A DNA stretch of 64,000 nucleotides from Nonlabens sp. Ci31 (GTDB lineage: Bacteria > Bacteroidota > Bacteroidia > Flavobacteriales > Flavobacteriaceae), in the NCBI RefSeq assembly GCF_012974865.1, contig NZ_CP043633.1:1550001-1614000 (forward strand). The letters run 5' to 3'. The position numbers and the translations under genes are program-made. Under the pieces are notes generated by a model. It was not told the DNA's origin, made no database searches, and was given only the letters and a program-made list of their open reading frames with translations. Positions 1 to 64,000 of this stretch are shown here, piece after piece. The stretch's first letter is position 1. Each line of letters starts with the position of its first letter.

Positions 1-1
1 T

Positions 2-835
2 AGATTGATCAATATTCCTACGTTCTACTTGTATAAAGAATATGGGATGTCGTTACAACAGCGTTTGTTTCCCTCTGTGATTAGTGAGCTCTCGCTTTCG
101 CGAAAGCGGATTTCTCAAACAACAAATTACCAATTCATTCCAGATAATGAGGTTTTTACAGATTATGTATTAGCTGAGGTTTCTCTTGGAGCAAGATGGA
201 GTCCAGCTAGTGAATATATGCGCACGCCAAAAGGATATCAAGAGATATCTAGAGGTTACCCTATTTTAAGTGGTCAAATTACACAAGGTATTAAAGGATT
301 TACAGAAAGTAATTTCAATTATCTTAAAGTATCAGCTAAGGTGGAGTACGCTTTTAAAAGACCGGATAAATCCAGTACAGAATTCTTATTAGAAGGTCAT
401 TACAGTGCAGGGGAAGTGCCGTTAACACATCTTTACCACGCGTATCCTAATGCGCCTAATAGAGATGAGATTTTACAACGATTCTCTGTTGCAGGAAGGC
501 GTAGTTTTGAAACCATGTATTTCAATGAGTTCTTTTCTGATAAGCTTACGGTAGGTCAGATAAAGCATCACTTTGCTCCTTTTAATATTTTTTCTTTTTT
601 AAAGCCAGAAATGGTTTTAATTTCTAAAGTTGCTTGGGGCGATTTAGACAACGCACAACGTCATCAAAATGTAACGATCAATACCTTAGAAAAAGGCTAT
701 TTTGAAAGTGGTTTTGAGTTGAATAAATTGCTATTTGGTTTTGGGTTGAGCGCGAGTTACCGTTATGGTGCTTATCATCTTCCTGATTTTGCAGATAATG
801 TGGCCGTAAAATTCACCTTCTATTTAGAGCTTTAA
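2..835 (+). CDS. DUF5686-type outer-membrane protein, C-terminal part (partial)
   Basis: The reading frame is open at the left edge, so only the last ~277 residues are present. The sequence matches my recollection of the C-terminal beta-barrel half of Bacteroidota DUF5686/carboxypeptidase-regulatory-like proteins: amphipathic strands, repeated aromatics, and an end in F-T-F-Y-L-E-L typical of a last barrel strand. The family usually has an N-terminal carboxypeptidase-D regulatory-like domain, which lies outside the window. A CGCTTTCGCGAAAGCG palindrome (93-108) is translated as LSRKR near residue 30. The function of the family is not established. The family call is by recognition only. Confidence 0.7.
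   Translation, partial: RLINIPTFYLYKEYGMSLQQRLFPSVISELSLSRKRISQTTNYQFIPDNEVFTDYVLAEVSLGARWSPASEYMRTPKGYQEISRGYPILSGQITQGIKGFTESNFNYLKVSAKVEYAFKRPDKSSTEFLLEGHYSAGEVPLTHLYHAYPNAPNRDEILQRFSVAGRRSFETMYFNEFFSDKLTVGQIKHHFAPFNIFSFLKPEMVLISKVAWGDLDNAQRHQNVTINTLEKGYFESGFELNKLLFGFGLSASYRYGAYHLPDFADNVAVKFTFYLEL
93..108. repeat. CGCTTTCGCGAAAGCG palindrome, copy 1
   Basis: Perfect 16-bp palindrome inside the DUF5686 gene, read as LSRKR. Other intact copies or core matches start at 3418, 5969, 8285, 21272, 25225, 29333, 35247, 40956, 45385, 50124, 51768, 57428, 60605 and 62172. A split copy lies at 16113-16149. The core CTTTCGCGAAAG is present in every intact copy. Confidence 0.95.
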
Positions 836-988
836 TACTCGAAAAAAACTGATGACAATTCCTATTAAATTACACCTTTACTTTGTTTGAAGCAAAGGTA
901 AAATTATCGATTCTGTTAAGGTTTCTTAATTTATACTGTGCACAGCACATTAAATAACTAATCGTTAAATAATCACACGTTTTAAAAG

Positions 989-996
989 TACATTTG
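989..996 (+). promoter_or_regulatory. -7 box TACATTTG upstream of the MMPL transporter
   Basis: Exact match to the Bacteroidota TAnnTTTG -7 element, 19 bp before the start codon at 1015. The surrounding GTACATTTGCA(C)GCCTTAAAAT is nearly identical to the prs promoter region at 13742. No clear TTG -33 box is seen at the expected distance. Confidence 0.5.
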
Positions 997-1014
997 CACG
1001 CCTTAAAATGATCC

Positions 1015-3405
1015 ATGCAAAAGTTATTTAGTTTTAGATTTTGGAACAGTATTGCTAGACTGATACTGCGCAATAGGGAGATCATTCTCGGGCTTATTGT
1101 GATCATAACTATCGCTTTTGCCACACAATGGAAGTACATGCAGTTTACTCATACGGAAGCAAATCTTCTTCCAGACGACCATCCCATAAATGAAGAGTAC
1201 AATAAGTTTTTAGATAAATTTGGTGAAGAAGGAAACCTTATTATTCTAGGGGTAGAAAATAAAAATTTAGATAACTTTAAAAGCTTTAATGCTTGGAATG
1301 AGTTGGCAGATTCCATAGCCACTTTTGAGGAAGTAGAATTAGTGCTTTCCACTTCTAACCTACCTAATCTGTCAAAGACAGAAGATAATACTCAATTTAT
1401 TATAGAGCCTGTTCTTAAAGAAGTTCTTAAAGATAATGACGAATTAATAGCTTTTAAAAAGAAGCTCTTTAATGATTTGCCTTTTTATAAAAACCTGATC
1501 TATTCAGAAAATGATAGCGTGATACGTACCGCTATTTATTTAAAGAAGGAGATTGTAAACACAAAGGAGCGCGCAGACTTTGTCATCGATAAATTCCAAC
1601 CGCTTGTTCAAGAATATTCCACTAAAAATGAGTTGGATATCAGGACCTCTGGAATGCCTTATATCAGGACGCTCAATTCTCAGAATATTGTTGATGAGAT
1701 AGGCATGTTTTTGATCGCTGCATTGGCAATTACTTCAGGAATTTTCTTCTTTTTCTTTAGATCCTGGCGAGCGACTTTTATCTCCATCCTAACCGTTATA
1801 ATAGGAGTGATGTGGGCTTTCGGTATTTTAGGATGGATAGGTTATGAAATTACGGTTCTCACGGCATTAATTCCGCCATTGATTATTGTGATCGGGATTC
1901 CCAATTGTATTTTCTTGATCAATAAATACCAGCAAGAAATAAAAAAACACGGTAATCAAGCCTTGTCATTGCAACGGGTCATTACTAAAGTAGGTAATGC
2001 CACTTTGATGACTAACCTTACAACTGCCAGCGGATTTGCGACTTTTATCTTTACAGAAAGCAAGTTGTTGGTAGAATTTGGTGTGTTAGCCAGTATATGT
2101 ATTATCGCTATATTCTTGCTGAGTTTGATGATTATTCCAATTGTCTATAGTTACTTGCCTATCCCTAAGGAACGTCATTTACAACACCTTGGCAAAACCT
2201 GGATCAATGGTTTTGTATCTTGGAATGAACGTATGGTTAAGAAAAAGCGCATTCCCATTTATATCACTAGTGTTGTTGTTCTAATTTTGAGTTTTATAGG
2301 GATCTATCAAATCAAAGTTTCTGGGAGCTTGATAGAAGACATGCCTAAAGGAATGCAATTTTATAAGGATATCAAGTTTTTTGAAGAGAGCTTTGATGGA
2401 ATTATGCCACTGGAAATAGTAGTTTACAGTAAAAACGAAAAAGTTACTGCTCTTAAAACACTGAAAAAACTAAACAAACTAGAAGAGCATATCATTGAAA
2501 CACCAGAGCTTTCCCGACCTATGTCACTGGTGTCTGCCGTTAAATTTAGTAAGCAGGCTTTTTATGGTGGCGATCCAGAATATTTTGATTTACCATCCAC
2601 TTATGATGCACTTACCATGGCTCAACTGGTAAAGAAAAGCGCTAAGGATATTTCCTTAATGAAAAGCTTTGTGGACAGTACCGGACAATATGCACGTGTG
2701 ACTACGTTTATGAAGGACATGGGGACAGACCGCATGGAACGCGTAGAAGAAAACCTAAGAGAAAAAATAAAAACCATTTTTCCAGAAGACCGCTATGAAG
2801 TCACTATTACTGGAAAGGCGTTGGTCTTTCAAAAAGGAACCGATTATCTCGTTAATAATTTGATACTTTCTTTATCACTGGCCATTGTGCTCATCGCTCT
2901 TTTTATGGCGTGGATGTTCAAGTCGCTGCGCATGATATTTGTATCGCTGGTGCCAAACCTTTTGCCATTATTAATCACAGCTGGACTGATGGGGTATTTA
3001 GGAGTACCTATTAAGCCTTCCACAATTCTAGTATTTTCCATTGCTTTTGGTATTTCTGTAGATGACACGATTCATTTTTTAGCTAAATACCGTCAAGAGC
3101 TTATTGCAAACAACTGGAAAATCAAGAGGTCTGTTTACGCAGCCTTAAAAGAAACCGGTGTGAGTATGTTTTATACGTCCATAGTTTTGTTTTTTGGATT
3201 CTTAACATTTACATTTTCTAGTTTTGGAGGTACGGTTGCTTTGGGAGCCTTAGTGAGTGCTACCTTGCTTTTTGCCATGGCAGCAAACTTATTGCTACTG
3301 CCTAGTATGTTGCTTTCTCTGGAAAGAAGTATTGCCAACGAGCGCACGTTTAAAAAACCAGCGATTCCGCTTATCGAGCCAGTGCAGGGTGAGGAAGAGG
3401 ATTAG
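1015..3405 (+). CDS. MMPL/RND-superfamily transporter
   Basis: A 796-aa inner-membrane protein of the MMPL/Patched-like branch of the RND superfamily, expected to export a hydrophobic substrate using the proton gradient. Layout: TM1 at about residues 22-40, a large periplasmic loop (40-225), a TM cluster at 228-400, TM7 near 420-440, a second periplasmic loop, and a TM cluster over the last ~170 residues. The two halves show the internal duplication typical of RND proteins. The motif GISVDDTIHFLAKYR in the second cluster is characteristic of this flavobacterial group. The substrate cannot be told from sequence; hopanoid/lipid or polyketide-like lipids are guesses from the family. The gene appears monocistronic. 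Confidence 0.85.
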   Translation: MQKLFSFRFWNSIARLILRNREIILGLIVIITIAFATQWKYMQFTHTEANLLPDDHPINEEYNKFLDKFGEEGNLIILGVENKNLDNFKSFNAWNELADSIATFEEVELVLSTSNLPNLSKTEDNTQFIIEPVLKEVLKDNDELIAFKKKLFNDLPFYKNLIYSENDSVIRTAIYLKKEIVNTKERADFVIDKFQPLVQEYSTKNELDIRTSGMPYIRTLNSQNIVDEIGMFLIAALAITSGIFFFFFRSWRATFISILTVIIGVMWAFGILGWIGYEITVLTALIPPLIIVIGIPNCIFLINKYQQEIKKHGNQALSLQRVITKVGNATLMTNLTTASGFATFIFTESKLLVEFGVLASICIIAIFLLSLMIIPIVYSYLPIPKERHLQHLGKTWINGFVSWNERMVKKKRIPIYITSVVVLILSFIGIYQIKVSGSLIEDMPKGMQFYKDIKFFEESFDGIMPLEIVVYSKNEKVTALKTLKKLNKLEEHIIETPELSRPMSLVSAVKFSKQAFYGGDPEYFDLPSTYDALTMAQLVKKSAKDISLMKSFVDSTGQYARVTTFMKDMGTDRMERVEENLREKIKTIFPEDRYEVTITGKALVFQKGTDYLVNNLILSLSLAIVLIALFMAWMFKSLRMIFVSLVPNLLPLLITAGLMGYLGVPIKPSTILVFSIAFGISVDDTIHFLAKYRQELIANNWKIKRSVYAALKETGVSMFYTSIVLFFGFLTFTFSSFGGTVALGALVSATLLFAMAANLLLLPSMLLSLERSIANERTFKKPAIPLIEPVQGEEED

Positions 3406-3417
3406 GATTTAAGTTTA

Positions 3418-3431
3418 GCTTTCGCGAAAGA
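3418..3431. repeat. Palindrome copy 2 (GCTTTCGCGAAAG)
   Basis: Core of the genome-wide palindrome just 3' of the MMPL gene, lacking the final CG. It is not followed by a T-run, so it does not look like a terminator. Confidence 0.85.
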
Positions 3432-3588
3432 TATAAGAATACCAATACCTCTCATTTACTTGCTATTTTTAATAATCCTTAGTTCCTTAGTACAAAATTA
3501 GGGAGGTAAAGAAGTTAACAAAGTTACTCATCAGTAATAATTTCATCTCCGGATGAGCTGTTCTCAAAATGCTTCTAGTAAAATGATC

Positions 3589-3609
3589 CTTACAAGATCA
3601 TCTTGTAAG
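3589..3609. repeat. Perfect 10-bp inverted repeat
   Basis: CTTACAAGAT and ATCTTGTAAG flank a single C. It lies in the decay zone between the MMPL gene and the transposase remnant. It could be an operator or a hairpin; no T-tract follows. Confidence 0.5.
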
Positions 3610-3844
3610 AGCATGAATGTAGAATAATAAGTAACGCAACCATTACTTAAAATTTACATCTATTGGATAAATAATCTTAATATTTATACCATAAAAAACA
3701 TAACGCCTTATTTGTCAAATCGCATTTACGCCCTGCTGAGCTTGTCGAAGTATTGCGGTTTCGCTTATCATACTATTCTCGATACTTTTAACGTCCTGCG
3801 ATAGCGACGACGTCCCAGACTGCACAGCCATAGACTGCTTACCA

Positions 3845-4310
3845 CATCTGGTATCATCATAGTATCGTCCCAACAAGTATGTATTTTGATACCTCCTTTT
3901 GCTGTCCAAAATTTTGCCCAATCAAACATAGACAAGCATAGGCTAATAATAGTATTGTCTATGAGCTTTTTGTTTCGGTCTTGGATTTCTTTGATTATGT
4001 GGGACTGATATCGATTAGAAAGCATACGGCTATAATGTGATACAAGCCTGTGGTAAAGGGTCTCAAAGACTTTATAATCTCTATTCTTATTGCCTTCACC
4101 CATCGTAGAACCTGCAGGACTTTGATGGAGTCCTCAACTAGATATAAATGTCTCTGACACGCCTATACCAGTAGAAATATCGCTCCAAGTAAAGCACTTA
4201 TTAAGCTGTCCGAAAGTTAAAGCTACAAATTGATCCAAGGTCTTATACTTACTGCACCCTTTGTCGCTTTTATGTGTTTCGGCGCAGCGAGCAAGCATCC
4301 AAGAAGGAAC
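3845..4310 (-). pseudogene. IS4-family transposase remnant
   Basis: Reading the minus strand from about 4310 gives an N-terminal region (SWMLARCAETHKSDKGCSKY, then LDQFVALTFGQLNKCF), then SETFIS, an in-frame TGA at 4136-4134, then GLHQSPAGSTMGEGNKNRDY and a DDE segment, IDNTIISLCLSMFDWAKF followed by KGGIKIHTCWDD. This order matches IS4-family transposases with a DUF4372 N-terminus. The frame then runs into unrelated sequence near 3845, so the second Asp and the Glu of the DDE triad are missing. The element is dead: it has one nonsense codon and a 3' truncation. Terminal inverted repeats were not identified. It lies just upstream of the 5'-truncated pseudogene at 4419 and may have disrupted it. 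Confidence 0.8.
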
Positions 4311-4418
4311 TAAATCTAAAATTTAGCGTATTAGAGGAGTGTTTGTATTTTTAGTTTGCAAAACCAACATACGGGATTCTCAAGCTTCTTTTAAAATTAA
4401 ACTTTCGGATAGTTGTGA

Positions 4419-5787
4419 TTCAGCATCAATCTTAACTTTACTATTACAGATTTAAACCTTGATAATCCATCAAGCGTTTTATTACCTATAGAAACATATC
4501 CTGTTGGTCTTAATAATTCTTTTGATTTAAATGATGCTAGTTAGACGGGAAACGGTCTTTTCTTTTCTTTAGGAATTTCTGGAAGATATGCTGATGGCTT
4601 TAATTTTATTCCTACAACAAGTGCTCTAGATGTGGGTGAAGGTTTTTCTTCTTTGAATGAGCGGGATTATTTATTTAAATATAATTCTTCTAGCCCGCCT
4701 AGTGGTTCACTTACTATTCCTTTTGATAATTATAGTACCTCTTATAATTCAACAGGTTTGAATGAAAGGCATATATCTTTTAATACACGTAATGGGGATT
4801 GGCTAGCTTTAGAACTGAATACGGTTTCAGGTGATGAGGACATATTTAACGGTACATTTATTTGCGATTTAGTAAACTTAGGAATTCAAGGTTCAGATAA
4901 CGTCTGTGATACAGGTGTTTTTTTGTACTTAGTGGTGCGAGCTCCTACTCGTGGACTTCTAATAGTACTAACTTAATAATAAGCAATTCAACCAATAATC
5001 AAGTAGTGGTTACTAGACAGAATGATTATAACAACTATGCTGTCATTCCATTAACTGTCCAGTCTGTAAAATGTGGTGTTTCAAATCAAGTATTTACAAA
5101 AGAAGTCTACTTAGGGATTCCTGTAATAGGAAATAACACTCAAATTTTGAATTTGGATATTCCTTCATTATCACTTTATGAAGATGAATATTGCGAGCAG
5201 GTATCTGTACGTTTTAATATAGGCTCACCATCTATTTTTGAATATGATAAAATAGAAATGTGAAGAGTAACCCCATCACAATCTTACTGGGATGGAGATT
5301 TGAGAAACGTATCAATCCAGAAGTTGTACTATTTCCTACTAGTAATGAATTACTCATTTTTGAAGCTAGATCACATAATATATGCGGCTGGTCAGAATGG
5401 AAAGAGTATAGTGTAGATTTGAACGTTTGTGATGATGATTGTAGTACTGCCAATGGCAACTCTGGCAATTCAAATAGCAGGAGCGATAACTTTATTATAT
5501 CACCAGTCCGAGCAATTACTGATATTACGATATCTTTTAACGTAAATCCTACATGGACTTGTACTCCTACACAGGGTTTAAACGGTTTACTTAATCAAAA
5601 TGCAGATCCGTTTTGCGAGTATCATATCATGGTAGAGATGTACGATCTAGGAAATCTACGTCAGGTTTTTATAAAACGACATAATTTAGGTGCTTCTTTT
5701 GACATTTCTAATCTTATGCCTGGCACGTATATACTAAAAATGGAACATAGCGGTCAACAAGAAAATCATCAGATAGTGGTTCAATAA
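4419..5787 (+). pseudogene. Decayed secreted/surface protein gene (two frameshifts, one stop)
   Basis: Three consecutive open segments read as one protein. Segment 1 (4419-~4920) is broken by a TAG at 4542-4544. A shift in a T-run near 4918-4925 moves to a frame continuing ...VLSGASSYSWTSNSTN... to 5263. A second shift near 5258 moves to the segment ending at 5787. The composition (many N, S, T, I, paired Cys such as CDDDCSTANG) suits an extracellular Bacteroidota protein. The end, SNLMPGTYILKMEH followed by QQENHQIVVQ, resembles a type IX secretion sorting domain. The 5' end is missing. No family was recognised. Sequencing error at the T-run is possible, but three lesions favour real decay. 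Confidence 0.65.
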
Positions 5788-5808
5788 ATAAACACTAGTA
5801 TGGTGACT

Positions 5809-5845
5809 AAAAAAGCTTGTTTTGAATTTCAAAACAAGCTTTTTT
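5809..5845 (+). terminator. Rho-independent terminator (bidirectional)
   Basis: AAAAAAGCTTGTTTT pairs perfectly with AAAACAAGCTTTTTT around a short GAATTTC centre. It ends the pseudogene transcription unit and is symmetrical enough to work in both directions. Confidence 0.85.
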
Positions 5846-5968
5846 GTTTCCAAATAATTTTAATAAATAGAAATCTAGTTGTTTATATTTTACTAGGGTA
5901 AAATTAAATGGAGTTGTGCTCTAAGCAGTATCATTGGTAGTTTGAAAGAAAGGTCTTCTCTTTTCTCA

Positions 5969-5982
5969 CTTTCGCGAAAGCG
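5969..5982. repeat. Palindrome copy 3 (CTTTCGCGAAAGCG)
   Basis: Intergenic copy, about 40 bp upstream of the asnS -33 box. Confidence 0.85.
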
Positions 5983-6022
5983 AGACCCCCACAAACAGCA
6001 TCACATTTAGAATCATAATTAA

Positions 6023-6053
6023 TTGTACCAACGCTTCATAAAAATTATATTTG
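6023..6053 (+). promoter_or_regulatory. asnS promoter (TTG-N20-TATATTTG)
   Basis: A -33 TTG at 6023-6025 and a -7 TATATTTG at 6046-6053 are separated by 20 bp, an exact fit to the Bacteroidota primary sigma consensus. The leader to the ATG at 6080 is about 20 nt. Confidence 0.75.
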
Positions 6054-6079
6054 CCAGACTGAATTGATCCAGAAAACCA

Positions 6080-7528
6080 ATGAAAAGAATAGCAGCAATA
6101 CTCAAGTCTGAGCCTAGTATGGCAGAGATTACCGTAAAAGGCTGGGTACGTAGTTTTAGAAACGATAGATTTATAGCGGTCAACGATGGTTCTACCATTC
6201 ATAATTTACAAGCCGTTATAGAGCCAGAAAATCACGAACGCGACCTTTTAGATAAAATTACAGTGGCAGCAGCAGTTGCTGTAACTGGAACACTGGTAGA
6301 AAGTGAAGGTTCTGGACAACGTGTAGAGCTACAGGTAACTAAAATAGAAATTCTCGCTACTGCAGACCCTGAAGAGGTGAAGAAAACCATACTTTCTCCT
6401 AAAAAACACAAACTGGAAACCTTAAGAGAACAAGCGCATTTAAGAGTGCGTACCAATACTTTTGGTGCAGTAATGCGCGTAAGAGCAGCGTTATCCTTTG
6501 CAGTTCACAAGTATTTTCAAGAACAAGGCTTTTATCAAGCACACACACCTATCATCACAGGAAGTGATGCAGAAGGTGCTGGAGAAATGTTTAGAATATC
6601 CACTTTAGATCCTAAGAGTCCGCCGTTGGATGAGGGGGGAAACATCGATTACAAGCAAGATTTTTTTGAAAAGGAATCTAATTTAACGGTCTCTGGTCAG
6701 TTGGAAGCCGAAACTTATGCAATGGGATTGGGTCAAGTGTATACCTTCGGACCAACCTTTAGAGCAGAAAACTCCAATACCTCTCGTCACCTAGCCGAGT
6801 TCTGGATGATAGAGCCTGAGGTAGCATTTAATGATCTGGATGCCAACATGGACCTGGCCGAAGATTTTATCAAATATGTGGTAGAATATGCGCTCGATAA
6901 TTGTTCTGACGATATTGAGTTTCTAGAAAATAGGTTAACCGAAGAGGATAAAAGCAAGCCCATGGTTGAGCGCAGTCCGATGCCATTAAGAGAGAAGCTC
7001 GCATTTATAGGTAAGAATAACTTTAAACGTGTTTCTTATACAGAGGCGATTGATATCTTAAGAAATTCTAAGCCTAATAAAAAGAAAAAATTTAAATACA
7101 TCATTGAAGAATGGGGTACCGACTTACAATCAGAGCATGAGCGCTATCTGGTAGAAAAGCATTTTGAATGCCCTGTTATCTTATTTGACTATCCTGCAAA
7201 AATCAAAGCCTTTTATATGAGGCTAAATGATGCTGATAGTGAAGGTCGTGAAACCGTAAGAGCTATGGATATTCTATTCCCTGGGATAGGTGAAATAGTA
7301 GGGGGCTCACAACGTGAAGAACGTTATGATGTCCTTAAAGGAAAAATGGACGCGATGGGTATTCCTTTAGAAGAGTTAGGATGGTACTTAGAAATGCGTA
7401 AATTCGGTAGTGTGGTGCACAGTGGGTTCGGTCTCGGATTTGAAAGACTGGTTATGTTCGTAACTGGAATGGGGAATGTGCGAGATGTGATCCCTTATCC
7501 GCGTACTCCTGGAAACGCTTCTTTTTAA
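6080..7528 (+). CDS. asnS: Asparaginyl-tRNA synthetase
   Basis: A 482-aa class IIb aminoacyl-tRNA synthetase, charging tRNA-Asn with asparagine in the cytoplasm. An N-terminal OB-fold anticodon-binding domain (about residues 1-120, VKGWVRSFRNDRFIAVNDGS) is followed by the class II catalytic core. Motif 2 region: TFGPTFRAENSNTSRHLAEF. Motif 3 region: GFGLGFERLVMFVTGMGNVR. The insertion around residues 175-205 (DPKSPPLDEGGNIDYKQDFF) is the AsnRS-specific insertion seen in this group. The length is normal and the ATG follows a clear promoter. The same-strand neighbour rpoN follows after a hairpin. Confidence 0.97.
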   Translation: MKRIAAILKSEPSMAEITVKGWVRSFRNDRFIAVNDGSTIHNLQAVIEPENHERDLLDKITVAAAVAVTGTLVESEGSGQRVELQVTKIEILATADPEEVKKTILSPKKHKLETLREQAHLRVRTNTFGAVMRVRAALSFAVHKYFQEQGFYQAHTPIITGSDAEGAGEMFRISTLDPKSPPLDEGGNIDYKQDFFEKESNLTVSGQLEAETYAMGLGQVYTFGPTFRAENSNTSRHLAEFWMIEPEVAFNDLDANMDLAEDFIKYVVEYALDNCSDDIEFLENRLTEEDKSKPMVERSPMPLREKLAFIGKNNFKRVSYTEAIDILRNSKPNKKKKFKYIIEEWGTDLQSEHERYLVEKHFECPVILFDYPAKIKAFYMRLNDADSEGRETVRAMDILFPGIGEIVGGSQREERYDVLKGKMDAMGIPLEELGWYLEMRKFGSVVHSGFGLGFERLVMFVTGMGNVRDVIPYPRTPGNASF

Positions 7529-7547
7529 AAGAAATTCAACTATATGG

Positions 7548-7588
7548 AAGTCCTGATTTCTAAGCCAGAAATCGGGACTTTCTGTTTG
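7548..7588 (+). terminator. Probable terminator after asnS
   Basis: AAGTCCTGATTTCT (7548-7561) pairs with AGAAATCGGGACTT (7567-7580), with one G-T pair, followed by a short T-rich stretch. It separates asnS from rpoN. Confidence 0.6.
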
Positions 7589-7682
7589 AAAAGGGACTAA
7601 AGGTATAGGTTTGTTATAATTTTAACAACTTTGTCTTTAATCAAATAGGCTTTTAGTATTTTTACTTAGTTATAAAACATAC

Positions 7683-9143
7683 ATGCTTAAACAGTCACTA
7701 AATTTTAAATTATCTCAGAAGTTATCTCCTCAACAAATACAGTTGATGAAATTGATACAATTGCCGACTCAGGCTTTTGAGCAACGGGTAAAATCAGAAC
7801 TGGAAGAAAATCCGGCTTTAGATGACGGTAAAGAAAAAACAGATGATGAGTACGATGAGTTTTCTAATGAAGAAGATTACGAGGACGGAAATGAGTCTAT
7901 TGAAACAGACGATATTAATGTAGATGATTATCTGAGCGATGATGACATTCCTGAATACCGTACCAAAGCAAATAACTACAGCGCAGATGACGATGAGAAA
8001 AGCATTCCATATGCCGCTGGAAAATCCTTCACACAAACCTTATTAGAACAACTCAACACGCGCAGATTAAGTGAAGATCACAGAGCGATTGCAGAGTTTC
8101 TTGTGGGCAGCATCGATGCGAGTGGTTATATAAGAAGATCGCTGGAAGACATTACTGATGACCTTGCTTTTACCATGAATTTGTATACCGAAGTGGAAGA
8201 GGTGGAAAAAGTACTTAAAGTCGTTCATGAATTAGATCCTGCTGGGGTAGGAGCTCGTAATTTGCAAGAGTGTTTATTGTTACAGCTTTCGCGAAAGCGG
8301 AAAACAGAAAGTATTGAGATCGCCATAAAATTAATAAGAGATTCCTTTGATGCATTTAGTAAGAAGCATTATTCGAAAATCATGGCTAAATATGATATCA
8401 CGGAAGATGAATTGCGGGATGCAATAGACGATATAGAGCATTTAAACCCTAAACCTGGAGGTTCTTATGCTGGTGGAAGTACCCGAGTCGTAGAACAAGT
8501 AGTTCCTGATTTTACCATTAGAATCAAAGATGGAGAATTAGAACTCACACTTAATGGGCGTAATGCCCCAGAGTTGCACGTATCTAGAGATTATTCTAAT
8601 ATGTTGCGCGGGTATAAAGAGGCTAAAGAAAAAACCAAATCTCAAAAAGATGCGGTCATGTTTATCAAACAAAAATTAGATGGAGCTAAATGGTTTATAG
8701 ACGCTATTAAACAACGACAAGAAACCTTATTTGTCACCATGTCCACCATTATGCATTATCAGCAGGCGTATTTTCAATCTGGAGATGAGCGTAATTTAAG
8801 ACCTATGATCTTAAAGGATATTGCCGATAAGATTGATATGGATGTTTCTACGGTTTCTCGAGTGGCAAATTCTAAATATGTTGATACGCCATACGGAACT
8901 AAATTAATAAAAGTATTCTTCTCTGAATCTATGACCAATACGGATGGAGAAGAGGTTTCCACTAGAGAGATTAAAAAAATTCTAGAAACGGTTATCAATG
9001 ATGAAAGTAAGAAAAAGCCGCTTACAGATCAAAAACTAGCCGAATTGCTTAAGGAAAAAGGGTACCCTATTGCTCGTAGAACAGTTGCTAAGTACAGAGA
9101 ACAATTAGACATTCCTGTTGCACGCTTAAGAAAAGAGATTTAG
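7683..9143 (+). CDS. rpoN: RNA polymerase sigma-54 factor
   Basis: A 486-aa sigma-54. Region I is Gln/Leu-rich (LSQKLSPQQIQLMKLIQLPT, residues ~11-30) and binds enhancer-binding proteins. Region II is strongly acidic (about residues 45-95). The core-binding and HTH domains follow, and the RpoN box reads ARRTVAKYREQLDIP near the C-terminus. The length is normal. A palindrome copy (8285-8299) is translated LSRKR at about residue 202 in the core-binding domain, apparently tolerated. A weak promoter, TTG (7631) and TATTTTTA (7657-7664), lies upstream. The 201-aa membrane-protein gene begins 6 bp after the stop, so the two are probably co-transcribed. Confidence 0.97.
   Translation: MLKQSLNFKLSQKLSPQQIQLMKLIQLPTQAFEQRVKSELEENPALDDGKEKTDDEYDEFSNEEDYEDGNESIETDDINVDDYLSDDDIPEYRTKANNYSADDDEKSIPYAAGKSFTQTLLEQLNTRRLSEDHRAIAEFLVGSIDASGYIRRSLEDITDDLAFTMNLYTEVEEVEKVLKVVHELDPAGVGARNLQECLLLQLSRKRKTESIEIAIKLIRDSFDAFSKKHYSKIMAKYDITEDELRDAIDDIEHLNPKPGGSYAGGSTRVVEQVVPDFTIRIKDGELELTLNGRNAPELHVSRDYSNMLRGYKEAKEKTKSQKDAVMFIKQKLDGAKWFIDAIKQRQETLFVTMSTIMHYQQAYFQSGDERNLRPMILKDIADKIDMDVSTVSRVANSKYVDTPYGTKLIKVFFSESMTNTDGEEVSTREIKKILETVINDESKKKPLTDQKLAELLKEKGYPIARRTVAKYREQLDIPVARLRKEI
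8285..8299. repeat. Palindrome copy 4, inside rpoN
   Basis: GCTTTCGCGAAAGCG read in frame as LSRKR in the sigma-54 core-binding domain. Confidence 0.95.
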
Positions 9144-9149
9144 AGCCTT

Positions 9150-9755
9150 ATGAAGTGGTTTCTAAAGCTGTGGAGTTACATTGTCAACCCGCTATTTATT
9201 CCTTCGGTAGTGTCGCTATGGTACTTTAATTTCAACTATTACAACGATCCAGAGAATGTACAGATAAAATTGTACCTTATAGTTATTCTTACCGCTGCCA
9301 TTCCGTTACTCGTTTATACGATGCTTAAGATTCTAGGTATTGTAAATAGCATTCACCTTTCCAGCACTAGGGAACGCATCACTCCTTTACTGGTTTACAT
9401 GATCTTATTAGTTATATTGTTGCGCGGTGCCTTTAGAGACGGTTTGCATTTATCATTGTATTACTTTTTTATAGGAATCTTAATAGCAACTTTGGTGGCT
9501 ACGTTAATGACTGCTTTGAGATACAAAATAAGTCTTCACTTGATGGCAACCGGAGGTGTTTTGGGTTTTTGTATAATGCTTTCCTTTACACAAGGAATAA
9601 GTCTCTTGTTACCAATGGCTCTCATGGGTGTCGTTTCTGGTCTTACGGCGACCTCTAGATTGAGTATGAAGGCTCACAAAGGCCACGAACTTATTTTTGG
9701 ATTTGCGTTGGGGTTAGTAAGTCAGGTACTGGCTTTTAGCTATTCGGTAACTTAG
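9150..9755 (+). CDS. Conserved integral membrane protein downstream of rpoN
   Basis: A 201-aa protein with about six hydrophobic segments: residues 5-25, 40-62, 80-97, 101-122, 132-155 and 180-198. No signal peptide is seen. A conserved-looking turn, SSTRERITPLLVY, follows TM2, and RYKISLHLMATGGVLG resembles the C-terminal His motif of PAP2-type phosphatases, but the remaining PAP2 signature is absent, so I do not assign an enzyme. It starts 6 bp behind rpoN and is likely translationally linked. Function unknown. Confidence 0.75.
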   Translation: MKWFLKLWSYIVNPLFIPSVVSLWYFNFNYYNDPENVQIKLYLIVILTAAIPLLVYTMLKILGIVNSIHLSSTRERITPLLVYMILLVILLRGAFRDGLHLSLYYFFIGILIATLVATLMTALRYKISLHLMATGGVLGFCIMLSFTQGISLLLPMALMGVVSGLTATSRLSMKAHKGHELIFGFALGLVSQVLAFSYSVT

Positions 9756-10128
9756 AAGTAAAAGTGGAACTTTAAGTTGAATTGGATCGACTCTTTTTCT
9801 TTTTGTAAACGGGCAATGAGATCAGTATTTGATGAGGTGGATTTCCCTTAAACATCATAAGACAAATATGCGGTACGTTGTTTTCTATAGAGGTTTTCTT
9901 TAGAAAAGAGTTGTTGAGATTAGAAACACGAACTACTTGTATCAGCATTGTCTAAATCATTTTAAAAATAGCTAGGTTCCTCTTTTTTCATTGAGATACC
10001 TGTGTTGATCTCGCCAGTATTGCTTTCACTAGTAATGAGTTTACTAGTACGGAGTTTACTTGTGCTGAGTTGATCGAAGCATCTTATTGTCGAGTTAAGC
10101 GTTTTTTGTTCTTTGTAGGATGTCACTA
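9756..10128. other. Gene-poor stretch with three 15-bp tandem units
   Basis: No convincing gene. A minus-strand open frame of about 54 codons (around 9779-9940) is too weak to call. At 10029-10073 three tandem 15-mers (CTAGTAATGAGTTTA, CTAGTACGGAGTTTA, CTTGTGCTGAGTTGA) lead into TCGAAGC, resembling the CTGAG..TGTCGAAG-type flavobacterial repeat also seen at 3736. Confidence 0.5.
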
Positions 10129-10848
10129 TTAAAGAATATAAAACTCAATACCGAATTTGATCGGTTGTAGGTTTACACGCTGGTTATCTATTAAAGCGTC
10201 TTTACGGAATAGTGTGATCAAATCATACTGCACAAAAGCATTAAAACTACTATGACCTAAAGTAAGTGTTGCAGCATAGCGCAACCTATTCAGTTCTGGA
10301 ATATCAGTTTGAATAACGCTATTGCCCCCGCTTTTATATTTTGCTTTGTAATAATAGATATACGAGAATTTCACTCCAGCATAAATACGCCAAAAGCTAT
10401 AGTTAGTAGGAGTAGAAGTACGCCATCTCAACTGAATGGGCATCTCGATAAGGTTGGTGTTGAATCTATTGCGATCTATGTCGATACTGTCATCAATGAT
10501 GCTAAAAATAGTCTCACCACTAGGTTCTTCCCCTATAAATAGGTTGGAGTTGTACGTGTTAGTTGAAACCCCTAGTCCGACTCCTATGGCTAGATTACGT
10601 CGCTTATTGATAGGCATGTCTCTGATAAAACCCATATGAAGACCTCCAGAAAATCCGTTTTGGGAAAAAGATCTGGGTTGCTCAGTGATGAGGTTGAAAG
10701 ATAATCCAACATAGAATTGATCTTCTCTATAAAGGGAATCCACTACACTAGGTATAGCGTTTTCCGTTTGCTTCTTATCTTGAGCTACGGAAGATAAGGT
10801 TCCTAATAAAAACAATAAAAGCAGGGAAATAAACCTCATATAGTACAT
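10129..10848 (-). CDS. PorT-family outer-membrane beta-barrel protein
   Basis: A 239-aa protein with a signal peptide (MRFISLLLLFLLGTLSSVAQ), then alternating amphipathic strands ending in KFGIEFYIL, a typical barrel end. It fits the beta-barrel family (PF13568-like) that includes the type IX secretion protein PorT; whether it is the functional PorT/SprT cannot be decided here. The start may be the ATG at 10848 or the one three codons in (10839), which gives a cleaner signal peptide. It lies downstream of the ExbB/ExbD operon but is separated by a strong terminator (10873-10904). A TACCTTTA box at 10870-10863 could drive it. Confidence 0.7.
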   Translation of the reverse strand: MYYMRFISLLLLFLLGTLSSVAQDKKQTENAIPSVVDSLYREDQFYVGLSFNLITEQPRSFSQNGFSGGLHMGFIRDMPINKRRNLAIGVGLGVSTNTYNSNLFIGEEPSGETIFSIIDDSIDIDRNRFNTNLIEMPIQLRWRTSTPTNYSFWRIYAGVKFSYIYYYKAKYKSGGNSVIQTDIPELNRLRYAATLTLGHSSFNAFVQYDLITLFRKDALIDNQRVNLQPIKFGIEFYIL

Positions 10849-10872
10849 CTATAATTGAAAAGTAAAGGTATA

Positions 10873-10904
10873 AAAATAGCCGTTCTTAGGAGAACGGCTA
10901 TTTT
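10873..10904 (-). terminator. Terminator at the end of the exbB-exbD operon
   Basis: A 14-bp perfect stem, AAAATAGCCGTTCT / AGAACGGCTATTTT, with a 4-nt loop. On the minus strand it is followed by TTTTATA. It lies between the last exbD and the beta-barrel gene. Confidence 0.85.
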
Positions 10905-10926
10905 AAAAGTTTTATTTACAAAAAGA

Positions 10927-11412
10927 TTACTTCTTTAAATTTTTTAAAGGGTCACCTTCAATTGACGTATAACTAATTTTAAGCGCCATAGCATCCCTCA
11001 ACTCTTGTTTAACATCTGTTAATATTCCAACTTGGGAATTTTGATCTACTTTTAGAGAAACGGTCATGGAATCTTTATCATCTTCATCCATTGCATTTCT
11101 TTTAGTGTTAACAAAAGTCTGTACGTCACTAACTGGTGAAATTTTATCACCTAGTTGAATCACTTCAGAAATACCGAATTGCTTTGTAAAATTAGGATTA
11201 GGTTTTCCTATGTAAATAGTAATTATTTTCTTTTTTTCAGCAAGCTTTTCCACCTGATTTGCTTGTGGAAGCTTATTTTCAATTTGTAGTTCATCATCTC
11301 TCATTACGGTTGCTACCATGAAAAAGAACAATAACATAAATACAATATCTGGAAGAGAAGCTGTATTTACAGCTGGTAATGCACCACTCTTTTTTTTCTT
11401 AAATTTAGACAT
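10927..11412 (-). CDS. exbD: ExbD/TolR-family biopolymer transport protein (second copy)
   Basis: A 161-aa ExbD-type protein: a short cytoplasmic Lys-rich N-terminus, one TM helix (about residues 20-42, SLPDIVFMLLFFFMVATVMR) with the conserved Asp needed for proton use, then a periplasmic domain. It should form, with ExbB, the motor that energises TonB-dependent import. It starts 2 bp after the upstream exbD stop, so the two copies are tightly coupled. The paralogue differs in its periplasmic domain, suggesting a heteromeric complex. This is the last gene of the operon before a strong terminator. Confidence 0.9.
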   Translation of the reverse strand: MSKFKKKKSGALPAVNTASLPDIVFMLLFFFMVATVMRDDELQIENKLPQANQVEKLAEKKKIITIYIGKPNPNFTKQFGISEVIQLGDKISPVSDVQTFVNTKRNAMDEDDKDSMTVSLKVDQNSQVGILTDVKQELRDAMALKISYTSIEGDPLKNLKK

Positions 11413-11414
11413 AA

Positions 11415-12044
11415 TTATTCTCTATTTTGAGGTTCAGCTTCAGAAAGGTTTCTAGGAAACAAATCTCTAACATTTTCCATTCTGTCTTGCAACTCTAGGT
11501 ATTCTGGAGTTTCTTTTTCGTCTGCTGGCCAATCGTCTGACCTCTTGGACATAGATTGATAGGTTTCATTATAAAGACGTTTTGCTTCTCGATCTCTTAG
11601 GATCGCATAAGCTCTTACGAGTTCATTAGTAACCGCGAGGTACATTTTATAGGAGGTCTGTCTGTCATTAACTAAGGAAATAACTGCTTTTTTAGGATTG
11701 TCTGAGGATTTAGGGTTTTTATCACCTCTACAATACGTACAAACATTCCTAGCATCAGTTCCTCCGCCATTATCCAAAAACTTAACCGCTGCATCTGTTA
11801 ACTTGCCAATTTCCATATCAGCATCTTCAACAAGCAGTCTGTTTTCAGCATTTACTACGACCTGAAATATATTCTTTTCTTTAATTGGCGGTGGCGGGGA
11901 TTCAATTTCTATAGGTGGTGGCAGCTTACTAGCAATACCACTATCTACTTCGATCGTGGTCGTAACCAGGAAGAAGATCAATAGTAGGAATGCGATGTCT
12001 GCCATCGATCCCGCGTTTACTTCTGGTGCAGATCTTCTAGCCAT
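11415..12044 (-). CDS. exbD: ExbD/TolR-family biopolymer transport protein (first copy)
   Basis: A 209-aa protein. The N-terminus (MARRSAPEVNAGSMADIAFL) and a TM helix at about residues 14-34 carrying the conserved Asp identify ExbD. A Pro-rich stretch (LPPPIEIESPPPP) follows, then a periplasmic domain with a CxxC (CTYC, about residue 97) and a charged tail of ~60 residues, making it longer than the ~140 aa of classical ExbD. It starts 3 bp after the 160-aa membrane protein and ends 2 bp before the second exbD, so it is clearly in the same operon. Confidence 0.9.
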   Translation of the reverse strand: MARRSAPEVNAGSMADIAFLLLIFFLVTTTIEVDSGIASKLPPPIEIESPPPPIKEKNIFQVVVNAENRLLVEDADMEIGKLTDAAVKFLDNGGGTDARNVCTYCRGDKNPKSSDNPKKAVISLVNDRQTSYKMYLAVTNELVRAYAILRDREAKRLYNETYQSMSKRSDDWPADEKETPEYLELQDRMENVRDLFPRNLSEAEPQNRE

Positions 12045-12047
12045 GAT

Positions 12048-12530
12048 TTATTTTTTTATAAGTTTGCTTACTCCAGACCATACAACTGTTCCTACTGCTA
12101 CAGCAGCAAGTATGTAGAACATATATAAAGAAGCTCCTATCCATTGAGAGGTTCCCTTTGTAAGTTGCGCTCCATTATCAAGTTCAATAATCTTGCCACC
12201 TTCAATAAATCCTACTGTATTGCTGTCATCAGCAAGTCCATAGTAAGAAATTAAGGCTACAAGAGCTAAAAGGCCTACCGAAACCCCTGCCTTTTTAAGA
12301 GCTGCTGGATTGGTGAATAAACCTTTCACTACAAAGATAAGTACGATCACTATAGTAAGCGCAAGCGTAACATACGCAAGAAATATGAGGGGCGATACGG
12401 TAACAGCCTGGCTGCCGGCTGTATTTAGTTCTATGGCTTCATCACCTATAGCTAGCGTATAGAAAAAGAATCCCATCGCTATAAGGCTCAAAAGAAGAAC
12501 TAGGTATTTTAATGCTTTATGTAAAACCAT
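12048..12530 (-). CDS. Conserved membrane protein between ExbB and ExbD
   Basis: A 160-aa protein with four predicted hydrophobic helices: residues ~8-28, 47-68, 80-98 and 130-150. It has no recognised domain. It sits between exbB (22 bp downstream of its stop) and the first exbD (3 bp before its start). I recall this position as conserved in Bacteroidota TonB-ExbBD operons. A structural or accessory subunit of the proton channel is a reasonable inference, not shown by sequence. Confidence 0.8.
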   Translation of the reverse strand: MVLHKALKYLVLLLSLIAMGFFFYTLAIGDEAIELNTAGSQAVTVSPLIFLAYVTLALTIVIVLIFVVKGLFTNPAALKKAGVSVGLLALVALISYYGLADDSNTVGFIEGGKIIELDNGAQLTKGTSQWIGASLYMFYILAAVAVGTVVWSGVSKLIKK

Positions 12531-12552
12531 GATGTGTTTTTGTTATGGTTAA

Positions 12553-13296
12553 TTACTTACCGTTCTTGTAATCTACAAGAATATCGATAAGAGTAATAGA
12601 TGCGTCTTCCATATCATTTACGATACTATCGATTTTAGAAACGATGTAGTTATAAAAAATCTGAAGGATAATCGCTACTATAAGACCAAATACAGTTGTA
12701 AGAAGTGCTACCTTAATACCACCAGCTACGAGAGATGGTTCCATTGTTCCAGCTTCTTCAATACTGTTAAAGGATCCAATCATACCTATTACGGTACCCA
12801 TAAAACCAAGCATTGGAGCAAGTGCGATAAATAAAGAGACCCAAGATACGTTTTTCTCTAGTTGGCCCATTTGAACACCACCATAAGCAATAACTGCTTT
12901 TTCAGCAGCTTCAATGCTTTCGTCTGCTCTGTCAAGTCCTTGATAGTAGATAGATGCCACAGGTCCTTTAGTATTACGACATATGTCTTTAGCAGCTTCT
13001 ATACCATCACTTTTTAGAGCTTGTTCTACGTCTGCAGCTAGTTTCTTAGAGTTTGTTGTAGAAAGATTCAAATAGATAATTCTTTCAATGGCAATAGCAA
13101 GTCCTAATATAAGACATACTAATACGATTGCCATAAATCCAGGACCTCCATCTATAAAGTTTTTCTTTAATACTTGGTGGAAGGTTTCTGTCGTTTTTGT
13201 TTCAGTAGCATCTTGTACGAATGCTGTAGCTGAAGCTACACCAGCAACACCGAATGTCATGGCTGCCGTGAATAGAATTGAAAGGGATCGTTTCAT
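12553..13296 (-). CDS. exbB: MotA/TolQ/ExbB proton channel protein
   Basis: A 247-aa ExbB-type protein. An N-terminal helix (residues ~5-25) possibly acts as a signal anchor. TM2 is at ~53-75 (PGFMAIVLVCLILGLAIAIE) and a TM pair at ~150-175 and 190-222 contains the family signature (LAPMLGFMGTVIGMIGSFN, then VAGGIKVALLTTVFGLIVAI). It forms the inner-membrane stator that passes protons for TonB action together with the two ExbD proteins. It is the first gene of a four-gene minus-strand operon and has a promoter at 13336-13369. Confidence 0.92.
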   Translation of the reverse strand: MKRSLSILFTAAMTFGVAGVASATAFVQDATETKTTETFHQVLKKNFIDGGPGFMAIVLVCLILGLAIAIERIIYLNLSTTNSKKLAADVEQALKSDGIEAAKDICRNTKGPVASIYYQGLDRADESIEAAEKAVIAYGGVQMGQLEKNVSWVSLFIALAPMLGFMGTVIGMIGSFNSIEEAGTMEPSLVAGGIKVALLTTVFGLIVAIILQIFYNYIVSKIDSIVNDMEDASITLIDILVDYKNGK

Positions 13297-13335
13297 TTGA
13301 CTTATTTAATTAATTTAATTTTCAGATTAAGGGGG

Positions 13336-13369
13336 TAAATATATAATTTCTGGAGCGAAAATAACACAA
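13336..13369 (-). promoter_or_regulatory. exbB promoter (TTG-N23-TATATTTA)
   Basis: On the minus strand a TTG (13369-13367) is followed 23 bp later by TATATTTA (13343-13336), about 40 bp before the exbB ATG. The spacing is slightly long and the -7 box has A for G at its last position. Confidence 0.5.
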
Positions 13370-13568
13370 CATTTCTTAATGTATCCATAAAATTTAATGA
13401 AATAGGGTATACTGCTACTATTTAATAGATTTAATTACAAAGAAACCTATGGATATTCAGCAGCTTAGCGGCTTTCATTCACTTGTATTATCTAATTGTT
13501 AACAATGAAAAGAAAGCAATAAAATGTAAAAAGAGCTCCCTTTATAATGTAAAAAAGAGCCCTTTAAG

Positions 13569-13650
13569 TACCTCAGGCCGGAATCGAACCGGCACGCCGT
13601 GAAGCATTGGATTTTGAATCCAACGTGTCTACCAATTCCACCACTGAGGC
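13569..13650 (-). tRNA. tRNA-Leu (anticodon CAA)
   Basis: On the minus strand, GCCTCAG at the 5' end pairs with CTGAGGT plus discriminator A at the 3' end. The anticodon arm is TTGGA-TTCAAAA-TCCAA with anticodon CAA. A long variable arm follows, then the T arm CCGGTTCGATTCCGG. The 82-nt length and extended variable arm are typical of class II tRNA-Leu. The 3' CCA is not encoded. Confidence 0.95.
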
Positions 13651-13742
13651 ATTTTGTAACTGGGATGGCAAAAGTAACAAATAAAAACACTTTCTATATA
13701 CAAATTGACTGTTATTTAGAATGTCTTCTCTAAAATTATAAG

Positions 13743-13750
13743 TACATTTG
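13743..13750 (+). promoter_or_regulatory. -7 box TACATTTG upstream of prs
   Basis: Exact TAnnTTTG match 33 bp before the prs ATG. The context is almost identical to the MMPL promoter at 989. No clear TTG lies at ideal spacing. Confidence 0.55.
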
Positions 13751-13783
13751 CAGCCTTAAAATCAAGACTTAAAAGATTTTAAT

Positions 13784-14728
13784 ATGAACTACGCTTTACA
13801 ACAAGATGCTAAATTATTCGGCTGTCGCCAGAGCATGGACCTTGCAGCTGCGATTGCAGGCAAATATGGGGCCACTTTAGGTAAGGTAAATTTTTCAACT
13901 TTTAGCGATGGAGAGTTTCAGCCATCTTTTGAGGAATCTATTAGAGGGCGTCGTATTTTTATCATTGGGTCCACACAACCTAGTAGTGATAACATCATGG
14001 AAATGCTTTTGATGATGGATGCTGCAAAGCGTGCCAGCGCAAGACACATTACAGCGGTGATTCCTTACTTCGGTTGGGCGAGACAAGATCGTAAAGACAA
14101 ACCCCGTGTTCCTATAGGAGCAAAAATGATCGCTAAGATTTTAGAATCTGCTGGTGCGACTCGTATTATTACTATGGATTTACACGCAGACCAGATTCAA
14201 GGATTTTTTGAAAAGCCAGTGGATCATCTTTTTGCGAGTTCTTTATTTATACCTTATTTAAAGAGTCTTAATTTAACTGATCTTACTATAGCCTCTCCAG
14301 ATATGGGTGGTTCTAAGCGTGCTTACGCCTATGCTAAGACCTTAGAAAGTGACGTAGTGGTGTGTTACAAGCAACGTCAGAAGGCAAATGTGATTTCTCA
14401 TATGGAACTCATAGGTGATGTGACAGGAAAAAACGTAGTTTTAGTAGATGACATGGTAGATACTGCCGGCACGCTTACTAAAGCTGCAGACGTGATGATG
14501 GAGAGAGGAGCAAAAAGTGTTAGAGCTATCTGTACCCATGCGATTTTATCAGGAAAGGCGTATGAGCGTATCAATAACTCTCAATTATTAGAATTAATCG
14601 TTACAGATTCGATCCCATTGAAACAAGAAAGCCCTAAAATTAGAGTGCTGTCTTGTGCATCGTTATTTGCAGGAGTAATGCAAAGCGTGCAAAACAATGA
14701 ATCGATCAGTGACAACTTTATAATGTAA
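13784..14728 (+). CDS. prs: Ribose-phosphate pyrophosphokinase
   Basis: A 314-aa PRPP synthetase, converting ribose-5-phosphate and ATP to PRPP for nucleotide, His and Trp synthesis. Signatures: FSDGEFQPSFEESIRG near the N-terminus, DLHADQIQGFF (metal/ATP loop), the flexible KQRQKA segment, and the PRPP-binding loop VVLVDDMVDTAGTLTKAA near residues 222-239. The length is normal for class I enzymes. It is followed 24 bp later by the L25 gene, a common Bacteroidota pairing, and both end at the terminator at 15394. Confidence 0.97.
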   Translation: MNYALQQDAKLFGCRQSMDLAAAIAGKYGATLGKVNFSTFSDGEFQPSFEESIRGRRIFIIGSTQPSSDNIMEMLLMMDAAKRASARHITAVIPYFGWARQDRKDKPRVPIGAKMIAKILESAGATRIITMDLHADQIQGFFEKPVDHLFASSLFIPYLKSLNLTDLTIASPDMGGSKRAYAYAKTLESDVVVCYKQRQKANVISHMELIGDVTGKNVVLVDDMVDTAGTLTKAADVMMERGAKSVRAICTHAILSGKAYERINNSQLLELIVTDSIPLKQESPKIRVLSCASLFAGVMQSVQNNESISDNFIM

Positions 14729-14752
14729 TTTCATTAACTAAATATATATAAC

Positions 14753-15373
14753 ATGAAATCAATCACGATCTCAGGATCAAAAAGAGAAAGCGTGGGCAAA
14801 AAGTCAACTAAAGCCCTACGTAATGCTGGATTGGTTCCTTGCGTAATTTACGGAGGAGACGAGCCTATACACTTTTCAGCAGAAGAGAAAGCATTTAAAA
14901 AATTGGTTTACACTCCAGACGCGCACACCGTGGTTCTCGATCTAGGTAAAGATGGTAAATTCAACGCAATTGCTCAAGACATGCAATGGCACCCAGTAAG
15001 AGAACTTCTTTTACATGCAGATTTCTACCAAATCTTTGATGATAAGATGGTGACTATGGAAGTGCCTGTAATTCTTGAAGGAATTTCAAAAGGGGTACTT
15101 AATGGTGGTGTTTTACGTCGCAACAACCGTAAATTAAAAGTAAAAGCATTACCAGCTAATTTACCAGATTTTATCACTATTGATATCACACCTATGAAAA
15201 TAGGAAACAAAAGATATGTACGTGACTTAAGAGTGGACGAGTATGAAATCATGCACCCAGACTCTGTTGTAGTAGTTATGATCAAAACTTCTCGTACAGC
15301 TGTCCTTGAGGACGAAGAAGAAGTTGAGGCAGGAGAAGTTCCTTCTTCTCAAGATGAGGAAGCAACTGAATAA
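14753..15373 (+). CDS. rplY: 50S ribosomal protein L25/general stress protein Ctc
   Basis: A 206-aa long-form L25 (Ctc type). The N-terminal L25 domain (residues 1-95, [20 protein letters not shown]) binds 5S rRNA. The C-terminal TL5-like beta domain spans ~98-185, followed by an acidic tail rich in Glu. The length is normal for the two-domain form. It sits in a prs-rplY-(pth) arrangement; a terminator follows the stop. Confidence 0.95.
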
Positions 15374-15393
15374 GTATTTTTTATTTTATATAG

Positions 15394-15426
15394 AAGCTGC
15401 AAGATTTATTTCTTGCAGCTTTTTTA
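15394..15426 (+). terminator. Terminator after rplY
   Basis: AAGCTGCAAG (15394-15403) pairs with CTTGCAGCTT (15412-15421), followed by a run of T. Confidence 0.9.
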
Positions 15427-15441
15427 TTTTTACACCATACC

Positions 15442-16080
15442 ATGTTGAATTGGCTTAAAAAAATATTTGTTCGTGAACCCACAATCACGACTGTTCTAAA
15501 TGAAGAAGATCCCATGAAAAAATTCATGATTATAGGTCTGGGAAATCCAGGCGCAAAATATGTGCAAACCAGGCATAATATAGGTTTTAAAGTACTGGAT
15601 GAAATCGCTATTTTAAAGGAAGCTGCTTTTGAAACTTTAAAGTTAGGAGACGTCGTAAGTATTACTCATAAAGGTAAAAGCGTCCTCCTACTAAAACCCA
15701 ATACATATATGAACTTGAGCGGTAAAGCGATTAAGTTCTATATGAAACAAGAAAACATTGACATAGAAAATATTCTTGTCGTTACAGACGATTTGAATTT
15801 GCCATTTGGTACCCTGCGTATGAAGGCCAAAGGAACTGATGGAGGTCACAACGGTCTAAAAGACACCCAAATTACATTAAATACTCCTAAATATCCTCGA
15901 TTGCGTTTCGGGATTTCTGATGAATTTTCAAAGGGAAGTCAGGTGGATTATGTACTCGGAGAATGGAATAAGGAAGAAAAGAAAGATTTGCCAGAACGCT
16001 TGAGTACTGCTGTAGATATGGCGCTATCCTTTACACATGCCGGACTTGCTAATACAATGAACCAGTTTAATGGCAAGTAG
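15442..16080 (+). CDS. pth: Peptidyl-tRNA hydrolase
   Basis: A 212-aa Pth that recycles peptidyl-tRNAs. The catalytic domain begins at MKKFMIIGLGNPGAKY (residue ~25). The catalytic His is in TRHNIGFKVLDE. The substrate-binding Asn residues are in NTYMNLSGKA, and DDLNLPFGTLRMK leads into GTDGGHNGLKD. The extra ~24 N-terminal residues (MLNWLKKIFV...) occur in some flavobacterial homologues as I recall; the internal ATG at 15514 is the alternative start. It lies directly behind the rplY terminator. Confidence 0.95.
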   Translation: MLNWLKKIFVREPTITTVLNEEDPMKKFMIIGLGNPGAKYVQTRHNIGFKVLDEIAILKEAAFETLKLGDVVSITHKGKSVLLLKPNTYMNLSGKAIKFYMKQENIDIENILVVTDDLNLPFGTLRMKAKGTDGGHNGLKDTQITLNTPKYPRLRFGISDEFSKGSQVDYVLGEWNKEEKKDLPERLSTAVDMALSFTHAGLANTMNQFNGK

Positions 16081-16112
16081 TTATTAGAGGGGAGATAGCT
16101 GGATGATATTCC

Positions 16113-16149
16113 CGCTTTCCTGCCTGCCGGCAGGCATGGCGCGAAAGCG
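16113..16149. repeat. CGCTTTCGCGAAAGCG palindrome split by a second palindrome
   Basis: CGCTTTC (16113-16119) and GCGAAAGCG (16141-16149) are the two parts of the window-wide palindrome. Between them lie 21 bp containing the perfect palindrome TGCCTGCCGGCAGGCA (16121-16136). The arrangement looks like insertion of one repeat into another. Confidence 0.85.
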
Positions 16150-16231
16150 AGACAAAAACAAAGCAACCCACCTATATCACAATCATTAAAAGGCTCTTAA
16201 AAGTCCCCAAATGTGAGGAGATTATTATAAT

Positions 16232-17194
16232 TTGCATGCTTTCAAAGAATATCCTGAATTGAATACGTATACTAATATTGATCAATATAAAACCTCTAAA
16301 GGCGCTGTGGTAACCATAGGGACCTTTGATGGGGTGCATCAAGGACATCAAAAAATTCTAGAGCGAGTCGTAAAGAGAGCTCATAAGGATTCTTTGACCA
16401 GTGTTTTACTTACTTTTTTTCCACATCCTAGAATGGTTTTACAGCCAGATCAAGACCTTAAATTGATCAATTCCATCGATGAGCGTGTCGCACTTGTGGC
16501 AAGTCAAGGGATAGAAAACATAGTGATCCATCCTTTTTCAAAAGAATTTTCCAGAACTACTGCGATAGACTATGTGAAAGAAATTCTTGTAGACCGCTTA
16601 CAAGCCAAAGTAGTGGTTATAGGTTATGATCACAGATTTGGAATCAATAGATCGGCAAGTATTAAAGAATTAAAAGAATATGCGGCCGAGTTTGATTTTG
16701 AAGTTATCGAGATTTCAAAAAAAGAAGTAGAAGAAGTAGCGGTAAGCAGTACCAAAATAAGGACTACACTGGAAAAAGGTTCTATTGAAATCACTAACAA
16801 ATATTTGAATCGCGACTTTAGTATTCACGGGGTCATTATTTCTGGAAAGAAAATAGGGCGTACCATAGGCTATCCTACAGCAAATTTATCTGTAAAAGAA
16901 TCTTATAAAATCATACCTGCATCAGGAGTCTACATTACAAGCTCTATGATCAATGGGCAGCGTGTTTACGGAATGACTAACATAGGTAATAACCCTACAG
17001 TTTCTAGCGACGCTTCTCAGACTATAGAGACCTATTATTTGGACCTTAGGGAAGATCTTTATGATAAAGAGATGGAACTCTTCTTTCATAAACGATTGAG
17101 AAGTGAAAAGAAATTTCACCATCTTTCAGATCTAGTAGCAGCTATGCAGCTGGATGAGAAAAACACTAGGATATATGTACGGCAAATGGAATAG
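16232..17194 (+). CDS. ribF: Bifunctional riboflavin kinase/FAD synthetase
   Basis: About 320 aa. The N-terminal FMN adenylyltransferase domain has the nucleotidyl-transferase signature GTFDGVHQGHQKIL and VVIGYDHRFG. The C-terminal riboflavin kinase domain has GRTIGYPTANLSV and GMTNIGNNPTV. It makes FMN and FAD from riboflavin. There is no ATG start: TTG at 16232 gives the longest frame, but the TTG at 16259 gives an N-terminus (NTYTNIDQYK) closer to what I expect for relatives, and the TTATAATTTG around 16232 could itself be a -7-like box. The 3' end overlaps the HTTM gene. Confidence 0.93.
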   Translation: MHAFKEYPELNTYTNIDQYKTSKGAVVTIGTFDGVHQGHQKILERVVKRAHKDSLTSVLLTFFPHPRMVLQPDQDLKLINSIDERVALVASQGIENIVIHPFSKEFSRTTAIDYVKEILVDRLQAKVVVIGYDHRFGINRSASIKELKEYAAEFDFEVIEISKKEVEEVAVSSTKIRTTLEKGSIEITNKYLNRDFSIHGVIISGKKIGRTIGYPTANLSVKESYKIIPASGVYITSSMINGQRVYGMTNIGNNPTVSSDASQTIETYYLDLREDLYDKEMELFFHKRLRSEKKFHHLSDLVAAMQLDEKNTRIYVRQME

Positions 17195-18515
17195 ATGGCT
17201 TTTTACACAAGTGGATAACACGGCACTGGTTCTTTTTAGAATGTTGTTCGGGTTGCTTATTGCTTGTGAGGCTTTTGGTTCTATCGCATTAGGAGCCGTG
17301 AACAAACTTTTTATAGAGCCGGATTTTACCTTTACTTTTATAGGATTTGAATTCTTAGAACCACTTCCAGGAAACTGGATGTATGTGTTGTATGCTCTAA
17401 TGGGAGTGGCAGGTTTATTAGTCATGGTAGGTTACAAATACCGCATGGCCTTATTGTTCTATGCCATTAGCTGGGCCTACGTTTATTTAATGCAAAAGAG
17501 CAGCTATAACAACCATTGTTATCTATTAATGCTGCTCAATTTTTTAATGCTGCTGCTTCCAGCAAATCGATCGGCTTCTTTGGATGCGCTATGGAACCCG
17601 TCTTTTAGAAAAGAGCACATGTCCAGATGGATTTATATATTCATCATTAGCTTTTTAGGAATCATATACGCTTATGCTAGTGTGGCAAAATTTTACCCAG
17701 ACTGGCTGGATGGAAGTTTTCCTAAATATTTAATGAGCACTAGAGGTAGGAATTTTGATATCCTACAACAGGATTGGGTACATCAAGCAATATTGTATTT
17801 CGGATTGTTTTTTGACCTATTGATCGTGCCCTTTTTACTGTGGAAAAAAACACGGTGGATAGCTGTTGTTGCTTCTGTATTTTTTCATGTTTTTAATAGT
17901 GTGGTTTTTCAAATTGGCATTTTTCCTTATCTCGCTTTATCCTTTTTGCTCTTTTTCTTTTCTACAGAGGTGTTGCATAAAAGATTCCTTAAGAAGAAAT
18001 CTTATTATGCAGCTGCTGAAGTTCTCGTCCCTAAAACAAAGAACCTTATTGTTTTTTCTGGAACAGTATTCCTTTTGGCCATGCTGTTGTTGCCCTTGCG
18101 ACATTGGATCATAGAAGATGACGTGCTTTGGACTGAAGAAGGTCACCGATTGAGCTGGCGCATGATGCTGCGCAGTAGAGCTGGATCAGGTGTATATTAT
18201 ATCGTGGAAAAAGATACCGGTAAGAAAACAGCTGTTCCATTAGAGTATTATTTGAGTCCTAAACAGCAACGATCTGTACAATCAAAGCCCGATTTTATAT
18301 GGCAATTTGCCCAGGAGCTAAAAGAAATATACGCTGAAGAAGGGAAAGAAATCGAGGTCTATGCAGATTTAAAAGTATCCATAAACGGAAGAATTAGAAA
18401 ACAATTTACAGACCCTAAAATAGATCTGACAAAGGAAGAATGGAGTCATTTTAAACACCATAAATGGATCCTGCCTTCTTCCCTTTATAAAGAAAATAAG
18501 CCGCTTAAAAACTAA
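17154..18515 (+). CDS. HTTM-domain (vitamin K-dependent carboxylase-like) membrane protein
   Basis: A 453-aa protein with an HTTM-type core of about eight TM helices between residues 20 and 320 (VDNTALVLFRMLFGLLIACE; YNNHCYLLMLLNFLMLLLPA; YASVAKFYPDWLDGS), then a soluble C-terminal domain of ~130 residues containing LSWRMMLRSRAGSG. Relatives are annotated as vitamin K-dependent gamma-carboxylase-like, but their bacterial role is unproven. The start at 17154 overlaps ribF by 41 bp; the ATG at 17175 is an alternative. Probably co-transcribed with ribF. Confidence 0.85.
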   Translation: MRKTLGYMYGKWNRWLFTQVDNTALVLFRMLFGLLIACEAFGSIALGAVNKLFIEPDFTFTFIGFEFLEPLPGNWMYVLYALMGVAGLLVMVGYKYRMALLFYAISWAYVYLMQKSSYNNHCYLLMLLNFLMLLLPANRSASLDALWNPSFRKEHMSRWIYIFIISFLGIIYAYASVAKFYPDWLDGSFPKYLMSTRGRNFDILQQDWVHQAILYFGLFFDLLIVPFLLWKKTRWIAVVASVFFHVFNSVVFQIGIFPYLALSFLLFFFSTEVLHKRFLKKKSYYAAAEVLVPKTKNLIVFSGTVFLLAMLLLPLRHWIIEDDVLWTEEGHRLSWRMMLRSRAGSGVYYIVEKDTGKKTAVPLEYYLSPKQQRSVQSKPDFIWQFAQELKEIYAEEGKEIEVYADLKVSINGRIRKQFTDPKIDLTKEEWSHFKHHKWILPSSLYKENKPLKN

Positions 18516-18583
18516 GCCATACTTAAAGTCGTTATGTTACCGATAATCCCTAATTTTACTTTTTACATTTTAAATCAGATCAC

Positions 18584-19855
18584 ATGCTTCAAATAGCAGA
18601 AATACGTGAAAATAAAGACGCTTTTGCAAAAGCTTTACAAAAGAGAAATATCGATGCACTTCCTTTATTGGAAAGTGCTATTGCTGTAGATGAAAATCGC
18701 CGCAATCTTCAAGGGCAGCTGGATGAGACGCTTTCAAAGAGCAACAAGCTTTCTAAAGAGATTGGAGAGTTATTCAAGTCTGGAAAAGCCGCTGAAGCAA
18801 ATGAGCTCAAGGCCCAAACAACTGATCTAAAAGAATCTTCAAAAGAGCTGGCCGACCAATTGAATGCAGCTGTAGAAGAATTACAGACCATTTTATATGC
18901 GATTCCCAACATACCTCATGACAGCGTTCCTGCCGGTAATAGCGATGAAGATAATGAGGTGGTTTCTCAACATGGAGAAATACCTGTATTGCACGATGGT
19001 GCAAAACCACACTGGGAACTGGTCAAAGATTATGATATCATTGATTTTGAACTCGGTAATAAAATTACTGGTGCTGGATTTCCTGTATATAAAAATAAAG
19101 GAGCAAGATTGCAACGTGCGTTGATCAATTACTTCTTGGATAAAAATACTGCTGCTGGTTATGAGGAGATGCAAGTACCTCTATTGGTTAACGAAGCGAG
19201 TGGTTATGGCACAGGTCAGTTACCAGATAAAGAAGGGCAGATGTACCACGTAGGTATAGATGACCTGTATTTAATCCCAACAGCGGAAGTGCCTATCACC
19301 AATTTATATCGTGGCAGTCTATTAGATATGAAAGACTTTCCTATCGCTATGACAGGATATACCCCATGTTTCCGTCGTGAGGCTGGAAGTTATGGAAGTG
19401 ATGTAAGAGGATTGAACCGCTTGCACCAGTTTGATAAAGTAGAGATCCTACGCATCGAGCATCCAGATCAAAGTGGTGCTGCCCTAGATGCTATGGTGGT
19501 ACATGTGAAAGGAATTCTTGAAGAACTAGAATTGCCTTATCGTATTTTGAGACTTTGTGGGGGTGATTTAGGGTTTACCTCTACCTTAACTTATGATTTT
19601 GAAGTGTACAGTACGGCTCAAGAAAAATGGTTAGAAGTAAGCAGTGTTTCTAACTTTAAGACCTTTCAAGCAAATCGTTTGAAATTGCGTTACAGAACTG
19701 GAGATAAAGGAACAGAACTAGCCCACACTTTAAACGGTAGCTCCTTAGCCTTACCTCGTATCCTTGCAAGTATTCTTGAAAACTTTCAAGTCAATAATGC
19801 CATTCATATCCCTAAAGTATTGATTCCATATTGTGGTTTTGATACTATAAATTAA
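18584..19855 (+). CDS. serS: Seryl-tRNA synthetase
   Basis: A 423-aa class II synthetase. The N-terminal antiparallel coiled coil (residues ~25-105, EIGELFKSGKAAEANELKAQ) binds the long variable arm of tRNA-Ser. The catalytic domain shows LIPTAEVPITNLYRG, motif 2 in PCFRREAGSYGSDVRGLNRL, and motif 3 in LNGSSLALPRILASILENFQ. It charges tRNA-Ser in the cytoplasm. The length is normal and the ATG start is clear. The TPR gene follows after 12 bp. Confidence 0.97.
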   Translation: MLQIAEIRENKDAFAKALQKRNIDALPLLESAIAVDENRRNLQGQLDETLSKSNKLSKEIGELFKSGKAAEANELKAQTTDLKESSKELADQLNAAVEELQTILYAIPNIPHDSVPAGNSDEDNEVVSQHGEIPVLHDGAKPHWELVKDYDIIDFELGNKITGAGFPVYKNKGARLQRALINYFLDKNTAAGYEEMQVPLLVNEASGYGTGQLPDKEGQMYHVGIDDLYLIPTAEVPITNLYRGSLLDMKDFPIAMTGYTPCFRREAGSYGSDVRGLNRLHQFDKVEILRIEHPDQSGAALDAMVVHVKGILEELELPYRILRLCGGDLGFTSTLTYDFEVYSTAQEKWLEVSSVSNFKTFQANRLKLRYRTGDKGTELAHTLNGSSLALPRILASILENFQVNNAIHIPKVLIPYCGFDTIN

Positions 19856-19867
19856 CTTTAAAATCTT

Positions 19868-21658
19868 ATGCGTACTCTTTTTCTAGTTGTTGCGGTGCTT
19901 TCTTGTTCCATGGGCTTTGCTCAGGATTCTAAGCTTGCCGAAAACTATATGGATCAAGGGGAATATACTAAAGCGCTAAAAATCTATCAAAAAATATATG
20001 AACTCAACAAGCGCAATCCGAGGAGCGTGTTTGCTTTGGTAGAAGTTTATCAGCAATTAGAACGCTATGAAAGTGTAGATTCATTAATAGATATAGCTCA
20101 GAAAACAACAGCTCGTGATGAAATGTTTTCTATAGAAAGAGGGTACAATGCCACCTTGCAAGGAAAAGATAGTCTCGCCAGTACATACTATCAAAAAGCC
20201 ATAAAGGCCATAGATTCCCTACCACAACTCACCTACGGAATCGCTTATAGATTTGAACAACGCAATGAGCTAGAAGAGGCTATTACCGCCTATGAAAAGG
20301 GAATGGCGCTCAATGACAAGCTCAATTACAATTACCAGCTGGCTAGGTTATACGGCGAGCAAGGTAATCTAGAAAAGATGTTTGATACCAATATCAAAAT
20401 GATAGAGCAAAATGCGGTGTATCGTTCCCGCGCTCAAGCACTTTTTTCTCAATATGTAACCGATGATGCAGAGAATGAAGGAAATAAGATCTTAAGAAAA
20501 GTGTTGTTATTACGCTTACGTGAAAATCCAGACCCTATATACAATCAGCTGTTGTCATGGCTTTTTGTACAGCAAAAAGATTTTAAAAAAGCCTTTATTC
20601 AAGAAAAGGCCATTTATAAGCGTGATCAAACCAATATGTACAATATTCAAGATCTGGTAGAAACGGCTATAGATGAGAACGATCTGGAAGCAGCAGGAGA
20701 GATACTGGACTATATGATTGAAGAAACACCATCTATAAGTGTCAAGTATACAGCCCAAAGCCTTAGGATCAAATTAAGAGCTGATGCGGCAACCGCTGAA
20801 GCATATGAACTGATCAAACAAGATTATGAAAGTCTTTTAACCTATTACGGTAGAGATAAAGAAACCTTTAGATTGCAACTGGACTTTGCTAACTTCTTAG
20901 CATTCAAAATAAATCAACCTCAAGAGGCAAGTGATTTACTTGTCGCCTTAGAGAAAACAAGCTTGAGTAAATTTCAAAAAGCAGATGTAAAAATGTTACT
21001 GGCTGATATTCTTGTGTTGCAGGAGCAATTCAATAGAGCTCTGATTTATTACAGCCAGATTCAAAATGATTTGCCCAACGATTTACGTTCTCAGGAATCT
21101 CAATTTAAAGTAGCGCGTACCAGCTATTTTCAAGGCGATTTTCCTTGGAGCCTTACTCAGTTGAAGGTACTGCGCAGCGCTGCGAGTAAACTCATTGCAA
21201 ACGATGCAATGGAGTTAAGCCTGACTATTGCCGACCACTCTAAAGAAGACACTACTTTTGTTGCGCTGAAAGCTTTCGCGAAAGCGGAATTAAAACAATA
21301 TCAGAATAAAAGAGCTGAAGCCATCATTTTATACGATCAATTACTCTTAGATCACAAAGGAGATCCTATCGAAGATGAGGCCTTACTAAAACAAGCTCAG
21401 CTATACGAAGTAGAGGGAAGGTTTGAAAAAGCTAGAGACAACTACCAGGTGATCATCGATAATTATGGAGATGGAATCCTTGCAGATGATGCCTATTACA
21501 GAATGGGATTGTTGTATCAAGAACAACTCTCAGATCCTCAAAAAGCACAAGAGCTTTTTGAAAAAATAATATTTAACCATGCCGATAGTATTCATTTTGT
21601 AGATGCCCGCAGGCGCTATCGCAGGCTGCGTGGTGATGAAAATGAAAAGGCTTTTTAA
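19868..21658 (+). CDS. Secreted tetratricopeptide-repeat protein
   Basis: A 596-aa protein with a signal peptide (MRTLFLVVAVLSCSMGFAQ) followed by helical repeats over most of its length, e.g. AENYMDQGEYTKALKIYQKI (residues ~24-45) and, at the C-terminus, GRFEKARDNYQVIIDNYGDG, each with TPR spacing. A periplasmic scaffold or assembly role is inferred; no enzyme motif is seen. A palindrome copy (21272-21286) is read as AFAKA at about residue 470, inside a TPR helix. It lies 12 bp after serS and 23 bp before the DUF4286 gene. Confidence 0.85.
   Translation: MRTLFLVVAVLSCSMGFAQDSKLAENYMDQGEYTKALKIYQKIYELNKRNPRSVFALVEVYQQLERYESVDSLIDIAQKTTARDEMFSIERGYNATLQGKDSLASTYYQKAIKAIDSLPQLTYGIAYRFEQRNELEEAITAYEKGMALNDKLNYNYQLARLYGEQGNLEKMFDTNIKMIEQNAVYRSRAQALFSQYVTDDAENEGNKILRKVLLLRLRENPDPIYNQLLSWLFVQQKDFKKAFIQEKAIYKRDQTNMYNIQDLVETAIDENDLEAAGEILDYMIEETPSISVKYTAQSLRIKLRADAATAEAYELIKQDYESLLTYYGRDKETFRLQLDFANFLAFKINQPQEASDLLVALEKTSLSKFQKADVKMLLADILVLQEQFNRALIYYSQIQNDLPNDLRSQESQFKVARTSYFQGDFPWSLTQLKVLRSAASKLIANDAMELSLTIADHSKEDTTFVALKAFAKAELKQYQNKRAEAIILYDQLLLDHKGDPIEDEALLKQAQLYEVEGRFEKARDNYQVIIDNYGDGILADDAYYRMGLLYQEQLSDPQKAQELFEKIIFNHADSIHFVDARRRYRRLRGDENEKAF
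21272..21286. repeat. Palindrome copy 5, inside the TPR gene
   Basis: GCTTTCGCGAAAGCG read in frame as AFAKA. Confidence 0.95.
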
Positions 21659-21681
21659 AGCTAAATAAAATCAACCTATTT

Positions 21682-22005
21682 ATGATTATATATAATGTCA
21701 CTTGTAATATGGACGCTTCGCTAGAGTCCGAATGGATCCCATGGATAAGAGAGCATATTGCTAAAGTATTAGGGACAGGACTATTTATGGATGCAAGACT
21801 CACAAGAGTTCTGGTAGAAGATAAAGATGGTTCCAGCACTTTCTCTATTCAGTATAAAGCTATTGATAAAGATGCGCTACAAAAATATTACGACGATTAC
21901 GCTCCTGCATTAAGGAAAGAAGGACTAGCTAAATTTGGAGAACGAGTACTGTCTTTTAGAACAGAACTGGAATTGATTGATGAGTATCATGTGAGACGAG
22001 ATTAG
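21682..22005 (+). CDS. DUF4286 family protein
   Basis: A 107-aa cytoplasmic protein starting MIIYNVTCNMDASLESEWIP and containing the WIPWIREHIAKVLGTGLF pattern of DUF4286, a small ferredoxin-like (dimeric alpha/beta barrel type) family. The function is unknown. It follows the TPR gene by 23 bp and is probably in the serS-TPR transcription unit. Downstream lies the 13-bp minisatellite and then rsmA. Confidence 0.85.
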   Translation: MIIYNVTCNMDASLESEWIPWIREHIAKVLGTGLFMDARLTRVLVEDKDGSSTFSIQYKAIDKDALQKYYDDYAPALRKEGLAKFGERVLSFRTELELIDEYHVRRD

Positions 22006-22047
22006 TTTTCAGTAGCAGTATCAATGTTCGGTTAATAACGGGAAGTT

Positions 22048-22070
22048 AGTTTTTAGCTTTGCTAAAAACT
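22048..22070. terminator. 10-bp perfect stem-loop at the minisatellite edge
   Basis: AGTTTTTAGC and GCTAAAAACT flank TTT. It overlaps the first 13-bp repeat unit, and AGTTTTCAGT at 22004-22013 is an inverted copy of the repeat's ACTGAAAACT. It lacks a clean T-tract, so termination is only possible, not shown. Confidence 0.4.
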
Positions 22071-22374
22071 GAAAACTGCGACTGAAAACTGCGACTGAAA
22101 ACTGCGACTGAAAACTGCGACTGAAAACTGCGACTGAAAACTGCGACTGAAAACTGCGACTGAAAACTGCGACTGAAAACTGCGACTGAAAACTGCGACT
22201 GAAAACTGCGACTGAAAACTGCGACTGAAAACTGCGACTGAAAACTGCGACTGAAAACTGCGACTGAAAACTGCGACTGAAAACTGCGACTGAAAACTGC
22301 GACTGAAAACTGCGACTGAAAACTGCGACTGAAAACTGCGACTGAAAACTGCGACTGAAAACTGCGACTGAAAA
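22068..22374. repeat. 13-bp minisatellite, 23 perfect copies plus a partial
   Basis: The unit ACTGAAAACTGCG is repeated 23 times without a mismatch (22068-22366), then a partial ACTGAAAA. It ends 10 bp before the TTG start of rsmA. The unit length is not a multiple of three; the long open frame on the minus strand is only a by-product of the repeat. Confidence 0.98.
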
Positions 22375-22384
22375 ATAAAATAAA

Positions 22385-23221
22385 TTGGCTAAATACAAAA
22401 AATACACTTCACACGATAAAGGCGTTACTGCAAAGAAACACCTAGGTCAGCACTTTTTAAAAGATGATACCGTAGCCATACGTATAGCAAACTGCTTGAG
22501 TTACAAAGGATATGATCAAGTTCTGGAAATAGGTCCAGGAACAGGGGTGCTTACCAAGCATGTGATTAGGAAAGAAATCAAAGTTACTGCTCTAGAATTG
22601 GATCGAGAATCGGTAGCCTATTTAAAGCAAAACTTTCCTGTAGAACATTCTAAAATTGTCAACGAACATACTTTTGAAGTCGTAGAAGCAGACTTTCTTA
22701 AAAAAGATCTGACTGAAATCTACGGAGACGGCTCATTTGCGATTATAGGTAACTTTCCATATAACATCAGTACACAAATTGTTTTTAAGACGATTGAAAA
22801 TAGAGACCAGATTCCAGAATTTGGTGGGATGTTTCAAAAAGAAGTGGCTAAGCGTATTTGTGCGCTTCACGGTTCTAAAACATATGGTATACTATCCGTT
22901 TTAGCTCAGGCTTACTACCACGCTGAGTACCTTTTTACCGTTGGCCCTGAAGTGTTCAATCCGCCACCTAGAGTGGACAGTGGTGTGCTGAGGTTAACGC
23001 GCAAGGAAGATTATGATAAGTTGCCTTGTTCTTATGCAAAGTTGCGTCAAGTTGTGAAATTAGCTTTTCAACAAAGACGTAAAACTTTGAGAAACTCTTT
23101 GAAAACAATGAAATTACCTGATGAAATGCGTGAAAAAGAGATCTTTAATCTAAGACCAGAACAGATCAGTGTGGAGATGTTTGTGGAATTGGTGCAAGAG
23201 ATTGAGGCATTGGAGTCTTAA
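22385..23221 (+). CDS. rsmA: 16S rRNA dimethyladenosine transferase
   Basis: A 278-aa KsgA/RsmA, which dimethylates the two adjacent adenines in the 3' terminal hairpin of 16S rRNA. Signatures: [13 protein letters not shown] at the N-terminus, SAM-binding [22 protein letters not shown], and the catalytic [13 protein letters not shown]. The C-terminal domain has [12 protein letters not shown]. The start is TTG at 22385, the only usable start before the conserved motif, preceded by an A-rich leader (AAAAATAAAATAAA) and immediately by the minisatellite. Expression could depend on repeat number. Confidence 0.95.
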
Positions 23222-23683
23222 AATATACTGAAGTGAGAATAGGGAGCTTTGATTTTAATTCACATCGCAATCCACCACTATGCCAATTGCACTGCGATTT
23301 AGCTCGCTTATTGTCACCTGGGCTATGCAGACGAGCAGTTGCATCGAGATTAGATACTACTTAGAACTTGTAATTTATAAGATAGAATCGGAGGTGTTGT
23401 ACCAGGATCAAAAGAACACAGGATCCTCGCCTGGAACTGGCACCCAACAAGCTTTTTGCGAGAGGAATGCATAGAACAGATTTTCTTGCAGCACAGATGG
23501 GATGAAATGAGCAGTGGTGAATTCTGATCCCCATCCCATATCCAAATGTTTTGTAGTGAAAAAGGCATTAAAAATTTCACCATATTAAAAACCAAAATAT
23601 CGATATAAGTAACTACAATACTTGTCTTGTGAGTATGGGCTTACTTTTGTTTAACTTTGTATAAATTAATAAAGAAAAATATC
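23222..23683. other. Intergenic stretch with a degenerate copy of a dispersed repeat
   Basis: No gene is supported; open frames here have no family features. The segment 23421-23521, read on the minus strand, aligns with 47916-48020 on the plus strand. Shared runs include TGCATTCCTC, CAAAAA and AGGCGAGGA, in the same order. See the repeat island at 47.6-48.3 kb. Confidence 0.55.
23627..23659 (+). promoter_or_regulatory. trxA promoter (TTG-N22-TAACTTTG)
   Basis: A -33 TTG at 23627-23629 and an exact -7 TAACTTTG at 23652-23659. The -7 box overlaps the upstream TTG codon at 23657, which rules that codon out as translation start and supports the ATG at 23684. Confidence 0.75.
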
Positions 23684-24004
23684 ATGGCACTAGAAATAAC
23701 AGATGCAAACTTTGAAGAAACCGTATTAAAAAGTGATAAACCAGTATTGGTTGACTTTTGGGCAGCGTGGTGCGGACCATGTCGCATGGTAGGACCTATC
23801 ATTGATGAGGTTTCTACAGAATATGCTGATAAAGCTCTTGTAGGTAAAATGGACGTTGATGCAAATCAAGAATTTGCTGCTAAATATGGCGTGCGTAACA
23901 TCCCTACAGTATTAGTTTTTCAAAATGGTGAAGTAGTAGGCCGTCAGGTAGGAGTCGCTCCTAAGAACGCTTACACAGATGCTTTAGACGCTCTTTTGAA
24001 CTAG
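23684..24004 (+). CDS. trxA: Thioredoxin
   Basis: A 106-aa thioredoxin with the WCGPC active site (about residue 30), preceding PVLVDFWAAW, the cis-Pro motif in VRNIPTVLVFQNGEVVG, and a C-terminal helix. It is a cytoplasmic thiol-disulfide reductant, with no signal peptide. The ATG at 23684 is chosen over the upstream TTG because a promoter -7 box covers that codon. The gene is monocistronic: promoter immediately upstream and terminator immediately downstream. Confidence 0.97.
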   Translation: MALEITDANFEETVLKSDKPVLVDFWAAWCGPCRMVGPIIDEVSTEYADKALVGKMDVDANQEFAAKYGVRNIPTVLVFQNGEVVGRQVGVAPKNAYTDALDALLN

Positions 24005-24024
24005 TTTCAAAATACTATATAATC

Positions 24025-24053
24025 AAGCCTGTTTTATTGGAACGGGCTTTTTT
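24025..24053 (+). terminator. Terminator after trxA
   Basis: AAGCCTGTT pairs with AACGGGCTT (one G-T pair) around TTATTGG, followed by TTTTTT. Confidence 0.9.
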
Positions 24054-24192
24054 ATGCACTTTTTTCAGATTTGTGCACGGCTTATTTAATTTATTTTTTT
24101 GCTGAAAGTTGGGATTTCCTAGCCATACTTTAATAAAATACTAATAGAGTGCTAATGGCTAATGTGTTATCTTGAAATCAAAACAACACATC

Positions 24193-25191
24193 ATGAGTAA
24201 GACCATAGTATTAAAGCAGCGACCAAAAGGAACTCCAAAGACAAGTGATTTTGAATTTATAGAGGAGGAACAGCCTATACCAAAAGAAGGCGAAATGCTA
24301 TTAAAAACAAAATACGTTTCTGTAGATCCCTACTTAAGAGGACGTATGCGGGATGAAAAGTCGTATGTAGAACCATTTCAACTAGAGAAGCCTATAGTAT
24401 CTGCTATTGTTGCTGAGGTGTTGGAAACTAAGCATAGCGATTTTAAAAAAGGTGATTTTCTCACTGGTATGTTAGATTGGAAAGAGGTTCAAGCGCATTC
24501 AGGTAAGGAATTGCGCAAAGTAGATCCGCAACAGGTTCCACTAAGTGCCTATTTGGGAATTTTAGGAATGACTGGATTGACCGCTTATTTTGGTTTGAAT
24601 AGAATCGGAGCCCCTGAAAAAGGAGAGACTCTTCTCGTCTCTGGTGCTGCGGGTGCCGTGGGCTCTGTTGTTGGACAGATTGGGAAAATTAAGGGCATGC
24701 AGGTAATAGGGATTGCGGGAACCGATGAAAAAGTGGCCATGCTCAAAGATAAATTTGGTTTTGACTCGGCGATCAATTACAACAAAGTTACCGATATGGC
24801 GAGTGCCATTAAAGAACATGCTCCAGACGGTATAGATGTTTATTACGATAATGTGGGAGGAAATATACTGGATGCTGCAATGAAGAATATCAATCGATTC
24901 GGTCGTGTAGTAAATTGTGGTGCGATCTCACTTTATAACGAGACAGAACCGCCTACTGGACCTAGATTAGAAACGACCCTAGTAAAAAAAAGTGTCAAGA
25001 TGCAGGGCTTTATAGTGAGTAATTATGAGAACGATTTTCCTGAAGGCATACAACAACTTTCTCAATGGCTGCGCGAAGGAAAATTAAAGCATGAAGAGAC
25101 CATCGTGGAAGGATTTGATCAAATACCTCAGGCATTTATAGATCTTTTTAATGGTAAGAATAAAGGTAAAATGGTGGTTAAAGTCTACTAG
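24193..25191 (+). CDS. NADP-dependent MDR oxidoreductase (CurA/leukotriene B4 dehydrogenase-like)
   Basis: A 332-aa zinc-independent medium-chain dehydrogenase. An N-terminal GroES-like fold includes VSVDPYLRGRMRD, typical of the CurA/PTGR branch. The Rossmann domain has GAAGAVGSVVGQIGKIKG, and VYYDNVGGNILDA follows. It reduces activated double bonds (enones) using NADPH; the physiological substrate is unknown. The ATG at 24193 (MSKTIVLKQRP) is the family-like start; a TTG 21 bp upstream is in frame but unlikely. It appears monocistronic. Confidence 0.9.
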   Translation: MSKTIVLKQRPKGTPKTSDFEFIEEEQPIPKEGEMLLKTKYVSVDPYLRGRMRDEKSYVEPFQLEKPIVSAIVAEVLETKHSDFKKGDFLTGMLDWKEVQAHSGKELRKVDPQQVPLSAYLGILGMTGLTAYFGLNRIGAPEKGETLLVSGAAGAVGSVVGQIGKIKGMQVIGIAGTDEKVAMLKDKFGFDSAINYNKVTDMASAIKEHAPDGIDVYYDNVGGNILDAAMKNINRFGRVVNCGAISLYNETEPPTGPRLETTLVKKSVKMQGFIVSNYENDFPEGIQQLSQWLREGKLKHEETIVEGFDQIPQAFIDLFNGKNKGKMVVKVY

Positions 25192-25224
25192 TTAGTAGTG
25201 GTGAAACGATCTGATTTAGGATTT

Positions 25225-25239
25225 GCTTTCGCGAAAGCG
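25225..25239. repeat. Palindrome copy 6, intergenic
   Basis: GCTTTCGCGAAAGCG between the oxidoreductase and the DUF58 gene, upstream of the chosen start. Confidence 0.95.
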
Positions 25240-25321
25240 AGAACAAAACAAACTCAAAACTACAAGAGAAAGCAGGAAAGCCAAAGCAGCGATTCCTGCT
25301 TTATTTTATTATCTTCACCCT

Positions 25322-26251
25322 ATGGACGTACAACAAGAACTCAACAAAACTACGGGTTTTAAAAACCTACAGTTACTTGCTAGTCAAGTGGTGGAAGGCT
25401 ATATCAGTGGGATGCACAAATCGCCTTTTCATGGTTTTAGTGCTGAGTTTGCTGAGCATAAGATTTATAACCAAGGAGAAAGTACGCGTCATATCGACTG
25501 GAAATTATTTGCTAAAACAGACAAGCTTTATACCAAAAGATATGATGAGGAAACCAACTTGCGTTGTCACCTTATTATAGATAATAGTCCATCGATGCAT
25601 TATCCGCTTACTAAAAAGCAAGAAATAGGATCGCTTAATAAAATAGGTTTTACTGCGCTCGCAGCGGCAAGTGTGATGAACCTATTAAAGAAACAACGCG
25701 ATGCCGTTGGATTGAGTATTTATGCTAACGAGTACGAATATTACGCTCCAGAAAAAGGAAGTGAGAGGCATCACAATATGTTGTTGGACCAACTTTCTAG
25801 AATAAGTAGCAGCAAACCAAGTGGTCAAACTACAGACACTTATAAATACCTGCATGAAATAGCAGAGAACATCAAACGCAGGTCGCTTATCTTTCTTTTT
25901 ACAGATATGTTTCAAAGTGATAGGCATGAGGATGAACTCTTTGAAGCCTTAAGGCATTTAAAATATAACAAACACGATGTGGTGCTTTTTCATACTTACG
26001 ATAGTGCTACTGAGGTCAATTTTGAATTCTCCAATAGACCGACCCGTTATACAGATGTGGAAACAGGAGAATACATCAACCTTTATGCAGATAATGTTAG
26101 AGAAGAGTATCAGAAAGCGGTAAAGGAATATTTTGAAAAACTACGGGTGCGCTGTGGACAAAACAGAATCAAGTATATGCCGGTAGACATTCAGCAAAAT
26201 TTTGATGTTGTAATGACTACTTTCTTGTTAGAAAGACAGCTTTTTAGATAG
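25322..26251 (+). CDS. DUF58 domain protein (vWA-like)
   Basis: A 309-aa cytoplasmic protein. DUF58 signature near residues 45-75: STRHIDWKLFAKTD, then LYTKRYDEETN. A vWA-like segment follows with a MIDAS-type DNSPSMHY. Relatives act with MoxR-type AAA ATPases, but no moxR or bat gene is next to it here. The ATG at 25322 gives the expected N-terminus (MDVQQELNKTTGFKNLQLL); an upstream TTG would require translating the palindrome repeat and is rejected. Confidence 0.88.
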   Translation: MDVQQELNKTTGFKNLQLLASQVVEGYISGMHKSPFHGFSAEFAEHKIYNQGESTRHIDWKLFAKTDKLYTKRYDEETNLRCHLIIDNSPSMHYPLTKKQEIGSLNKIGFTALAAASVMNLLKKQRDAVGLSIYANEYEYYAPEKGSERHHNMLLDQLSRISSSKPSGQTTDTYKYLHEIAENIKRRSLIFLFTDMFQSDRHEDELFEALRHLKYNKHDVVLFHTYDSATEVNFEFSNRPTRYTDVETGEYINLYADNVREEYQKAVKEYFEKLRVRCGQNRIKYMPVDIQQNFDVVMTTFLLERQLFR

Positions 26252-26659
26252 ATAGCGTCACATTCTAATTTAAATACACCAACTGATGTTATTTTACACT
26301 AATTTATCTTTTAAATGCCGTATAAAATTAGTTTCTCTTCCACCCATTTGTTGTCATAAAATAGAACCCTAGCTACTGCTATGCTTAGATTTTATTCCTA
26401 AACTGGATAAAAAACAATTCGAATTTATAATATGTCATTCAGAAAACAAATTGGTATTAAATCAGGTTTTTTTATAAAATAAAAAAAGCCCATCCGAAGA
26501 TAGGCTTAGTGCAACTGGACGATTGATGAAAAGAGTTCGAGTTGCTGTAAAGGAATTACTGGCTAAATCCTATTGATGTCAACAGGCATTTTTCTTTGCT
26601 TTCATAAAATGCCTAGCTCTTTTTATTTGTATCAGATCAAGTGTTGGAACGAACAAAGA
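26252..26659. other. Intergenic region without a gene
   Basis: No coding sequence seen. It holds the terminator for the minus-strand starch operon at 26481-26506. Confidence 0.7.
26481..26506 (-). terminator. Terminator of the susCDE-amylase operon
   Basis: On the minus strand AGCCTATC-TTCG-GATGGGCT is followed by TTTTTT: an 8-bp stem with a UUCG tetraloop. It lies about 150 bp beyond the amylase stop. Confidence 0.85.
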
Positions 26660-29389
26660 TTAGCTCTTTATGAGTTTTTCAACTTGAACTTGATCTCTAT
26701 TTATCAATTCTACAAAATATATTCCTTGTTTTAAATCACTAATTCCATAATGGCTTTGTGGTCCTTTAAAACTTTTTACCAGTTGACCAGATACCTGGTA
26801 AATACGTACGGTTTCTACTTCTTCAGATAGCTTAAAAGTATCGGATGCTGGATTGGGAAATAACTTGATTGAGGAGGATAAAGAACGGACATCCTCATTA
26901 CTTAATGGATCTTGTAATTGCTGAGTCGTGTACAGTTTATATTCCCCAGGTTGTAAATTAATCAAGGCCGTTTGATTCGTTACGTTGATAGCGGTGTTGT
27001 TATTAAAATAATCGTACCAGCTTCCTGTTTGTGAGAAATTAGGGTTGATATTTTGTGCAGTCACTGCAAAGTTAGCTATAACAACAGCATCAAATTGAGA
27101 ACCGTTAAGATTAATTCTTTTTACCAGTCCGCTTACATCAAGGTTGTTATTGGTACTATTAAAAGTATCTGGGTACAAGGTTTTAAAATTGATCATAGTA
27201 GCGGTCACATGATACAAATCCATACGGTCTGTATCTGTATCATAACCCAATGTCCACGGAATAGGTTTGCGACCTGTGCGACCATTTAAATCAATGTCTA
27301 ATTCATAGCCTAGTTCTCCAAATTGCCATAACATTTTAGGTCCAGGAATACTATACAGCATCGCAGCAATCGCTTCTTGTCTATCTAAAGCCACTGGCAA
27401 TGTTCTAACATTATGAGAAGAGTTGGAATTATTACCGAATAGGAGGTTCTTATACATCAATCGTTGCTCGTCATGGCTTTCGGCATAAGCAACTAAATGT
27501 TGATTATTAAAGTTACGCGAGTTAAAATAGGACCGAAAGATATTTGTATTACCACCGAATCCCATAGAGTTTTGATTGTACTCATCGGTCATTTTTCCCC
27601 AAAGCATAAATCCGGCGTCAGCAAGAACTTTTTCTTCACTATTATCTGATAGATGTTCTAGAATCATGTAAATATCATTAGTGTTTGCATTCCATATGGT
27701 ATTGCGGTAATCATTTAAGATATCTACTCTGGATTGATCATATGCATTCCATGCCCCTATGTTTCCTAACGTATTGTTTTGAGTAAATCCTTTAGAAAGG
27801 TCAAATCTGAATCCGTCCACTCGGTACTCATCAATTAAAAATTGCAAGGTTTGTTTGACATAGTCACGAGTAAAGGAACTCTCATGATTCATGTCATAGC
27901 CTACATTAAAGTCATGTCGTGCTGTAGCATTCATGTAAGGGCTATTTGTTGCAGGCCTAAAGTTAGCGGGATCCCACCACATTTGACACAAAGGACTCTG
28001 GCTGAAAGCGTGATTGTACACGACGTCAATAATAACCGCAATGCCTTTGGAGTGGCATAAATCTACCAGTTCTTTAAATTTTTCTGGAGTACCGTAGGCT
28101 TTGTCAACCGCTCCATGAAGCTTAGGGTTGTAACCCCAACTGTCGCTGCCTTCAAATTCGTTAATAGGCATTAATTGAAGGGCATTGATTCCTAATGTTT
28201 CTAAGTAATCAATGCGATCTATTACTTGCTGGTAACTGTCTTGCTCTGAGAAATCTCTTACGAGTAACTCATAGACTACAAGATTTTCTTGATCGGGTTT
28301 TGTAAAATTAGTTACGGTCCAGTTATAAGCTGTTTTTTGGTAAGTGTACAAAGTTACATCCCCTGTAGTCTCGTTAGATGGATACGCTGTTAGATTCGGG
28401 TAATTGCCTACAGGAATAAAGGGGTCGCTTCCAGGGTCCAATATCAGCTGGCTATATGGGTCGGCCACTTTGATATCAAAGTCCACTAAATATTGATACA
28501 TAAACTCTGTATTTGCAGAGAATTCGCTGGCGGGAACAGTTATCCAAAAGTAATCCCCATCCTTATTCATTTGGTAATTGGTATCTAGATTCCAGTTGGT
28601 AAAACTTCCTACCAGAGCCACATCATTTTTAAGAGGTGCAGCAAGAAGGAACGTGACGCTACCGTCGGCATTTTCATTGACTCCATTTTTCAATCCTGTT
28701 GGACGCGGAAGATTTTGAGTCGTACCAGGCACAAACACGTTTACCGTATCGCTGGACGTATCAGTTCCGTTAGTTGCTGTTATGGTAATATCATAAGATC
28801 CAGCCGTAGTAAATGTATAAGAACCGCTAATATTCATAGCCGTCGTAGATGCTATACTAGAATTATTAACACTGAGATCAAGAGCTGTATTTTGAGAACA
28901 GTCACCAGAAATAGTTATGTTTTGATTTAGGGTAAATATGTCTCCATCTTGAGGTGAAGTAATCACTGTGTTCAATCCAGGAAGAAAAACATCTAGAAAA
29001 ATGTCTGGACTGGTTTGAGCAGTTGCTGTGGCATTTCTTACGACCAAGCAAATTTCAGAAACTACCTCCCCAGGGGCAACGTTGTAAAATTGATCAATAC
29101 TTGTTCCTAGAGTAAGTTGGTAAATGTTGCCGCCCGTATTTACAAATTGAGGAGCAGTGGCATTATCACTAAAAGTACTGTTGACTATATTTTGCCACCT
29201 AGTTCCATTAATGTTCACTCCCGTGTAGGCATAAAGAGTCCCTGTCGCATTTTCCAAGCCTGTTCCTGTAGCATCAAAAGTTAATGTTACTTGATCGGAT
29301 TGTGTGGGTGTGGATGGTGATGTGGTTACTTGCGCTTTCGCGAAAGCGAAACAAATAAAGGACATCAAACATAAAGTAAAGTTTTTCAT
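26660..29389 (-). CDS. Secreted GH13 alpha-amylase with type IX sorting domain
   Basis: A 909-aa protein. The signal peptide (MKNFTLCLMSFICFAFAKAQ) ends in AFAKA, which is encoded by the palindrome at 29333-29348. Then come Ig/E-set-like repeats, a CBM48-like segment (LVGSFTNWN, ~residue 260), and the GH13 barrel: DVVYNHA (~455), nucleophile in DGFRFDLSKG (~530), acid/base Glu in MILEHLSD (~578), and ESHDEQR in region IV (Ser where Asn is usual). The last ~70 residues (LFPNPASDTF...VEKLIKS) form a T9SS type A sorting domain, so it should reach the surface and cut starch to oligosaccharides for SusC/D. The ATG at 29389 is preferred over a TTG 18 bp upstream. A hairpin lies just before it. Confidence 0.93.
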   Translation of the reverse strand: MKNFTLCLMSFICFAFAKAQVTTSPSTPTQSDQVTLTFDATGTGLENATGTLYAYTGVNINGTRWQNIVNSTFSDNATAPQFVNTGGNIYQLTLGTSIDQFYNVAPGEVVSEICLVVRNATATAQTSPDIFLDVFLPGLNTVITSPQDGDIFTLNQNITISGDCSQNTALDLSVNNSSIASTTAMNISGSYTFTTAGSYDITITATNGTDTSSDTVNVFVPGTTQNLPRPTGLKNGVNENADGSVTFLLAAPLKNDVALVGSFTNWNLDTNYQMNKDGDYFWITVPASEFSANTEFMYQYLVDFDIKVADPYSQLILDPGSDPFIPVGNYPNLTAYPSNETTGDVTLYTYQKTAYNWTVTNFTKPDQENLVVYELLVRDFSEQDSYQQVIDRIDYLETLGINALQLMPINEFEGSDSWGYNPKLHGAVDKAYGTPEKFKELVDLCHSKGIAVIIDVVYNHAFSQSPLCQMWWDPANFRPATNSPYMNATARHDFNVGYDMNHESSFTRDYVKQTLQFLIDEYRVDGFRFDLSKGFTQNNTLGNIGAWNAYDQSRVDILNDYRNTIWNANTNDIYMILEHLSDNSEEKVLADAGFMLWGKMTDEYNQNSMGFGGNTNIFRSYFNSRNFNNQHLVAYAESHDEQRLMYKNLLFGNNSNSSHNVRTLPVALDRQEAIAAMLYSIPGPKMLWQFGELGYELDIDLNGRTGRKPIPWTLGYDTDTDRMDLYHVTATMINFKTLYPDTFNSTNNNLDVSGLVKRINLNGSQFDAVVIANFAVTAQNINPNFSQTGSWYDYFNNNTAINVTNQTALINLQPGEYKLYTTQQLQDPLSNEDVRSLSSSIKLFPNPASDTFKLSEEVETVRIYQVSGQLVKSFKGPQSHYGISDLKQGIYFVELINRDQVQVEKLIKS
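29333..29348. repeat. Palindrome copy 7, in the amylase signal peptide
   Basis: Encodes AFAKA at the predicted signal peptidase site (A-K-A then Q). Confidence 0.95.
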
Positions 29390-29404
29390 AGCTTGAGTTT
29401 TGAG

Positions 29405-29430
29405 CAAAAAAAGGGCTGCGAACAGCCCTT
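29405..29430 (-). terminator. Intra-operon terminator/attenuator before the amylase
   Basis: On the minus strand AAGGGCTG-TTCG-CAGCCCTT is followed by TTTTT, a complete intrinsic terminator. It lies between the SusE-like gene and the amylase start (29389). There is no room for a promoter between it and the ATG, so amylase transcription must read through. Confidence 0.85.
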
Positions 29431-29451
29431 GTAATAAAGTAAATTATTAAA

Positions 29452-30588
29452 TTATTCTTGAGGGATAAGTAAGAAACTTCCATCTAAATCATTGAAGAAG
29501 ATGTCATAAGTACCCGCTTTTACAGTAATATTTGGGTCATTATTATTATTACCCTGTCCAGCATAAGCAGATGTTGCATCACCCCAACTGTTGGTCCAGT
29601 CGTTTTCTGCTCTGATCTTCATTTCACCAGCTATTAATACGATATCGCGTCCTACCCATTTGTGAGGGTCAAAAGTAGATTGTGTGAGGTCCGTATCTGG
29701 ATCATTCCATCCATTGGGAGTCGCAGCACCTATAATTGCTATACTCGTGAAAGTAGGAGCAGCGGCAGCAGTTGTGTTTGGAACCATGCTAAAACTTGAA
29801 GAACCTTCTGAATCATTAGTTACTCCTGTTACATCTATTGTAAAGTCATAATATCCAGCAGTGGGAGCAGAAAAAACGTTGGGATCATTTCCAGCACCAT
29901 CATTTACACCTACAGCACCATTTCTTTCCCCGTACTGTGGTTGCCACATTCCTAGATTAGAAAGAATTTTAAACGCGTCAGCATTGAAGTAACCTGTGTA
30001 ATAATGCTTGTTCACATCATTGATATCTACATAAAGAGCTGGGTTCGTTTCTCCGTTTCCATCACCGTTGTTCCATCCTGGCTCTGTTGCAGCACCTACA
30101 AAATACAAAGGTTTGAAAGGGTAGGCTTCAAATGGAGTAATCACTGCAGTAACTTCATTAGAAAATACTGGATTTACAGCTGCAGATGCAGTGGTAGCTT
30201 TTACTCTTAACTTGAAGTTGTTAGCTGAGCCTGGCTCTGCACCTAATCCAAGGGCAGCATCATTTAATGCATTGTAAGTAACCGCTGCATTAGTACTATT
30301 GTTAGCCCCTAATACAGCAGGTGAGCTAAAGTCACCTGATTCAAGATCCATTTCTAGCTGATAATCAATTTGAACAGGAGTTTCAAAAGTTATTCTGTTC
30401 CATGAAAACCTTTCTGCAAGATCTGCACCATTTGTTTCTGTCACCTCAAAGGTGTTTATTTCTGGAGATAAAACGATTTCTCCAGAGCTGTTCGTGTCTA
30501 GTGAAAACTCTTCGCTATCGGTATCATCACAAGACATAACTGCTGCGAGAGCTAAAAACGAAAGCATTAATATTGAAAACTTTTTCAT
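29452..30588 (-). CDS. susE: SusE/SusF-like outer-membrane starch-binding lipoprotein
   Basis: A 378-aa lipoprotein with signal peptide and lipobox LAAVMSC, then DDTDSEE (Asp at +2/+3). The N-terminal SusE-type domain (residues ~30-150) is followed by two modules containing G-W-N-D/W-N-N-G aromatic patches, as in SusE/F starch-binding modules (EPGWNNGDGNG and TPNGWNDPDTDL). It probably sits on the cell surface and holds starch next to SusC/D. It follows susD in the operon by 19 bp and is followed by an intrinsic terminator. Confidence 0.9.
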   Translation of the reverse strand: MKKFSILMLSFLALAAVMSCDDTDSEEFSLDTNSSGEIVLSPEINTFEVTETNGADLAERFSWNRITFETPVQIDYQLEMDLESGDFSSPAVLGANNSTNAAVTYNALNDAALGLGAEPGSANNFKLRVKATTASAAVNPVFSNEVTAVITPFEAYPFKPLYFVGAATEPGWNNGDGNGETNPALYVDINDVNKHYYTGYFNADAFKILSNLGMWQPQYGERNGAVGVNDGAGNDPNVFSAPTAGYYDFTIDVTGVTNDSEGSSSFSMVPNTTAAAAPTFTSIAIIGAATPNGWNDPDTDLTQSTFDPHKWVGRDIVLIAGEMKIRAENDWTNSWGDATSAYAGQGNNNNDPNITVKAGTYDIFFNDLDGSFLLIPQE

Positions 30589-30607
30589 TTGTATTTGATT
30601 TATAAGA

Positions 30608-32206
30608 TTAGTAACCAGTGTTTTGTGGTTGTAGATTAGGATTTTGATTTAACTCTTGTGCTGGAATAGGCAAGAGGTTTCTGTAAGCGGCTGTTGTGGT
30701 ACCATTTTGTACATTTCCTTTCCAAGCCCATACCTTAGAAGTAGTGAACTGTCCGAAACGCACTAAATCTTGACGTCTATGTGTTTCCCAGTGTAATTCA
30801 CGAGCTCTTTCATCTAGTAAGAAACCTAAGTCTATTTGTCCAGCAGTTACATTTCCACTAGTGTTACCATAAGCTCTTTCACGTATGATGTTGATATAGG
30901 CTTCGGCCGTGTTGAGGTCTCCACCTGCGCCACCTCTTAAGACAGCTTCAGCATACATTAAGTACGCATCTGATAAACGAAAGACAGGAAAATCAATATC
31001 TACAAAATCACCTGCTTGATCCACACCAGCAGATCCGTCTACGTTGATGTTTTTAAATTTCTGAATAGCAAAGCCATCTTTAAATTGTCCTACATCTGCA
31101 ATTTCTTTTGTTTGATCATCGGTAAAGAACGTCTCTCTCGTGTCAGCAGAGTTTTCTTCTCCTGGAAATAATTCTACAAATTCTGGTGTAGTTCTAATAC
31201 CGCCCCAACCACCGTTGATACCGAATTCTGTTGGGTCCATATTTCCACCTACTGGAGCGTGAGTCAAATAAGTAGTACCACCGAAAGTTTGTGTATTTAA
31301 ACCATCAAAATTGATAGTCCAGATAAATTCGCTCTCTGCACCATTACGATTGTTGTCTGCTTGGAAACTGTAAGCATAAGGTACGTTAGGTACTGTATAG
31401 CCAGCTAAAATTACTTTATTCAACTGTGTAATTGCGTCTGTATTTCTTTCTGAACCTGTATAGACTTCAGCATTTAGATAAATTTTTGATAAAAGCATCC
31501 ACAGCGCCGCTTTGTCTGCGCGTCCATATTCATTCATACGAGCGTCTACCATATCATCTTCAATAGCTAACAATTCTAATTCTATAAATTCAAATAACTC
31601 AGCGCGATTTTTCACTTCTGGTAAAACCGCTGGATCGTAGTTTACATCTCTAAAAGGCATTTTGCCAAAAAGATCCATTCCATGATAGTAAGAATAAGCT
31701 CTTAAAAACCTTGCTTCAGCGCGATACTCTGCAACATCTGCTCTAATATCTGCTGGGATATTGTATTCATTTAGTTTTGCATCTGTACTTAGAGCTAAGA
31801 ATTCATTACAAACCGCTATTTGATAATTCACTCTTGAGAACATGGCGTTGATAAATTCATTCCCATCTGTCCATACATGGCCGTGTAAATCTTTGATCGT
31901 TCCATCATTCCAAGCGATAATCGCCTCGTCTGTGGTCAGTTCTTGCATGTTCCAGTATAATCTTAGGTAGTTGGAAAAACCACCATCGATTCCAGAAATG
32001 TCTGCATCACCGTCACCACCAGCTTGTCCACCTACGGCAAGACCTGCATAAGCTTTGGCAATAATGCCACGATAGGTGGCAGGATCTTGAAATAACTCTG
32101 CTTCTGTAACCCGGTTATCTCTCGGCTCTACTGTAAGTGCATCATCACATGCAGTAAAAACAAGCATCCCAAGAAACAAAAAGATAATTGATTTGTATAT
32201 TTTCAT
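30608..32206 (-). CDS. susD: SusD/RagB-family starch-binding lipoprotein
   Basis: A 532-aa SusD-family protein with lipobox LVFTAC then DDALTVEPRDN. The alpha-helical TPR-like framework is visible, with ARFLRAYSYYHGMDLFGKMP and the conserved C-terminal pattern DERARELHWETHRRQDLVRFG, ending in LNQNPNLQPQNTGY. It forms the lid on the SusC barrel and binds maltodextrins. It starts 12 bp after susC, in the same operon. Confidence 0.96.
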   Translation of the reverse strand: MKIYKSIIFLFLGMLVFTACDDALTVEPRDNRVTEAELFQDPATYRGIIAKAYAGLAVGGQAGGDGDADISGIDGGFSNYLRLYWNMQELTTDEAIIAWNDGTIKDLHGHVWTDGNEFINAMFSRVNYQIAVCNEFLALSTDAKLNEYNIPADIRADVAEYRAEARFLRAYSYYHGMDLFGKMPFRDVNYDPAVLPEVKNRAELFEFIELELLAIEDDMVDARMNEYGRADKAALWMLLSKIYLNAEVYTGSERNTDAITQLNKVILAGYTVPNVPYAYSFQADNNRNGAESEFIWTINFDGLNTQTFGGTTYLTHAPVGGNMDPTEFGINGGWGGIRTTPEFVELFPGEENSADTRETFFTDDQTKEIADVGQFKDGFAIQKFKNINVDGSAGVDQAGDFVDIDFPVFRLSDAYLMYAEAVLRGGAGGDLNTAEAYINIIRERAYGNTSGNVTAGQIDLGFLLDERARELHWETHRRQDLVRFGQFTTSKVWAWKGNVQNGTTTAAYRNLLPIPAQELNQNPNLQPQNTGY

Positions 32207-32218
32207 AGTATTGCTTTT

Positions 32219-35101
32219 TTAAAAATTAAACCCTAATCCAAAGATTAGTCCTCTGTTACGAGGGAAAAGATTGTTGTCTATACCACCGAATACTTCAGGA
32301 TCAACCCCGTCGTAATCTGTAATAGTTATAAGGTTAGTTCCTGTAACGGAGGCTCTTATATCTACTTTGTCGCCTGGGAAATTATAACCTAACGAGATGT
32401 TATCCAACTTGATAAAATCAGATTTCTGGATGTAGTAATCAGAAAATAATCGCTGTTGAGAGAAGTTGGTATCTAAAACATCTACCGGCGCATTGACATA
32501 AATTGGATTCTGTGTGTTCGTTGGGAAAATACTACCGTAGTTAGCTGCGTTAGAAGCCACGTTATTGTAGTTGTAACCGCCAGCGGCACCTCTAAAGGTA
32601 AAACTTAAATCTAGATTTTTATAATTGAAGTTGGAAGTGAATCCAAAATACACATCATGATTTGCTTTTTTATAACGAACTCTATCGGCATCGTTGATGA
32701 TATTATCACCATTGGTATCTACAAAGACACCATCTAACGGATTTCCATCTTGATCGTATACTTGACGGAAAACACTGAAGGTAGTCGGGTCAGATCCTAC
32801 CGACCATTCTTGGATATTGTTTCCTACACCTCCCGAAATCCCGCCTACTTGTACGGGAGCGTTTTCAGCACCGGCAAGGTCGGTAATTTCTATTTCTTGT
32901 ACGGTAGCATTTGCAGATAAGGTCCAATTCATATTTTCAGACTGAATCATCTTTACAGAAATACTGGACTCGATACCTCTACTTAAAGTAGAACCAGCAT
33001 TCTGAAAACTTCCATTTTCTAACCCTCCAGATGGAAGCGGGCCGAAAAGCAATAGGTCACTTGTTTCTCTATAAAAACCATCTACGCTACCCGTAATACG
33101 GTCGTCAAAGAAACCTAAGTCGATACCGGCATTCCACTGATCTGTAGTTTCCCACTTTAAGTCAATGGCTCCTTCTGGACGTATTGTAGTGACAAATTGA
33201 TCTCCAAATTGTACAGCCGCTTGAGGTTGTCCTGGTGTGAAAACGGATAGGAATGCAAAAGATACAGGGATATCTTGCTGTCCTGTCTGACCAAAACCGC
33301 CACGTAGTTTTAATTGAGATAAGAAGCCACTGTTCTGAACAAAATTAGTGTTGGTTAATTTTAAGGCTCCACTAACACCGTAGAAATTAGCCCATCTATT
33401 TTCTTCAGAAAAACGAGAACTACCATTACGGGAAGCACTACCTGATAAAACAACTAAATCCTTAATGTCAAAGGAAGCTCTTGCAAATGCGGTGACCAGT
33501 GCAGAGTCATCTATGCCTACTGGATTTTCTTGCAAGGAGTTGTTTATGGTAGAACGACCAGTTGTTTGACGAGTAAAATCTTGATAACTTCCACCTAATG
33601 TTAGATCCATATCAGTATCTAGAGATTCTAAAGTTCGCTTATAATCAAAGCGACCATCTAGCAATTGGTTTCTTCTAAACCCTTCACTAAAGCTTCTGTT
33701 ATTTCCACGAGCACCAGCTCCAGAGTTGAAGTCTCTAATAGAATAACTATCAAATTCATTATAATCGATACCTGCATTACCAGTAAATTTTAAACCAAGA
33801 ACTTGTCTGATGTTATAAGCAGCGTTAAGATTTAATCTGGCTTGTGAATTGTCTAATTGGGAATCTAAACTATTTAATAGTCCTAATGGATTACGAGGTG
33901 CATTAGGTTCTGGACCTGTAGTGTTGGTGTATTCAAAATAACCGCCAAAAGCGCCGGTATTATTAAAAATAGATTGCGTAGGATCAAAAACTACAGCAGC
34001 GCCTATAGCACCACCATCAGCATTTCTGATTTCCTCTTGAGCCATTTGAGAAGTGAAGGTTAGTTTTAAATCTCCTTTAAGAAAATTCTGTCTCACATTA
34101 AGTCCTAATGTAGCTCTTTCATAACCAGACCTCAACAAAGTACCATGTTCGTTAGTGTAACCAAGTGACGCACGTATGGAGGTAGTTTCATAACCTTTCT
34201 CTGCAGTAAGGCTATGGATGACTCTAGTACCATTTTGGTAAATTTCATTTTGCCAGTCAGTATTTGCGGTACCTAATACAGAAGGATCTCTTCCTTGGTC
34301 TGTAATCAGTTGTCTAAACTCGTCTGCACTTAATACATCAGCATAGTTTTGAACTTGGTTGACTGCAAATTGAACATCGTATCCCAATTTAAGGTCGCTA
34401 TTTAATTTTGCTTTTTTGGTCGTGATTAAAACGACACCATTAGAAGCACGGTTACCATATATAGCGGTAGCACTCGCATCTTTAAGAATAGTGAACGACT
34501 CAATGTCTGCTGGGTTGATAGAATTAAGACTCGCATTACGCTGATCTAATGGCACCCCATCTACTACATAAAGAGCATCTTGATTTCCACCTAGTGTAGA
34601 ACCAGGACGTACTCTGATGGTAGGGCCGTCGCCTGGACGACCAGAAGCAGCGGTAACTTGCACACCTGCCACTTTACCAGCTATTAATTGGCCAGGGGAT
34701 ACGATGGCTCCTTTGTTAAACTCTTCTTCATTTACAGTCGTTTGCGCTGCGGTTACATTTGCTTTTTTAGTGCTTCCATATCCTATAAGTACGATGGCAT
34801 CTAACTCAGAAGGATTTTCTTCTAAAGTAATATTGATGGAGGTCTGTCCCGTAAAAGGAATTTCCTGAGTGGTATAACCTACAAAAGAGAACAGAATGAC
34901 AGCATCGCTAGGAACATTATTTAACGTGTATTTCCCATCAAAATCGGTTGATGTACCGTTAGATGTTCCTTTTATTGAAACAGTAGCTCCTAAAGCTGGT
35001 AAGCCGTTAGATTCCAATACTGTTCCAGTAATTACACTTTGAGCAAATGCAAAAAACGGTAGTAAAAATAACAGTAAAACTGCTTTGGATTTTTGATTCA
35101 T
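32219..35101 (-). CDS. susC: SusC/RagA-family TonB-dependent outer-membrane transporter
   Basis: A 960-aa protein: signal peptide (residues 1-20), a carboxypeptidase-D regulatory-like domain (SVITGTVLESNGLPALGATV), the plug domain with PGSTLGGNQDALYVVDGVPL and NPADIESFTILKDASATAIY, and a 22-strand barrel ending in FPRNRGLIFGLGFNF. It imports maltodextrins with SusD, using TonB/ExbBD energy. First gene of the minus-strand starch operon. A promoter (35150-35177) and a LacI-type operator (35201-35214) lie upstream. Confidence 0.96.
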   Translation of the reverse strand: MNQKSKAVLLLFLLPFFAFAQSVITGTVLESNGLPALGATVSIKGTSNGTSTDFDGKYTLNNVPSDAVILFSFVGYTTQEIPFTGQTSINITLEENPSELDAIVLIGYGSTKKANVTAAQTTVNEEEFNKGAIVSPGQLIAGKVAGVQVTAASGRPGDGPTIRVRPGSTLGGNQDALYVVDGVPLDQRNASLNSINPADIESFTILKDASATAIYGNRASNGVVLITTKKAKLNSDLKLGYDVQFAVNQVQNYADVLSADEFRQLITDQGRDPSVLGTANTDWQNEIYQNGTRVIHSLTAEKGYETTSIRASLGYTNEHGTLLRSGYERATLGLNVRQNFLKGDLKLTFTSQMAQEEIRNADGGAIGAAVVFDPTQSIFNNTGAFGGYFEYTNTTGPEPNAPRNPLGLLNSLDSQLDNSQARLNLNAAYNIRQVLGLKFTGNAGIDYNEFDSYSIRDFNSGAGARGNNRSFSEGFRRNQLLDGRFDYKRTLESLDTDMDLTLGGSYQDFTRQTTGRSTINNSLQENPVGIDDSALVTAFARASFDIKDLVVLSGSASRNGSSRFSEENRWANFYGVSGALKLTNTNFVQNSGFLSQLKLRGGFGQTGQQDIPVSFAFLSVFTPGQPQAAVQFGDQFVTTIRPEGAIDLKWETTDQWNAGIDLGFFDDRITGSVDGFYRETSDLLLFGPLPSGGLENGSFQNAGSTLSRGIESSISVKMIQSENMNWTLSANATVQEIEITDLAGAENAPVQVGGISGGVGNNIQEWSVGSDPTTFSVFRQVYDQDGNPLDGVFVDTNGDNIINDADRVRYKKANHDVYFGFTSNFNYKNLDLSFTFRGAAGGYNYNNVASNAANYGSIFPTNTQNPIYVNAPVDVLDTNFSQQRLFSDYYIQKSDFIKLDNISLGYNFPGDKVDIRASVTGTNLITITDYDGVDPEVFGGIDNNLFPRNRGLIFGLGFNF

Positions 35102-35149
35102 TTCGTTGATTTAATTAGTTGTTAGTGTCATCTTCTTCTCACACGGCAG

Positions 35150-35177
35150 CTAAATTATGTAAAGTAAATGTTAACAA
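35150..35177 (-). promoter_or_regulatory. Putative susC promoter (TTG-N17-TAATTTAG)
   Basis: On the minus strand TTG (35177-35175) and TAATTTAG (35157-35150) are 17 bp apart, about 50 bp before the susC ATG. The -7 box has A in place of the third T of TTTG. The LacI-type operator lies just upstream of the -33 box. Confidence 0.45.
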
Positions 35178-35200
35178 AACCTTTTTTCTACCACATTCTA

Positions 35201-35214
35201 CGAAAACGTTTTCG
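35201..35214. promoter_or_regulatory. LacI-family operator
   Basis: CGAAAACGTTTTCG is a perfect 14-bp palindrome with the central CG of LacI/MalR-type operators. It lies between divergent susC and lacI and is the likely site for the adjacent LacI-type protein. Lying upstream of the susC -33 box suggests activation or looping rather than simple blocking. Confidence 0.75.
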
Positions 35215-35246
35215 GTTCATTGTAGTATTATTTTAAACTATCTTCA

Positions 35247-35260
35247 CTTTCGCGAAAGCG
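35247..35260. repeat. Palindrome copy 8, upstream of lacI
   Basis: CTTTCGCGAAAGCG in the leader region of the LacI-type gene, 32 bp before its ATG. Confidence 0.9.
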
Positions 35261-35291
35261 AAACATACAATTATTCATAACCTAAGTTATA

Positions 35292-36311
35292 ATGGCTCAA
35301 AAGATTACACTTAAGAAAATAGCGCAAGACTTAAAAGTCTCTATATCAACTGTCTCTAAGGCATTGAGAGATTCACATGAAATAAGTATTGAGACTAGAG
35401 ACAAGATCAAAGAGTACGCAAAGGAGTTCAATTACAAGCCTAATAGTATAGCACTGAGTCTTAAGAATCAGAAGACAAAAAAGATCGGGATCATCATTCC
35501 CGAAATTGTTCACCATTTTTTTGCGACAGTTATTTCGGGAGTGGAACGCGTGGCAAATGAAAAAGGCTATCAGGTCATTATCACCTTGTCTGGAGAGAGT
35601 TTTGATAAAGAAGTTGTCAACATGGATATGCTGGCAAATGGCAGTATAGACGGTTTTATCATGAGCCTTTCCAAAGAAACCATGGAGAAACAGGATTTCC
35701 ACCATTTAAGAGAGGTGACTAATCAAGGAATGCCTATAGTAATGTTTGATCGTGTATCTAACGATATACCTTGCGATAAAGTGATTATTGATGATGTTGC
35801 CGCAGGTCATGAAGCGACGGAGTTCTTATTGAGAAAAGGTAAAAACAAATTAGGTATTATCAGTACCGTAGACTACGTTAACGTGGGTAGATTGCGTTCT
35901 CAAGGCTTTAAACAAGCATTGCAACAACGGGGTTTTGAAGTAGAAGACCAGCAATTTCTCAAAATAGAAGACATTGACAGTTGTGAAAGCGCTATCGAAA
36001 ATTTTGTAGTAAATAACAATTTTGATGCCGTAGTAGCAGTAAACGAGTTGTTTGCAGTTATGGCGAGTAAAGCCTTGCAAAAGGCAGGCAAGAAAATACC
36101 AGAAGATGTTGCTATTGTTGCGTTTACGGATGGAATACTTTCTAAATTTGCCAGTCCTACTTTAACGACTATAGGACAGAACGGTGAAGAAATGGGAGGG
36201 ATCGCTGCTGCAAAACTGATTGAAAAGCTAGAGTCTAAAGATCACGATAATGAAACTTACGAAACCGTTATCGTAAAAACTACACTGATAGAAAGAGAAT
36301 CTACACCATAA
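35292..36311 (+). CDS. LacI-family transcriptional regulator of maltodextrin use
   Basis: A 339-aa regulator. The N-terminal HTH (ITLKKIAQDLKVSISTVSKA) and hinge helix (YKPNSIALSLK) are followed by a periplasmic-binding-protein-like effector domain (KIGIIIPEIVHHFFATVISG; VAIVAFTDGILSKFASPTLT). It is divergent from susC and heads the transporter/phosphorylase genes. The palindrome CGAAAACGTTTTCG upstream fits its HTH class. By context it probably senses maltose or a maltodextrin; whether it activates or represses is not visible. Confidence 0.93.
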   Translation: MAQKITLKKIAQDLKVSISTVSKALRDSHEISIETRDKIKEYAKEFNYKPNSIALSLKNQKTKKIGIIIPEIVHHFFATVISGVERVANEKGYQVIITLSGESFDKEVVNMDMLANGSIDGFIMSLSKETMEKQDFHHLREVTNQGMPIVMFDRVSNDIPCDKVIIDDVAAGHEATEFLLRKGKNKLGIISTVDYVNVGRLRSQGFKQALQQRGFEVEDQQFLKIEDIDSCESAIENFVVNNNFDAVVAVNELFAVMASKALQKAGKKIPEDVAIVAFTDGILSKFASPTLTTIGQNGEEMGGIAAAKLIEKLESKDHDNETYETVIVKTTLIERESTP

Positions 36312-36355
36312 ATTAATAGTTTTACACTTCCGATTAAAGTTATATCTTTAACGAG

Positions 36356-36390
36356 AAATTGAATGAAAATTTTACCATTTCATTCAATTT
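36356..36390. repeat. 13-bp inverted repeat before the MFS gene
   Basis: AAATTGAATGAAA and TTTCATTCAATTT flank a 9-nt loop, between lacI and the permease gene. It could be an mRNA hairpin that adjusts expression along the unit; there is no T-tract typical of a terminator. Confidence 0.6.
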
Positions 36391-36472
36391 GATCAATCAA
36401 AACTTATCTTCTTCACACACACCATAAGTTTTGATAAGTCATAAGGCTTATCGTCATTAAATCAATAACGAT

Positions 36473-37930
36473 ATGCAAAAACCTAAGTTAGGTTTCTGGG
36501 ATATTTGGAACATGAGTTTCGGATTTCTCGGTATTCAGTTTGGTTTTGCCCTTCAAGGCTCTACCATGTCACGTATTTTTGAAACATTAGGAGCAGAGGA
36601 GTCTGAAATTCCATTATTATGGATTGCCGCGCCACTTGCTGGTCTTATCGTACAACCCATTATAGGTTACCTCAGTGACAATACTTGGCACAAAAGATTA
36701 GGACGTCGCCGTCCTTTCTTTCTTATAGGAGCTATTTTGAGTTCTATCGCCTTGCTATTTATGCCCTATTCTTCAGAAGTATGGATGGCTGCGGGCTTAC
36801 TACTCGTCCTAGATGCCTCCATTAACATCTCTATGGAGCCTTTTAGAGCGCTTGTTGCAGATAAACTGCCAGAATCACAACGCAGTTACGGGTTTGTAGT
36901 ACAAACCTTAATCATAGGTGTGGGGACATGGGTAGCCAGCAACTTACCTAAATGGGTCAACAATACATTAGAAATTTCAAATGAAGCTGCTCCTGGAGTC
37001 GTTCCAGATTCTGTGAAAGTAGCTTTTGGGGTGGGCGCTTTTGTTTTTATTACTTCCATTCTCGTAACCATATTTACTACAAAAGAATATACTCCTGAAG
37101 AAATGGCTGCGTTTGATGATGCCGGGGAGCCAGAAGAGAAAAAAGGAATGCTCGCTACCATATTAGGGACCTATGCCTTAATGCCTTTAATCATGAAAAA
37201 ATTAGGAGTGGTACAATTCTTCTCCTGGTTTGCATTCTTTGCGATGTGGACACTGGCAAATCCTGCGCTTACCAGTCATATATACAATGCCTCTAAACCA
37301 GATGTCATGGAGTTTGCTCAATTAACAACTAATGAAGATGGGGAAGAAGAGGCTGTTAGGTCTTCAGAAAATGAAATCGTATTTTTAAGTGAAACATCAA
37401 AAACAGCATACAAAAGCTTAGATAAAGCTTATAATGAAGCTAGTGATGATGTGGGTTCTAAAATGGGTATCTACGGATTAACCTCCATGATTTTTGCGTT
37501 ACTTCTTACGTTCTATACCGCTTACAAGTCCATCAACAGAAAATACATTCACATGGGAAGTTTGCTCGCAGGAGCTCTCGGTTTCTTGTATATGTTTTAC
37601 AGTCCAGGGGCCCCAGATAACCTCTACATATCATTTGGGCTCATCGGTATTGCGTGGGGTAGTATTTTATCCATGCCTTATGCCATGCTTTCCAGCTCTG
37701 TTGAATCCTCTAAAATGGGATTAATGATGGGGGTCTTTAATATGTTTATTGTCATCCCACAAATAATAGCCGCTGTAGGAGGGGTAGTTTTATTGCATAA
37801 TTTAATTGGAGAAGAATCTATTCATGCGATGACTATTGCTGGAGTATTCTTAATTATTGCAGCATTCTCTAATTTACTAATTACAAATAAAAAGGCGATT
37901 ACTTATCAGCCTGCTATTACAAACGATTAA
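36473..37930 (+). CDS. MFS maltose/maltodextrin transporter (SLC45/GPH-like)
   Basis: A 485-aa inner-membrane carrier with about 12 TM helices and a long insert near residues 265-325. The opening (KPKLGFWDIWNMSFGFLGIQ) and the motif-A equivalent GYLSDNTWHKRLGRRRPF are typical of the sugar symporters found in Bacteroidota and Xanthomonas maltose clusters. It likely brings maltose or short maltodextrins from periplasm to cytoplasm with protons. The gene ends directly at the pgmB ATG with no gap, showing tight coupling with downstream maltose phosphorolysis. Confidence 0.9.
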   Translation: MQKPKLGFWDIWNMSFGFLGIQFGFALQGSTMSRIFETLGAEESEIPLLWIAAPLAGLIVQPIIGYLSDNTWHKRLGRRRPFFLIGAILSSIALLFMPYSSEVWMAAGLLLVLDASINISMEPFRALVADKLPESQRSYGFVVQTLIIGVGTWVASNLPKWVNNTLEISNEAAPGVVPDSVKVAFGVGAFVFITSILVTIFTTKEYTPEEMAAFDDAGEPEEKKGMLATILGTYALMPLIMKKLGVVQFFSWFAFFAMWTLANPALTSHIYNASKPDVMEFAQLTTNEDGEEEAVRSSENEIVFLSETSKTAYKSLDKAYNEASDDVGSKMGIYGLTSMIFALLLTFYTAYKSINRKYIHMGSLLAGALGFLYMFYSPGAPDNLYISFGLIGIAWGSILSMPYAMLSSSVESSKMGLMMGVFNMFIVIPQIIAAVGGVVLLHNLIGEESIHAMTIAGVFLIIAAFSNLLITNKKAITYQPAITND

Positions 37931-38593
37931 ATGGTTAAAAAAGCATTCATATTTGATTTAGATGGCGTTATAGTGGATACAGCAAAGTTCCATTTTATAG
38001 CTTGGCAGCGATTAGCGGCGTCTTTAGACATCAATTTTACAGAAGAAGAAAACGAACAACTGAAAGGAGTTTCTAGGGTGAATTCACTTAAGAAAATCTT
38101 AGAATGGGGAAAGAAAGAAATCTCTCCAGAAGTCTTTCAACAAAAAATGGATCAAAAGAACGAAGAGTATCTCGATCTTATAAAAAGCCTAAGCACAAAA
38201 GACATTATGCCAGGAGTGCACGACTTCCTTTTAAACTTAAAAAAGCAAGAGCTACCTATTGCATTAGGAAGTGCGAGTAAAAATGCACGGCCTATTTTAC
38301 AAAAATTAGGAATACTAGACCTGTTTGAAGTTATTGTAGATGGAACTGACGTTACTAAAGCAAAACCAGATCCAGAAGTATTCCTTAGCGCTTGCCAGCA
38401 ATTAAATTATACGGCTCAAGACAGTATCGTCTTTGAAGACAGTGTTGCAGGAGTGCAAGCTGCAAACACCGCTGGAATGATTTCCATAGGATTGGGAGAA
38501 GAAAACATATTGCATGAGGCAGATGAGGTTTTTACACACTTTACAGATATGCCCCAGGATTATATCAACACATTACTAAGTCAAAAGAAATGA
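37931..38593 (+). CDS. pgmB: Beta-phosphoglucomutase
   Basis: A 220-aa HAD-superfamily enzyme. Motif I is DLDGVIVDTAKFHFIAW (nucleophile Asp, acid/base Asp, cap His). Motif II is in GSASKNA, motif III Lys in VTKAKPDPEVFL, motif IV in VFEDSVAGVQAA. It converts beta-glucose-1-phosphate, the product of the neighbouring GH65 phosphorylase, to glucose-6-phosphate. The ATG follows the permease stop directly, and the stop overlaps the GH65 start by 4 bp. Confidence 0.95.
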   Translation: MVKKAFIFDLDGVIVDTAKFHFIAWQRLAASLDINFTEEENEQLKGVSRVNSLKKILEWGKKEISPEVFQQKMDQKNEEYLDLIKSLSTKDIMPGVHDFLLNLKKQELPIALGSASKNARPILQKLGILDLFEVIVDGTDVTKAKPDPEVFLSACQQLNYTAQDSIVFEDSVAGVQAANTAGMISIGLGEENILHEADEVFTHFTDMPQDYINTLLSQKK

Positions 38594-40893
38594 ATCAAGA
38601 ATATATCATACCAAACGCCTGGTCTATCATTGAAGAAGGGTGGAAGCCGTCTCAAGTAGAATCTAGCGAAAGCCTTTTTTCCATCGGTAACGGTGCTATG
38701 GGGCAACGAGCAAATTTTGAAGAAAAATATTCAGGAGATACCTTTCAAGGAAGTTACCTAGCAGGAGTTTATTATCCAGATAAAACGAGAGTAGGATGGT
38801 GGAAAAATGGCTATCCAGAATACTTTGCAAAAGTTTTAAACGCTCCTAACTTTATAGGAATAGATGTCTTTGTAGATGGAGAAGAGTTGGACCTTGCGAC
38901 AGCTCAAGAAGTGAGTGATTACCGTCGGGAACTGAATATGAAAGAAGGCTGGTACGAGCGTTCTTTTGTCGCTCATTTTTCTGATGATAAAGCGATTAAA
39001 GTAGTTGCGCGCAGGTTTATGAGTCTAGAAATAGATGAGCTTGCAGTGATGAACTACAAAGTAACAGCAGTAAAAGGAGATGTAAGAATTTCTTTTCAGC
39101 CGTATATTGATGCAGGAATTACTAATGAAGACACTAACTGGGATGATAAGTTCTGGGAAGTAGAAGAACTGGTTTCTGAAGACCATCAAGGTCTGGTACG
39201 CAGCCGAACTAATAAAACCAACTTTTATGTAGCAACTTACATGCAATCAGAGCTGATTAAAAATGGCGAGCATGTGCAATATGCTGCGCATTTTGATCAG
39301 AATAATACCCTGATCAGACATAAAGCTGTTTGCGATATCGCTCAAGGCGAAAGCGTCACGCTTATCAAGTATGCCGGTTATGTTTCTAGTTTAAATCATG
39401 AACATTGGGACTTGTTTACGGCTGCAAAAGCTGTTTTACATAAAGCGACAGCATTAGGTTATAAAAGTTTGCTTAAATTGCAGGCAGATTCATGGGCGCA
39501 AATTTGGGCCATGGCAGATATAACCATAGACGGTGATCTCAAAGCACAGCAAGGGATTCGTTTTAATATCTTCCAATTGAACCAAACTTATTCAGGTAAG
39601 GATTCTCGTCTTAACATAGGTCCTAAAGGATTTACTGGAGAGAAATATGGAGGTTCTACCTATTGGGATACAGAGGCTTATTGTATTCCTTTCTACATGG
39701 CTACCAAAGATCAACAGGTAGCACGTAATTTATTGAGATATAGATATGAGCAGCTAGACAAGGCCGTTGAAAATGCTAAGAAATTAGGGTTTTCTTCTGG
39801 AGCTGCTCTATATCCAATGGTTACTATGAACGGGGAAGAATCTCACAACGAGTGGGAAATTACCTTTGAAGAAATACACCGCAATGGGGCGATGGTTTAT
39901 GCCATTTACAATTACATCAGGTATACTGGAGATGACAGTTACGTTCCAGAAATGGGACTTGAAGTAATGATCGCTATTGCAAAATTTTGGCACCAACGGG
40001 CTACTTATTCCCAGCGAGCTAAGAAGTACATGATCCTAGGCGTTACTGGACCTAATGAATATGAAAACAATGTCAACAACAACTGGTATACCAATTACTT
40101 AGCAAAATGGTGTATTGAGTATGCAGTAGAAAATATCCATAAAGTAAAAGACGCACACCCATCTGATTACGAGCGCATCATGGCCAAAACCAAACTGACA
40201 GATCACGAGATCTCAGCATGGATGGATGTGGCAGCAAATATGTACATGCCCTTCGATGAAGAATTAGGAATCTACTTACAACAAGATGGATTTTTAGATA
40301 AAGAAATCATTCCTGTAGAGGAGCTGTCTAAAGAAAACAGGCCTATCAACCAGAAATGGTCTTGGGATCGTATTTTAAGAAGCTGTTATATAAAACAAGC
40401 TGATGTGCTGCAATGCTTTTACTTCTTTGAAGATCACTTTACCAAAGAACAACTCGCAAAGCACTTTGACTTTTATGAACCCTTAACCGTTCATGAAAGC
40501 TCGCTTTCTCCTTGTGTTCACAGTATACAAGCAGCAAAGTTAGATCGTATGGATCAGGCTTATAAGCTTTATGTGAGAACCGCTCGTCTCGATCTTGATG
40601 ACTATAATCAAGAAGTAGAAGAAGGTTGTCATATTACCAGTATGGCAGGAACATGGATGAGTATTGTAGAAGGTTTTGGAGGTCTTCAAATCATTGATGA
40701 CAAACCTAGTTTTACGACCAAACTTCCTCAACAATGGAGCGGTTTCAGTTTTAAAATCAACTTTAGACATCAGATTATAGAAGTGCAGGTCACGACCTCT
40801 GGAACTAAAGTAAGTCTAGAAGGAAAGCACGATCAAGATATTATTCTCAATGGTGAGCACATCACTTTGGAGCCACAATTTGTAAATGCTTAA
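38590..40893 (+). CDS. GH65 maltose phosphorylase
   Basis: A 767-aa cytoplasmic inverting phosphorylase. N-terminal beta-sandwich (residues ~1-270), then the (alpha/alpha)6 barrel with YGGSTYWDTEAYCIPFYM, the catalytic Glu in VTGPNEYENNVNNNWYTN (~residue 486), and the phosphate-binding loop HESSLSPCVHSI (~residue 636). It splits maltose with phosphate into glucose and beta-glucose-1-phosphate. Trehalose or kojibiose phosphorylase are possible relatives, but the maltodextrin context and adjacent pgmB favour maltose. It overlaps pgmB by 4 bp. Confidence 0.93.
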   Translation: MNQEYIIPNAWSIIEEGWKPSQVESSESLFSIGNGAMGQRANFEEKYSGDTFQGSYLAGVYYPDKTRVGWWKNGYPEYFAKVLNAPNFIGIDVFVDGEELDLATAQEVSDYRRELNMKEGWYERSFVAHFSDDKAIKVVARRFMSLEIDELAVMNYKVTAVKGDVRISFQPYIDAGITNEDTNWDDKFWEVEELVSEDHQGLVRSRTNKTNFYVATYMQSELIKNGEHVQYAAHFDQNNTLIRHKAVCDIAQGESVTLIKYAGYVSSLNHEHWDLFTAAKAVLHKATALGYKSLLKLQADSWAQIWAMADITIDGDLKAQQGIRFNIFQLNQTYSGKDSRLNIGPKGFTGEKYGGSTYWDTEAYCIPFYMATKDQQVARNLLRYRYEQLDKAVENAKKLGFSSGAALYPMVTMNGEESHNEWEITFEEIHRNGAMVYAIYNYIRYTGDDSYVPEMGLEVMIAIAKFWHQRATYSQRAKKYMILGVTGPNEYENNVNNNWYTNYLAKWCIEYAVENIHKVKDAHPSDYERIMAKTKLTDHEISAWMDVAANMYMPFDEELGIYLQQDGFLDKEIIPVEELSKENRPINQKWSWDRILRSCYIKQADVLQCFYFFEDHFTKEQLAKHFDFYEPLTVHESSLSPCVHSIQAAKLDRMDQAYKLYVRTARLDLDDYNQEVEEGCHITSMAGTWMSIVEGFGGLQIIDDKPSFTTKLPQQWSGFSFKINFRHQIIEVQVTTSGTKVSLEGKHDQDIILNGEHITLEPQFVNA

Positions 40894-40896
40894 CCT

Positions 40897-42846
40897 ATGA
40901 ATAGATTAGCCATTTTATTAAGTAGTGTTGTGTATCTCGCTTGTTCTTTTAATTTCGCTTTCGCGAAAGCGGACTTAAAAAACAGTTTATACCTCACTTG
41001 TTGCGGTACGAAAGCGGTACAAGCACCATCTATCGAGAGAGTAGAACCTCCTTTCTGGTGGACTGATATGGAACATTCTCAAGTGGAGGTGCTGTTATAT
41101 GGAGAAAATATAGCCAATTACTCTGCTCCAATTGATAGTGATTTACCAATAGTAAAAGTTCGTAAAACAGAGAATCCCAATTATCTGTTTTTGACTTTAG
41201 ACACTGCAAATGCCATTTCGGGTGATTATAAGATTCTTTTAAACGTTTACGATACCTATAATGTAATTGACTTTACCTTAAAGGAAAGAGAGTTTAATTC
41301 TAGATCAAGAAAAGGCTTCGATTCCAGTGACGCTATTTACCTAATCATGCCCGACCGATTTGCAAATGGGGACCCTTCTAACGATAGTACGGATGATACC
41401 CTAGAAAAAGTAAATCGAGAATTAAAAGGTGGTCGCCATGGAGGCGATATTCAAGGGATTATGGATCACTTAGATTATATCAATGAGTTAGGAGCTACTG
41501 CCATCTGGAGTACGCCTTTATTAGAAGATAATGATGAGCGTTATTCGTATCATGGTTATGCTCAAAGTGATTTGTATAAAATAGACCCAAGATACGGGAC
41601 AAACGCCGATTATAAACGACTGGGCGATGAGTTGCATAAAAGAGATATGAAATTGGTCATGGATTATGTGACCAACCATTGGGGCGCAACGCACTGGATG
41701 ATGCAGGATTTACCTACGCAAACCTGGATCCATCAATTTGATGATCATAAAGGAGAAGATTTTCCTGTTGCTGGATATGCCAACTCCTCTTACCGACAGA
41801 CCACACAAATGGATCCTAATGTCAGTAAAAGAGATGCTATTTATGCAGAGAAAGGTTGGTTTGTCAGTTCCATGCCAGACATCAATCAAAGTGATCCATT
41901 AGTTTTAAATTATTTGATTCAAAATACCATTTGGTGGATAGAATATGCTGGATTAGACGGGTTGCGCGTAGATACCTATTCCTATAATGAAAAGGAAGGC
42001 ATTGCAAAATGGACCAAAGCCATCATGGAGGAGTACCCTAACTTTAATATAGTAGGGGAAACTTGGTTACACGATCAAGCGCAAATTGCTTACTGGCAAA
42101 AAGATTCTAAAATCGCTGCCCTTCAGGATTACAATACACACTTGCCCAGCGTGATGGATTTTACTTTACACGATGCGATCACAAGTGCATTTAATGAAAA
42201 TGATCAAGGTTGGGACAAAGGAATGGTAAAAGTCTATGAGAATTTTGTCAATGACTTTTTATATCCGGATATTGATAATATCTTGGTTTTTGCAGGAAAT
42301 CACGATACCAATCGCATCAACGGCAACGGATTGTACAACGGCGATCTAGCCAAATACAAACTGGCTATGACTTTAGTGTTAACCACTAGAGGGATTCCGC
42401 AATTGTATTATGGTGATGAAATAGGAATGGGTGGTAACCGAGATACCGATGGTGACGGTGACATCAGAAGAGATTTTCCTGGAGGATGGAAAGGCGATGA
42501 GGGGAATGCTTTTAAAGAACCTACTCTAGAGCAAAAAGCCTTTCAAGAATTCACTAAGAAACTGCTGAATTATAGAAAGAATAAAGAAGTGATCCATAAT
42601 GGGAAATTACTTCAATACGTCCCTGAGAATAATTGTTATGTCTATTTTAGAGAAAATGGTGTCGATAGTGTGATGGTGATCATCAATAACAATCCAGAAG
42701 AAGTAACTTTAGACATTTCTAGATTCAAAGAAGGAATTTATACCGCAAAAGAAGGAACTAATATCTTGACAGATAAAAAAGTGAAACTGACTGCTGATTT
42801 AAAAGTCGCTGGTAAAACAAGCATGGTGATGGAATATAGTTTTTAG
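40897..42846 (+). CDS. susA: Periplasmic GH13 neopullulanase/cyclomaltodextrinase (SusA-like)
   Basis: A 649-aa protein. Signal peptide of ~25 residues ending in NFAFAKA, encoded partly by palindrome copy 9. The N-terminal cyclomaltodextrinase-type domain (IERVEPPFWWTDM) is followed by the GH13 barrel: MDYVTNHWG (region I), nucleophile in GLRVDTYSY, acid/base Glu in NIVGETWLH, and FAGNHDTNR (region IV), then a C-terminal beta domain. It should cut imported maltodextrins to maltose in the periplasm. The gene starts 3 bp after GH65. The mature N-terminus contains an unusual Cys pair (YLTCCGTK). Confidence 0.92.
   Translation: MNRLAILLSSVVYLACSFNFAFAKADLKNSLYLTCCGTKAVQAPSIERVEPPFWWTDMEHSQVEVLLYGENIANYSAPIDSDLPIVKVRKTENPNYLFLTLDTANAISGDYKILLNVYDTYNVIDFTLKEREFNSRSRKGFDSSDAIYLIMPDRFANGDPSNDSTDDTLEKVNRELKGGRHGGDIQGIMDHLDYINELGATAIWSTPLLEDNDERYSYHGYAQSDLYKIDPRYGTNADYKRLGDELHKRDMKLVMDYVTNHWGATHWMMQDLPTQTWIHQFDDHKGEDFPVAGYANSSYRQTTQMDPNVSKRDAIYAEKGWFVSSMPDINQSDPLVLNYLIQNTIWWIEYAGLDGLRVDTYSYNEKEGIAKWTKAIMEEYPNFNIVGETWLHDQAQIAYWQKDSKIAALQDYNTHLPSVMDFTLHDAITSAFNENDQGWDKGMVKVYENFVNDFLYPDIDNILVFAGNHDTNRINGNGLYNGDLAKYKLAMTLVLTTRGIPQLYYGDEIGMGGNRDTDGDGDIRRDFPGGWKGDEGNAFKEPTLEQKAFQEFTKKLLNYRKNKEVIHNGKLLQYVPENNCYVYFRENGVDSVMVIINNNPEEVTLDISRFKEGIYTAKEGTNILTDKKVKLTADLKVAGKTSMVMEYSF
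40956..40971. repeat. Palindrome copy 9, in the susA-like signal peptide
   Basis: CGCTTTCGCGAAAGCG encodes AFAKA at the signal-peptide end, as in the secreted amylase. Confidence 0.95.
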
Positions 42847-43146
42847 CACTGCAAACACCTAACTCTTATCTTTCCTTATGGAAAGACGGTAGTTGGTGTG
42901 TTAGATAAACTAACGACCATAGCTAGAAATGAAGGTTTCCCTTACTTGCACCCGACGAGAACAGCAAGAGAAATGCATAATGTACGCAGGATAATAGTGC
43001 TTGCGCAAGAGTAAAAACCTAACAAGGTTGAACTATAAAGAAAGTGCTCATAGTTAAGATTTTCCCTTGAGGTAAATGCCGATAGGCAAAGGCTGTTAGC
43101 AAACGAGTAAAAAAACCTTTTTATCAAAAAAGAAACAAATTATTAA
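42847..43146. other. 300-bp intercistronic spacer with a long imperfect hairpin
   Basis: Unusually long gap within an otherwise tight gene train. CACCTAACTCTTATCTTTCC (42856-42875) pairs imperfectly with GGAAAGACGGTAGTTGGTG (42880-42898). No T-tract. No gene or clear promoter was seen in the rest. Confidence 0.5.
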
Positions 43147-45504
43147 ATGAAAAAACTAATTGTCCTATTTGCAGCTTTGCTCCTACTTAGCTGCGGTACA
43201 AAAGAAGAAAACACACTCGATAGAAGAGCTAGTGTGATCGAGGTGATGACGACTCCGGTTTATGAATCTTCTCAAGGAAACACAGCTGTTCTATATGCCG
43301 ATTATCTAGGAATAAAAAAGGCAGATAGTGTCACTTTAGGTTACGGAATTACGCAGCGGGAATCTGTTCCTATAGACAGCGTTTATACTTTTAAGATGGA
43401 AGAAGACGCTCCATTTATTTCCCATATCACTTTATGGACAGAAGGGATCAGAAACGATGTTCCTGTTTTTAAAAGCAACAGTAAGATCATTGAAATCCCT
43501 TATAATGGGAATTTTAAAAATGTTACCATAAAAGGAGAGTTTACCAATTGGGCGAGTAAAGAATTAGAGTATAACGGAGAAGAGTTAGTTTACAAAGCAA
43601 GGGTGCCACAAGGCAAGTTTCAATACCTTTTCTTAGAAGGTGGAAATGAAGAAACACTAACAGGAAATGAACCCGGTGTTATTAGCAATGGAATGGGAGG
43701 TTTTAATCGGTTGTTAGACAACAGTCGCCTGGCAGATCCAGCTCAACTTTTTTACGGAGAAATCATAGATCAAGGTTTTACTTTTAAAGCTTCTGGAGGG
43801 CTAGATAATGTGGTGGCACTTTATGAAAACCAGCTTATAGAAGCGGTGAAGACCAAAAACCAAAACACCTACACGGTCAATTTGCCTGAAAAAGATTTCT
43901 CAAAGCGTATTTCAAAAACACAATTGGTACGAGTTTATGCCAGCGATGCAAATGGACGTACCAACGACTTGTTGATTCCGGTTCAAAATAGACAAGTTGT
44001 AAAAGATCCTAGTCAATTAGCTCGTAGTGATTTCCATACGCAAATATTGTATTTTATGATGGTAGATCGTTTCCTTGACGGAGATAGAGCCAATACAAAG
44101 CCAGTGCCAGATCCAGAGGTTTTGCCTAAAGCTAACTATATGGGTGGTGATCTGGCTGGCATTTTGGCAAAGATCAAAGAGGGTTATTTTGAAGACTTGG
44201 GAATCAATACTGTTTGGTTATCGCCTATTACTCAAAATCCAGAGGGCGCTTATGGATTGTGGCCAGAGCCGCGCACAAAGTTTAGCGGTTATCATGGCTA
44301 CTGGCCTATTTCTAATACAAAGGTTGATGATAGATTTGGAGATGAAAAGATCCTAAAAGAAATCATCAAAGAAGCGCACAAACGCGATATGAATGTCATT
44401 CTAGATTATGTGGCAAATCATGTACATGAAGAACATCCTTTATATAAACAACACCCAGAATGGGCGACTAATTTATATCTAGAAGACGGAAGCTTAAACA
44501 CAGAGCGCTGGGACGACCATCGTTTGACAACTTGGTTTGATACTTTTATGCCTACCCTGGATTTTTCAAAACCAGAAGTGGTAGAAAAAATGACAGATTC
44601 TGCTTTATATTGGGTAACTGAATATAAGCTGGACGGTTTCCGTCATGATGCGACCAAACATGTTCCGGAAATTTACTGGAGAACACTAACTCAAAAAGTA
44701 CGTAAAAATACCGACAGACCCATTTATCAAATAGGGGAAACCTACGGCTCTTACGATTTGATAAGAAGCTATGTAAGCACGGGAATGCTGGATGCCCAAT
44801 TTGACTTCAACCAGTATGATGCTGCGGTGAGTGCTTTTGCTACAAAAGATGGGAACTATGCAAATCTTACAGAGACGCTTCAAAAAGGATTGGAATATTA
44901 CGGTCACCATCACTTAATGGGGAATATTTCTGGAAATCAAGACCGAGCAAGGTTTATAAGCTATGCGAGTGGTGATGTAAAGTTTGATGAAGATGCTAAA
45001 AAAGCGGGCTGGACTCGTGAAATAATGATGAGCGATTCTACCGCTTTTGATCGATTGGGAATGTTGCAAGCTTTTAATATGACTATGCCAGGTGTGCCGG
45101 TTATTTATTATGGCGACGAGTACGGTTCTATAGGAGCAAACGACCCTGATAATCGCAAGATGATGAAGTTTAACGGCCTTTCAGATCGGGAGAAGAACCT
45201 GCGTCAACTGGTGCAGGAATTGGTGCATTTGAGACGCAATTCCATGTCTTTACTTTATGGAACTACACAAGTGATGGCAGAGAATAATGGGTTGCTGGTG
45301 ATCAAGCGCAGCTATTTTGGAGAAGAAACGACCATTTTCTTTAATGAAAATGCCATTAGTATGAATATAGCGGGAAATGATGCACGCTTTCGCGAAAGCG
45401 GAACCGCAATAAACGCCATAGAAACAGATAAAAACTTCCAGATAAAACCTGGTAACTTTATGATTTTACAGATCAAAAGTAAAAAAAGCAATACGCCAAA
45501 TTAA
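43147..45504 (+). CDS. GH13 alpha-amylase-family lipoprotein (large)
   Basis: A 785-aa lipoprotein with lipobox LLLLSC then GTKEEN. An E-set/CBM48-like domain near residues 115-160 (VTIKGEFTNWASKEL) precedes the GH13 barrel: LDYVANHVHEEH, nucleophile Asp in DGFRHDATKHV, acid/base Glu in YQIGETYGSY. Region IV reads NISGNQDRARF, so the usual His of N-H-D is Gln. A palindrome copy (45385-45400) is read RFRES in the C-terminal beta domain. It is probably anchored in the periplasm or outer membrane and acts on maltodextrins; linkage specificity is unknown. Confidence 0.9.
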   Translation: MKKLIVLFAALLLLSCGTKEENTLDRRASVIEVMTTPVYESSQGNTAVLYADYLGIKKADSVTLGYGITQRESVPIDSVYTFKMEEDAPFISHITLWTEGIRNDVPVFKSNSKIIEIPYNGNFKNVTIKGEFTNWASKELEYNGEELVYKARVPQGKFQYLFLEGGNEETLTGNEPGVISNGMGGFNRLLDNSRLADPAQLFYGEIIDQGFTFKASGGLDNVVALYENQLIEAVKTKNQNTYTVNLPEKDFSKRISKTQLVRVYASDANGRTNDLLIPVQNRQVVKDPSQLARSDFHTQILYFMMVDRFLDGDRANTKPVPDPEVLPKANYMGGDLAGILAKIKEGYFEDLGINTVWLSPITQNPEGAYGLWPEPRTKFSGYHGYWPISNTKVDDRFGDEKILKEIIKEAHKRDMNVILDYVANHVHEEHPLYKQHPEWATNLYLEDGSLNTERWDDHRLTTWFDTFMPTLDFSKPEVVEKMTDSALYWVTEYKLDGFRHDATKHVPEIYWRTLTQKVRKNTDRPIYQIGETYGSYDLIRSYVSTGMLDAQFDFNQYDAAVSAFATKDGNYANLTETLQKGLEYYGHHHLMGNISGNQDRARFISYASGDVKFDEDAKKAGWTREIMMSDSTAFDRLGMLQAFNMTMPGVPVIYYGDEYGSIGANDPDNRKMMKFNGLSDREKNLRQLVQELVHLRRNSMSLLYGTTQVMAENNGLLVIKRSYFGEETTIFFNENAISMNIAGNDARFRESGTAINAIETDKNFQIKPGNFMILQIKSKKSNTPN
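45385..45400. repeat. Palindrome copy 10, in the GH13 lipoprotein gene
   Basis: Read in the third possible frame as RFRES. Confidence 0.95.
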
Positions 45505-45571
45505 TTAACCAGTACATTTGATTCTGACTTGAAGATCAGAAGCAATTATAGACCAAATAAAAAATAAAAGA

Positions 45572-46993
45572 ATGAAAAAATACATTTTAGGATTACTTGC
45601 CTTAACAGCTGTTTTCGCTTGTAAAAATGAAGAAAAGGAAGAAGTTGAAGTAGCAATTACTAAAGAATACAGCCCTATTCAGGATCAAGATCTTGAAAAC
45701 GCTATTATTTATGAGGCAAACATCAGGCAGTATTCTCCAGAAGGAACCTTTAATGAGTTTACTAAAGATATTCCACAGCTGAAAGAACTAGGAGTAAAGG
45801 TCATCTGGTTGATGCCTGTATTTCCCATTTCAGAAAAGAATAGAAAGGCAAAAGGGAACTTGCTAGTTGAAGATATCAAGGATCCTAAAGAGAAAGAAAA
45901 ATATTTAGGGAGTTACTATGCAGTGGCAGACTATGAGAAGATAAATCCAGACTTAGGAACCCCTGCAGATCTTACGAAATTAGTAGAAACAGCCCATGAA
46001 AACGGAATGTACGTGATCTTGGATTGGGTGGCCAATCACACCGGGTGGGACCATGCATGGATGGAGGAATATCCGGAATTCTACACCAAGGACGAAAATG
46101 GGAAGATGATGCATCCAGCTGGAACCGACTGGACCGATACCGCAGATCTTAATTACGACAATCGTGATTTATGGGATGCCATGACCTATGCGATGTCTTT
46201 TTGGGTCACAGAATACAATGTGGATGGTTTTAGATGCGATGTAGCTCATGAAGTGCCTACCGAGTTTTGGAACTATGCTACGGCGCAATTACAAGATCAA
46301 AAGCCACTATTTATGCTGGCAGAAAGTGAGAAGAAAGATCTTTTTACAGAAGCATTTGATATGGGTTACAATTGGGAAGGACATCACCTTATGAATGAGT
46401 TGGCTCAAGGCAAAACTTCCCTTGAAAAATGGGATGCTTATATGAATCGCAATTCTAAGAATTATGAGAAAGATGATATTCTTATGAATTTTATTACCAA
46501 CCATGATGAGAATTCTTGGAATGGATCTGTAAAAGAACGAATGGGTGCAACAGCAGAAACGATGTTAGCGTTCTCCTATTTGATTCCAGGAATGCCATTG
46601 ATCTATTCTGGTCAGGAATACGACATGGATTATCGATTAAAGTTTTTTGAAAAAGACACGATTCCTAAGACCAAAGGAAAGACCTGGGAGCTCATGAAGA
46701 AATTAGGAGCTCTTAAAGTAAATAACCCAGCCCTAAATGGTGGTAAAGATGCTGCCAGTTACACGAGACTTAAAACGAGCGATGACAGCAGCGTATACGC
46801 TATTAAAAGAGAAAAGGATGGCGCGACAGTTTTTTATGTGGCCAATCTTTCTAACGAAAAACTATCGACTACAGTACAAGGATTAAATGGAAGAATAACA
46901 GATGCGTTAAGAGGCGGTGCTGTCAATTTTACAGAAGGAAGTAGCTTGGATTTTCCTCCTTACGGCTATCGTATTTTTACTTTAGAAAAATAA
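45572..46993 (+). CDS. GH13 alpha-amylase-family lipoprotein (small)
   Basis: A 473-aa lipoprotein with lipobox TAVFAC then KNEEKEE. GH13 barrel regions: LDWVANHTGWDH (I), nucleophile in DGFRCDVAHEVP (II), acid/base Glu in FMLAESEKKD (III), and FITNHDENSW (IV). All catalytic residues are present. It probably trims maltodextrins next to SusA. Last gene of the plus-strand starch train, 67 bp after the larger amylase and closed by a strong terminator. Confidence 0.92.
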   Translation: MKKYILGLLALTAVFACKNEEKEEVEVAITKEYSPIQDQDLENAIIYEANIRQYSPEGTFNEFTKDIPQLKELGVKVIWLMPVFPISEKNRKAKGNLLVEDIKDPKEKEKYLGSYYAVADYEKINPDLGTPADLTKLVETAHENGMYVILDWVANHTGWDHAWMEEYPEFYTKDENGKMMHPAGTDWTDTADLNYDNRDLWDAMTYAMSFWVTEYNVDGFRCDVAHEVPTEFWNYATAQLQDQKPLFMLAESEKKDLFTEAFDMGYNWEGHHLMNELAQGKTSLEKWDAYMNRNSKNYEKDDILMNFITNHDENSWNGSVKERMGATAETMLAFSYLIPGMPLIYSGQEYDMDYRLKFFEKDTIPKTKGKTWELMKKLGALKVNNPALNGGKDAASYTRLKTSDDSSVYAIKREKDGATVFYVANLSNEKLSTTVQGLNGRITDALRGGAVNFTEGSSLDFPPYGYRIFTLEK

Positions 46994-47014
46994 AAATCTC
47001 TCGACCTATATAGT

Positions 47015-47043
47015 AAAAAGCCCTCCATTTGGAGGGCTTTTTT
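47015..47043 (+). terminator. Terminator of the plus-strand starch genes
   Basis: AAAAGCCCTCC-ATTT-GGAGGGCTTTT with a T6 tail. Confidence 0.95.
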
Positions 47044-47259
47044 GTGTTGAGGTAGAGTCATGCCTAGACAGCATATATAGAAACTTTCTTTTCAAATCTT
47101 TTAAATCAGTTATGGGCCTTTTTATTGGATCAACGAGTTTCTTGATATGTAACACTGTTTCCAGAAAGTTAGAGTTCTGTCTTTATTCTTTTATCGGACG
47201 AGATTATTATATATTTCCCGATAGAGTTGTATTACTTTCGATTTTCTAAAAACAACAAC

Positions 47260-47595
47260 ATGCAAAAGACCTATTACGATCCTAAAGATCTTAAAAAATT
47301 TGGAAAAATAACAGAGTGGAGTGAAGAATTAGGAACTAAATTCTTTGACTATTACGCTAAGGTATTTGAAGAAGGCGCTTTAAGCGCAAGAGAAAAATCA
47401 TTAATGGCGCTGGCTGTTTCTCATGCAGTACATTGTCCCTACTGTATAGATGCTTATACGGGTGACGCCTTAAAAAGAGGAATCACTAAAGAAGAGATGA
47501 TGGAAGCTGTTCATGTAGCAGCAGCTATAAAAGGGGGCGCGACATTAGTACACGGTGTTCAAATGATGAATAAAGTGAACAAACTAGAGATGTAG
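47260..47595 (+). CDS. AhpD-like peroxidase associated with arsenosugar biosynthesis
   Basis: A 111-aa carboxymuconolactone decarboxylase/AhpD-fold protein with the redox pair in HCPYCIDAYTGDA (CxxC) and a conserved helix LSAREKSLMALAVSHAVHC. This type commonly accompanies the radical SAM protein ArsS, and here arsS follows. A role in redox protection or thiol transfer is inferred. The ATG at 47260 (MQKTYYDPKDLKKFGK) is chosen over a TTG 33 bp upstream. About 870 bp of repeats separate it from arsS, an unusual break for this gene pair. Confidence 0.85.
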   Translation: MQKTYYDPKDLKKFGKITEWSEELGTKFFDYYAKVFEEGALSAREKSLMALAVSHAVHCPYCIDAYTGDALKRGITKEEMMEAVHVAAAIKGGATLVHGVQMMNKVNKLEM

Positions 47596-48466
47596 CAACT
47601 CTAGGTTTTGCCAAAGCAAAACCGTAGAAGTTGCTATCCTAGAAAATCGCGGTAGCGATTTATCTGGGATCTGTATTTTCTCAGAGTTTAGTGCGCAGCA
47701 GCATCGCTAGAATTGCTATCCTAGAAAATCGCGGTAGCGATTTATCTGGGATCTGTGTTCCTTGTAAAAACTCCTTTCCTTAATCCCTGATAAGTTGTTC
47801 AGACAAATTTCTGGGATGGGAAAGGTGGATTTTACTCGGCAGCGGCAAATATGGAAAGCTTGCGCGGTGCAGATAATGAGAACAAAACTAGGTTGATCCA
47901 TAAAGACAAATACCTTTCAACCACTCCTGATTGCATCACAGCATTTGCTGCGAGGCAAATCTTCCAGTGCATTCCTCCATCAAAAAAGCTCGTAGGATGC
48001 AGGCTTCTTAGGCGAGGAGCTTCTATATCTCGATTTAAAAAAGCTCCTTTCCTAATTATAGGAAAGGTGGGCAAAAAGAGCGGTAGCGAATTTTGGTCGG
48101 AAAGCTTGATGCGGTGCTGGAATTTAGGGTAGATTTTGAATTTGTTTCCGCCATAAAAGCACCTTTCCTCAGTTCCTGATAATTTGCGAAGACAAATTTC
48201 TGGGATGGGAAAGGTGGATGCGACTCGGTAGCGGTACAGACGGAAATGTTGCGCTGTGCTGGAGTTTAACAGGAATTTTGATTTTGTTTCCATTCAAAAA
48301 CCCCTACCGACTTATCAATTTTTCCCATAAACCGATATATGTTCCCTTTACACTTGTTAGAAAAACAGAATAGTGACAGTTTTGTTATAAATTCTGACTA
48401 CTTATGTACAACCATAGCAATACGAATTACGTAATTGTGATAACTAAACAAAAGACACCATAATTC
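47596..48466. repeat. Island of structured intergenic repeats
   Basis: No gene is supported in 870 bp. A 44-bp direct repeat (47631-47674 and 47713-47756, identical) contains the stem AAATCGC-GGTA-GCGATTT within a longer hairpin. Three related blocks start near 47770, 48041 and 48157. Each has CTTTCC ... GGAAAGGTGG followed by a GGTAGCG- or GGCAGCG-type segment and an A/T-rich end; the last two also share TTTTGAATTTGTTTCC or TTTTGATTTTGTTTCC. The stretch 47916-48020 matches 23421-23521 in inverted orientation. Open frames on both strands arise from the repeats. Confidence 0.8.
48425..48436. promoter_or_regulatory. Palindrome AATTACGTAATT upstream of arsS
   Basis: Perfect 12-bp palindrome 30 bp before the arsS ATG. 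Possible operator; no regulator gene is visible nearby. Confidence 0.3.
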
Positions 48467-49531
48467 ATGGCTGTAAATACTACAAAATCTCTTAAAAATA
48501 GAGATGCAGATCTGGCTAATATCAACAAGCAAATGGAAGTGCTTAATGGAGCACCATTTTCTAACGGAGAGTTGCCTTATTTTGCAAAAAAAATCAAAGA
48601 AATAGGTCAGTTGCCCATGCGACCTAATAAATTGGAAATTCTTCAAGTAAATGTTGGTTATATGTGTAATCAAGTTTGCGCTCATTGCCATGTGGATGCA
48701 GGTCCAGATCGCAAAGAAATCATGACTCGTGACACGATGAGGTTGATTCTTGATGTTGTTAAAAAAAGTGGTGCCCATACATTAGATCTTACTGGTGGAG
48801 CCCCAGAGATGAATCCAGATTTTAGATGGTTTGTAGAACAAGCCGCTGAAGCTGGGATCCAAGATTTTATAGTACGTTCTAATTTAACGATTATTAGAGC
48901 CAACCCTAAATACCACGACTTACCAGATTTCTTTAAGAAGCATAACATTCATGTGGTGTCTTCCATGCCACACTGGACAAAAGGAAAAACAGATAAGCAA
49001 CGTGGTGATGGTGTTTTTGATAAGTCCATAAAAGCATTGCAAGAACTCAATGAGCGTGGTTATGGAATGCCGGGTAGTGATTTAAAACTGGACTTGGTTT
49101 ACAATCCTAATGGTGCTTATTTACCAGGTGATCAAGCAAGTATGGAAAAGGAAATGAAAGCGGCCTTGTCAGCAGATTTTGACATCCATTTTCACAGTCT
49201 TTTTGCAATTACCAATCTGCCGATCGCACGTTTCTTAGATTATCTAGTGGCAAGCGAGAATTATGAAGATTACATGTATGCGCTTGTAGAAGCTTATAAT
49301 CCAGCAGCTGTAGAAAATGTGATGTGTAAAAACACCATTTCTATTTCTTGGGACGGCTGGTTATACGATTGTGATTTCAATCAGATGTTAGACCTTAAAG
49401 TAGATAACAAGATCCAGCATATTAAAGATTATAACGAAGATTTATTAAACGATCGTACCATTCAAATCTCACAACACTGTTACGGCTGTACCGCTGGAGC
49501 AGGAAGCAGTTGTCAAGGAGTTGTTGCTTAA
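48467..49531 (+). CDS. arsS: Arsenosugar biosynthesis radical SAM protein ArsS
   Basis: A 354-aa radical SAM enzyme with the 4Fe-4S motif CNQVCAHC (CxxxCxxC, about residue 67) and HVDAGPDR just after. The C-terminal part contains CDFNQMLDL and Cys clusters (HCYGCTAGAGSSCQGVVA) suited to an auxiliary cluster. The domain order matches the ArsS family, proposed to build the arsenic-ribose bond of arsenosugars from dimethylarsenic and SAM. Neighbours (AhpD-like, DUF2064) support this. It ends in TAA at 49529-49531, directly in frame with the next gene's coding sequence. Confidence 0.92.
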   Translation: MAVNTTKSLKNRDADLANINKQMEVLNGAPFSNGELPYFAKKIKEIGQLPMRPNKLEILQVNVGYMCNQVCAHCHVDAGPDRKEIMTRDTMRLILDVVKKSGAHTLDLTGGAPEMNPDFRWFVEQAAEAGIQDFIVRSNLTIIRANPKYHDLPDFFKKHNIHVVSSMPHWTKGKTDKQRGDGVFDKSIKALQELNERGYGMPGSDLKLDLVYNPNGAYLPGDQASMEKEMKAALSADFDIHFHSLFAITNLPIARFLDYLVASENYEDYMYALVEAYNPAAVENVMCKNTISISWDGWLYDCDFNQMLDLKVDNKIQHIKDYNEDLLNDRTIQISQHCYGCTAGAGSSCQGVVA

Positions 49532-49636
49532 TATATAACCATCAAAAAAGAGGTTTCAAATACCGCCATTCTTCTCTTTGCACAAACTGCAAAGGCCGAT
49601 GCACTGCATAAACAACTGGCTCATAATAGTGCCGTT

Positions 49637-50224
49637 ATGCAGGTGTTGAATACAAATGCGATGCGAACGGTAAAATCTTCTGGGATTGATTATTTTCATT
49701 TTACAGAACAGGAGCAACACGGGGTAGGTTTTGGAGAACGACTTTCTAATTCTTTACAAGACGTTTTTGATAAAGGATATGAGTCGGTGATCTGTCTCGG
49801 TAATGACACCCCTTTATTGACACTTTCACTTATTCAAGATGCAGCAGCAGCACTGGAAACCGGTAAAGCTGTAAAAGGAAAGTCACTTGATGGGGGCCTT
49901 TATTTGATTGGTTTGCATAAAAAGGTGTTTGATAAAGTTTCTTTCAGAGCATTGCCTTGGCAATCGTCAGGTTTGGCTGTTGCTTTTCATGAATATATTG
50001 CTTCGCAAAATCAAAAATTACTCGTTTTAGAATCCCTAGCCGATATAGACACGGAGCAAGATCTGGAAGATTTTCTCGCAGGGAAAGATGCTCGTGATTC
50101 GATCATAAGAATGCTTTTAATCGCGCTTTCGCGAAAGCGCAACAATTACAAACACTTAAAAGAATCACTATCTTATGTTCTTTTTTCAAAGCCTTTGAAT
50201 AAAGGATCACCGCAGGCAGCTTGA
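49637..50224 (+). CDS. DUF2064 (TIGR04282-like) arsenosugar-associated glycosyltransferase
   Basis: From the first ATG this gives 195 aa. The family's N-terminal nucleotide-binding strand is encoded upstream: the same frame from 49535 reads ITIKKEVSNTAILLFAQTAK and runs into this ATG without a stop. No ATG, GTG or TTG precedes it after the arsS stop, so translation probably starts at ATA 49535 (or another non-canonical codon), or continues from arsS. The GT-A-like core is seen in VICLGNDTPLLTLSLI and SLDGGLYLIGLHK. It would add a sugar-linked group in arsenosugar synthesis. The C-terminal tail contains ALSRKR from palindrome copy 11. Confidence 0.8.
   Translation: MQVLNTNAMRTVKSSGIDYFHFTEQEQHGVGFGERLSNSLQDVFDKGYESVICLGNDTPLLTLSLIQDAAAALETGKAVKGKSLDGGLYLIGLHKKVFDKVSFRALPWQSSGLAVAFHEYIASQNQKLLVLESLADIDTEQDLEDFLAGKDARDSIIRMLLIALSRKRNNYKHLKESLSYVLFSKPLNKGSPQAA
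50124..50139. repeat. Palindrome copy 11, in the DUF2064 gene
   Basis: Extended here to GCGCTTTCGCGAAAGCGC; read as ALSRKR near the C-terminus. Confidence 0.95.
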
Positions 50225-50275
50225 TCTCGAGCTAAAGCCTTTATTGGCAATTCATTTATTTTTTTAAACCTTTAC

Positions 50276-53200
50276 ATGAAGAGAATTACTCTATTCATGC
50301 TACTTCTATGCGGTTTTATAGGAGCAGCTCAAATTTCTATTACGGGTAAAATTAGCGATACTGCTGGTGATCCCATTGCTTTTGCAAATATCTCGGAGCG
50401 TGGCACTCAAAACGGCACAACTACAGATGCTAATGGTTTTTATAGCTTAACAGTTGCAAATAATGCCGTACTCGTATGTTCTTATATAGGGTACCAAACG
50501 GCAATAATTCCTGTTCGAAAGGAAGTAACCATTAACGTGACTCTTGAAGAAGGAGATCAACTAGAAGCTGTAGTAGTCACCGCACTAGGGGTCAAACGTA
50601 AAGAGCGAGAGTTAGGATATGCCGTTCAAACGCTAGATGCTGAGCAAATTCAAGAAGTAAAATCAGTCAATCTAATCGATAACCTACAAGGTAAAATTGC
50701 GGGAATCACAGTAACTCCTGGCGCAACTGGTGTGGGATCTTCTTCAAAAATTACCATCAGAGGTGAAGCGAGTTTCTCTAATAACAACCCGCTGTTTATT
50801 GTGGATGGCACCCCAATAAATAACAATACGGTGTTTAACTTTTCTAATGAAGCAGCTGCTGGTTTTCAAGAAGTCGATTTTGGAAATGGTGCAGGAGAAG
50901 TAAATCAAGACGATATTGAAAGTGTTTCTGTTCTTAAAGGCCCAGCCGCCGCGGCCCTTTATGGAACTCGTGCAGCAAACGGGGCGATCATTATAGAAAC
51001 TAAAAACGCTGGTAGAAACAAAGGAATGGGTATTTCATATAACACGAGTTTCTTTGTGGACAGTGCTTTTAAATTACCAGAATTTCAAAACGAATACGGT
51101 CAAGGAAACAGCGGTCAGTTTGAATATGTAGATGGTCTAGGTGGTGGTATCAACGATAACATTACTTATTCTTGGGGTCCACGACTGGATCAAGGGATCT
51201 TGATACCGCAATTTGATAGTCCGGTGACTTTACCTGATGGAACCGTGGTGCGTGGTGGCGATACTTCCTTATACAGCGGTTTACCCATTACAGCAACTCC
51301 TTTTAATAGCAACCCTGACAACCTTAAGAATTTTTACAATACGGGTTATACAGCGATCAATAATATCGCGATTACAGACGGTTTTGAAAATGGAAACTAC
51401 CGCTTAAGCTTCACAGATTTGCGCAGTGAAAGCATTATTCCTGGTGTGGATTTGGATCGACAGACGGTTGCTGCAAAATTGAATTTTACACCTAACGATA
51501 AAACAAAAGTCAGAGCGAGTATCAACTATGTGAATAGTGCTTCTGGAAACCGTCCATCAAACGGTTATGGAAGTGAAAATGTAAATTATTCACTGGTCGC
51601 CTGGGGCCCGCGTTCTTTAAATATCGACAATTTGAGAAATTACTGGCAGCCAGGTTTGGAAGGCGTGCAGCAGTATTCTTTTAATTACACCTTTTTTGAT
51701 AATCCGTATTTTATTCTACAGGAAAATCGCAATAGTTTTGCTCGTGATCGGTTGTTTGGAAATGTCTCGCTTTCGCGAAAGCTAACGCCAGATCTTACTG
51801 CAACGGTGCGAACAGGAATGGATTACAGTAGTGAAAAACGAAGGTTTATACGTAATTTTTCTACCAACAGATTTAGAAATGGAGCCTATGCAGAGCACGA
51901 TGTATTTTACAGAGAGATCAATACCGACTTCTTGTTGAACTATAAAAAGCAATTGGGTGTGATTAATTTTGACGCCAGTGTAGGAGGAAATCGATTATCG
52001 CAAATGGCGTCTACTACACAAGTGCAAACGACCAGTCTCGCGCAACCAGGCATTTTTTCTTTGAATAATGCGGCTAGCCCTATTGAGAGTTTTGGCTTTA
52101 GAAGTGAGAAGCGTATCAATAGCTTGTATGCCTTTGCAAAAGCAGGCTATAAAAATTTCCTTTATGTGGATGTAACCGCCAGGAACGACTGGTCTAGTGC
52201 ACTAGCAACACCTTTTAGTGCCTATAACACCTCATTTTTCTATCCGTCAGTTTCTACCAGTTTTATTTTGAGTAATGTAGTGAATTTACCCAGCGCCATT
52301 GACTTTGCTAAGATCAGAGCCAGTTATGCGCAAGTAGGAAATGATACCAGCCCTTACCAAACTCAAGGAACTTTTATTTCACAAACAAATGTGAACTCAC
52401 AACCTACTTTTAGCAATCAAGACTTTATTCCCAATCAAAATTTAAGACCAGAGCTCACATCGAGTGTGGAGTTGGGATTTGATGTTAGATTTTTAAAACA
52501 GCGCCTCAATCTGGACGTTACCTATTACAACTCCTTAACTAAAGATCAGATTCTTTCTTTGCCTATAGGTATCGCTTCAGGCTTTAGTCAGCAAGTAGTC
52601 AATGCAGGTACCGTAAGAAACAAAGGTTTTGAAGTAGTCTTAAATGCTATTCCGTTAAGAACAGCTGATTTTGAATGGAGTGCTACGGTCAATTTTGCTA
52701 CTAACCGAGCCATAGTAGAAGATTTGCCTCAAGAAGACGGAAGATTAACACTAGCTTATTCGAGGGTTTATGACAGTCAAGATCAAACCGTATGGCATCA
52801 AGTAGAAGAAGGTGGCCGTATAGGTGATCTTTATGGAACTGGTTATTTACGAAATGAAAATGGAGATTTTGTACTCACAGCAGAAGGACGCTTTATTGCC
52901 GATCCTGAATTGAGGAAATTAGGAAACTACCATGCCGATTTCACCATGGGATTCAATAATTCGTTTACTTATAAAAATTGGGATGCCTCTTTCTTATTAG
53001 ACTGGAGACAAGGCGGAATTATCGTTTCAAGAACATTGGCCCTTGGTGCAGTAGGTGGACAGCTCGCTGAGACAGCTAACAGACCCGATGGAGGAATCGT
53101 TGCAAACGGTGTGATCAATACGGGAACTGCAACAAACCCTACTTATGTTCAAAATACTACGGCCGTTAGTGCAGAGAGTTATTACCGACAGTTTTACGAC

Positions 53201-53485
53201 CGCAACCACGAGGAGAACAACGTGTATGATGCGAGTTATTTAAAACTACGTCAGTTCTCAGTAGGTTATAGTTTTGATTTGAATGAAGGGGCGTTGGGAC
53301 TGTTTACTGATGGAGCACAAATGAGAGTTTCCTTGATAGGTAGAAATCTTTTTGCTTTCAGTGAGATCCCACATTTTGATCCAGAGCAGCTAGCTGTTCA
53401 AGGACAAGGATTTATCAATGGAGTGGAAGATATGTCCTATGCTTCAACAAGAAGTATAGGGGTTAAAGCTGGGATTACGTTTTAG
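50276..53485 (+). CDS. SusC/RagA-family TonB-dependent transporter (arsenosugar-cluster copy)
   Basis: A 1069-aa protein: signal peptide (MKRITLFMLLLCGFIGAAQ), a carboxypeptidase-D regulatory-like domain (ISITGKISDTAGDPIAFANI), the plug with SFSNNNPLFIVDGTPINNN and DDIESVSVLKGPAAAALYGT, and a large barrel ending ASTRSIGVKAGITF. It imports a ligand with its SusD partner at 53710. It starts 51 bp after the glycosyltransferase on the same strand, which suggests co-expression with the arsenosugar genes. The ligand is unknown. A palindrome copy (51768-51782) reads LSRKL in a barrel strand. Confidence 0.93.
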   Translation: MKRITLFMLLLCGFIGAAQISITGKISDTAGDPIAFANISERGTQNGTTTDANGFYSLTVANNAVLVCSYIGYQTAIIPVRKEVTINVTLEEGDQLEAVVVTALGVKRKERELGYAVQTLDAEQIQEVKSVNLIDNLQGKIAGITVTPGATGVGSSSKITIRGEASFSNNNPLFIVDGTPINNNTVFNFSNEAAAGFQEVDFGNGAGEVNQDDIESVSVLKGPAAAALYGTRAANGAIIIETKNAGRNKGMGISYNTSFFVDSAFKLPEFQNEYGQGNSGQFEYVDGLGGGINDNITYSWGPRLDQGILIPQFDSPVTLPDGTVVRGGDTSLYSGLPITATPFNSNPDNLKNFYNTGYTAINNIAITDGFENGNYRLSFTDLRSESIIPGVDLDRQTVAAKLNFTPNDKTKVRASINYVNSASGNRPSNGYGSENVNYSLVAWGPRSLNIDNLRNYWQPGLEGVQQYSFNYTFFDNPYFILQENRNSFARDRLFGNVSLSRKLTPDLTATVRTGMDYSSEKRRFIRNFSTNRFRNGAYAEHDVFYREINTDFLLNYKKQLGVINFDASVGGNRLSQMASTTQVQTTSLAQPGIFSLNNAASPIESFGFRSEKRINSLYAFAKAGYKNFLYVDVTARNDWSSALATPFSAYNTSFFYPSVSTSFILSNVVNLPSAIDFAKIRASYAQVGNDTSPYQTQGTFISQTNVNSQPTFSNQDFIPNQNLRPELTSSVELGFDVRFLKQRLNLDVTYYNSLTKDQILSLPIGIASGFSQQVVNAGTVRNKGFEVVLNAIPLRTADFEWSATVNFATNRAIVEDLPQEDGRLTLAYSRVYDSQDQTVWHQVEEGGRIGDLYGTGYLRNENGDFVLTAEGRFIADPELRKLGNYHADFTMGFNNSFTYKNWDASFLLDWRQGGIIVSRTLALGAVGGQLAETANRPDGGIVANGVINTGTATNPTYVQNTTAVSAESYYRQFYDRNHEENNVYDASYLKLRQFSVGYSFDLNEGALGLFTDGAQMRVSLIGRNLFAFSEIPHFDPEQLAVQGQGFINGVEDMSYASTRSIGVKAGITF
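51768..51782. repeat. Palindrome copy 12, in the second susC
   Basis: CGCTTTCGCGAAAGC, with the final G changed to T; read as LSRKL. Confidence 0.9.
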
Positions 53486-53709
53486 AACTTGAACTTGAAC
53501 TTGAATTTGAAAAAACTGTCAGTTCGAGTGCAGTCGAGAACGATTCTTGATTTTTTACTCACGTGGATAATTGAAAAGTTACAGATCGAGAAAGGCGCAA
53601 ATAGATTCTGCATCAAGTGCGGAAAAACAATTTAAAAATAATATCATTTCGAGCGCAGTCGAGTACGTTTGTTCATCGGTAGGGAAAAGAAGCGATTAAA
53701 ATATAAAAA
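53486..53709. repeat. Intergenic repeats between SusC and SusD
   Basis: Begins with the hexamer run GAACTT x3 plus GAATTT. Two TTCGAGTGCAGTCGAG/TTCGAGCGCAGTCGAG copies (53521, 53647) flank a GCATCAAGTGC hairpin copy (53604-53626). SusC and SusD are usually only a few bp apart, so this 224-bp spacer looks inserted. Confidence 0.75.
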
Positions 53710-55164
53710 ATGAAAAACAAAATAAAATACAGCTTGCTACTTCTAGGTTTTATAAGCCTAATAATGGTTTCCTGCACCAATGATTTTGAAGAAATCAATA
53801 CCAATCCTAATGCACCGGTTAGTGTACAACCCAGTCTTCTGTTGAGACAGGTGATCTATAATTATGGAGAAGAGATGTCTTATGAAGGTTTTGTAGCGGG
53901 TGGCTTATTAAGTCAGCACATGACCGCATTAGATTTTAACTTATTTGATAGACATGCGCTCAAAAGTCCGCAATTGGGTGGGAATCCGTGGCCTATTTTC
54001 TATAGAAATTTGAGAGATAATGAGATCATTATCAATCAATCTAGAGAAACACCCGCCTTTGCTGTTTATGAAGGTCCCGCGTTGATCTTTAAAGCCTATA
54101 TGGCAGCTGGATTGACAGATATTTTTGGGGATGTGCCTTACTCCGAGGCATTCCGCGGACTAGACGGTATCGTAGAGCCTAAATACGATCTTCAAGAAGA
54201 TATTTACGTACAACCAGGCGGAATTCTGGACAATCTGGATCAAGGAATCGCAGCAATTGAGAATTACAGCAGTTCCATTGCGCTCCAAGGAGATGTGTTA
54301 TTCAATGGAGATCTCGATGCTTGGATACGATTTGCAAATAGTTTAAAGATTAAAGCATTGCTGCGCATCTCTGCAAAAGAGAATGTGAACGCACGTTTAC
54401 AGACCTTGTATGACGATCAAAATTACATCAGCACCAATTCTCAAAATGCGGTATTTAATTTCTCCGATTCAGAGCCTAATAACTTCCGTATGGCGCGATT
54501 GAGAGCAGGAGATTTTAACAACTTTGTCATGAGTGAAACCATGGAAGAAGTATTGCAGGGATTAAATGACCAGCGTATCGAGGTGCTTTTTAGAGCTAGA
54601 GGAAACAATGGAAATGGTGAAGATTTCAACGGCCTATTAAACGGTATTGATGCTTCATCTACTTCCGTAACTCTAGCCGACTATTCTCTTGCAGGAACTA
54701 TTTTTAGAGAAAATACAGGGGTATTAGACGCCAATTATATGACGGCATGGGAAACCAACTTCCTTCTCGCTGAAGCGGCAGAAAAAGGATTGATAACAGC
54801 TCCGGCACAAACGCTTTATGAAACAGGGGTGACACAAGCTTATGAATATTGGAATACGCCGTTACCAGCAAATTACTTAACCACAGTAGCTGCTTATAAT
54901 GCAAATGCTAACGATCCTATAGAGCAAATCATTACTCAAAAATGGATTGCTAGTGTAATCAATGGTTATGAAGGATGGATCGAATACCGCCGTACTGGTT
55001 TTCCAGCTTTGAAAACTATATCAGCCAGTTTTAATAACGACTTGATTCCTGTAAGAATGCCTTACCCTGCAGAGGAAGCATCTCTTAATGCCGACAATTA
55101 CAACGTTGCCGCAGCGGCTACAAATGATAATGATATCAATGTGCCGGTATGGTGGGATGAATAA
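53710..55164 (+). CDS. SusD/RagB-family lipoprotein (arsenosugar-cluster copy)
   Basis: A 484-aa SusD-like lipoprotein with lipobox LIMVSC then TNDFEEINTNPNAP, the start pattern of the SusD-like_2 branch. Helical core with FKAYMAAGLTDIFGDVPYSE, and a C-terminal region with TQKWIASVINGYEGWIEYRR. It pairs with the SusC at 50276. It differs clearly from the starch SusD, so a different ligand is expected. It is followed by 615 bp of repeats. Confidence 0.93.
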   Translation: MKNKIKYSLLLLGFISLIMVSCTNDFEEINTNPNAPVSVQPSLLLRQVIYNYGEEMSYEGFVAGGLLSQHMTALDFNLFDRHALKSPQLGGNPWPIFYRNLRDNEIIINQSRETPAFAVYEGPALIFKAYMAAGLTDIFGDVPYSEAFRGLDGIVEPKYDLQEDIYVQPGGILDNLDQGIAAIENYSSSIALQGDVLFNGDLDAWIRFANSLKIKALLRISAKENVNARLQTLYDDQNYISTNSQNAVFNFSDSEPNNFRMARLRAGDFNNFVMSETMEEVLQGLNDQRIEVLFRARGNNGNGEDFNGLLNGIDASSTSVTLADYSLAGTIFRENTGVLDANYMTAWETNFLLAEAAEKGLITAPAQTLYETGVTQAYEYWNTPLPANYLTTVAAYNANANDPIEQIITQKWIASVINGYEGWIEYRRTGFPALKTISASFNNDLIPVRMPYPAEEASLNADNYNVAAAATNDNDINVPVWWDE

Positions 55165-55779
55165 ATGAGTCGTGTCCCGATAGCCACTGGGATTGAGTTT
55201 TTTGAATATGGAATATGGAATATGAAATATCGAATATCGAAAATAAACTCGAAATGAAAAGCAGCTTCCCTTTGCGCTGCACTGAGCCTGTCGAATTGGG
55301 AAGGTAGGATGGGAAAACAGATCGGGAATCAATTTCAGGATGACAAAAACAGATGCTGCATCAAGTGCGGAAAAACAATTTAAAATAAATGTCAGTTCGA
55401 GCGCAGTCGAGAACCTTTGCTTATCGAGAAAGACACCAACAGATCGGGAATCAAGTTCAGGAGGACAAAAATAGATGCTGCATCAAGTGCGGAAAAACAA
55501 TTTAAAATAAATGCCAGTTTGAGCGATAGTCGAAAACGATTATGTAACGAGAAAGATCAGCGATTTTTGATTTGTTTACTCAGATGGAAAATTTTGAATT
55601 TTGAATATCGATCAAGGAATAATGAATTTGAACTCGAACTCGAACTTGAAAAAAGGAGTAAAAAGCCTTCCCTTGAGGGAAGGGTGTTGGGATGTTGATG
55701 AGATGGAAAAAGCTATAAATAGATTCCGCATCGAGTGGGGAATGACAGAATAAATAACTAATAAACGATAATTGACAAC
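55165..55779. repeat. Repeat-dense intergenic region
   Basis: No gene. It contains a CTTCCC...GGGAAGGTAGGATGGG hairpin (55265-55316), a ~122-bp direct repeat (55319-55440, again from 55441) including GCATCAAGTGC copies and TTCGAGCGCAGTCGAG-type copies, GAATATGGAATATGGAATATG short repeats near 55203, a GAACTC/T hexamer run (55628-55648), another CTTCCC..GGGAAGG hairpin (55667-55686), and ATTCCGCATCGAGTGGGGAAT (55723-55743). Confidence 0.85.
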
Positions 55780-57129
55780 TTGGAATTCCTAACCCAAATA
55801 GCAACCTTACAGTGGCTGCTCATTATCATCAGCAGTGTGGTATTTTTTATACTGGCACCTTATGCTAAAGATGTAGCGACCTTTTTTAAGGCGCAGCATA
55901 GAGGTAAGCAGCCTAGTATGTTCATGCTTACGGGCAGTTTGATCATCTCTTGGATATTTGCCAAAAGCATTACCAATGCGGCAAATCTAGGTTTGGAGTT
56001 TGGTCTGGTAGGTGGAGTGGCTTATGCAGGTTATTATTTGTCCTTTGTGGTTGCTGGAATTATTATTTATCAGCTGCGTACTCAAGGCGGTTATACCAGC
56101 ATCCATCATTTTTTAACCGACAAATACGGAAGAAGAGCCGTTGGTTTGTTCTCTATTTTGATCAGTTTTAGATTGTTCAATGAAGTCTGGTCCAATACGA
56201 TGGTGATCGGAACCTATTTTGGCGAAATGGGAAGTACCGCTTATTACGCCGCTATTGTTGTTTTTACATTAATGACACTTGCCTATACGTTAAAAGGAGG
56301 TTTAAGCAGTTCTATTTTTACCGACCTCATTCAAATGGTACTGTTTTCTATTTTATTGGTCATCATTCTAGCCGTCATCTTTGCAGAGCCTGAAGTGCAT
56401 GTAGGCGAAATGATTACCTCTGGAACTTGGTCTATGGAATTGGGCTTGAATTTGTTTTTTGCTGCTATTTTACAAAGTTTTAGTTACCCTTTTCACGATC
56501 CAGTATTGACTGACCGAGGCTTTATCACAAGTCCTAAAGTTACTCGTAAGAGCTTTCTTTGGGCAGCTGTTTTAGGAGGTATTTGTATCGTACTTTTTAG
56601 TCTGGTAGGTGTCTATGCACAACAAGCAGGATTAAAAGGGCAAGCCGCTGTTGCCGTAGCTAAGAAACTAGGCGTTGTCTTATTATTGATCATTAACTTT
56701 ATAATGATTACCAGCGCAGCAAGTACGCTAGACAGTACGTTTTCTAGTTTTTCAAAATTACTGACCATAGATTTAAGACTGGGAAAAACAGTCTCTTTTG
56801 GCAGAATAATGATGGTACTCGTTGCTGTTTTGGGTACCATCCCCGTATTCTTAAATGCCGAGATCTTAAGCGCTACCACTATAAGTGGTACTATGGTGAT
56901 AGGACTCACTCCCGTATTTATTTTATGGAAAATGAAAGTGCCACAAATCAGTTATTTTTTGTCCGTATTTTGCGGACTCATTTTTGGCGGATTGCTCATT
57001 TTTGAATGCTTTCCAAACAGTCTTCTATTTACCACAGGAAAATATGCATCACTTTTATGGATCAATGTTTACGGGATACTTATGAGTTTCCTCTTATACT
57101 TAATACCCACATGGATAAAAAAATTATAG
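55780..57129 (+). CDS. Sodium:solute symporter family protein
   Basis: A 449-aa inner-membrane protein with about 13 hydrophobic helices in SSS-family (LeuT fold) order. Recognisable segments: SLIISWIFAKSITNAANLGL (TM2 region), TLKGGLSSSIFTDLIQMVLF, FSYPFHDPVLTDRGFITSPK, and TSAASTLDSTFSSFSKLLTI (TM9 region carrying the Na+-site Ser residues). It imports an unknown solute with Na+. The start is TTG at 55780; no earlier ATG is available. It overlaps the downstream phosphoesterase-like gene by 19 bp. By context it may carry the product of the SusC/D pair across the inner membrane. Confidence 0.9.
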   Translation: MEFLTQIATLQWLLIIISSVVFFILAPYAKDVATFFKAQHRGKQPSMFMLTGSLIISWIFAKSITNAANLGLEFGLVGGVAYAGYYLSFVVAGIIIYQLRTQGGYTSIHHFLTDKYGRRAVGLFSILISFRLFNEVWSNTMVIGTYFGEMGSTAYYAAIVVFTLMTLAYTLKGGLSSSIFTDLIQMVLFSILLVIILAVIFAEPEVHVGEMITSGTWSMELGLNLFFAAILQSFSYPFHDPVLTDRGFITSPKVTRKSFLWAAVLGGICIVLFSLVGVYAQQAGLKGQAAVAVAKKLGVVLLLIINFIMITSAASTLDSTFSSFSKLLTIDLRLGKTVSFGRIMMVLVAVLGTIPVFLNAEILSATTISGTMVIGLTPVFILWKMKVPQISYFLSVFCGLIFGGLLIFECFPNSLLFTTGKYASLLWINVYGILMSFLLYLIPTWIKKL

Positions 57130-57935
57130 ATTTAGGTAAAAAATCAGGCAAAATGCTCCTTTTTGGTGGTGTTTACAGCAATTTACAGGCCCTTTCCAGC
57201 CTGACACAAATGGCACAAGAATACCATATTCCACCAGAAAACTGTATTTGTACGGGGGATATCATCGGTTATTGTGGGCAGCCGCAAGAAACTTTAGATA
57301 AGTTTAAAGACTGGGGAGCACACAGTATTTTAGGAAATGTAGAAATCCAATTGCGAGATGATGAAGAAGACTGTGGTTGTGATTTTACGGAAGGATCTCG
57401 TTGTGATGGATTTAGTGAGATTTGGTACGCTTTCGCGAAAGCGAACCTACACTCCAATACCAGAGATTTTTTCAAGTCCCTACCAGATCATATTAGATTT
57501 GATTATGCGGGCAAGAAAATAGGAGTCGTACACGGAAGCTACGATCAGGTTTCCCAATTTGTATTTAAATCTACCGATTGGCAGGAAAAACAAGCCAGTC
57601 TAGCTGCTTTACAAGCTGAGGTAATCATCGCAGGACATTGTGGTTTGCCATTCGTAGATCAACAAGAAGATCAACTCTGGCTCAATGCAGGAGTGATAGG
57701 CATGCCGGCAAATGATGGAAACAGCGAGACTTGGGCGATGCTTATAGATGATGCTAACGGCTTTGAATACAAGCACATTCAATTGTCCTACGATTACCTA
57801 ACTGCTATAGAAGAAATGAAGAAAAATCACCTTCCACAAGAATATGCACAGACCTTAGAAACTGGGATTTGGGATAACATGGAGATTTTGCCAGAAGAGG
57901 AGCGATTGCTTCAAGGGAAAAAATTTTATCTCTAA
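57111..57935 (+). CDS. Metallophosphoesterase-fold protein with lost metal ligands
   Basis: A 274-aa protein of the YfcE/MJ0936-like calcineurin fold. Fold motifs can be aligned: KMLLFGGVYSNLQAL where D-x-H-x-N-L is usual (Asp to Gly, His to Tyr), CTGDIIGYCG (Asp kept), LGNVEIQL (Asn kept, next residue changed), VVHGSYDQ (His kept), and IIAGHCGLPF in place of G-H-T-H-x-P (second His lost). A Cys-rich loop CGCDFTEGSRC lies at ~residue 85. It may be inactive or use an altered metal site. The ATG at 57111 overlaps the symporter end. Palindrome copy 13 reads AFAKA. Confidence 0.8.
   Translation: MDKKIIDLGKKSGKMLLFGGVYSNLQALSSLTQMAQEYHIPPENCICTGDIIGYCGQPQETLDKFKDWGAHSILGNVEIQLRDDEEDCGCDFTEGSRCDGFSEIWYAFAKANLHSNTRDFFKSLPDHIRFDYAGKKIGVVHGSYDQVSQFVFKSTDWQEKQASLAALQAEVIIAGHCGLPFVDQQEDQLWLNAGVIGMPANDGNSETWAMLIDDANGFEYKHIQLSYDYLTAIEEMKKNHLPQEYAQTLETGIWDNMEILPEEERLLQGKKFYL
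57428..57443. repeat. Palindrome copy 13, in the phosphoesterase-fold gene
   Basis: CGCTTTCGCGAAAGCG read as AFAKA. Confidence 0.95.
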
Positions 57936-58037
57936 ATAGACCTTCCTCAGATACAATTCACTGTTAAATGCTAACAGAATAAGGTTTTAGATCAAATTTG
58001 CATAGCATATAAAAGCAATTTAAATCTTAATTTAGGC

Positions 58038-58841
58038 TTACTTCTTACGCAAATGAATATTAAAACTAATCCCTATATAATCACCACTTAAGGTAGTGTC
58101 GCTTTCAGATCTTTCTGATACTGCAAGGTTATCCACCACATACTGTCCTTCATAATATCTAATTAATGAATTTTGATAAATAAAGTTCAATTGATATAAA
58201 GCTGGCTCAGTCATATAATAAATACCAGGTGAAATAATGAGGTTAGGTAAAATCCATGATTGTGTGATATTTTCTGCTCTTATGCCGAAAACTACTCTTT
58301 TATCTTCTAGTGATGTCACAAAGTTTGCTGAAGTAGTATCAGCACTTCCTGGTTGAATCAACGCCAGCATTAAACCGCTTTCTATATTAAAATATAAATT
58401 AGTGTCCAACTGTTTTTTAAACTGCACTAATAAAGGAATATGAAAATTAAATCTAGAGACTCTATAGAGATCTCTTCGTTGAGGTTGAAAAAATGCATCT
58501 TCATTTCTTAATAACAAAGTTGTTTTGTAAACTGGCGTGGACTGGTAATAGATTCCTATTTTGTAAGAAATAGCATATTCTGCTCTTAAAAGTTTTGTAA
58601 AGCCCACACTAAAACCATTTTGAGCTTCGTGATCTAGTACATAAGGTCCAGTAGGGTTCACGTTTTTAGTCGCGTCGTAAGTCATGAAACCCAAATGATA
58701 GCCCCATTTTTTGTACTCTCCAAATTCAGGATATGCTGGCTCTAGCAAATCTTGTGAAGTTGAGAACAACGATGATAATAAAACTGCAAGCAAAATGCTT
58801 GCAGTTTTGAAATTTATATTTAACGATATGTTGGTTACCAT
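58038..58841 (-). CDS. Outer-membrane beta-barrel protein
   Basis: A 267-aa protein with a hydrophobic N-terminal signal (about residues 13-30, ILLAVLLSSLFSTSQ), then alternating amphipathic strands with Tyr/Phe-rich turns, ending YIGISFNIHLRKK. No specific family recognised; a porin-like 12-strand-type barrel is plausible. Its ATG overlaps the stop of the upstream pseudogene (ATGGTAA junction, 58835-58841), which indicates original translational coupling with that secreted lipoprotein. Confidence 0.7.
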   Translation of the reverse strand: MVTNISLNINFKTASILLAVLLSSLFSTSQDLLEPAYPEFGEYKKWGYHLGFMTYDATKNVNPTGPYVLDHEAQNGFSVGFTKLLRAEYAISYKIGIYYQSTPVYKTTLLLRNEDAFFQPQRRDLYRVSRFNFHIPLLVQFKKQLDTNLYFNIESGLMLALIQPGSADTTSANFVTSLEDKRVVFGIRAENITQSWILPNLIISPGIYYMTEPALYQLNFIYQNSLIRYYEGQYVVDNLAVSERSESDTTLSGDYIGISFNIHLRKK

Positions 58842-59883
58842 TGTAAAGAATATGTAGGATGAGGTGCAGTATAATGCCTGTGTTCCCCTTTTATTCCAGT
58901 TAAATTAGGAGCGTAAACTAAACCTCCACCCCAAACGGTGGTTTTAATATCACGACGTCTTTTCTTTTTATAAGTATTGTGTGCTTTTGATCTGTTCACT
59001 GGATCGCTACCACAACTAGTGCTGTATAAGGTAGATACAATATTTACACTCATATGTGTGCGTCGTTCTCTCATTCTACCTCTTCTATGTTTGTAACTAA
59101 TGGACATTTTTTCTTGTTTAGAATAAAGAGGAAAGCTTCTAATTTTTGCTACAAGATCTACTCTGCGATCGCTACTAATATTATCTGATATTTTAGAAGC
59201 TTTCCAAAATCTACAATCTAATGCCTTTGAAACATTTACAGTTACACCTTCTTTATCTTTTAAAGCATCTAGATTATTTTGAGCTAGTAAGCTTAAGTTT
59301 TACACATAGTCTTGTGAAAAAGATACATATCCATCATCCATAGTTTGAAAAGTCTCGTTTCCTATAGCTACTTGCTGTCTATTATTGATTAAGGAAAGTT
59401 CTGATCCAGACCATGCAAATGCAGCATAAGGGCTAGTTCCTTCAAGATTTCCTTCCATGTAAGCCTCATTCATTGCATTAAATGGGATTCTTAATGGATT
59501 TTGAATTCAAGACTGTTCTCAAAGTTGATTTGTGGTACCTGATCATTATAGCCACTTGTAAACTCAAATTCATCTAACTCTTCTTCTCCTAAGCTCTCAT
59601 TTGCAGCCAAAAAAGCGTCGTCATATATTTCTAATTCTTCACTCAGTTGGTTTGCGGTACTATCAAAATGCTCCCAAGAGGCAAATTTCAACATCGTAAT
59701 TACTTCGGTTTGATTTTGAGCTCCTTGAATTGTGAAAGAAATCAAATCAGGTGTATTCGATACAGAAGAACTTTTGTTTTCTGCAGTAGTTGTGATTTCG
59801 TCTTCTACTTCACAGTTAGTTAGAGAAAATGAATAAGAGAGAACTGCACACATAGCAGTCATTCTCAAAAAGTTGTATTTCAC
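58835..59883 (-). pseudogene. Secreted lipoprotein gene broken by a frameshift and a stop
   Basis: The 5' part (59883-59491) encodes a lipoprotein start (SFSLTNC then EVEDEITT) ending early as NSLEFKIH. In another frame the sequence continues IPFNAMNEAYMEGNLEGTSP ... FSQDYV, meets TAA at 59302-59300, then goes on in the same frame (NLSLLAQNNLDALKDKEGV, later MSISYKHRRGRMRERRTHMS) to 58835. Together this would be a ~345-aa protein with a very basic C-terminal half. The two lesions suggest decay, though sequencing error at the first is possible. No family recognised. Confidence 0.65.
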
Positions 59884-60024
59884 CTAGTTGTTTTTAGTTT
59901 AATATAAATCTATTTCAAACTTTCTTATAAAAATTTTATTGAGGTGTAATTTTATGAATTTTTATTATTGTAATTTTAATTACAAAGTTCTATAGAATAA
60001 AATTTAATCAATCACCTAATTCAC
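59884..60024. other. AT-rich spacer
   Basis: Very A/T-rich gap upstream of the small membrane-protein gene; no clear element beyond scattered T-runs. Confidence 0.4.
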
Positions 60025-60195
60025 ATGATCCCTTCTTGGTTTTATAAATTCCTTATCGCCATGTGCGTTATCAGTCTTTGCATCATAGGTTATAAAATAG
60101 CCGATGGCGAGCAGGACCGGAGTTTTATATGGTTTGGTTTTTTGTTTTTAATGGCCATTTGGTATGCCTTAAGGCAATTGCGATCAAAAGATTAA
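60025..60195 (+). CDS. Small membrane protein (56 aa)
   Basis: ATG to TAA gives MIPSWFYKFLIAMCVISLCI, then an IGYKIADGEQDRSF linker and a second hydrophobic stretch (FIWFGFLFLMAIWYALRQ), ending LRSKD. Two TM helices with a short polar loop and a positive end look like a real small membrane protein. It lies 65 bp upstream of the App1-like gene on the same strand. Function unknown. Confidence 0.65.
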   Translation: MIPSWFYKFLIAMCVISLCIIGYKIADGEQDRSFIWFGFLFLMAIWYALRQLRSKD

Positions 60196-60260
60196 ATACC
60201 TAGAAATTTATTAACGTGCATTCCTGAAAACAGTTCGTTTAAATCCATTATTTTCACACC

Positions 60261-61289
60261 ATGGCAATCTTTAAACGCGATCCCTGGATTCTTGATGTTT
60301 ACCGCACCTATAGTGGTGGAAATCACCTGTACCTGCGTGGTCGTGCCTTAGAAGACCAGCCGCTAAAGCATTATGAGCAGCAAACACTTTATCAAACACT
60401 GCGCAATACCTGGCGTACTTTTGCTACCGACGAGATTAGAAATGCACAAGTACGACTCACGCTTTCGAACGGGAAATTATTTGAGGTAAAAGCAGATCAT
60501 GAAGGTTATTTTCTCTTTGATATCAAAACCGATTTCAATTTGCACGAGCTCACTGATAAGGAAGGATACTTGCTTATTAGCGTCGGTTTTGATGAGGATA
60601 ATGCCGCTTTCGCGAAAGCGAAACAACAAAAGCGTCTCAAATTCAATAAGTTTACCGGTGAGACTTTAGTGCCGCCAAAGGATGCTGCTTATGGAGTCAT
60701 AAGCGATATAGACGATACGATCATGCACACGGGGGTGACTAGTTTTTTAAAAATGCGAGTGGCTTTTAACACTTTTTTTAAAAATTACGATCGCAGGTTG
60801 CCCTTAATAGGAGCTGCTAGTTTTTACCAGTTATTGCACCGAGGCCCGTCTTCTGAAGATCAAAACCCCATGTTCTATTTGAGTAATAGTCCTTGGAATT
60901 TATATAAATATTTAGAGAAGTTTCTAGATTTTCATGGGTTTCCTAAGGGGCCTATTTTGCTCCGAGATTTTCCTACTCCATGGGATCGAACGCCAAAATT
61001 AAAAAGATCACATAAGGAAAACGAACTGGTCAATATCCTTAAGCATTACCCACATATGAGTTTTATACTTATAGGTGACAGTGGCGAGCACGATGTGGAT
61101 TATTACAAAGTCGTAGCTCAACGATTCCCGGACCGTATCATGGCTATTTATTTAAGATCTGTAGACCACAAAAAGAAAATGCAACGAGTAAAATCTATTG
61201 CAGACAGTTTTACTATTTGCCCGATGTTGTTAATTAAGGAGTCCAAAGAAGCGGTCGCACATGCCAGAGAGAATGGTTGGATAGTTTAA
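60261..61289 (+). CDS. App1-type phosphatidate phosphatase (DUF2183)
   Basis: A 342-aa protein. The N-terminal beta-rich domain (residues ~1-140) is followed by a HAD-like catalytic domain with DxDxT in YGVISDIDDTIMHTG (~residue 155), ending with FILIGDSGEHDVDYY, the App1/DUF2183 signature. The yeast homologue dephosphorylates phosphatidate; the bacterial role is inferred. A palindrome copy (60605-60620) encodes AFAKA in the N-terminal domain. A hexamer/hairpin repeat module follows the stop. Confidence 0.9.
   Translation: MAIFKRDPWILDVYRTYSGGNHLYLRGRALEDQPLKHYEQQTLYQTLRNTWRTFATDEIRNAQVRLTLSNGKLFEVKADHEGYFLFDIKTDFNLHELTDKEGYLLISVGFDEDNAAFAKAKQQKRLKFNKFTGETLVPPKDAAYGVISDIDDTIMHTGVTSFLKMRVAFNTFFKNYDRRLPLIGAASFYQLLHRGPSSEDQNPMFYLSNSPWNLYKYLEKFLDFHGFPKGPILLRDFPTPWDRTPKLKRSHKENELVNILKHYPHMSFILIGDSGEHDVDYYKVVAQRFPDRIMAIYLRSVDHKKKMQRVKSIADSFTICPMLLIKESKEAVAHARENGWIV
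60605..60620. repeat. Palindrome copy 14, in the App1-like gene
   Basis: CGCTTTCGCGAAAGCG read as AFAKA. Confidence 0.95.
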
Positions 61290-61455
61290 AGAACTCGAAC
61301 TCGAACTCGAACTTGAACTTGAATTTGAACTCGAACTCGAACTTGAAAGCTCCTTCCTTTTAGGGAAGGTTGGGATGGGTGTTGCAGTAATTATAAGGTG
61401 GAGAAAGCTATAAACAGATTCCGCATCAAGTGCGGAATGACAATTGAATAAAAGT
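61290..61455. repeat. Composite repeat module after the App1-like gene
   Basis: A run of nine GAACTC/GAACTT/GAATTT hexamers (61291-61344), then CTCCTTCCTTTTAGGGAAGG and TTGGGATGG, then GAGAAAGCTATAAACAGATT leading into the hairpin TTCCGCATCAAGTGCGGAA (61419-61437) and ATGACA. The same order occurs at 55620-55750. Confidence 0.85.
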
Positions 61456-61532
61456 AGCTTCCACCCTTTAAGGTTTGGGGAAGAAGCATAAAATCAAAAA
61501 TCAAAAATCTTCAAACGTTAATCTTCAATCAT

Positions 61533-62633
61533 TTACCCCAATACCCCTTTCTGCTTATTATAAAAAGCATCGGCTTGTTTTTTTAGGAGCTCTCTAGCTA
61601 TTTTTTTCTTATAGGCGTACAGTTCGTCCTCGTCTGCGATGTCCTTGTAGATCCGGTTGTTTAATTCTTTATCGGTTTGTACGAGTACAGTCTGCTGCTG
61701 TTTTTGCTGGGTGACCCAAGATAGAACCAGGCCTTCTCTCTCTGCAAATTTGTAGTCGTATTCTCCTTTGGGTGATAATAATTTGGCAATTATAGGTGAG
61801 GTTTCAATAGCTAGAAACAATAAGAAGATGAAGAAAGAGGTAATAAAAGGCAATTTATTCAAGGCCTCGATACGTGCCATCAATCCGTCAAAGTTTTCTA
61901 TAATTGGTTGTGAAGCTGCTAGCTGCTCTGTTTTAAGGGTATTTAAGTCGGCTAATTGTAATTCTATGGCTGCTATTTTCTCCGCATTTGTTGTTTTCAA
62001 TTCCTTAAGATCGGCTAGTGCGGCGTCGTGTTTTTCTCGTTTCTCTTTATAGACAGGTCCTTTGCCCAGCTTGTTTGTTCCAGAGGTTCCTTCGGCTTCT
62101 GTGATGTAAGTGGAGTAGAGTGCTTCTACTTCTACTTCTTTTGTGGTGATTTCAGATTTTAATTCTTGTATCGCTTTCGCGAAAGCGGACACCTCAACAG
62201 CAAATAACGCCCCAACTTGCTCTTGATTATTTAAAGTCATCGCTAGTTTCTCCTCCAGTAAAACTTGATTAATTTCTTTCTCAAAAATCTTTAGCTCCAA
62301 GGGTTTTGAAATGACAACAGCGATGATAATTGCCAAAACAATACGAGGAGCAGCTTGCCATAACTCGTTGATTTTACGATCACTTTTCTTGAGTGTAGAA
62401 ACAATATAGCGATCCAGATTAAAGATCAATAAACCCCAGACGAGGCCCAAAGCACTCGCGATCCAGTAGCTATCAAAAACGGTAAATAAGGCATAACTCG
62501 CGGCAATAAACGCCATTAGCGCCGTAAAGAATACCGTTGCGCCTATACCGGCATATTTATTACGCTCGCCAGCGCTGCACTGGTCTAGCAATGGAGTATC
62601 AGCGCCGCTACAAAAGATGAAAAAGGATTGCAT
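61533..62633 (-). CDS. DUF4407 domain membrane protein
   Basis: A 366-aa protein. The N-terminus MQSFFIFCSGADTPLLDQCS is typical of DUF4407. TM helices lie at residues ~27-50, 58-80 and 92-112, a long coiled coil (about 145-250, rich in E, K, L) follows, and a fourth TM sits near 258-280 (LPFITSFFIFLLFLAIETSP). The function is unknown. A palindrome copy (62172-62187) reads AFAKA at the start of the coiled coil. Confidence 0.88.
   Translation of the reverse strand: MQSFFIFCSGADTPLLDQCSAGERNKYAGIGATVFFTALMAFIAASYALFTVFDSYWIASALGLVWGLLIFNLDRYIVSTLKKSDRKINELWQAAPRIVLAIIIAVVISKPLELKIFEKEINQVLLEEKLAMTLNNQEQVGALFAVEVSAFAKAIQELKSEITTKEVEVEALYSTYITEAEGTSGTNKLGKGPVYKEKREKHDAALADLKELKTTNAEKIAAIELQLADLNTLKTEQLAASQPIIENFDGLMARIEALNKLPFITSFFIFLLFLAIETSPIIAKLLSPKGEYDYKFAEREGLVLSWVTQQKQQQTVLVQTDKELNNRIYKDIADEDELYAYKKKIARELLKKQADAFYNKQKGVLG
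62172..62187. repeat. Palindrome copy 15, in the DUF4407 gene
   Basis: CGCTTTCGCGAAAGCG read as AFAKA on the minus strand. Confidence 0.95.
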
Positions 62634-62745
62634 AAGGAGTTGTATATAATTAGGGGTAATTTAATAACGCCTTTTATGCAGAATTGTTACAATCCTTGAA
62701 CCAGAACATCAAATACCATCACTGATTCTATAAATAATGGTTCTT

Positions 62746-64000
62746 TTATTTTTCAAGATATTTTTGAAATTGTTGAAGCGATGGGTTAGTGTATGCCCAA
62801 GAATGTGGCTGCATGTTAATGGTCTTACCTTCTAGAGTGGAACCCATTGATAAAAATGTGTTACTAGCATCTAATTTCAAAGCTTCTTCATAATCTTTTG
62901 TGTAGCCGCCAACATAAAAAACGGCAAAAGTACCATTTTTCATACCTTCTATAATTTCAGGTTGTTTTATAAGTTCCCTATATTTTTGTTCTCCTTGCCA
63001 CCATATTACACTAAAGCCTACTGCAAGATTTTTATATGCTGTCTCATTCAATAGTTGACCCTTGTTATCAAATATTTTGATTTGGTTCAAATCGCTAGAA
63101 TCATACGTATAATTAGCTCCTTTTCTTTCAAAAGCTCCTTTACGGACAGTTGCGTCTACAGTAACGACTTTCCAACTTGTTTCATTTATAGCTACAAATG
63201 TGGTAGGTGTTTCTTTAGGGCCGTTTTTTGCCATAACTTCAGCAATATCTCGAATTTCCAGGAGAGTCATTTTCTTTCCAATATGATCACTAAAATTTAA
63301 CGTGTTTTGAGCACCTTCTGTATAAGTCATATTTGCAGATTCATTGTCAACTAAGTATTTTTGAATAGCTGTTAGAGTTGCACTTTTACCGTTGAGCTGA
63401 TAGTTTGGTTTTTTATTTAGATTAAAGCTTGCCATTAGAATCGATTTACGATAGTAAAAATCTTCGCTGTCAGGCTCATTTGTAACTTGTACGTCTGAAT
63501 TTGAAGTAGCATGTTCTTTTTCTGAAGTTCGTAAGGCACCTAACTTATCATCTTTAAATAATTGACTATAGATCTCCTGAAGTTGCTCATTACTTATACT
63601 TTCCTTTTTAGAAGTGAAATGAAGTGATTTTGAGCTGTCATTATTATCTTTTATGGAGATTCCAGCGTCTGGATTGTCGTGTAATAAATAATGAATCTCG
63701 CTTTTTGTTACTTGCTCGTTATCGATATAGAATTTAGTAGGTTTTTCTTGCATTTCTGCGACAGAGACGATCTGTTTTTTCATTTGATAGAGCTTGTTGT
63801 CCTTATTTTTATCGGGATTTATGAGCGTCGGAGAAAAGGATGCGATCGCGCCACTTTCTAATTTCATAGATCCAATTTGAGGCATTTTCTTCCTCTTTTC
63901 TGCAGTCATAGTGATTTTTATTGCAGACTTACCGTTTTCATCAACATCGATTATCACACCTTTTTCCCCAGTATTTTTTATAGTTTGTACGGCTTCTGTT
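62746..64000 (-). CDS. Uncharacterised protein, C-terminal part (partial)
   Basis: The minus-strand frame is open through the right edge (TEAVQTIKNTGEKG precedes a GTG at 63957), so the N-terminus is outside the window. At least ~417 residues are visible, mainly polar. KPTKFYIDNEQVTKSEIHYL resembles the IDG/IDN-x-x-V repeat motifs found in C-terminal regions of some Bacteroidota M56/BlaR1-type sensor proteins, but I see no peptidase motif here. The C-terminal domain (FAVFYVGGYTKDYEEAL) is not recognised. Confidence 0.6.
   Translation of the reverse strand, partial: TEAVQTIKNTGEKGVIIDVDENGKSAIKITMTAEKRKKMPQIGSMKLESGAIASFSPTLINPDKNKDNKLYQMKKQIVSVAEMQEKPTKFYIDNEQVTKSEIHYLLHDNPDAGISIKDNNDSSKSLHFTSKKESISNEQLQEIYSQLFKDDKLGALRTSEKEHATSNSDVQVTNEPDSEDFYYRKSILMASFNLNKKPNYQLNGKSATLTAIQKYLVDNESANMTYTEGAQNTLNFSDHIGKKMTLLEIRDIAEVMAKNGPKETPTTFVAINETSWKVVTVDATVRKGAFERKGANYTYDSSDLNQIKIFDNKGQLLNETAYKNLAVGFSVIWWQGEQKYRELIKQPEIIEGMKNGTFAVFYVGGYTKDYEEALKLDASNTFLSMGSTLEGKTINMQPHSWAYTNPSLQQFQKYLEK

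Follow-up and report, generated by a model that had tools for sequence, protein, structure and literature searches.

An iterated 16-bp palindrome with A/C-rich arms in Nonlabens, a candidate DNA-uptake signal

Why does one short palindrome recur within and between the genes of a 64-kb stretch of the Nonlabens sp. Ci31 genome (the whole stretch analyzed, called the window here)? We counted its copies in the window, the genome and related genomes, aligned the sites with their orthologues and weighed the possible explanations. A genus-specific signal for DNA exchange, a new kind of DNA-uptake signal working like the uptake signal sequence (USS) of Pasteurellaceae, is our best reading, and we assign it a probability of about 0.5.

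Copies in the window and in the genome

The 12-bp core CTTTCGCGAAAG occurs 15 times as an exact match in the window, eight of these copies being extended to the full 16-mer CGCTTTCGCGAAAGCG, and no window copy carries exactly one mismatch in the 12-mer. With <=3 mismatches allowed in the 16-mer, 16 matches were found in the window as compared with a mean of 0.09 in 100 dinucleotide shuffles. Genome-wide (3.74 Mb) the core was counted 504 times, and the reversed word, which was counted in the same genome as the control for over-representation, only once. These numbers bear out the highly iterated palindrome that the sequence-only reading had described; the genome-wide count it called for lies far above the control, so that its refuting condition, a match to Markov background, did not arise. 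The consensus is tight and decayed copies are few: in 464 kb, 74 exact cores stand beside 11 with one mismatch and six with two. Eleven window copies lie in coding sequence and encode AFAKA (six), LSRK (four) or RFRES (one), exactly as first described, and the split copy was also found, at 16115-16147. The copy at 25226 falls within the opening codons of an ORF that starts with TTG; it was counted as leader, which leaves four window copies outside genes. The features are as follows, with congener genomes given by their handles:

93..108, exact 16-mer palindrome in ORF 5-835, LSRKR; intact in G009
3417..3432, 12-bp core palindrome, intergenic; outside congener alignments
5967..5982, 12-bp core plus 3' CG, intergenic; outside congener alignments
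8284..8299, palindrome in rpoN, LSRKR; intact in G009 and G002
16115..16147, split palindrome, intergenic: CTTTC, a 21-bp insert with the GCCTGCCGGCAGGC hairpin, GCGAAAG
21271..21286, palindrome in TPR protein gene, AFAKA; intact in G009 and G002
25224..25239, palindrome in gene leader or first codons; intact in G009 and G002
29333..29348, palindrome in alpha-amylase gene on the minus strand, likely signal peptide, AFAKA; intact in G009 and G002
35245..35260, palindrome in the spacer of divergent genes; intact in both G009 and G002
40956..40971, palindrome in cyclomaltodextrinase-type gene, likely signal peptide, AFAKA; intact in G002 (G009 unaligned)
45385..45400, palindrome in alpha-amylase gene, RFRES; core intact in 6/7 aligned congeners, G019 with one mismatch
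50124..50139, palindrome in DUF2064 gene, LSRKR; imperfect forms in 6/9 aligned congeners
51768..51783, palindrome in TonB-receptor gene, LSRKL; equal-length orthologues without palindrome point to growth by substitution
52122..52151, plus strand, YAFAKAG-coding stretch without palindrome; palindrome present here in eleven congeners
57428..57443, palindrome in metallophosphoesterase gene, AFAKA; core intact in 13/14 aligned congeners
60605..60620, palindrome in APP1-type gene, AFAKA; G009 without palindrome but AFAKA retained
62172..62187, palindrome in DUF4407 gene on the minus strand, AFAKA; intact in G009, G002 and G013

Architecture and origin of the repeated unit

The unit is larger than had been thought and consists of a 16-bp dyad with A/C-rich arms reaching to ~44 bp from the dyad. 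Read outward, each half-site is CGAAAGCG R A A, followed by A-rich and G-poor sequence up to about position 44. Inside genes the arms are visible at third codon positions: downstream of the palindrome A and C are raised and G and T lowered at these positions, with G falling to 3.4% in the first four codons versus ~16% at a distance (Fisher p 1e-14, ten codons). This bias near the palindrome is a constraint at the level of DNA. The flanks first seemed polar, as in an oriented (KOPS/Chi-like) motif, but their profile proved dyad-symmetric. C-to-T damage was rejected as the origin of the arms, both G and T being depleted at downstream third positions. Pairing between the arms in a hairpin or cruciform was likewise rejected, since 200 sites showed no excess over permuted pairs, and pairing at positions 15-20 even fell below them (z -3.3). 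Rank correlation gave no overall compensation between half-sites for positions 7-24; rho was -0.22 at positions 9-14 and 0.18 at positions 25-44.

Copies are in excess outside genes, with 31 of 112 sites versus 14.4% of the bases by crude ORF calls and 20/74 outside called ORFs in another count (27-28% overall). This share and the self-complementarity of the word could be taken to indicate a transcription terminator or RNA hairpin, which is nevertheless very improbable: the downstream arm is A/C-rich and not T-rich, the arm bases lack pair covariation, the majority of copies are intragenic, and convergent spacers hold 6/52 sites though they make up 19% of intergenic bases.

At the sites compared, orthologues without the motif have the same length as those that bear it, and 20 of the 21 sites found only in a relative align gap-free to the window. 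Copies arise by point substitution, not insertion, at the tested sites, which settles the alternative between clean insertion and growth by substitution that the sequence-only reading had proposed to examine by aligning orthologues. Peptides shared at the same site by unrelated genera, which that reading had said would speak against it, were absent at the single site tested, the metallophosphoesterase site (57428..57443), where 72 orthologous loci outside Nonlabens carry other peptides of equal length. Of its proposal of a 'mobile or selected' element, the second half, a selected short element resembling HIP1 or uptake sequences, is supported, and the first is not. A mobile element of the REP or Rickettsia type copied by insertion would account for the near-identity of the dispersed copies, but is refuted for the tested sites by orthologues equal in length; a 16-bp insertion within a gene would also shift the frame, and we give this explanation practically no weight.

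A 21-bp hairpin was seen to insert into the palindrome. Near-identical insertions of this kind number 13 in G000 (at <=3 mismatches), seven in G004 and six in G007, as counted with a search pattern that itself fixed the insertion point, and the split site of the window is an uninterrupted palindrome in G009 and G002 (one site compared). The occurrence of the hairpin at the same palindrome point in three species suggests that the site can be opened, as would be the case at a recombination or break hotspot, with cutting or resection of the dyad followed by repair that copies the site. Such a hotspot is quite unlikely, however, as the uncut allele normally displaces a site that brings about its own cutting, and C-to-T damage alone does not produce the gain of A and C and the loss of both G and T at downstream third positions.

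Placement, genus restriction and intracellular alternatives

The core is intact in 45 of 66 comparisons of window sites with congeners. G009 and G002 each retain 11/12 cores, other 12-mers being intact at 33% and 7.6%, respectively. Distant congeners share few window sites (e.g. 0/3 in G005), so individual sites turn over. Spacing is even, with a gap CV of 0.69, 0.49 and 0.51 in three species and a dispersion index of 0.45 over 34 stretches, in which no density trend around the chromosome was found (circular-linear R2 0.016, permutation p 0.78). One of four site-poor stretches inspected contains core genes and is not an island.

Among the genomes searched the palindrome is abundant only in Nonlabens: 22 other Nonlabens genomes (2.5-3.9 Mb) hold 297-879 copies each, 76 relatives outside the genus 0-7, and 394 genomes of a phylum-wide sample <=11 each. 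No rival dominant palindrome near the Nonlabens level emerged from pooled loci of Winogradskyella, Maribacter and mixed origin, which, being syntenic, are only weakly informative on the own palindromes of these genera. As for the copies in G033, 15 kb of L255 compared with plasmids by megablast gave short matches only. Two temperate-type phage lineages, which were found via the motif, carry the palindrome, the host of lineage B being without named-homologue support; two isolated Nonlabens phages, which are near kin, are without it. The extent of the arms, the even spacing, the genus restriction and the phage copies were out of reach for the sequence-only reading. A search of open-access full text, with subscription papers outside its scope, found neither the 12-mer nor the 16-mer and matched only the shorter TTTCGCGAAA; among the open-access matches listed, none named an iterated palindrome or competence for Nonlabens.

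Iteration in genes and between genes by substitution would also fit the joint action of methyl-directed mismatch repair and a cognate DNA methyltransferase, the account given for HIP1 in the Elhai model (PMC4390886). We consider this improbable. In the 23 Nonlabens genomes none of three methylase families is genus-wide: PF00145 (C5) is unmatched in 9/23 and PF01555 (N6/N4) in 11/23, PF02086 (D12) is matched in 4/23 only, and G006, G007 and G009, with 685, 776 and 577 copies, match none of them. A typical methylase site is, moreover, shorter than core and arms together. The palindrome shares with cyanobacterial HIP1 (GCGATCGC) its iteration in coding and non-coding DNA, and differs in its unit (16 bp plus long arms versus 8 bp), in its density (one site per 4-8 kb versus ~one per kb) and in having no genus-wide methylase among the families searched.

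The main rival to an uptake signal is an intracellular chromosome-binding site, for an abundant, genus-specific dimeric protein that would organize or segregate the chromosome while selection keeps one site per few kb. Dyad symmetry with independent half-sites (the arms of the 200 sites do not pair above permuted pairs) and even spacing argue for it. We nonetheless regard it as somewhat unlikely. The 34 stretches lack a density trend, accumulation in phages would be expected only given long chromosomal residence, and known chromosome-organizer sites are far fewer and looser. With parS/Noc-type palindromes the word has in common a short dyad with TTTC/GAAA elements. Unlike in parS/Noc, the half-site register is shifted by one base, there are hundreds of copies, and no ParB/Noc-type paralogue is genus-wide: each Nonlabens genome has one strong HTH_ParB protein, with weak extra matches in G014, G018 and G019.

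A putative uptake signal compared with known systems

According to the uptake reading, the palindrome would be bound by a DNA receptor that is symmetric (dimeric) and belongs to a transformation machine of the Flavobacteriaceae type, and fragments bearing the palindrome would be imported and recombined more often, so that alleles with a site would displace alleles without one. Sites would rise to about one per 4-8 kb, beyond which extra sites on the same fragment may add little. A surface protein of the DUF5689 family, the outer-membrane CarboxypepD_reg protein beside it and ComEC form the candidate machine, which would work without the usual pilus ATPase. DUF5689 was found in 22/23 and ComEC in 23/23 Nonlabens genomes, and the adjacent DUF5689/outer-membrane gene pair was read in Nonlabens sp. 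Ci31. By the PF00437 profile alone, a pilus/T2SS-type ATPase exceeds the cut-off in 3/23 genomes only, with no match above it in the other 20. For the DUF5689 protein, the PDB offered no convincing relative, either by sequence (one match, E 0.3) or by profile. Because the machine's marker family is found in other genera too, the machine alone does not explain the genus restriction. No genus-specific receptor or other trans-acting protein was found for the palindrome.

More tentatively, at somewhat short of even odds, we propose a signal of new architecture, made of a 16-bp dyad and oriented ~30-bp A/C arms, that would be read by the symmetric receptor of this machine without the usual pilus ATPase, spread by biased exchange via core genes and temperate phages, and be used in turn by a 21-bp hairpin parasite as the place to land. 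Several points count against the uptake reading: known signals are non-palindromic, the pilus ATPase is scarce, no genus-specific receptor was found, the literature matches listed name no competence in Nonlabens, one site-poor stretch holds core genes, sites turn over, and the host of lineage B is supported by no named homologue.

Uptake signals have been described for Pasteurellaceae and Neisseriaceae, and we know of no dyad-type uptake signal in Bacteroidota. The palindrome bears on whether uptake-signal drive also operates in other groups and on the evolution of its specificity. With a long dyad that abounds in a single genus, outgroups of equal length and sister species whose sites are partly formed, the growth of a signal can be traced base by base. 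The palindrome also gives a handle on unexplained Flavobacteriaceae transformation genes and could serve to tag Nonlabens sequences in metagenomes. Should the uptake reading be wrong, the hundreds of exact sites would still call for a symmetric DNA-binding protein that is yet to be found.

According to PMC8459023, a gene pair is required for transformation in Riemerella, and the DUF5689/outer-membrane pair of Nonlabens sp. Ci31 matches it by domain and adjacency. PMC6776037 describes the USS in Pasteurellaceae phages, both temperate and likely lytic ones, a pattern that the palindrome may resemble, with the lineages here motif-selected and the isolates near kin. PMC1626085 and PMC1939737 present USS as evenly spaced, not arising by insertion and having flanking motifs spaced by about one helical turn, and the latter source describes known uptake sequences as non-palindromic. 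Unlike the USS and DUS, the Nonlabens core is a perfect dyad that matches no known dialect, in an unrelated clade in which the pilus ATPase is mostly absent and the uptake role is putative. With the USS and DUS of Pasteurellaceae and Neisseriaceae it shares a tight consensus, hundreds of copies, origin by substitution, even spacing, copies in genes with an intergenic excess, conserved flanking segments and, probably, accumulation in temperate-type phages.

Abundance and anatomy of the palindrome

The 12-bp core CTTTCGCGAAAG was found exactly in 15 places in the window, at 8 of which the full 16-bp dyad CGCTTTCGCGAAAGCG is present, and no core with exactly one mismatch occurs there. The sequence-only reading had counted eleven coding copies (AFAKA 6, LSRK 4 and RFRES 1, named after the peptides encoded in the three reading phases), and the same counts were obtained here. 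The single-contig genome of 3,740,082 bp contains 504 copies of the core vs 1 copy of the word read backwards, which served as a control, and the 22 other Nonlabens genomes searched contain 297-879 copies each. Outside Nonlabens, 9 out of 76 relatives carry 1-7 copies and 67 carry none; the core was also absent from 72 loci outside the genus (1.40 Mb searched). In a phylum-wide sample of 394 further genomes, which overlaps in part with the genome set of the searches above, 89 carry at least one copy and the highest count is 11. Clustered copies occur in one genome of this sample (G226, four in 16 kb). In G033, which belongs to another genus, all 7 copies are on the 554-kb contig L255 (G033:C18), which would mean that they were acquired from Nonlabens or that the contig is a contaminant.

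An anatomy profile was built from 196 sites (104 of the Ci31 genome and 92 congeneric), corresponding to 392 half-sites. Outward from the dyad, the half-site reads CGAAAG followed by C (98%), G (86%), R, A (66%) and A (60%), whereby positions 1-6 were used to define the set and are thus fixed by construction (12 of about 20 bits per half). Further A peaks are seen at positions 14, 17 and 20, G is held at 3-14% across positions 11 to 28, positions 32-40 are A-rich and background composition is reached beyond about position 44. Base-for-base mirroring of the two arms within a site was no greater than in permuted pairs (200 sites), so that the arms resemble a pair of half-sites independent of each other, of the kind that a dimeric protein would bind, rather than a stem. 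The chief rival to an uptake signal, namely an intracellular chromosome-binding protein that binds the palindrome, would account for the dyad more directly.

In coding copies the arm is visible at third codon positions: G amounts to 3.4% in downstream codons 1-4 vs about 16% far away, and C to 4-10% in upstream codons 1-4 vs 17% far away. This bias points to selection or drive acting on the DNA. The three phases are used unequally (AFAKA : LSRK : RFRES = 91 : 36 : 20 in 147 coding copies, with genes called as crude longest ORFs), which shows the protein cost of the palindrome. Within the first tenth of the ORF fall 24 out of 124 coding copies (orthologous copies not collapsed). Two of the window's copies are contained in likely signal peptides, in which AFA-KA may resemble a cleavage site.

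Origin, turnover and spacing of sites

At four positions of the window, comparison with other genomes gave the following:
51768: several congeners carry a TCTTTAACTCAAGAGTTGACA-type sequence in place of the palindrome found in others, with no difference in length; partial forms also exist.
52122-52151: YAFAKAG is encoded in the window by a stretch lacking the palindrome, which is present there in eleven congeners.
57428: eight Nonlabens loci read WYAFAKANL or a close form, six of them with an intact core; 72 loci outside Nonlabens read peptides such as WYPYAKSKL, gap-free relative to Nonlabens.
60605: the congener G009 lacks the palindrome and retains AFAKA.

The AFAKA peptides without a palindrome, in the window and in G009, represent either fossils of former sites or precursors. 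When 67 congeneric sites were aligned to the window, 46 were intact in the window and 21 were not; 20 of these 21 were gap-free over 30 bp, though at just two window positions. The window's cores were intact in 45 of 66 comparisons with congeners, including 11/12 each in G009 and G002 vs 33% and 7.6%, respectively, for other 12-mers, and were less often kept in more distant congeners (0/3 in G005). The arm score was above zero in 29 of 31 one-mismatch copies, among those listed, and averaged 6.7 for exact copies and -7.6 for random positions.

The split copy (16115-16147) is a clean 21-bp insertion CTGCCTGCCGGCAGGCATGGC with the hairpin core GCCTGCCGGCAGGC between CTTTC and GCGAAAG, and the palindrome is uninterrupted at this site in G009 and G002. 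With up to 3 mismatches, the split form (L112-L137) was found 13 times in the Ci31 genome, 7 times in the congener G004 and 6 times in the congener G007, and zero times in the other 20 Nonlabens genomes; the pattern searched for required both halves of the palindrome and thereby fixed the insertion point, so that hairpin insertions elsewhere are uncounted. In a subset of loci, 3/5 CTGCCGGCAG words lie inside the palindrome, one of the three being a degenerate form.

Among the first 100 genome sites, the gap CV is 0.69 and 2 of 99 gaps are under 1.5 kb vs 17.8 expected at random. CVs of 0.49 (G016, 37 gaps) and 0.51 (G004, 33 gaps) were obtained in two congeners, among the gaps listed on one contig each. 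Over thirty-four 20-kb stretches at round coordinates the dispersion index is 0.45 (lower-tail p 0.003), and these 34 stretches exhibit no trend in site density around the chromosome (permutation p 0.78). Four site-poor stretches were chosen on purpose and 18 of their ORFs searched. The first (L236-L237, G000:C1:488001-520500) is a site-free island of 33-35% GC with AAA_23, ResIII helicase, DUF4007 and class-V aminotransferase genes, which resembles a Dnd-type defence cluster; another has 34% GC and another is a glycosyltransferase cluster of 33% GC. The fourth contains ordinary core genes (pgi, mfd-like, TonB receptors), at odds with the island pattern. A tandem array of 13-bp period is located at 22074-22371 of the window, with 23 starts of AACTGCGACTG at 13-bp intervals.

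Viral contigs and candidate uptake machinery

A 16-mer scan of IMG/VR viral contigs returned 41 stretches on 30 contigs, several of which are GC-rich and unrelated. Two phage lineages stand out among the palindrome-bearing contigs (L074-L111). Lineage A (11 contigs) encodes an integrase, tape measure, portal and HK97-type capsid. Among named relatives of the capsid, the best (61% identical) comes from Nonlabens sp. SCSIO 43208, where it is encoded on a contig of 2.89 Mb. Lineage B (8 contigs) has a terminase matching that of Winogradskyella phage Peternella_1 at 54.5% and a protein 51% identical to the annotated DDE transposase of this phage; its named homologues belong to other Flavobacteriaceae or the wider Bacteroidota, and we infer Nonlabens as its host solely from the motif. 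Lineage A contains 29 cores in 158 kb and lineage B 21 in 94 kb; the motif itself served to find these contigs, which inflates the densities. The lineage B terminase gene carries a copy as AFAKA where Peternella_1 reads KAAKQ at equal length, and the portal N-terminus carries one as RFRES. Carriage of the palindrome in structural genes (terminase, portal) of the two lineages may offer a marker for temperate phages of Nonlabens. A search for the core returned none in Peternella_1 and one two-mismatch word in phi39:1. P12024L and P12024S, two Nonlabens phage isolates closely related to each other, lack the core in 70.6 kb even when two mismatches are allowed, and no integrase or transposase is among their listed features (56/58 and 59/59, respectively). 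In Pasteurellaceae phages, uptake signal sequences (USS) are described as accumulating in temperate, not in large, likely lytic ones (PMC6776037).

For transformation, Riemerella anatipestifer is reported to require ComEC, DprA, ComF and RecA together with four proteins unrelated to those of known machines; two of these four are a DUF5689 protein and, adjacent to it, a CarboxypepD_reg outer-membrane protein (PMC8459023); Riemerella columbina is reported to favour its own DNA (PMC7965970). In the Ci31 genome, the genes for a DUF5689 protein and a CarboxypepD_reg outer-membrane protein are neighbours (L040:14674-18966), a pair like that of Riemerella in domains and adjacency, the likeness being at the domain level and the adjacency seen in this genome only. 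A split palindrome is located at L040:19126-19158, just upstream of the pair. ComEC was found in 23/23 Nonlabens and DUF5689 in 22/23, the miss being a genome that is 77% complete (G012). Since DUF5689 is also present in 6/7 other family members searched, its presence does not suffice to explain the restriction to the genus. PilB/PilT-type ATPases scored over the cut-off in 3/23 Nonlabens, the Ci31 genome not among them. A methylase model, as outlined in PMC4390886, is disfavoured, the three methylase families searched being patchy in occurrence.

Comparison with uptake signal sequences

Taking these analyses together, we give about even odds that the palindrome works like an uptake signal, without filing it as a member of the USS. 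According to the published descriptions, USS are not insertions and are flanked by segments spaced roughly one turn of the helix apart (PMC1626085); they are evenly spaced and, in H. influenzae, lie mostly in genes, yet more between genes than expected (PMC1939737). The Nonlabens palindrome differs from USS in its dyad, its clade and its machine. Its feature set fits USS better than any other known system considered.
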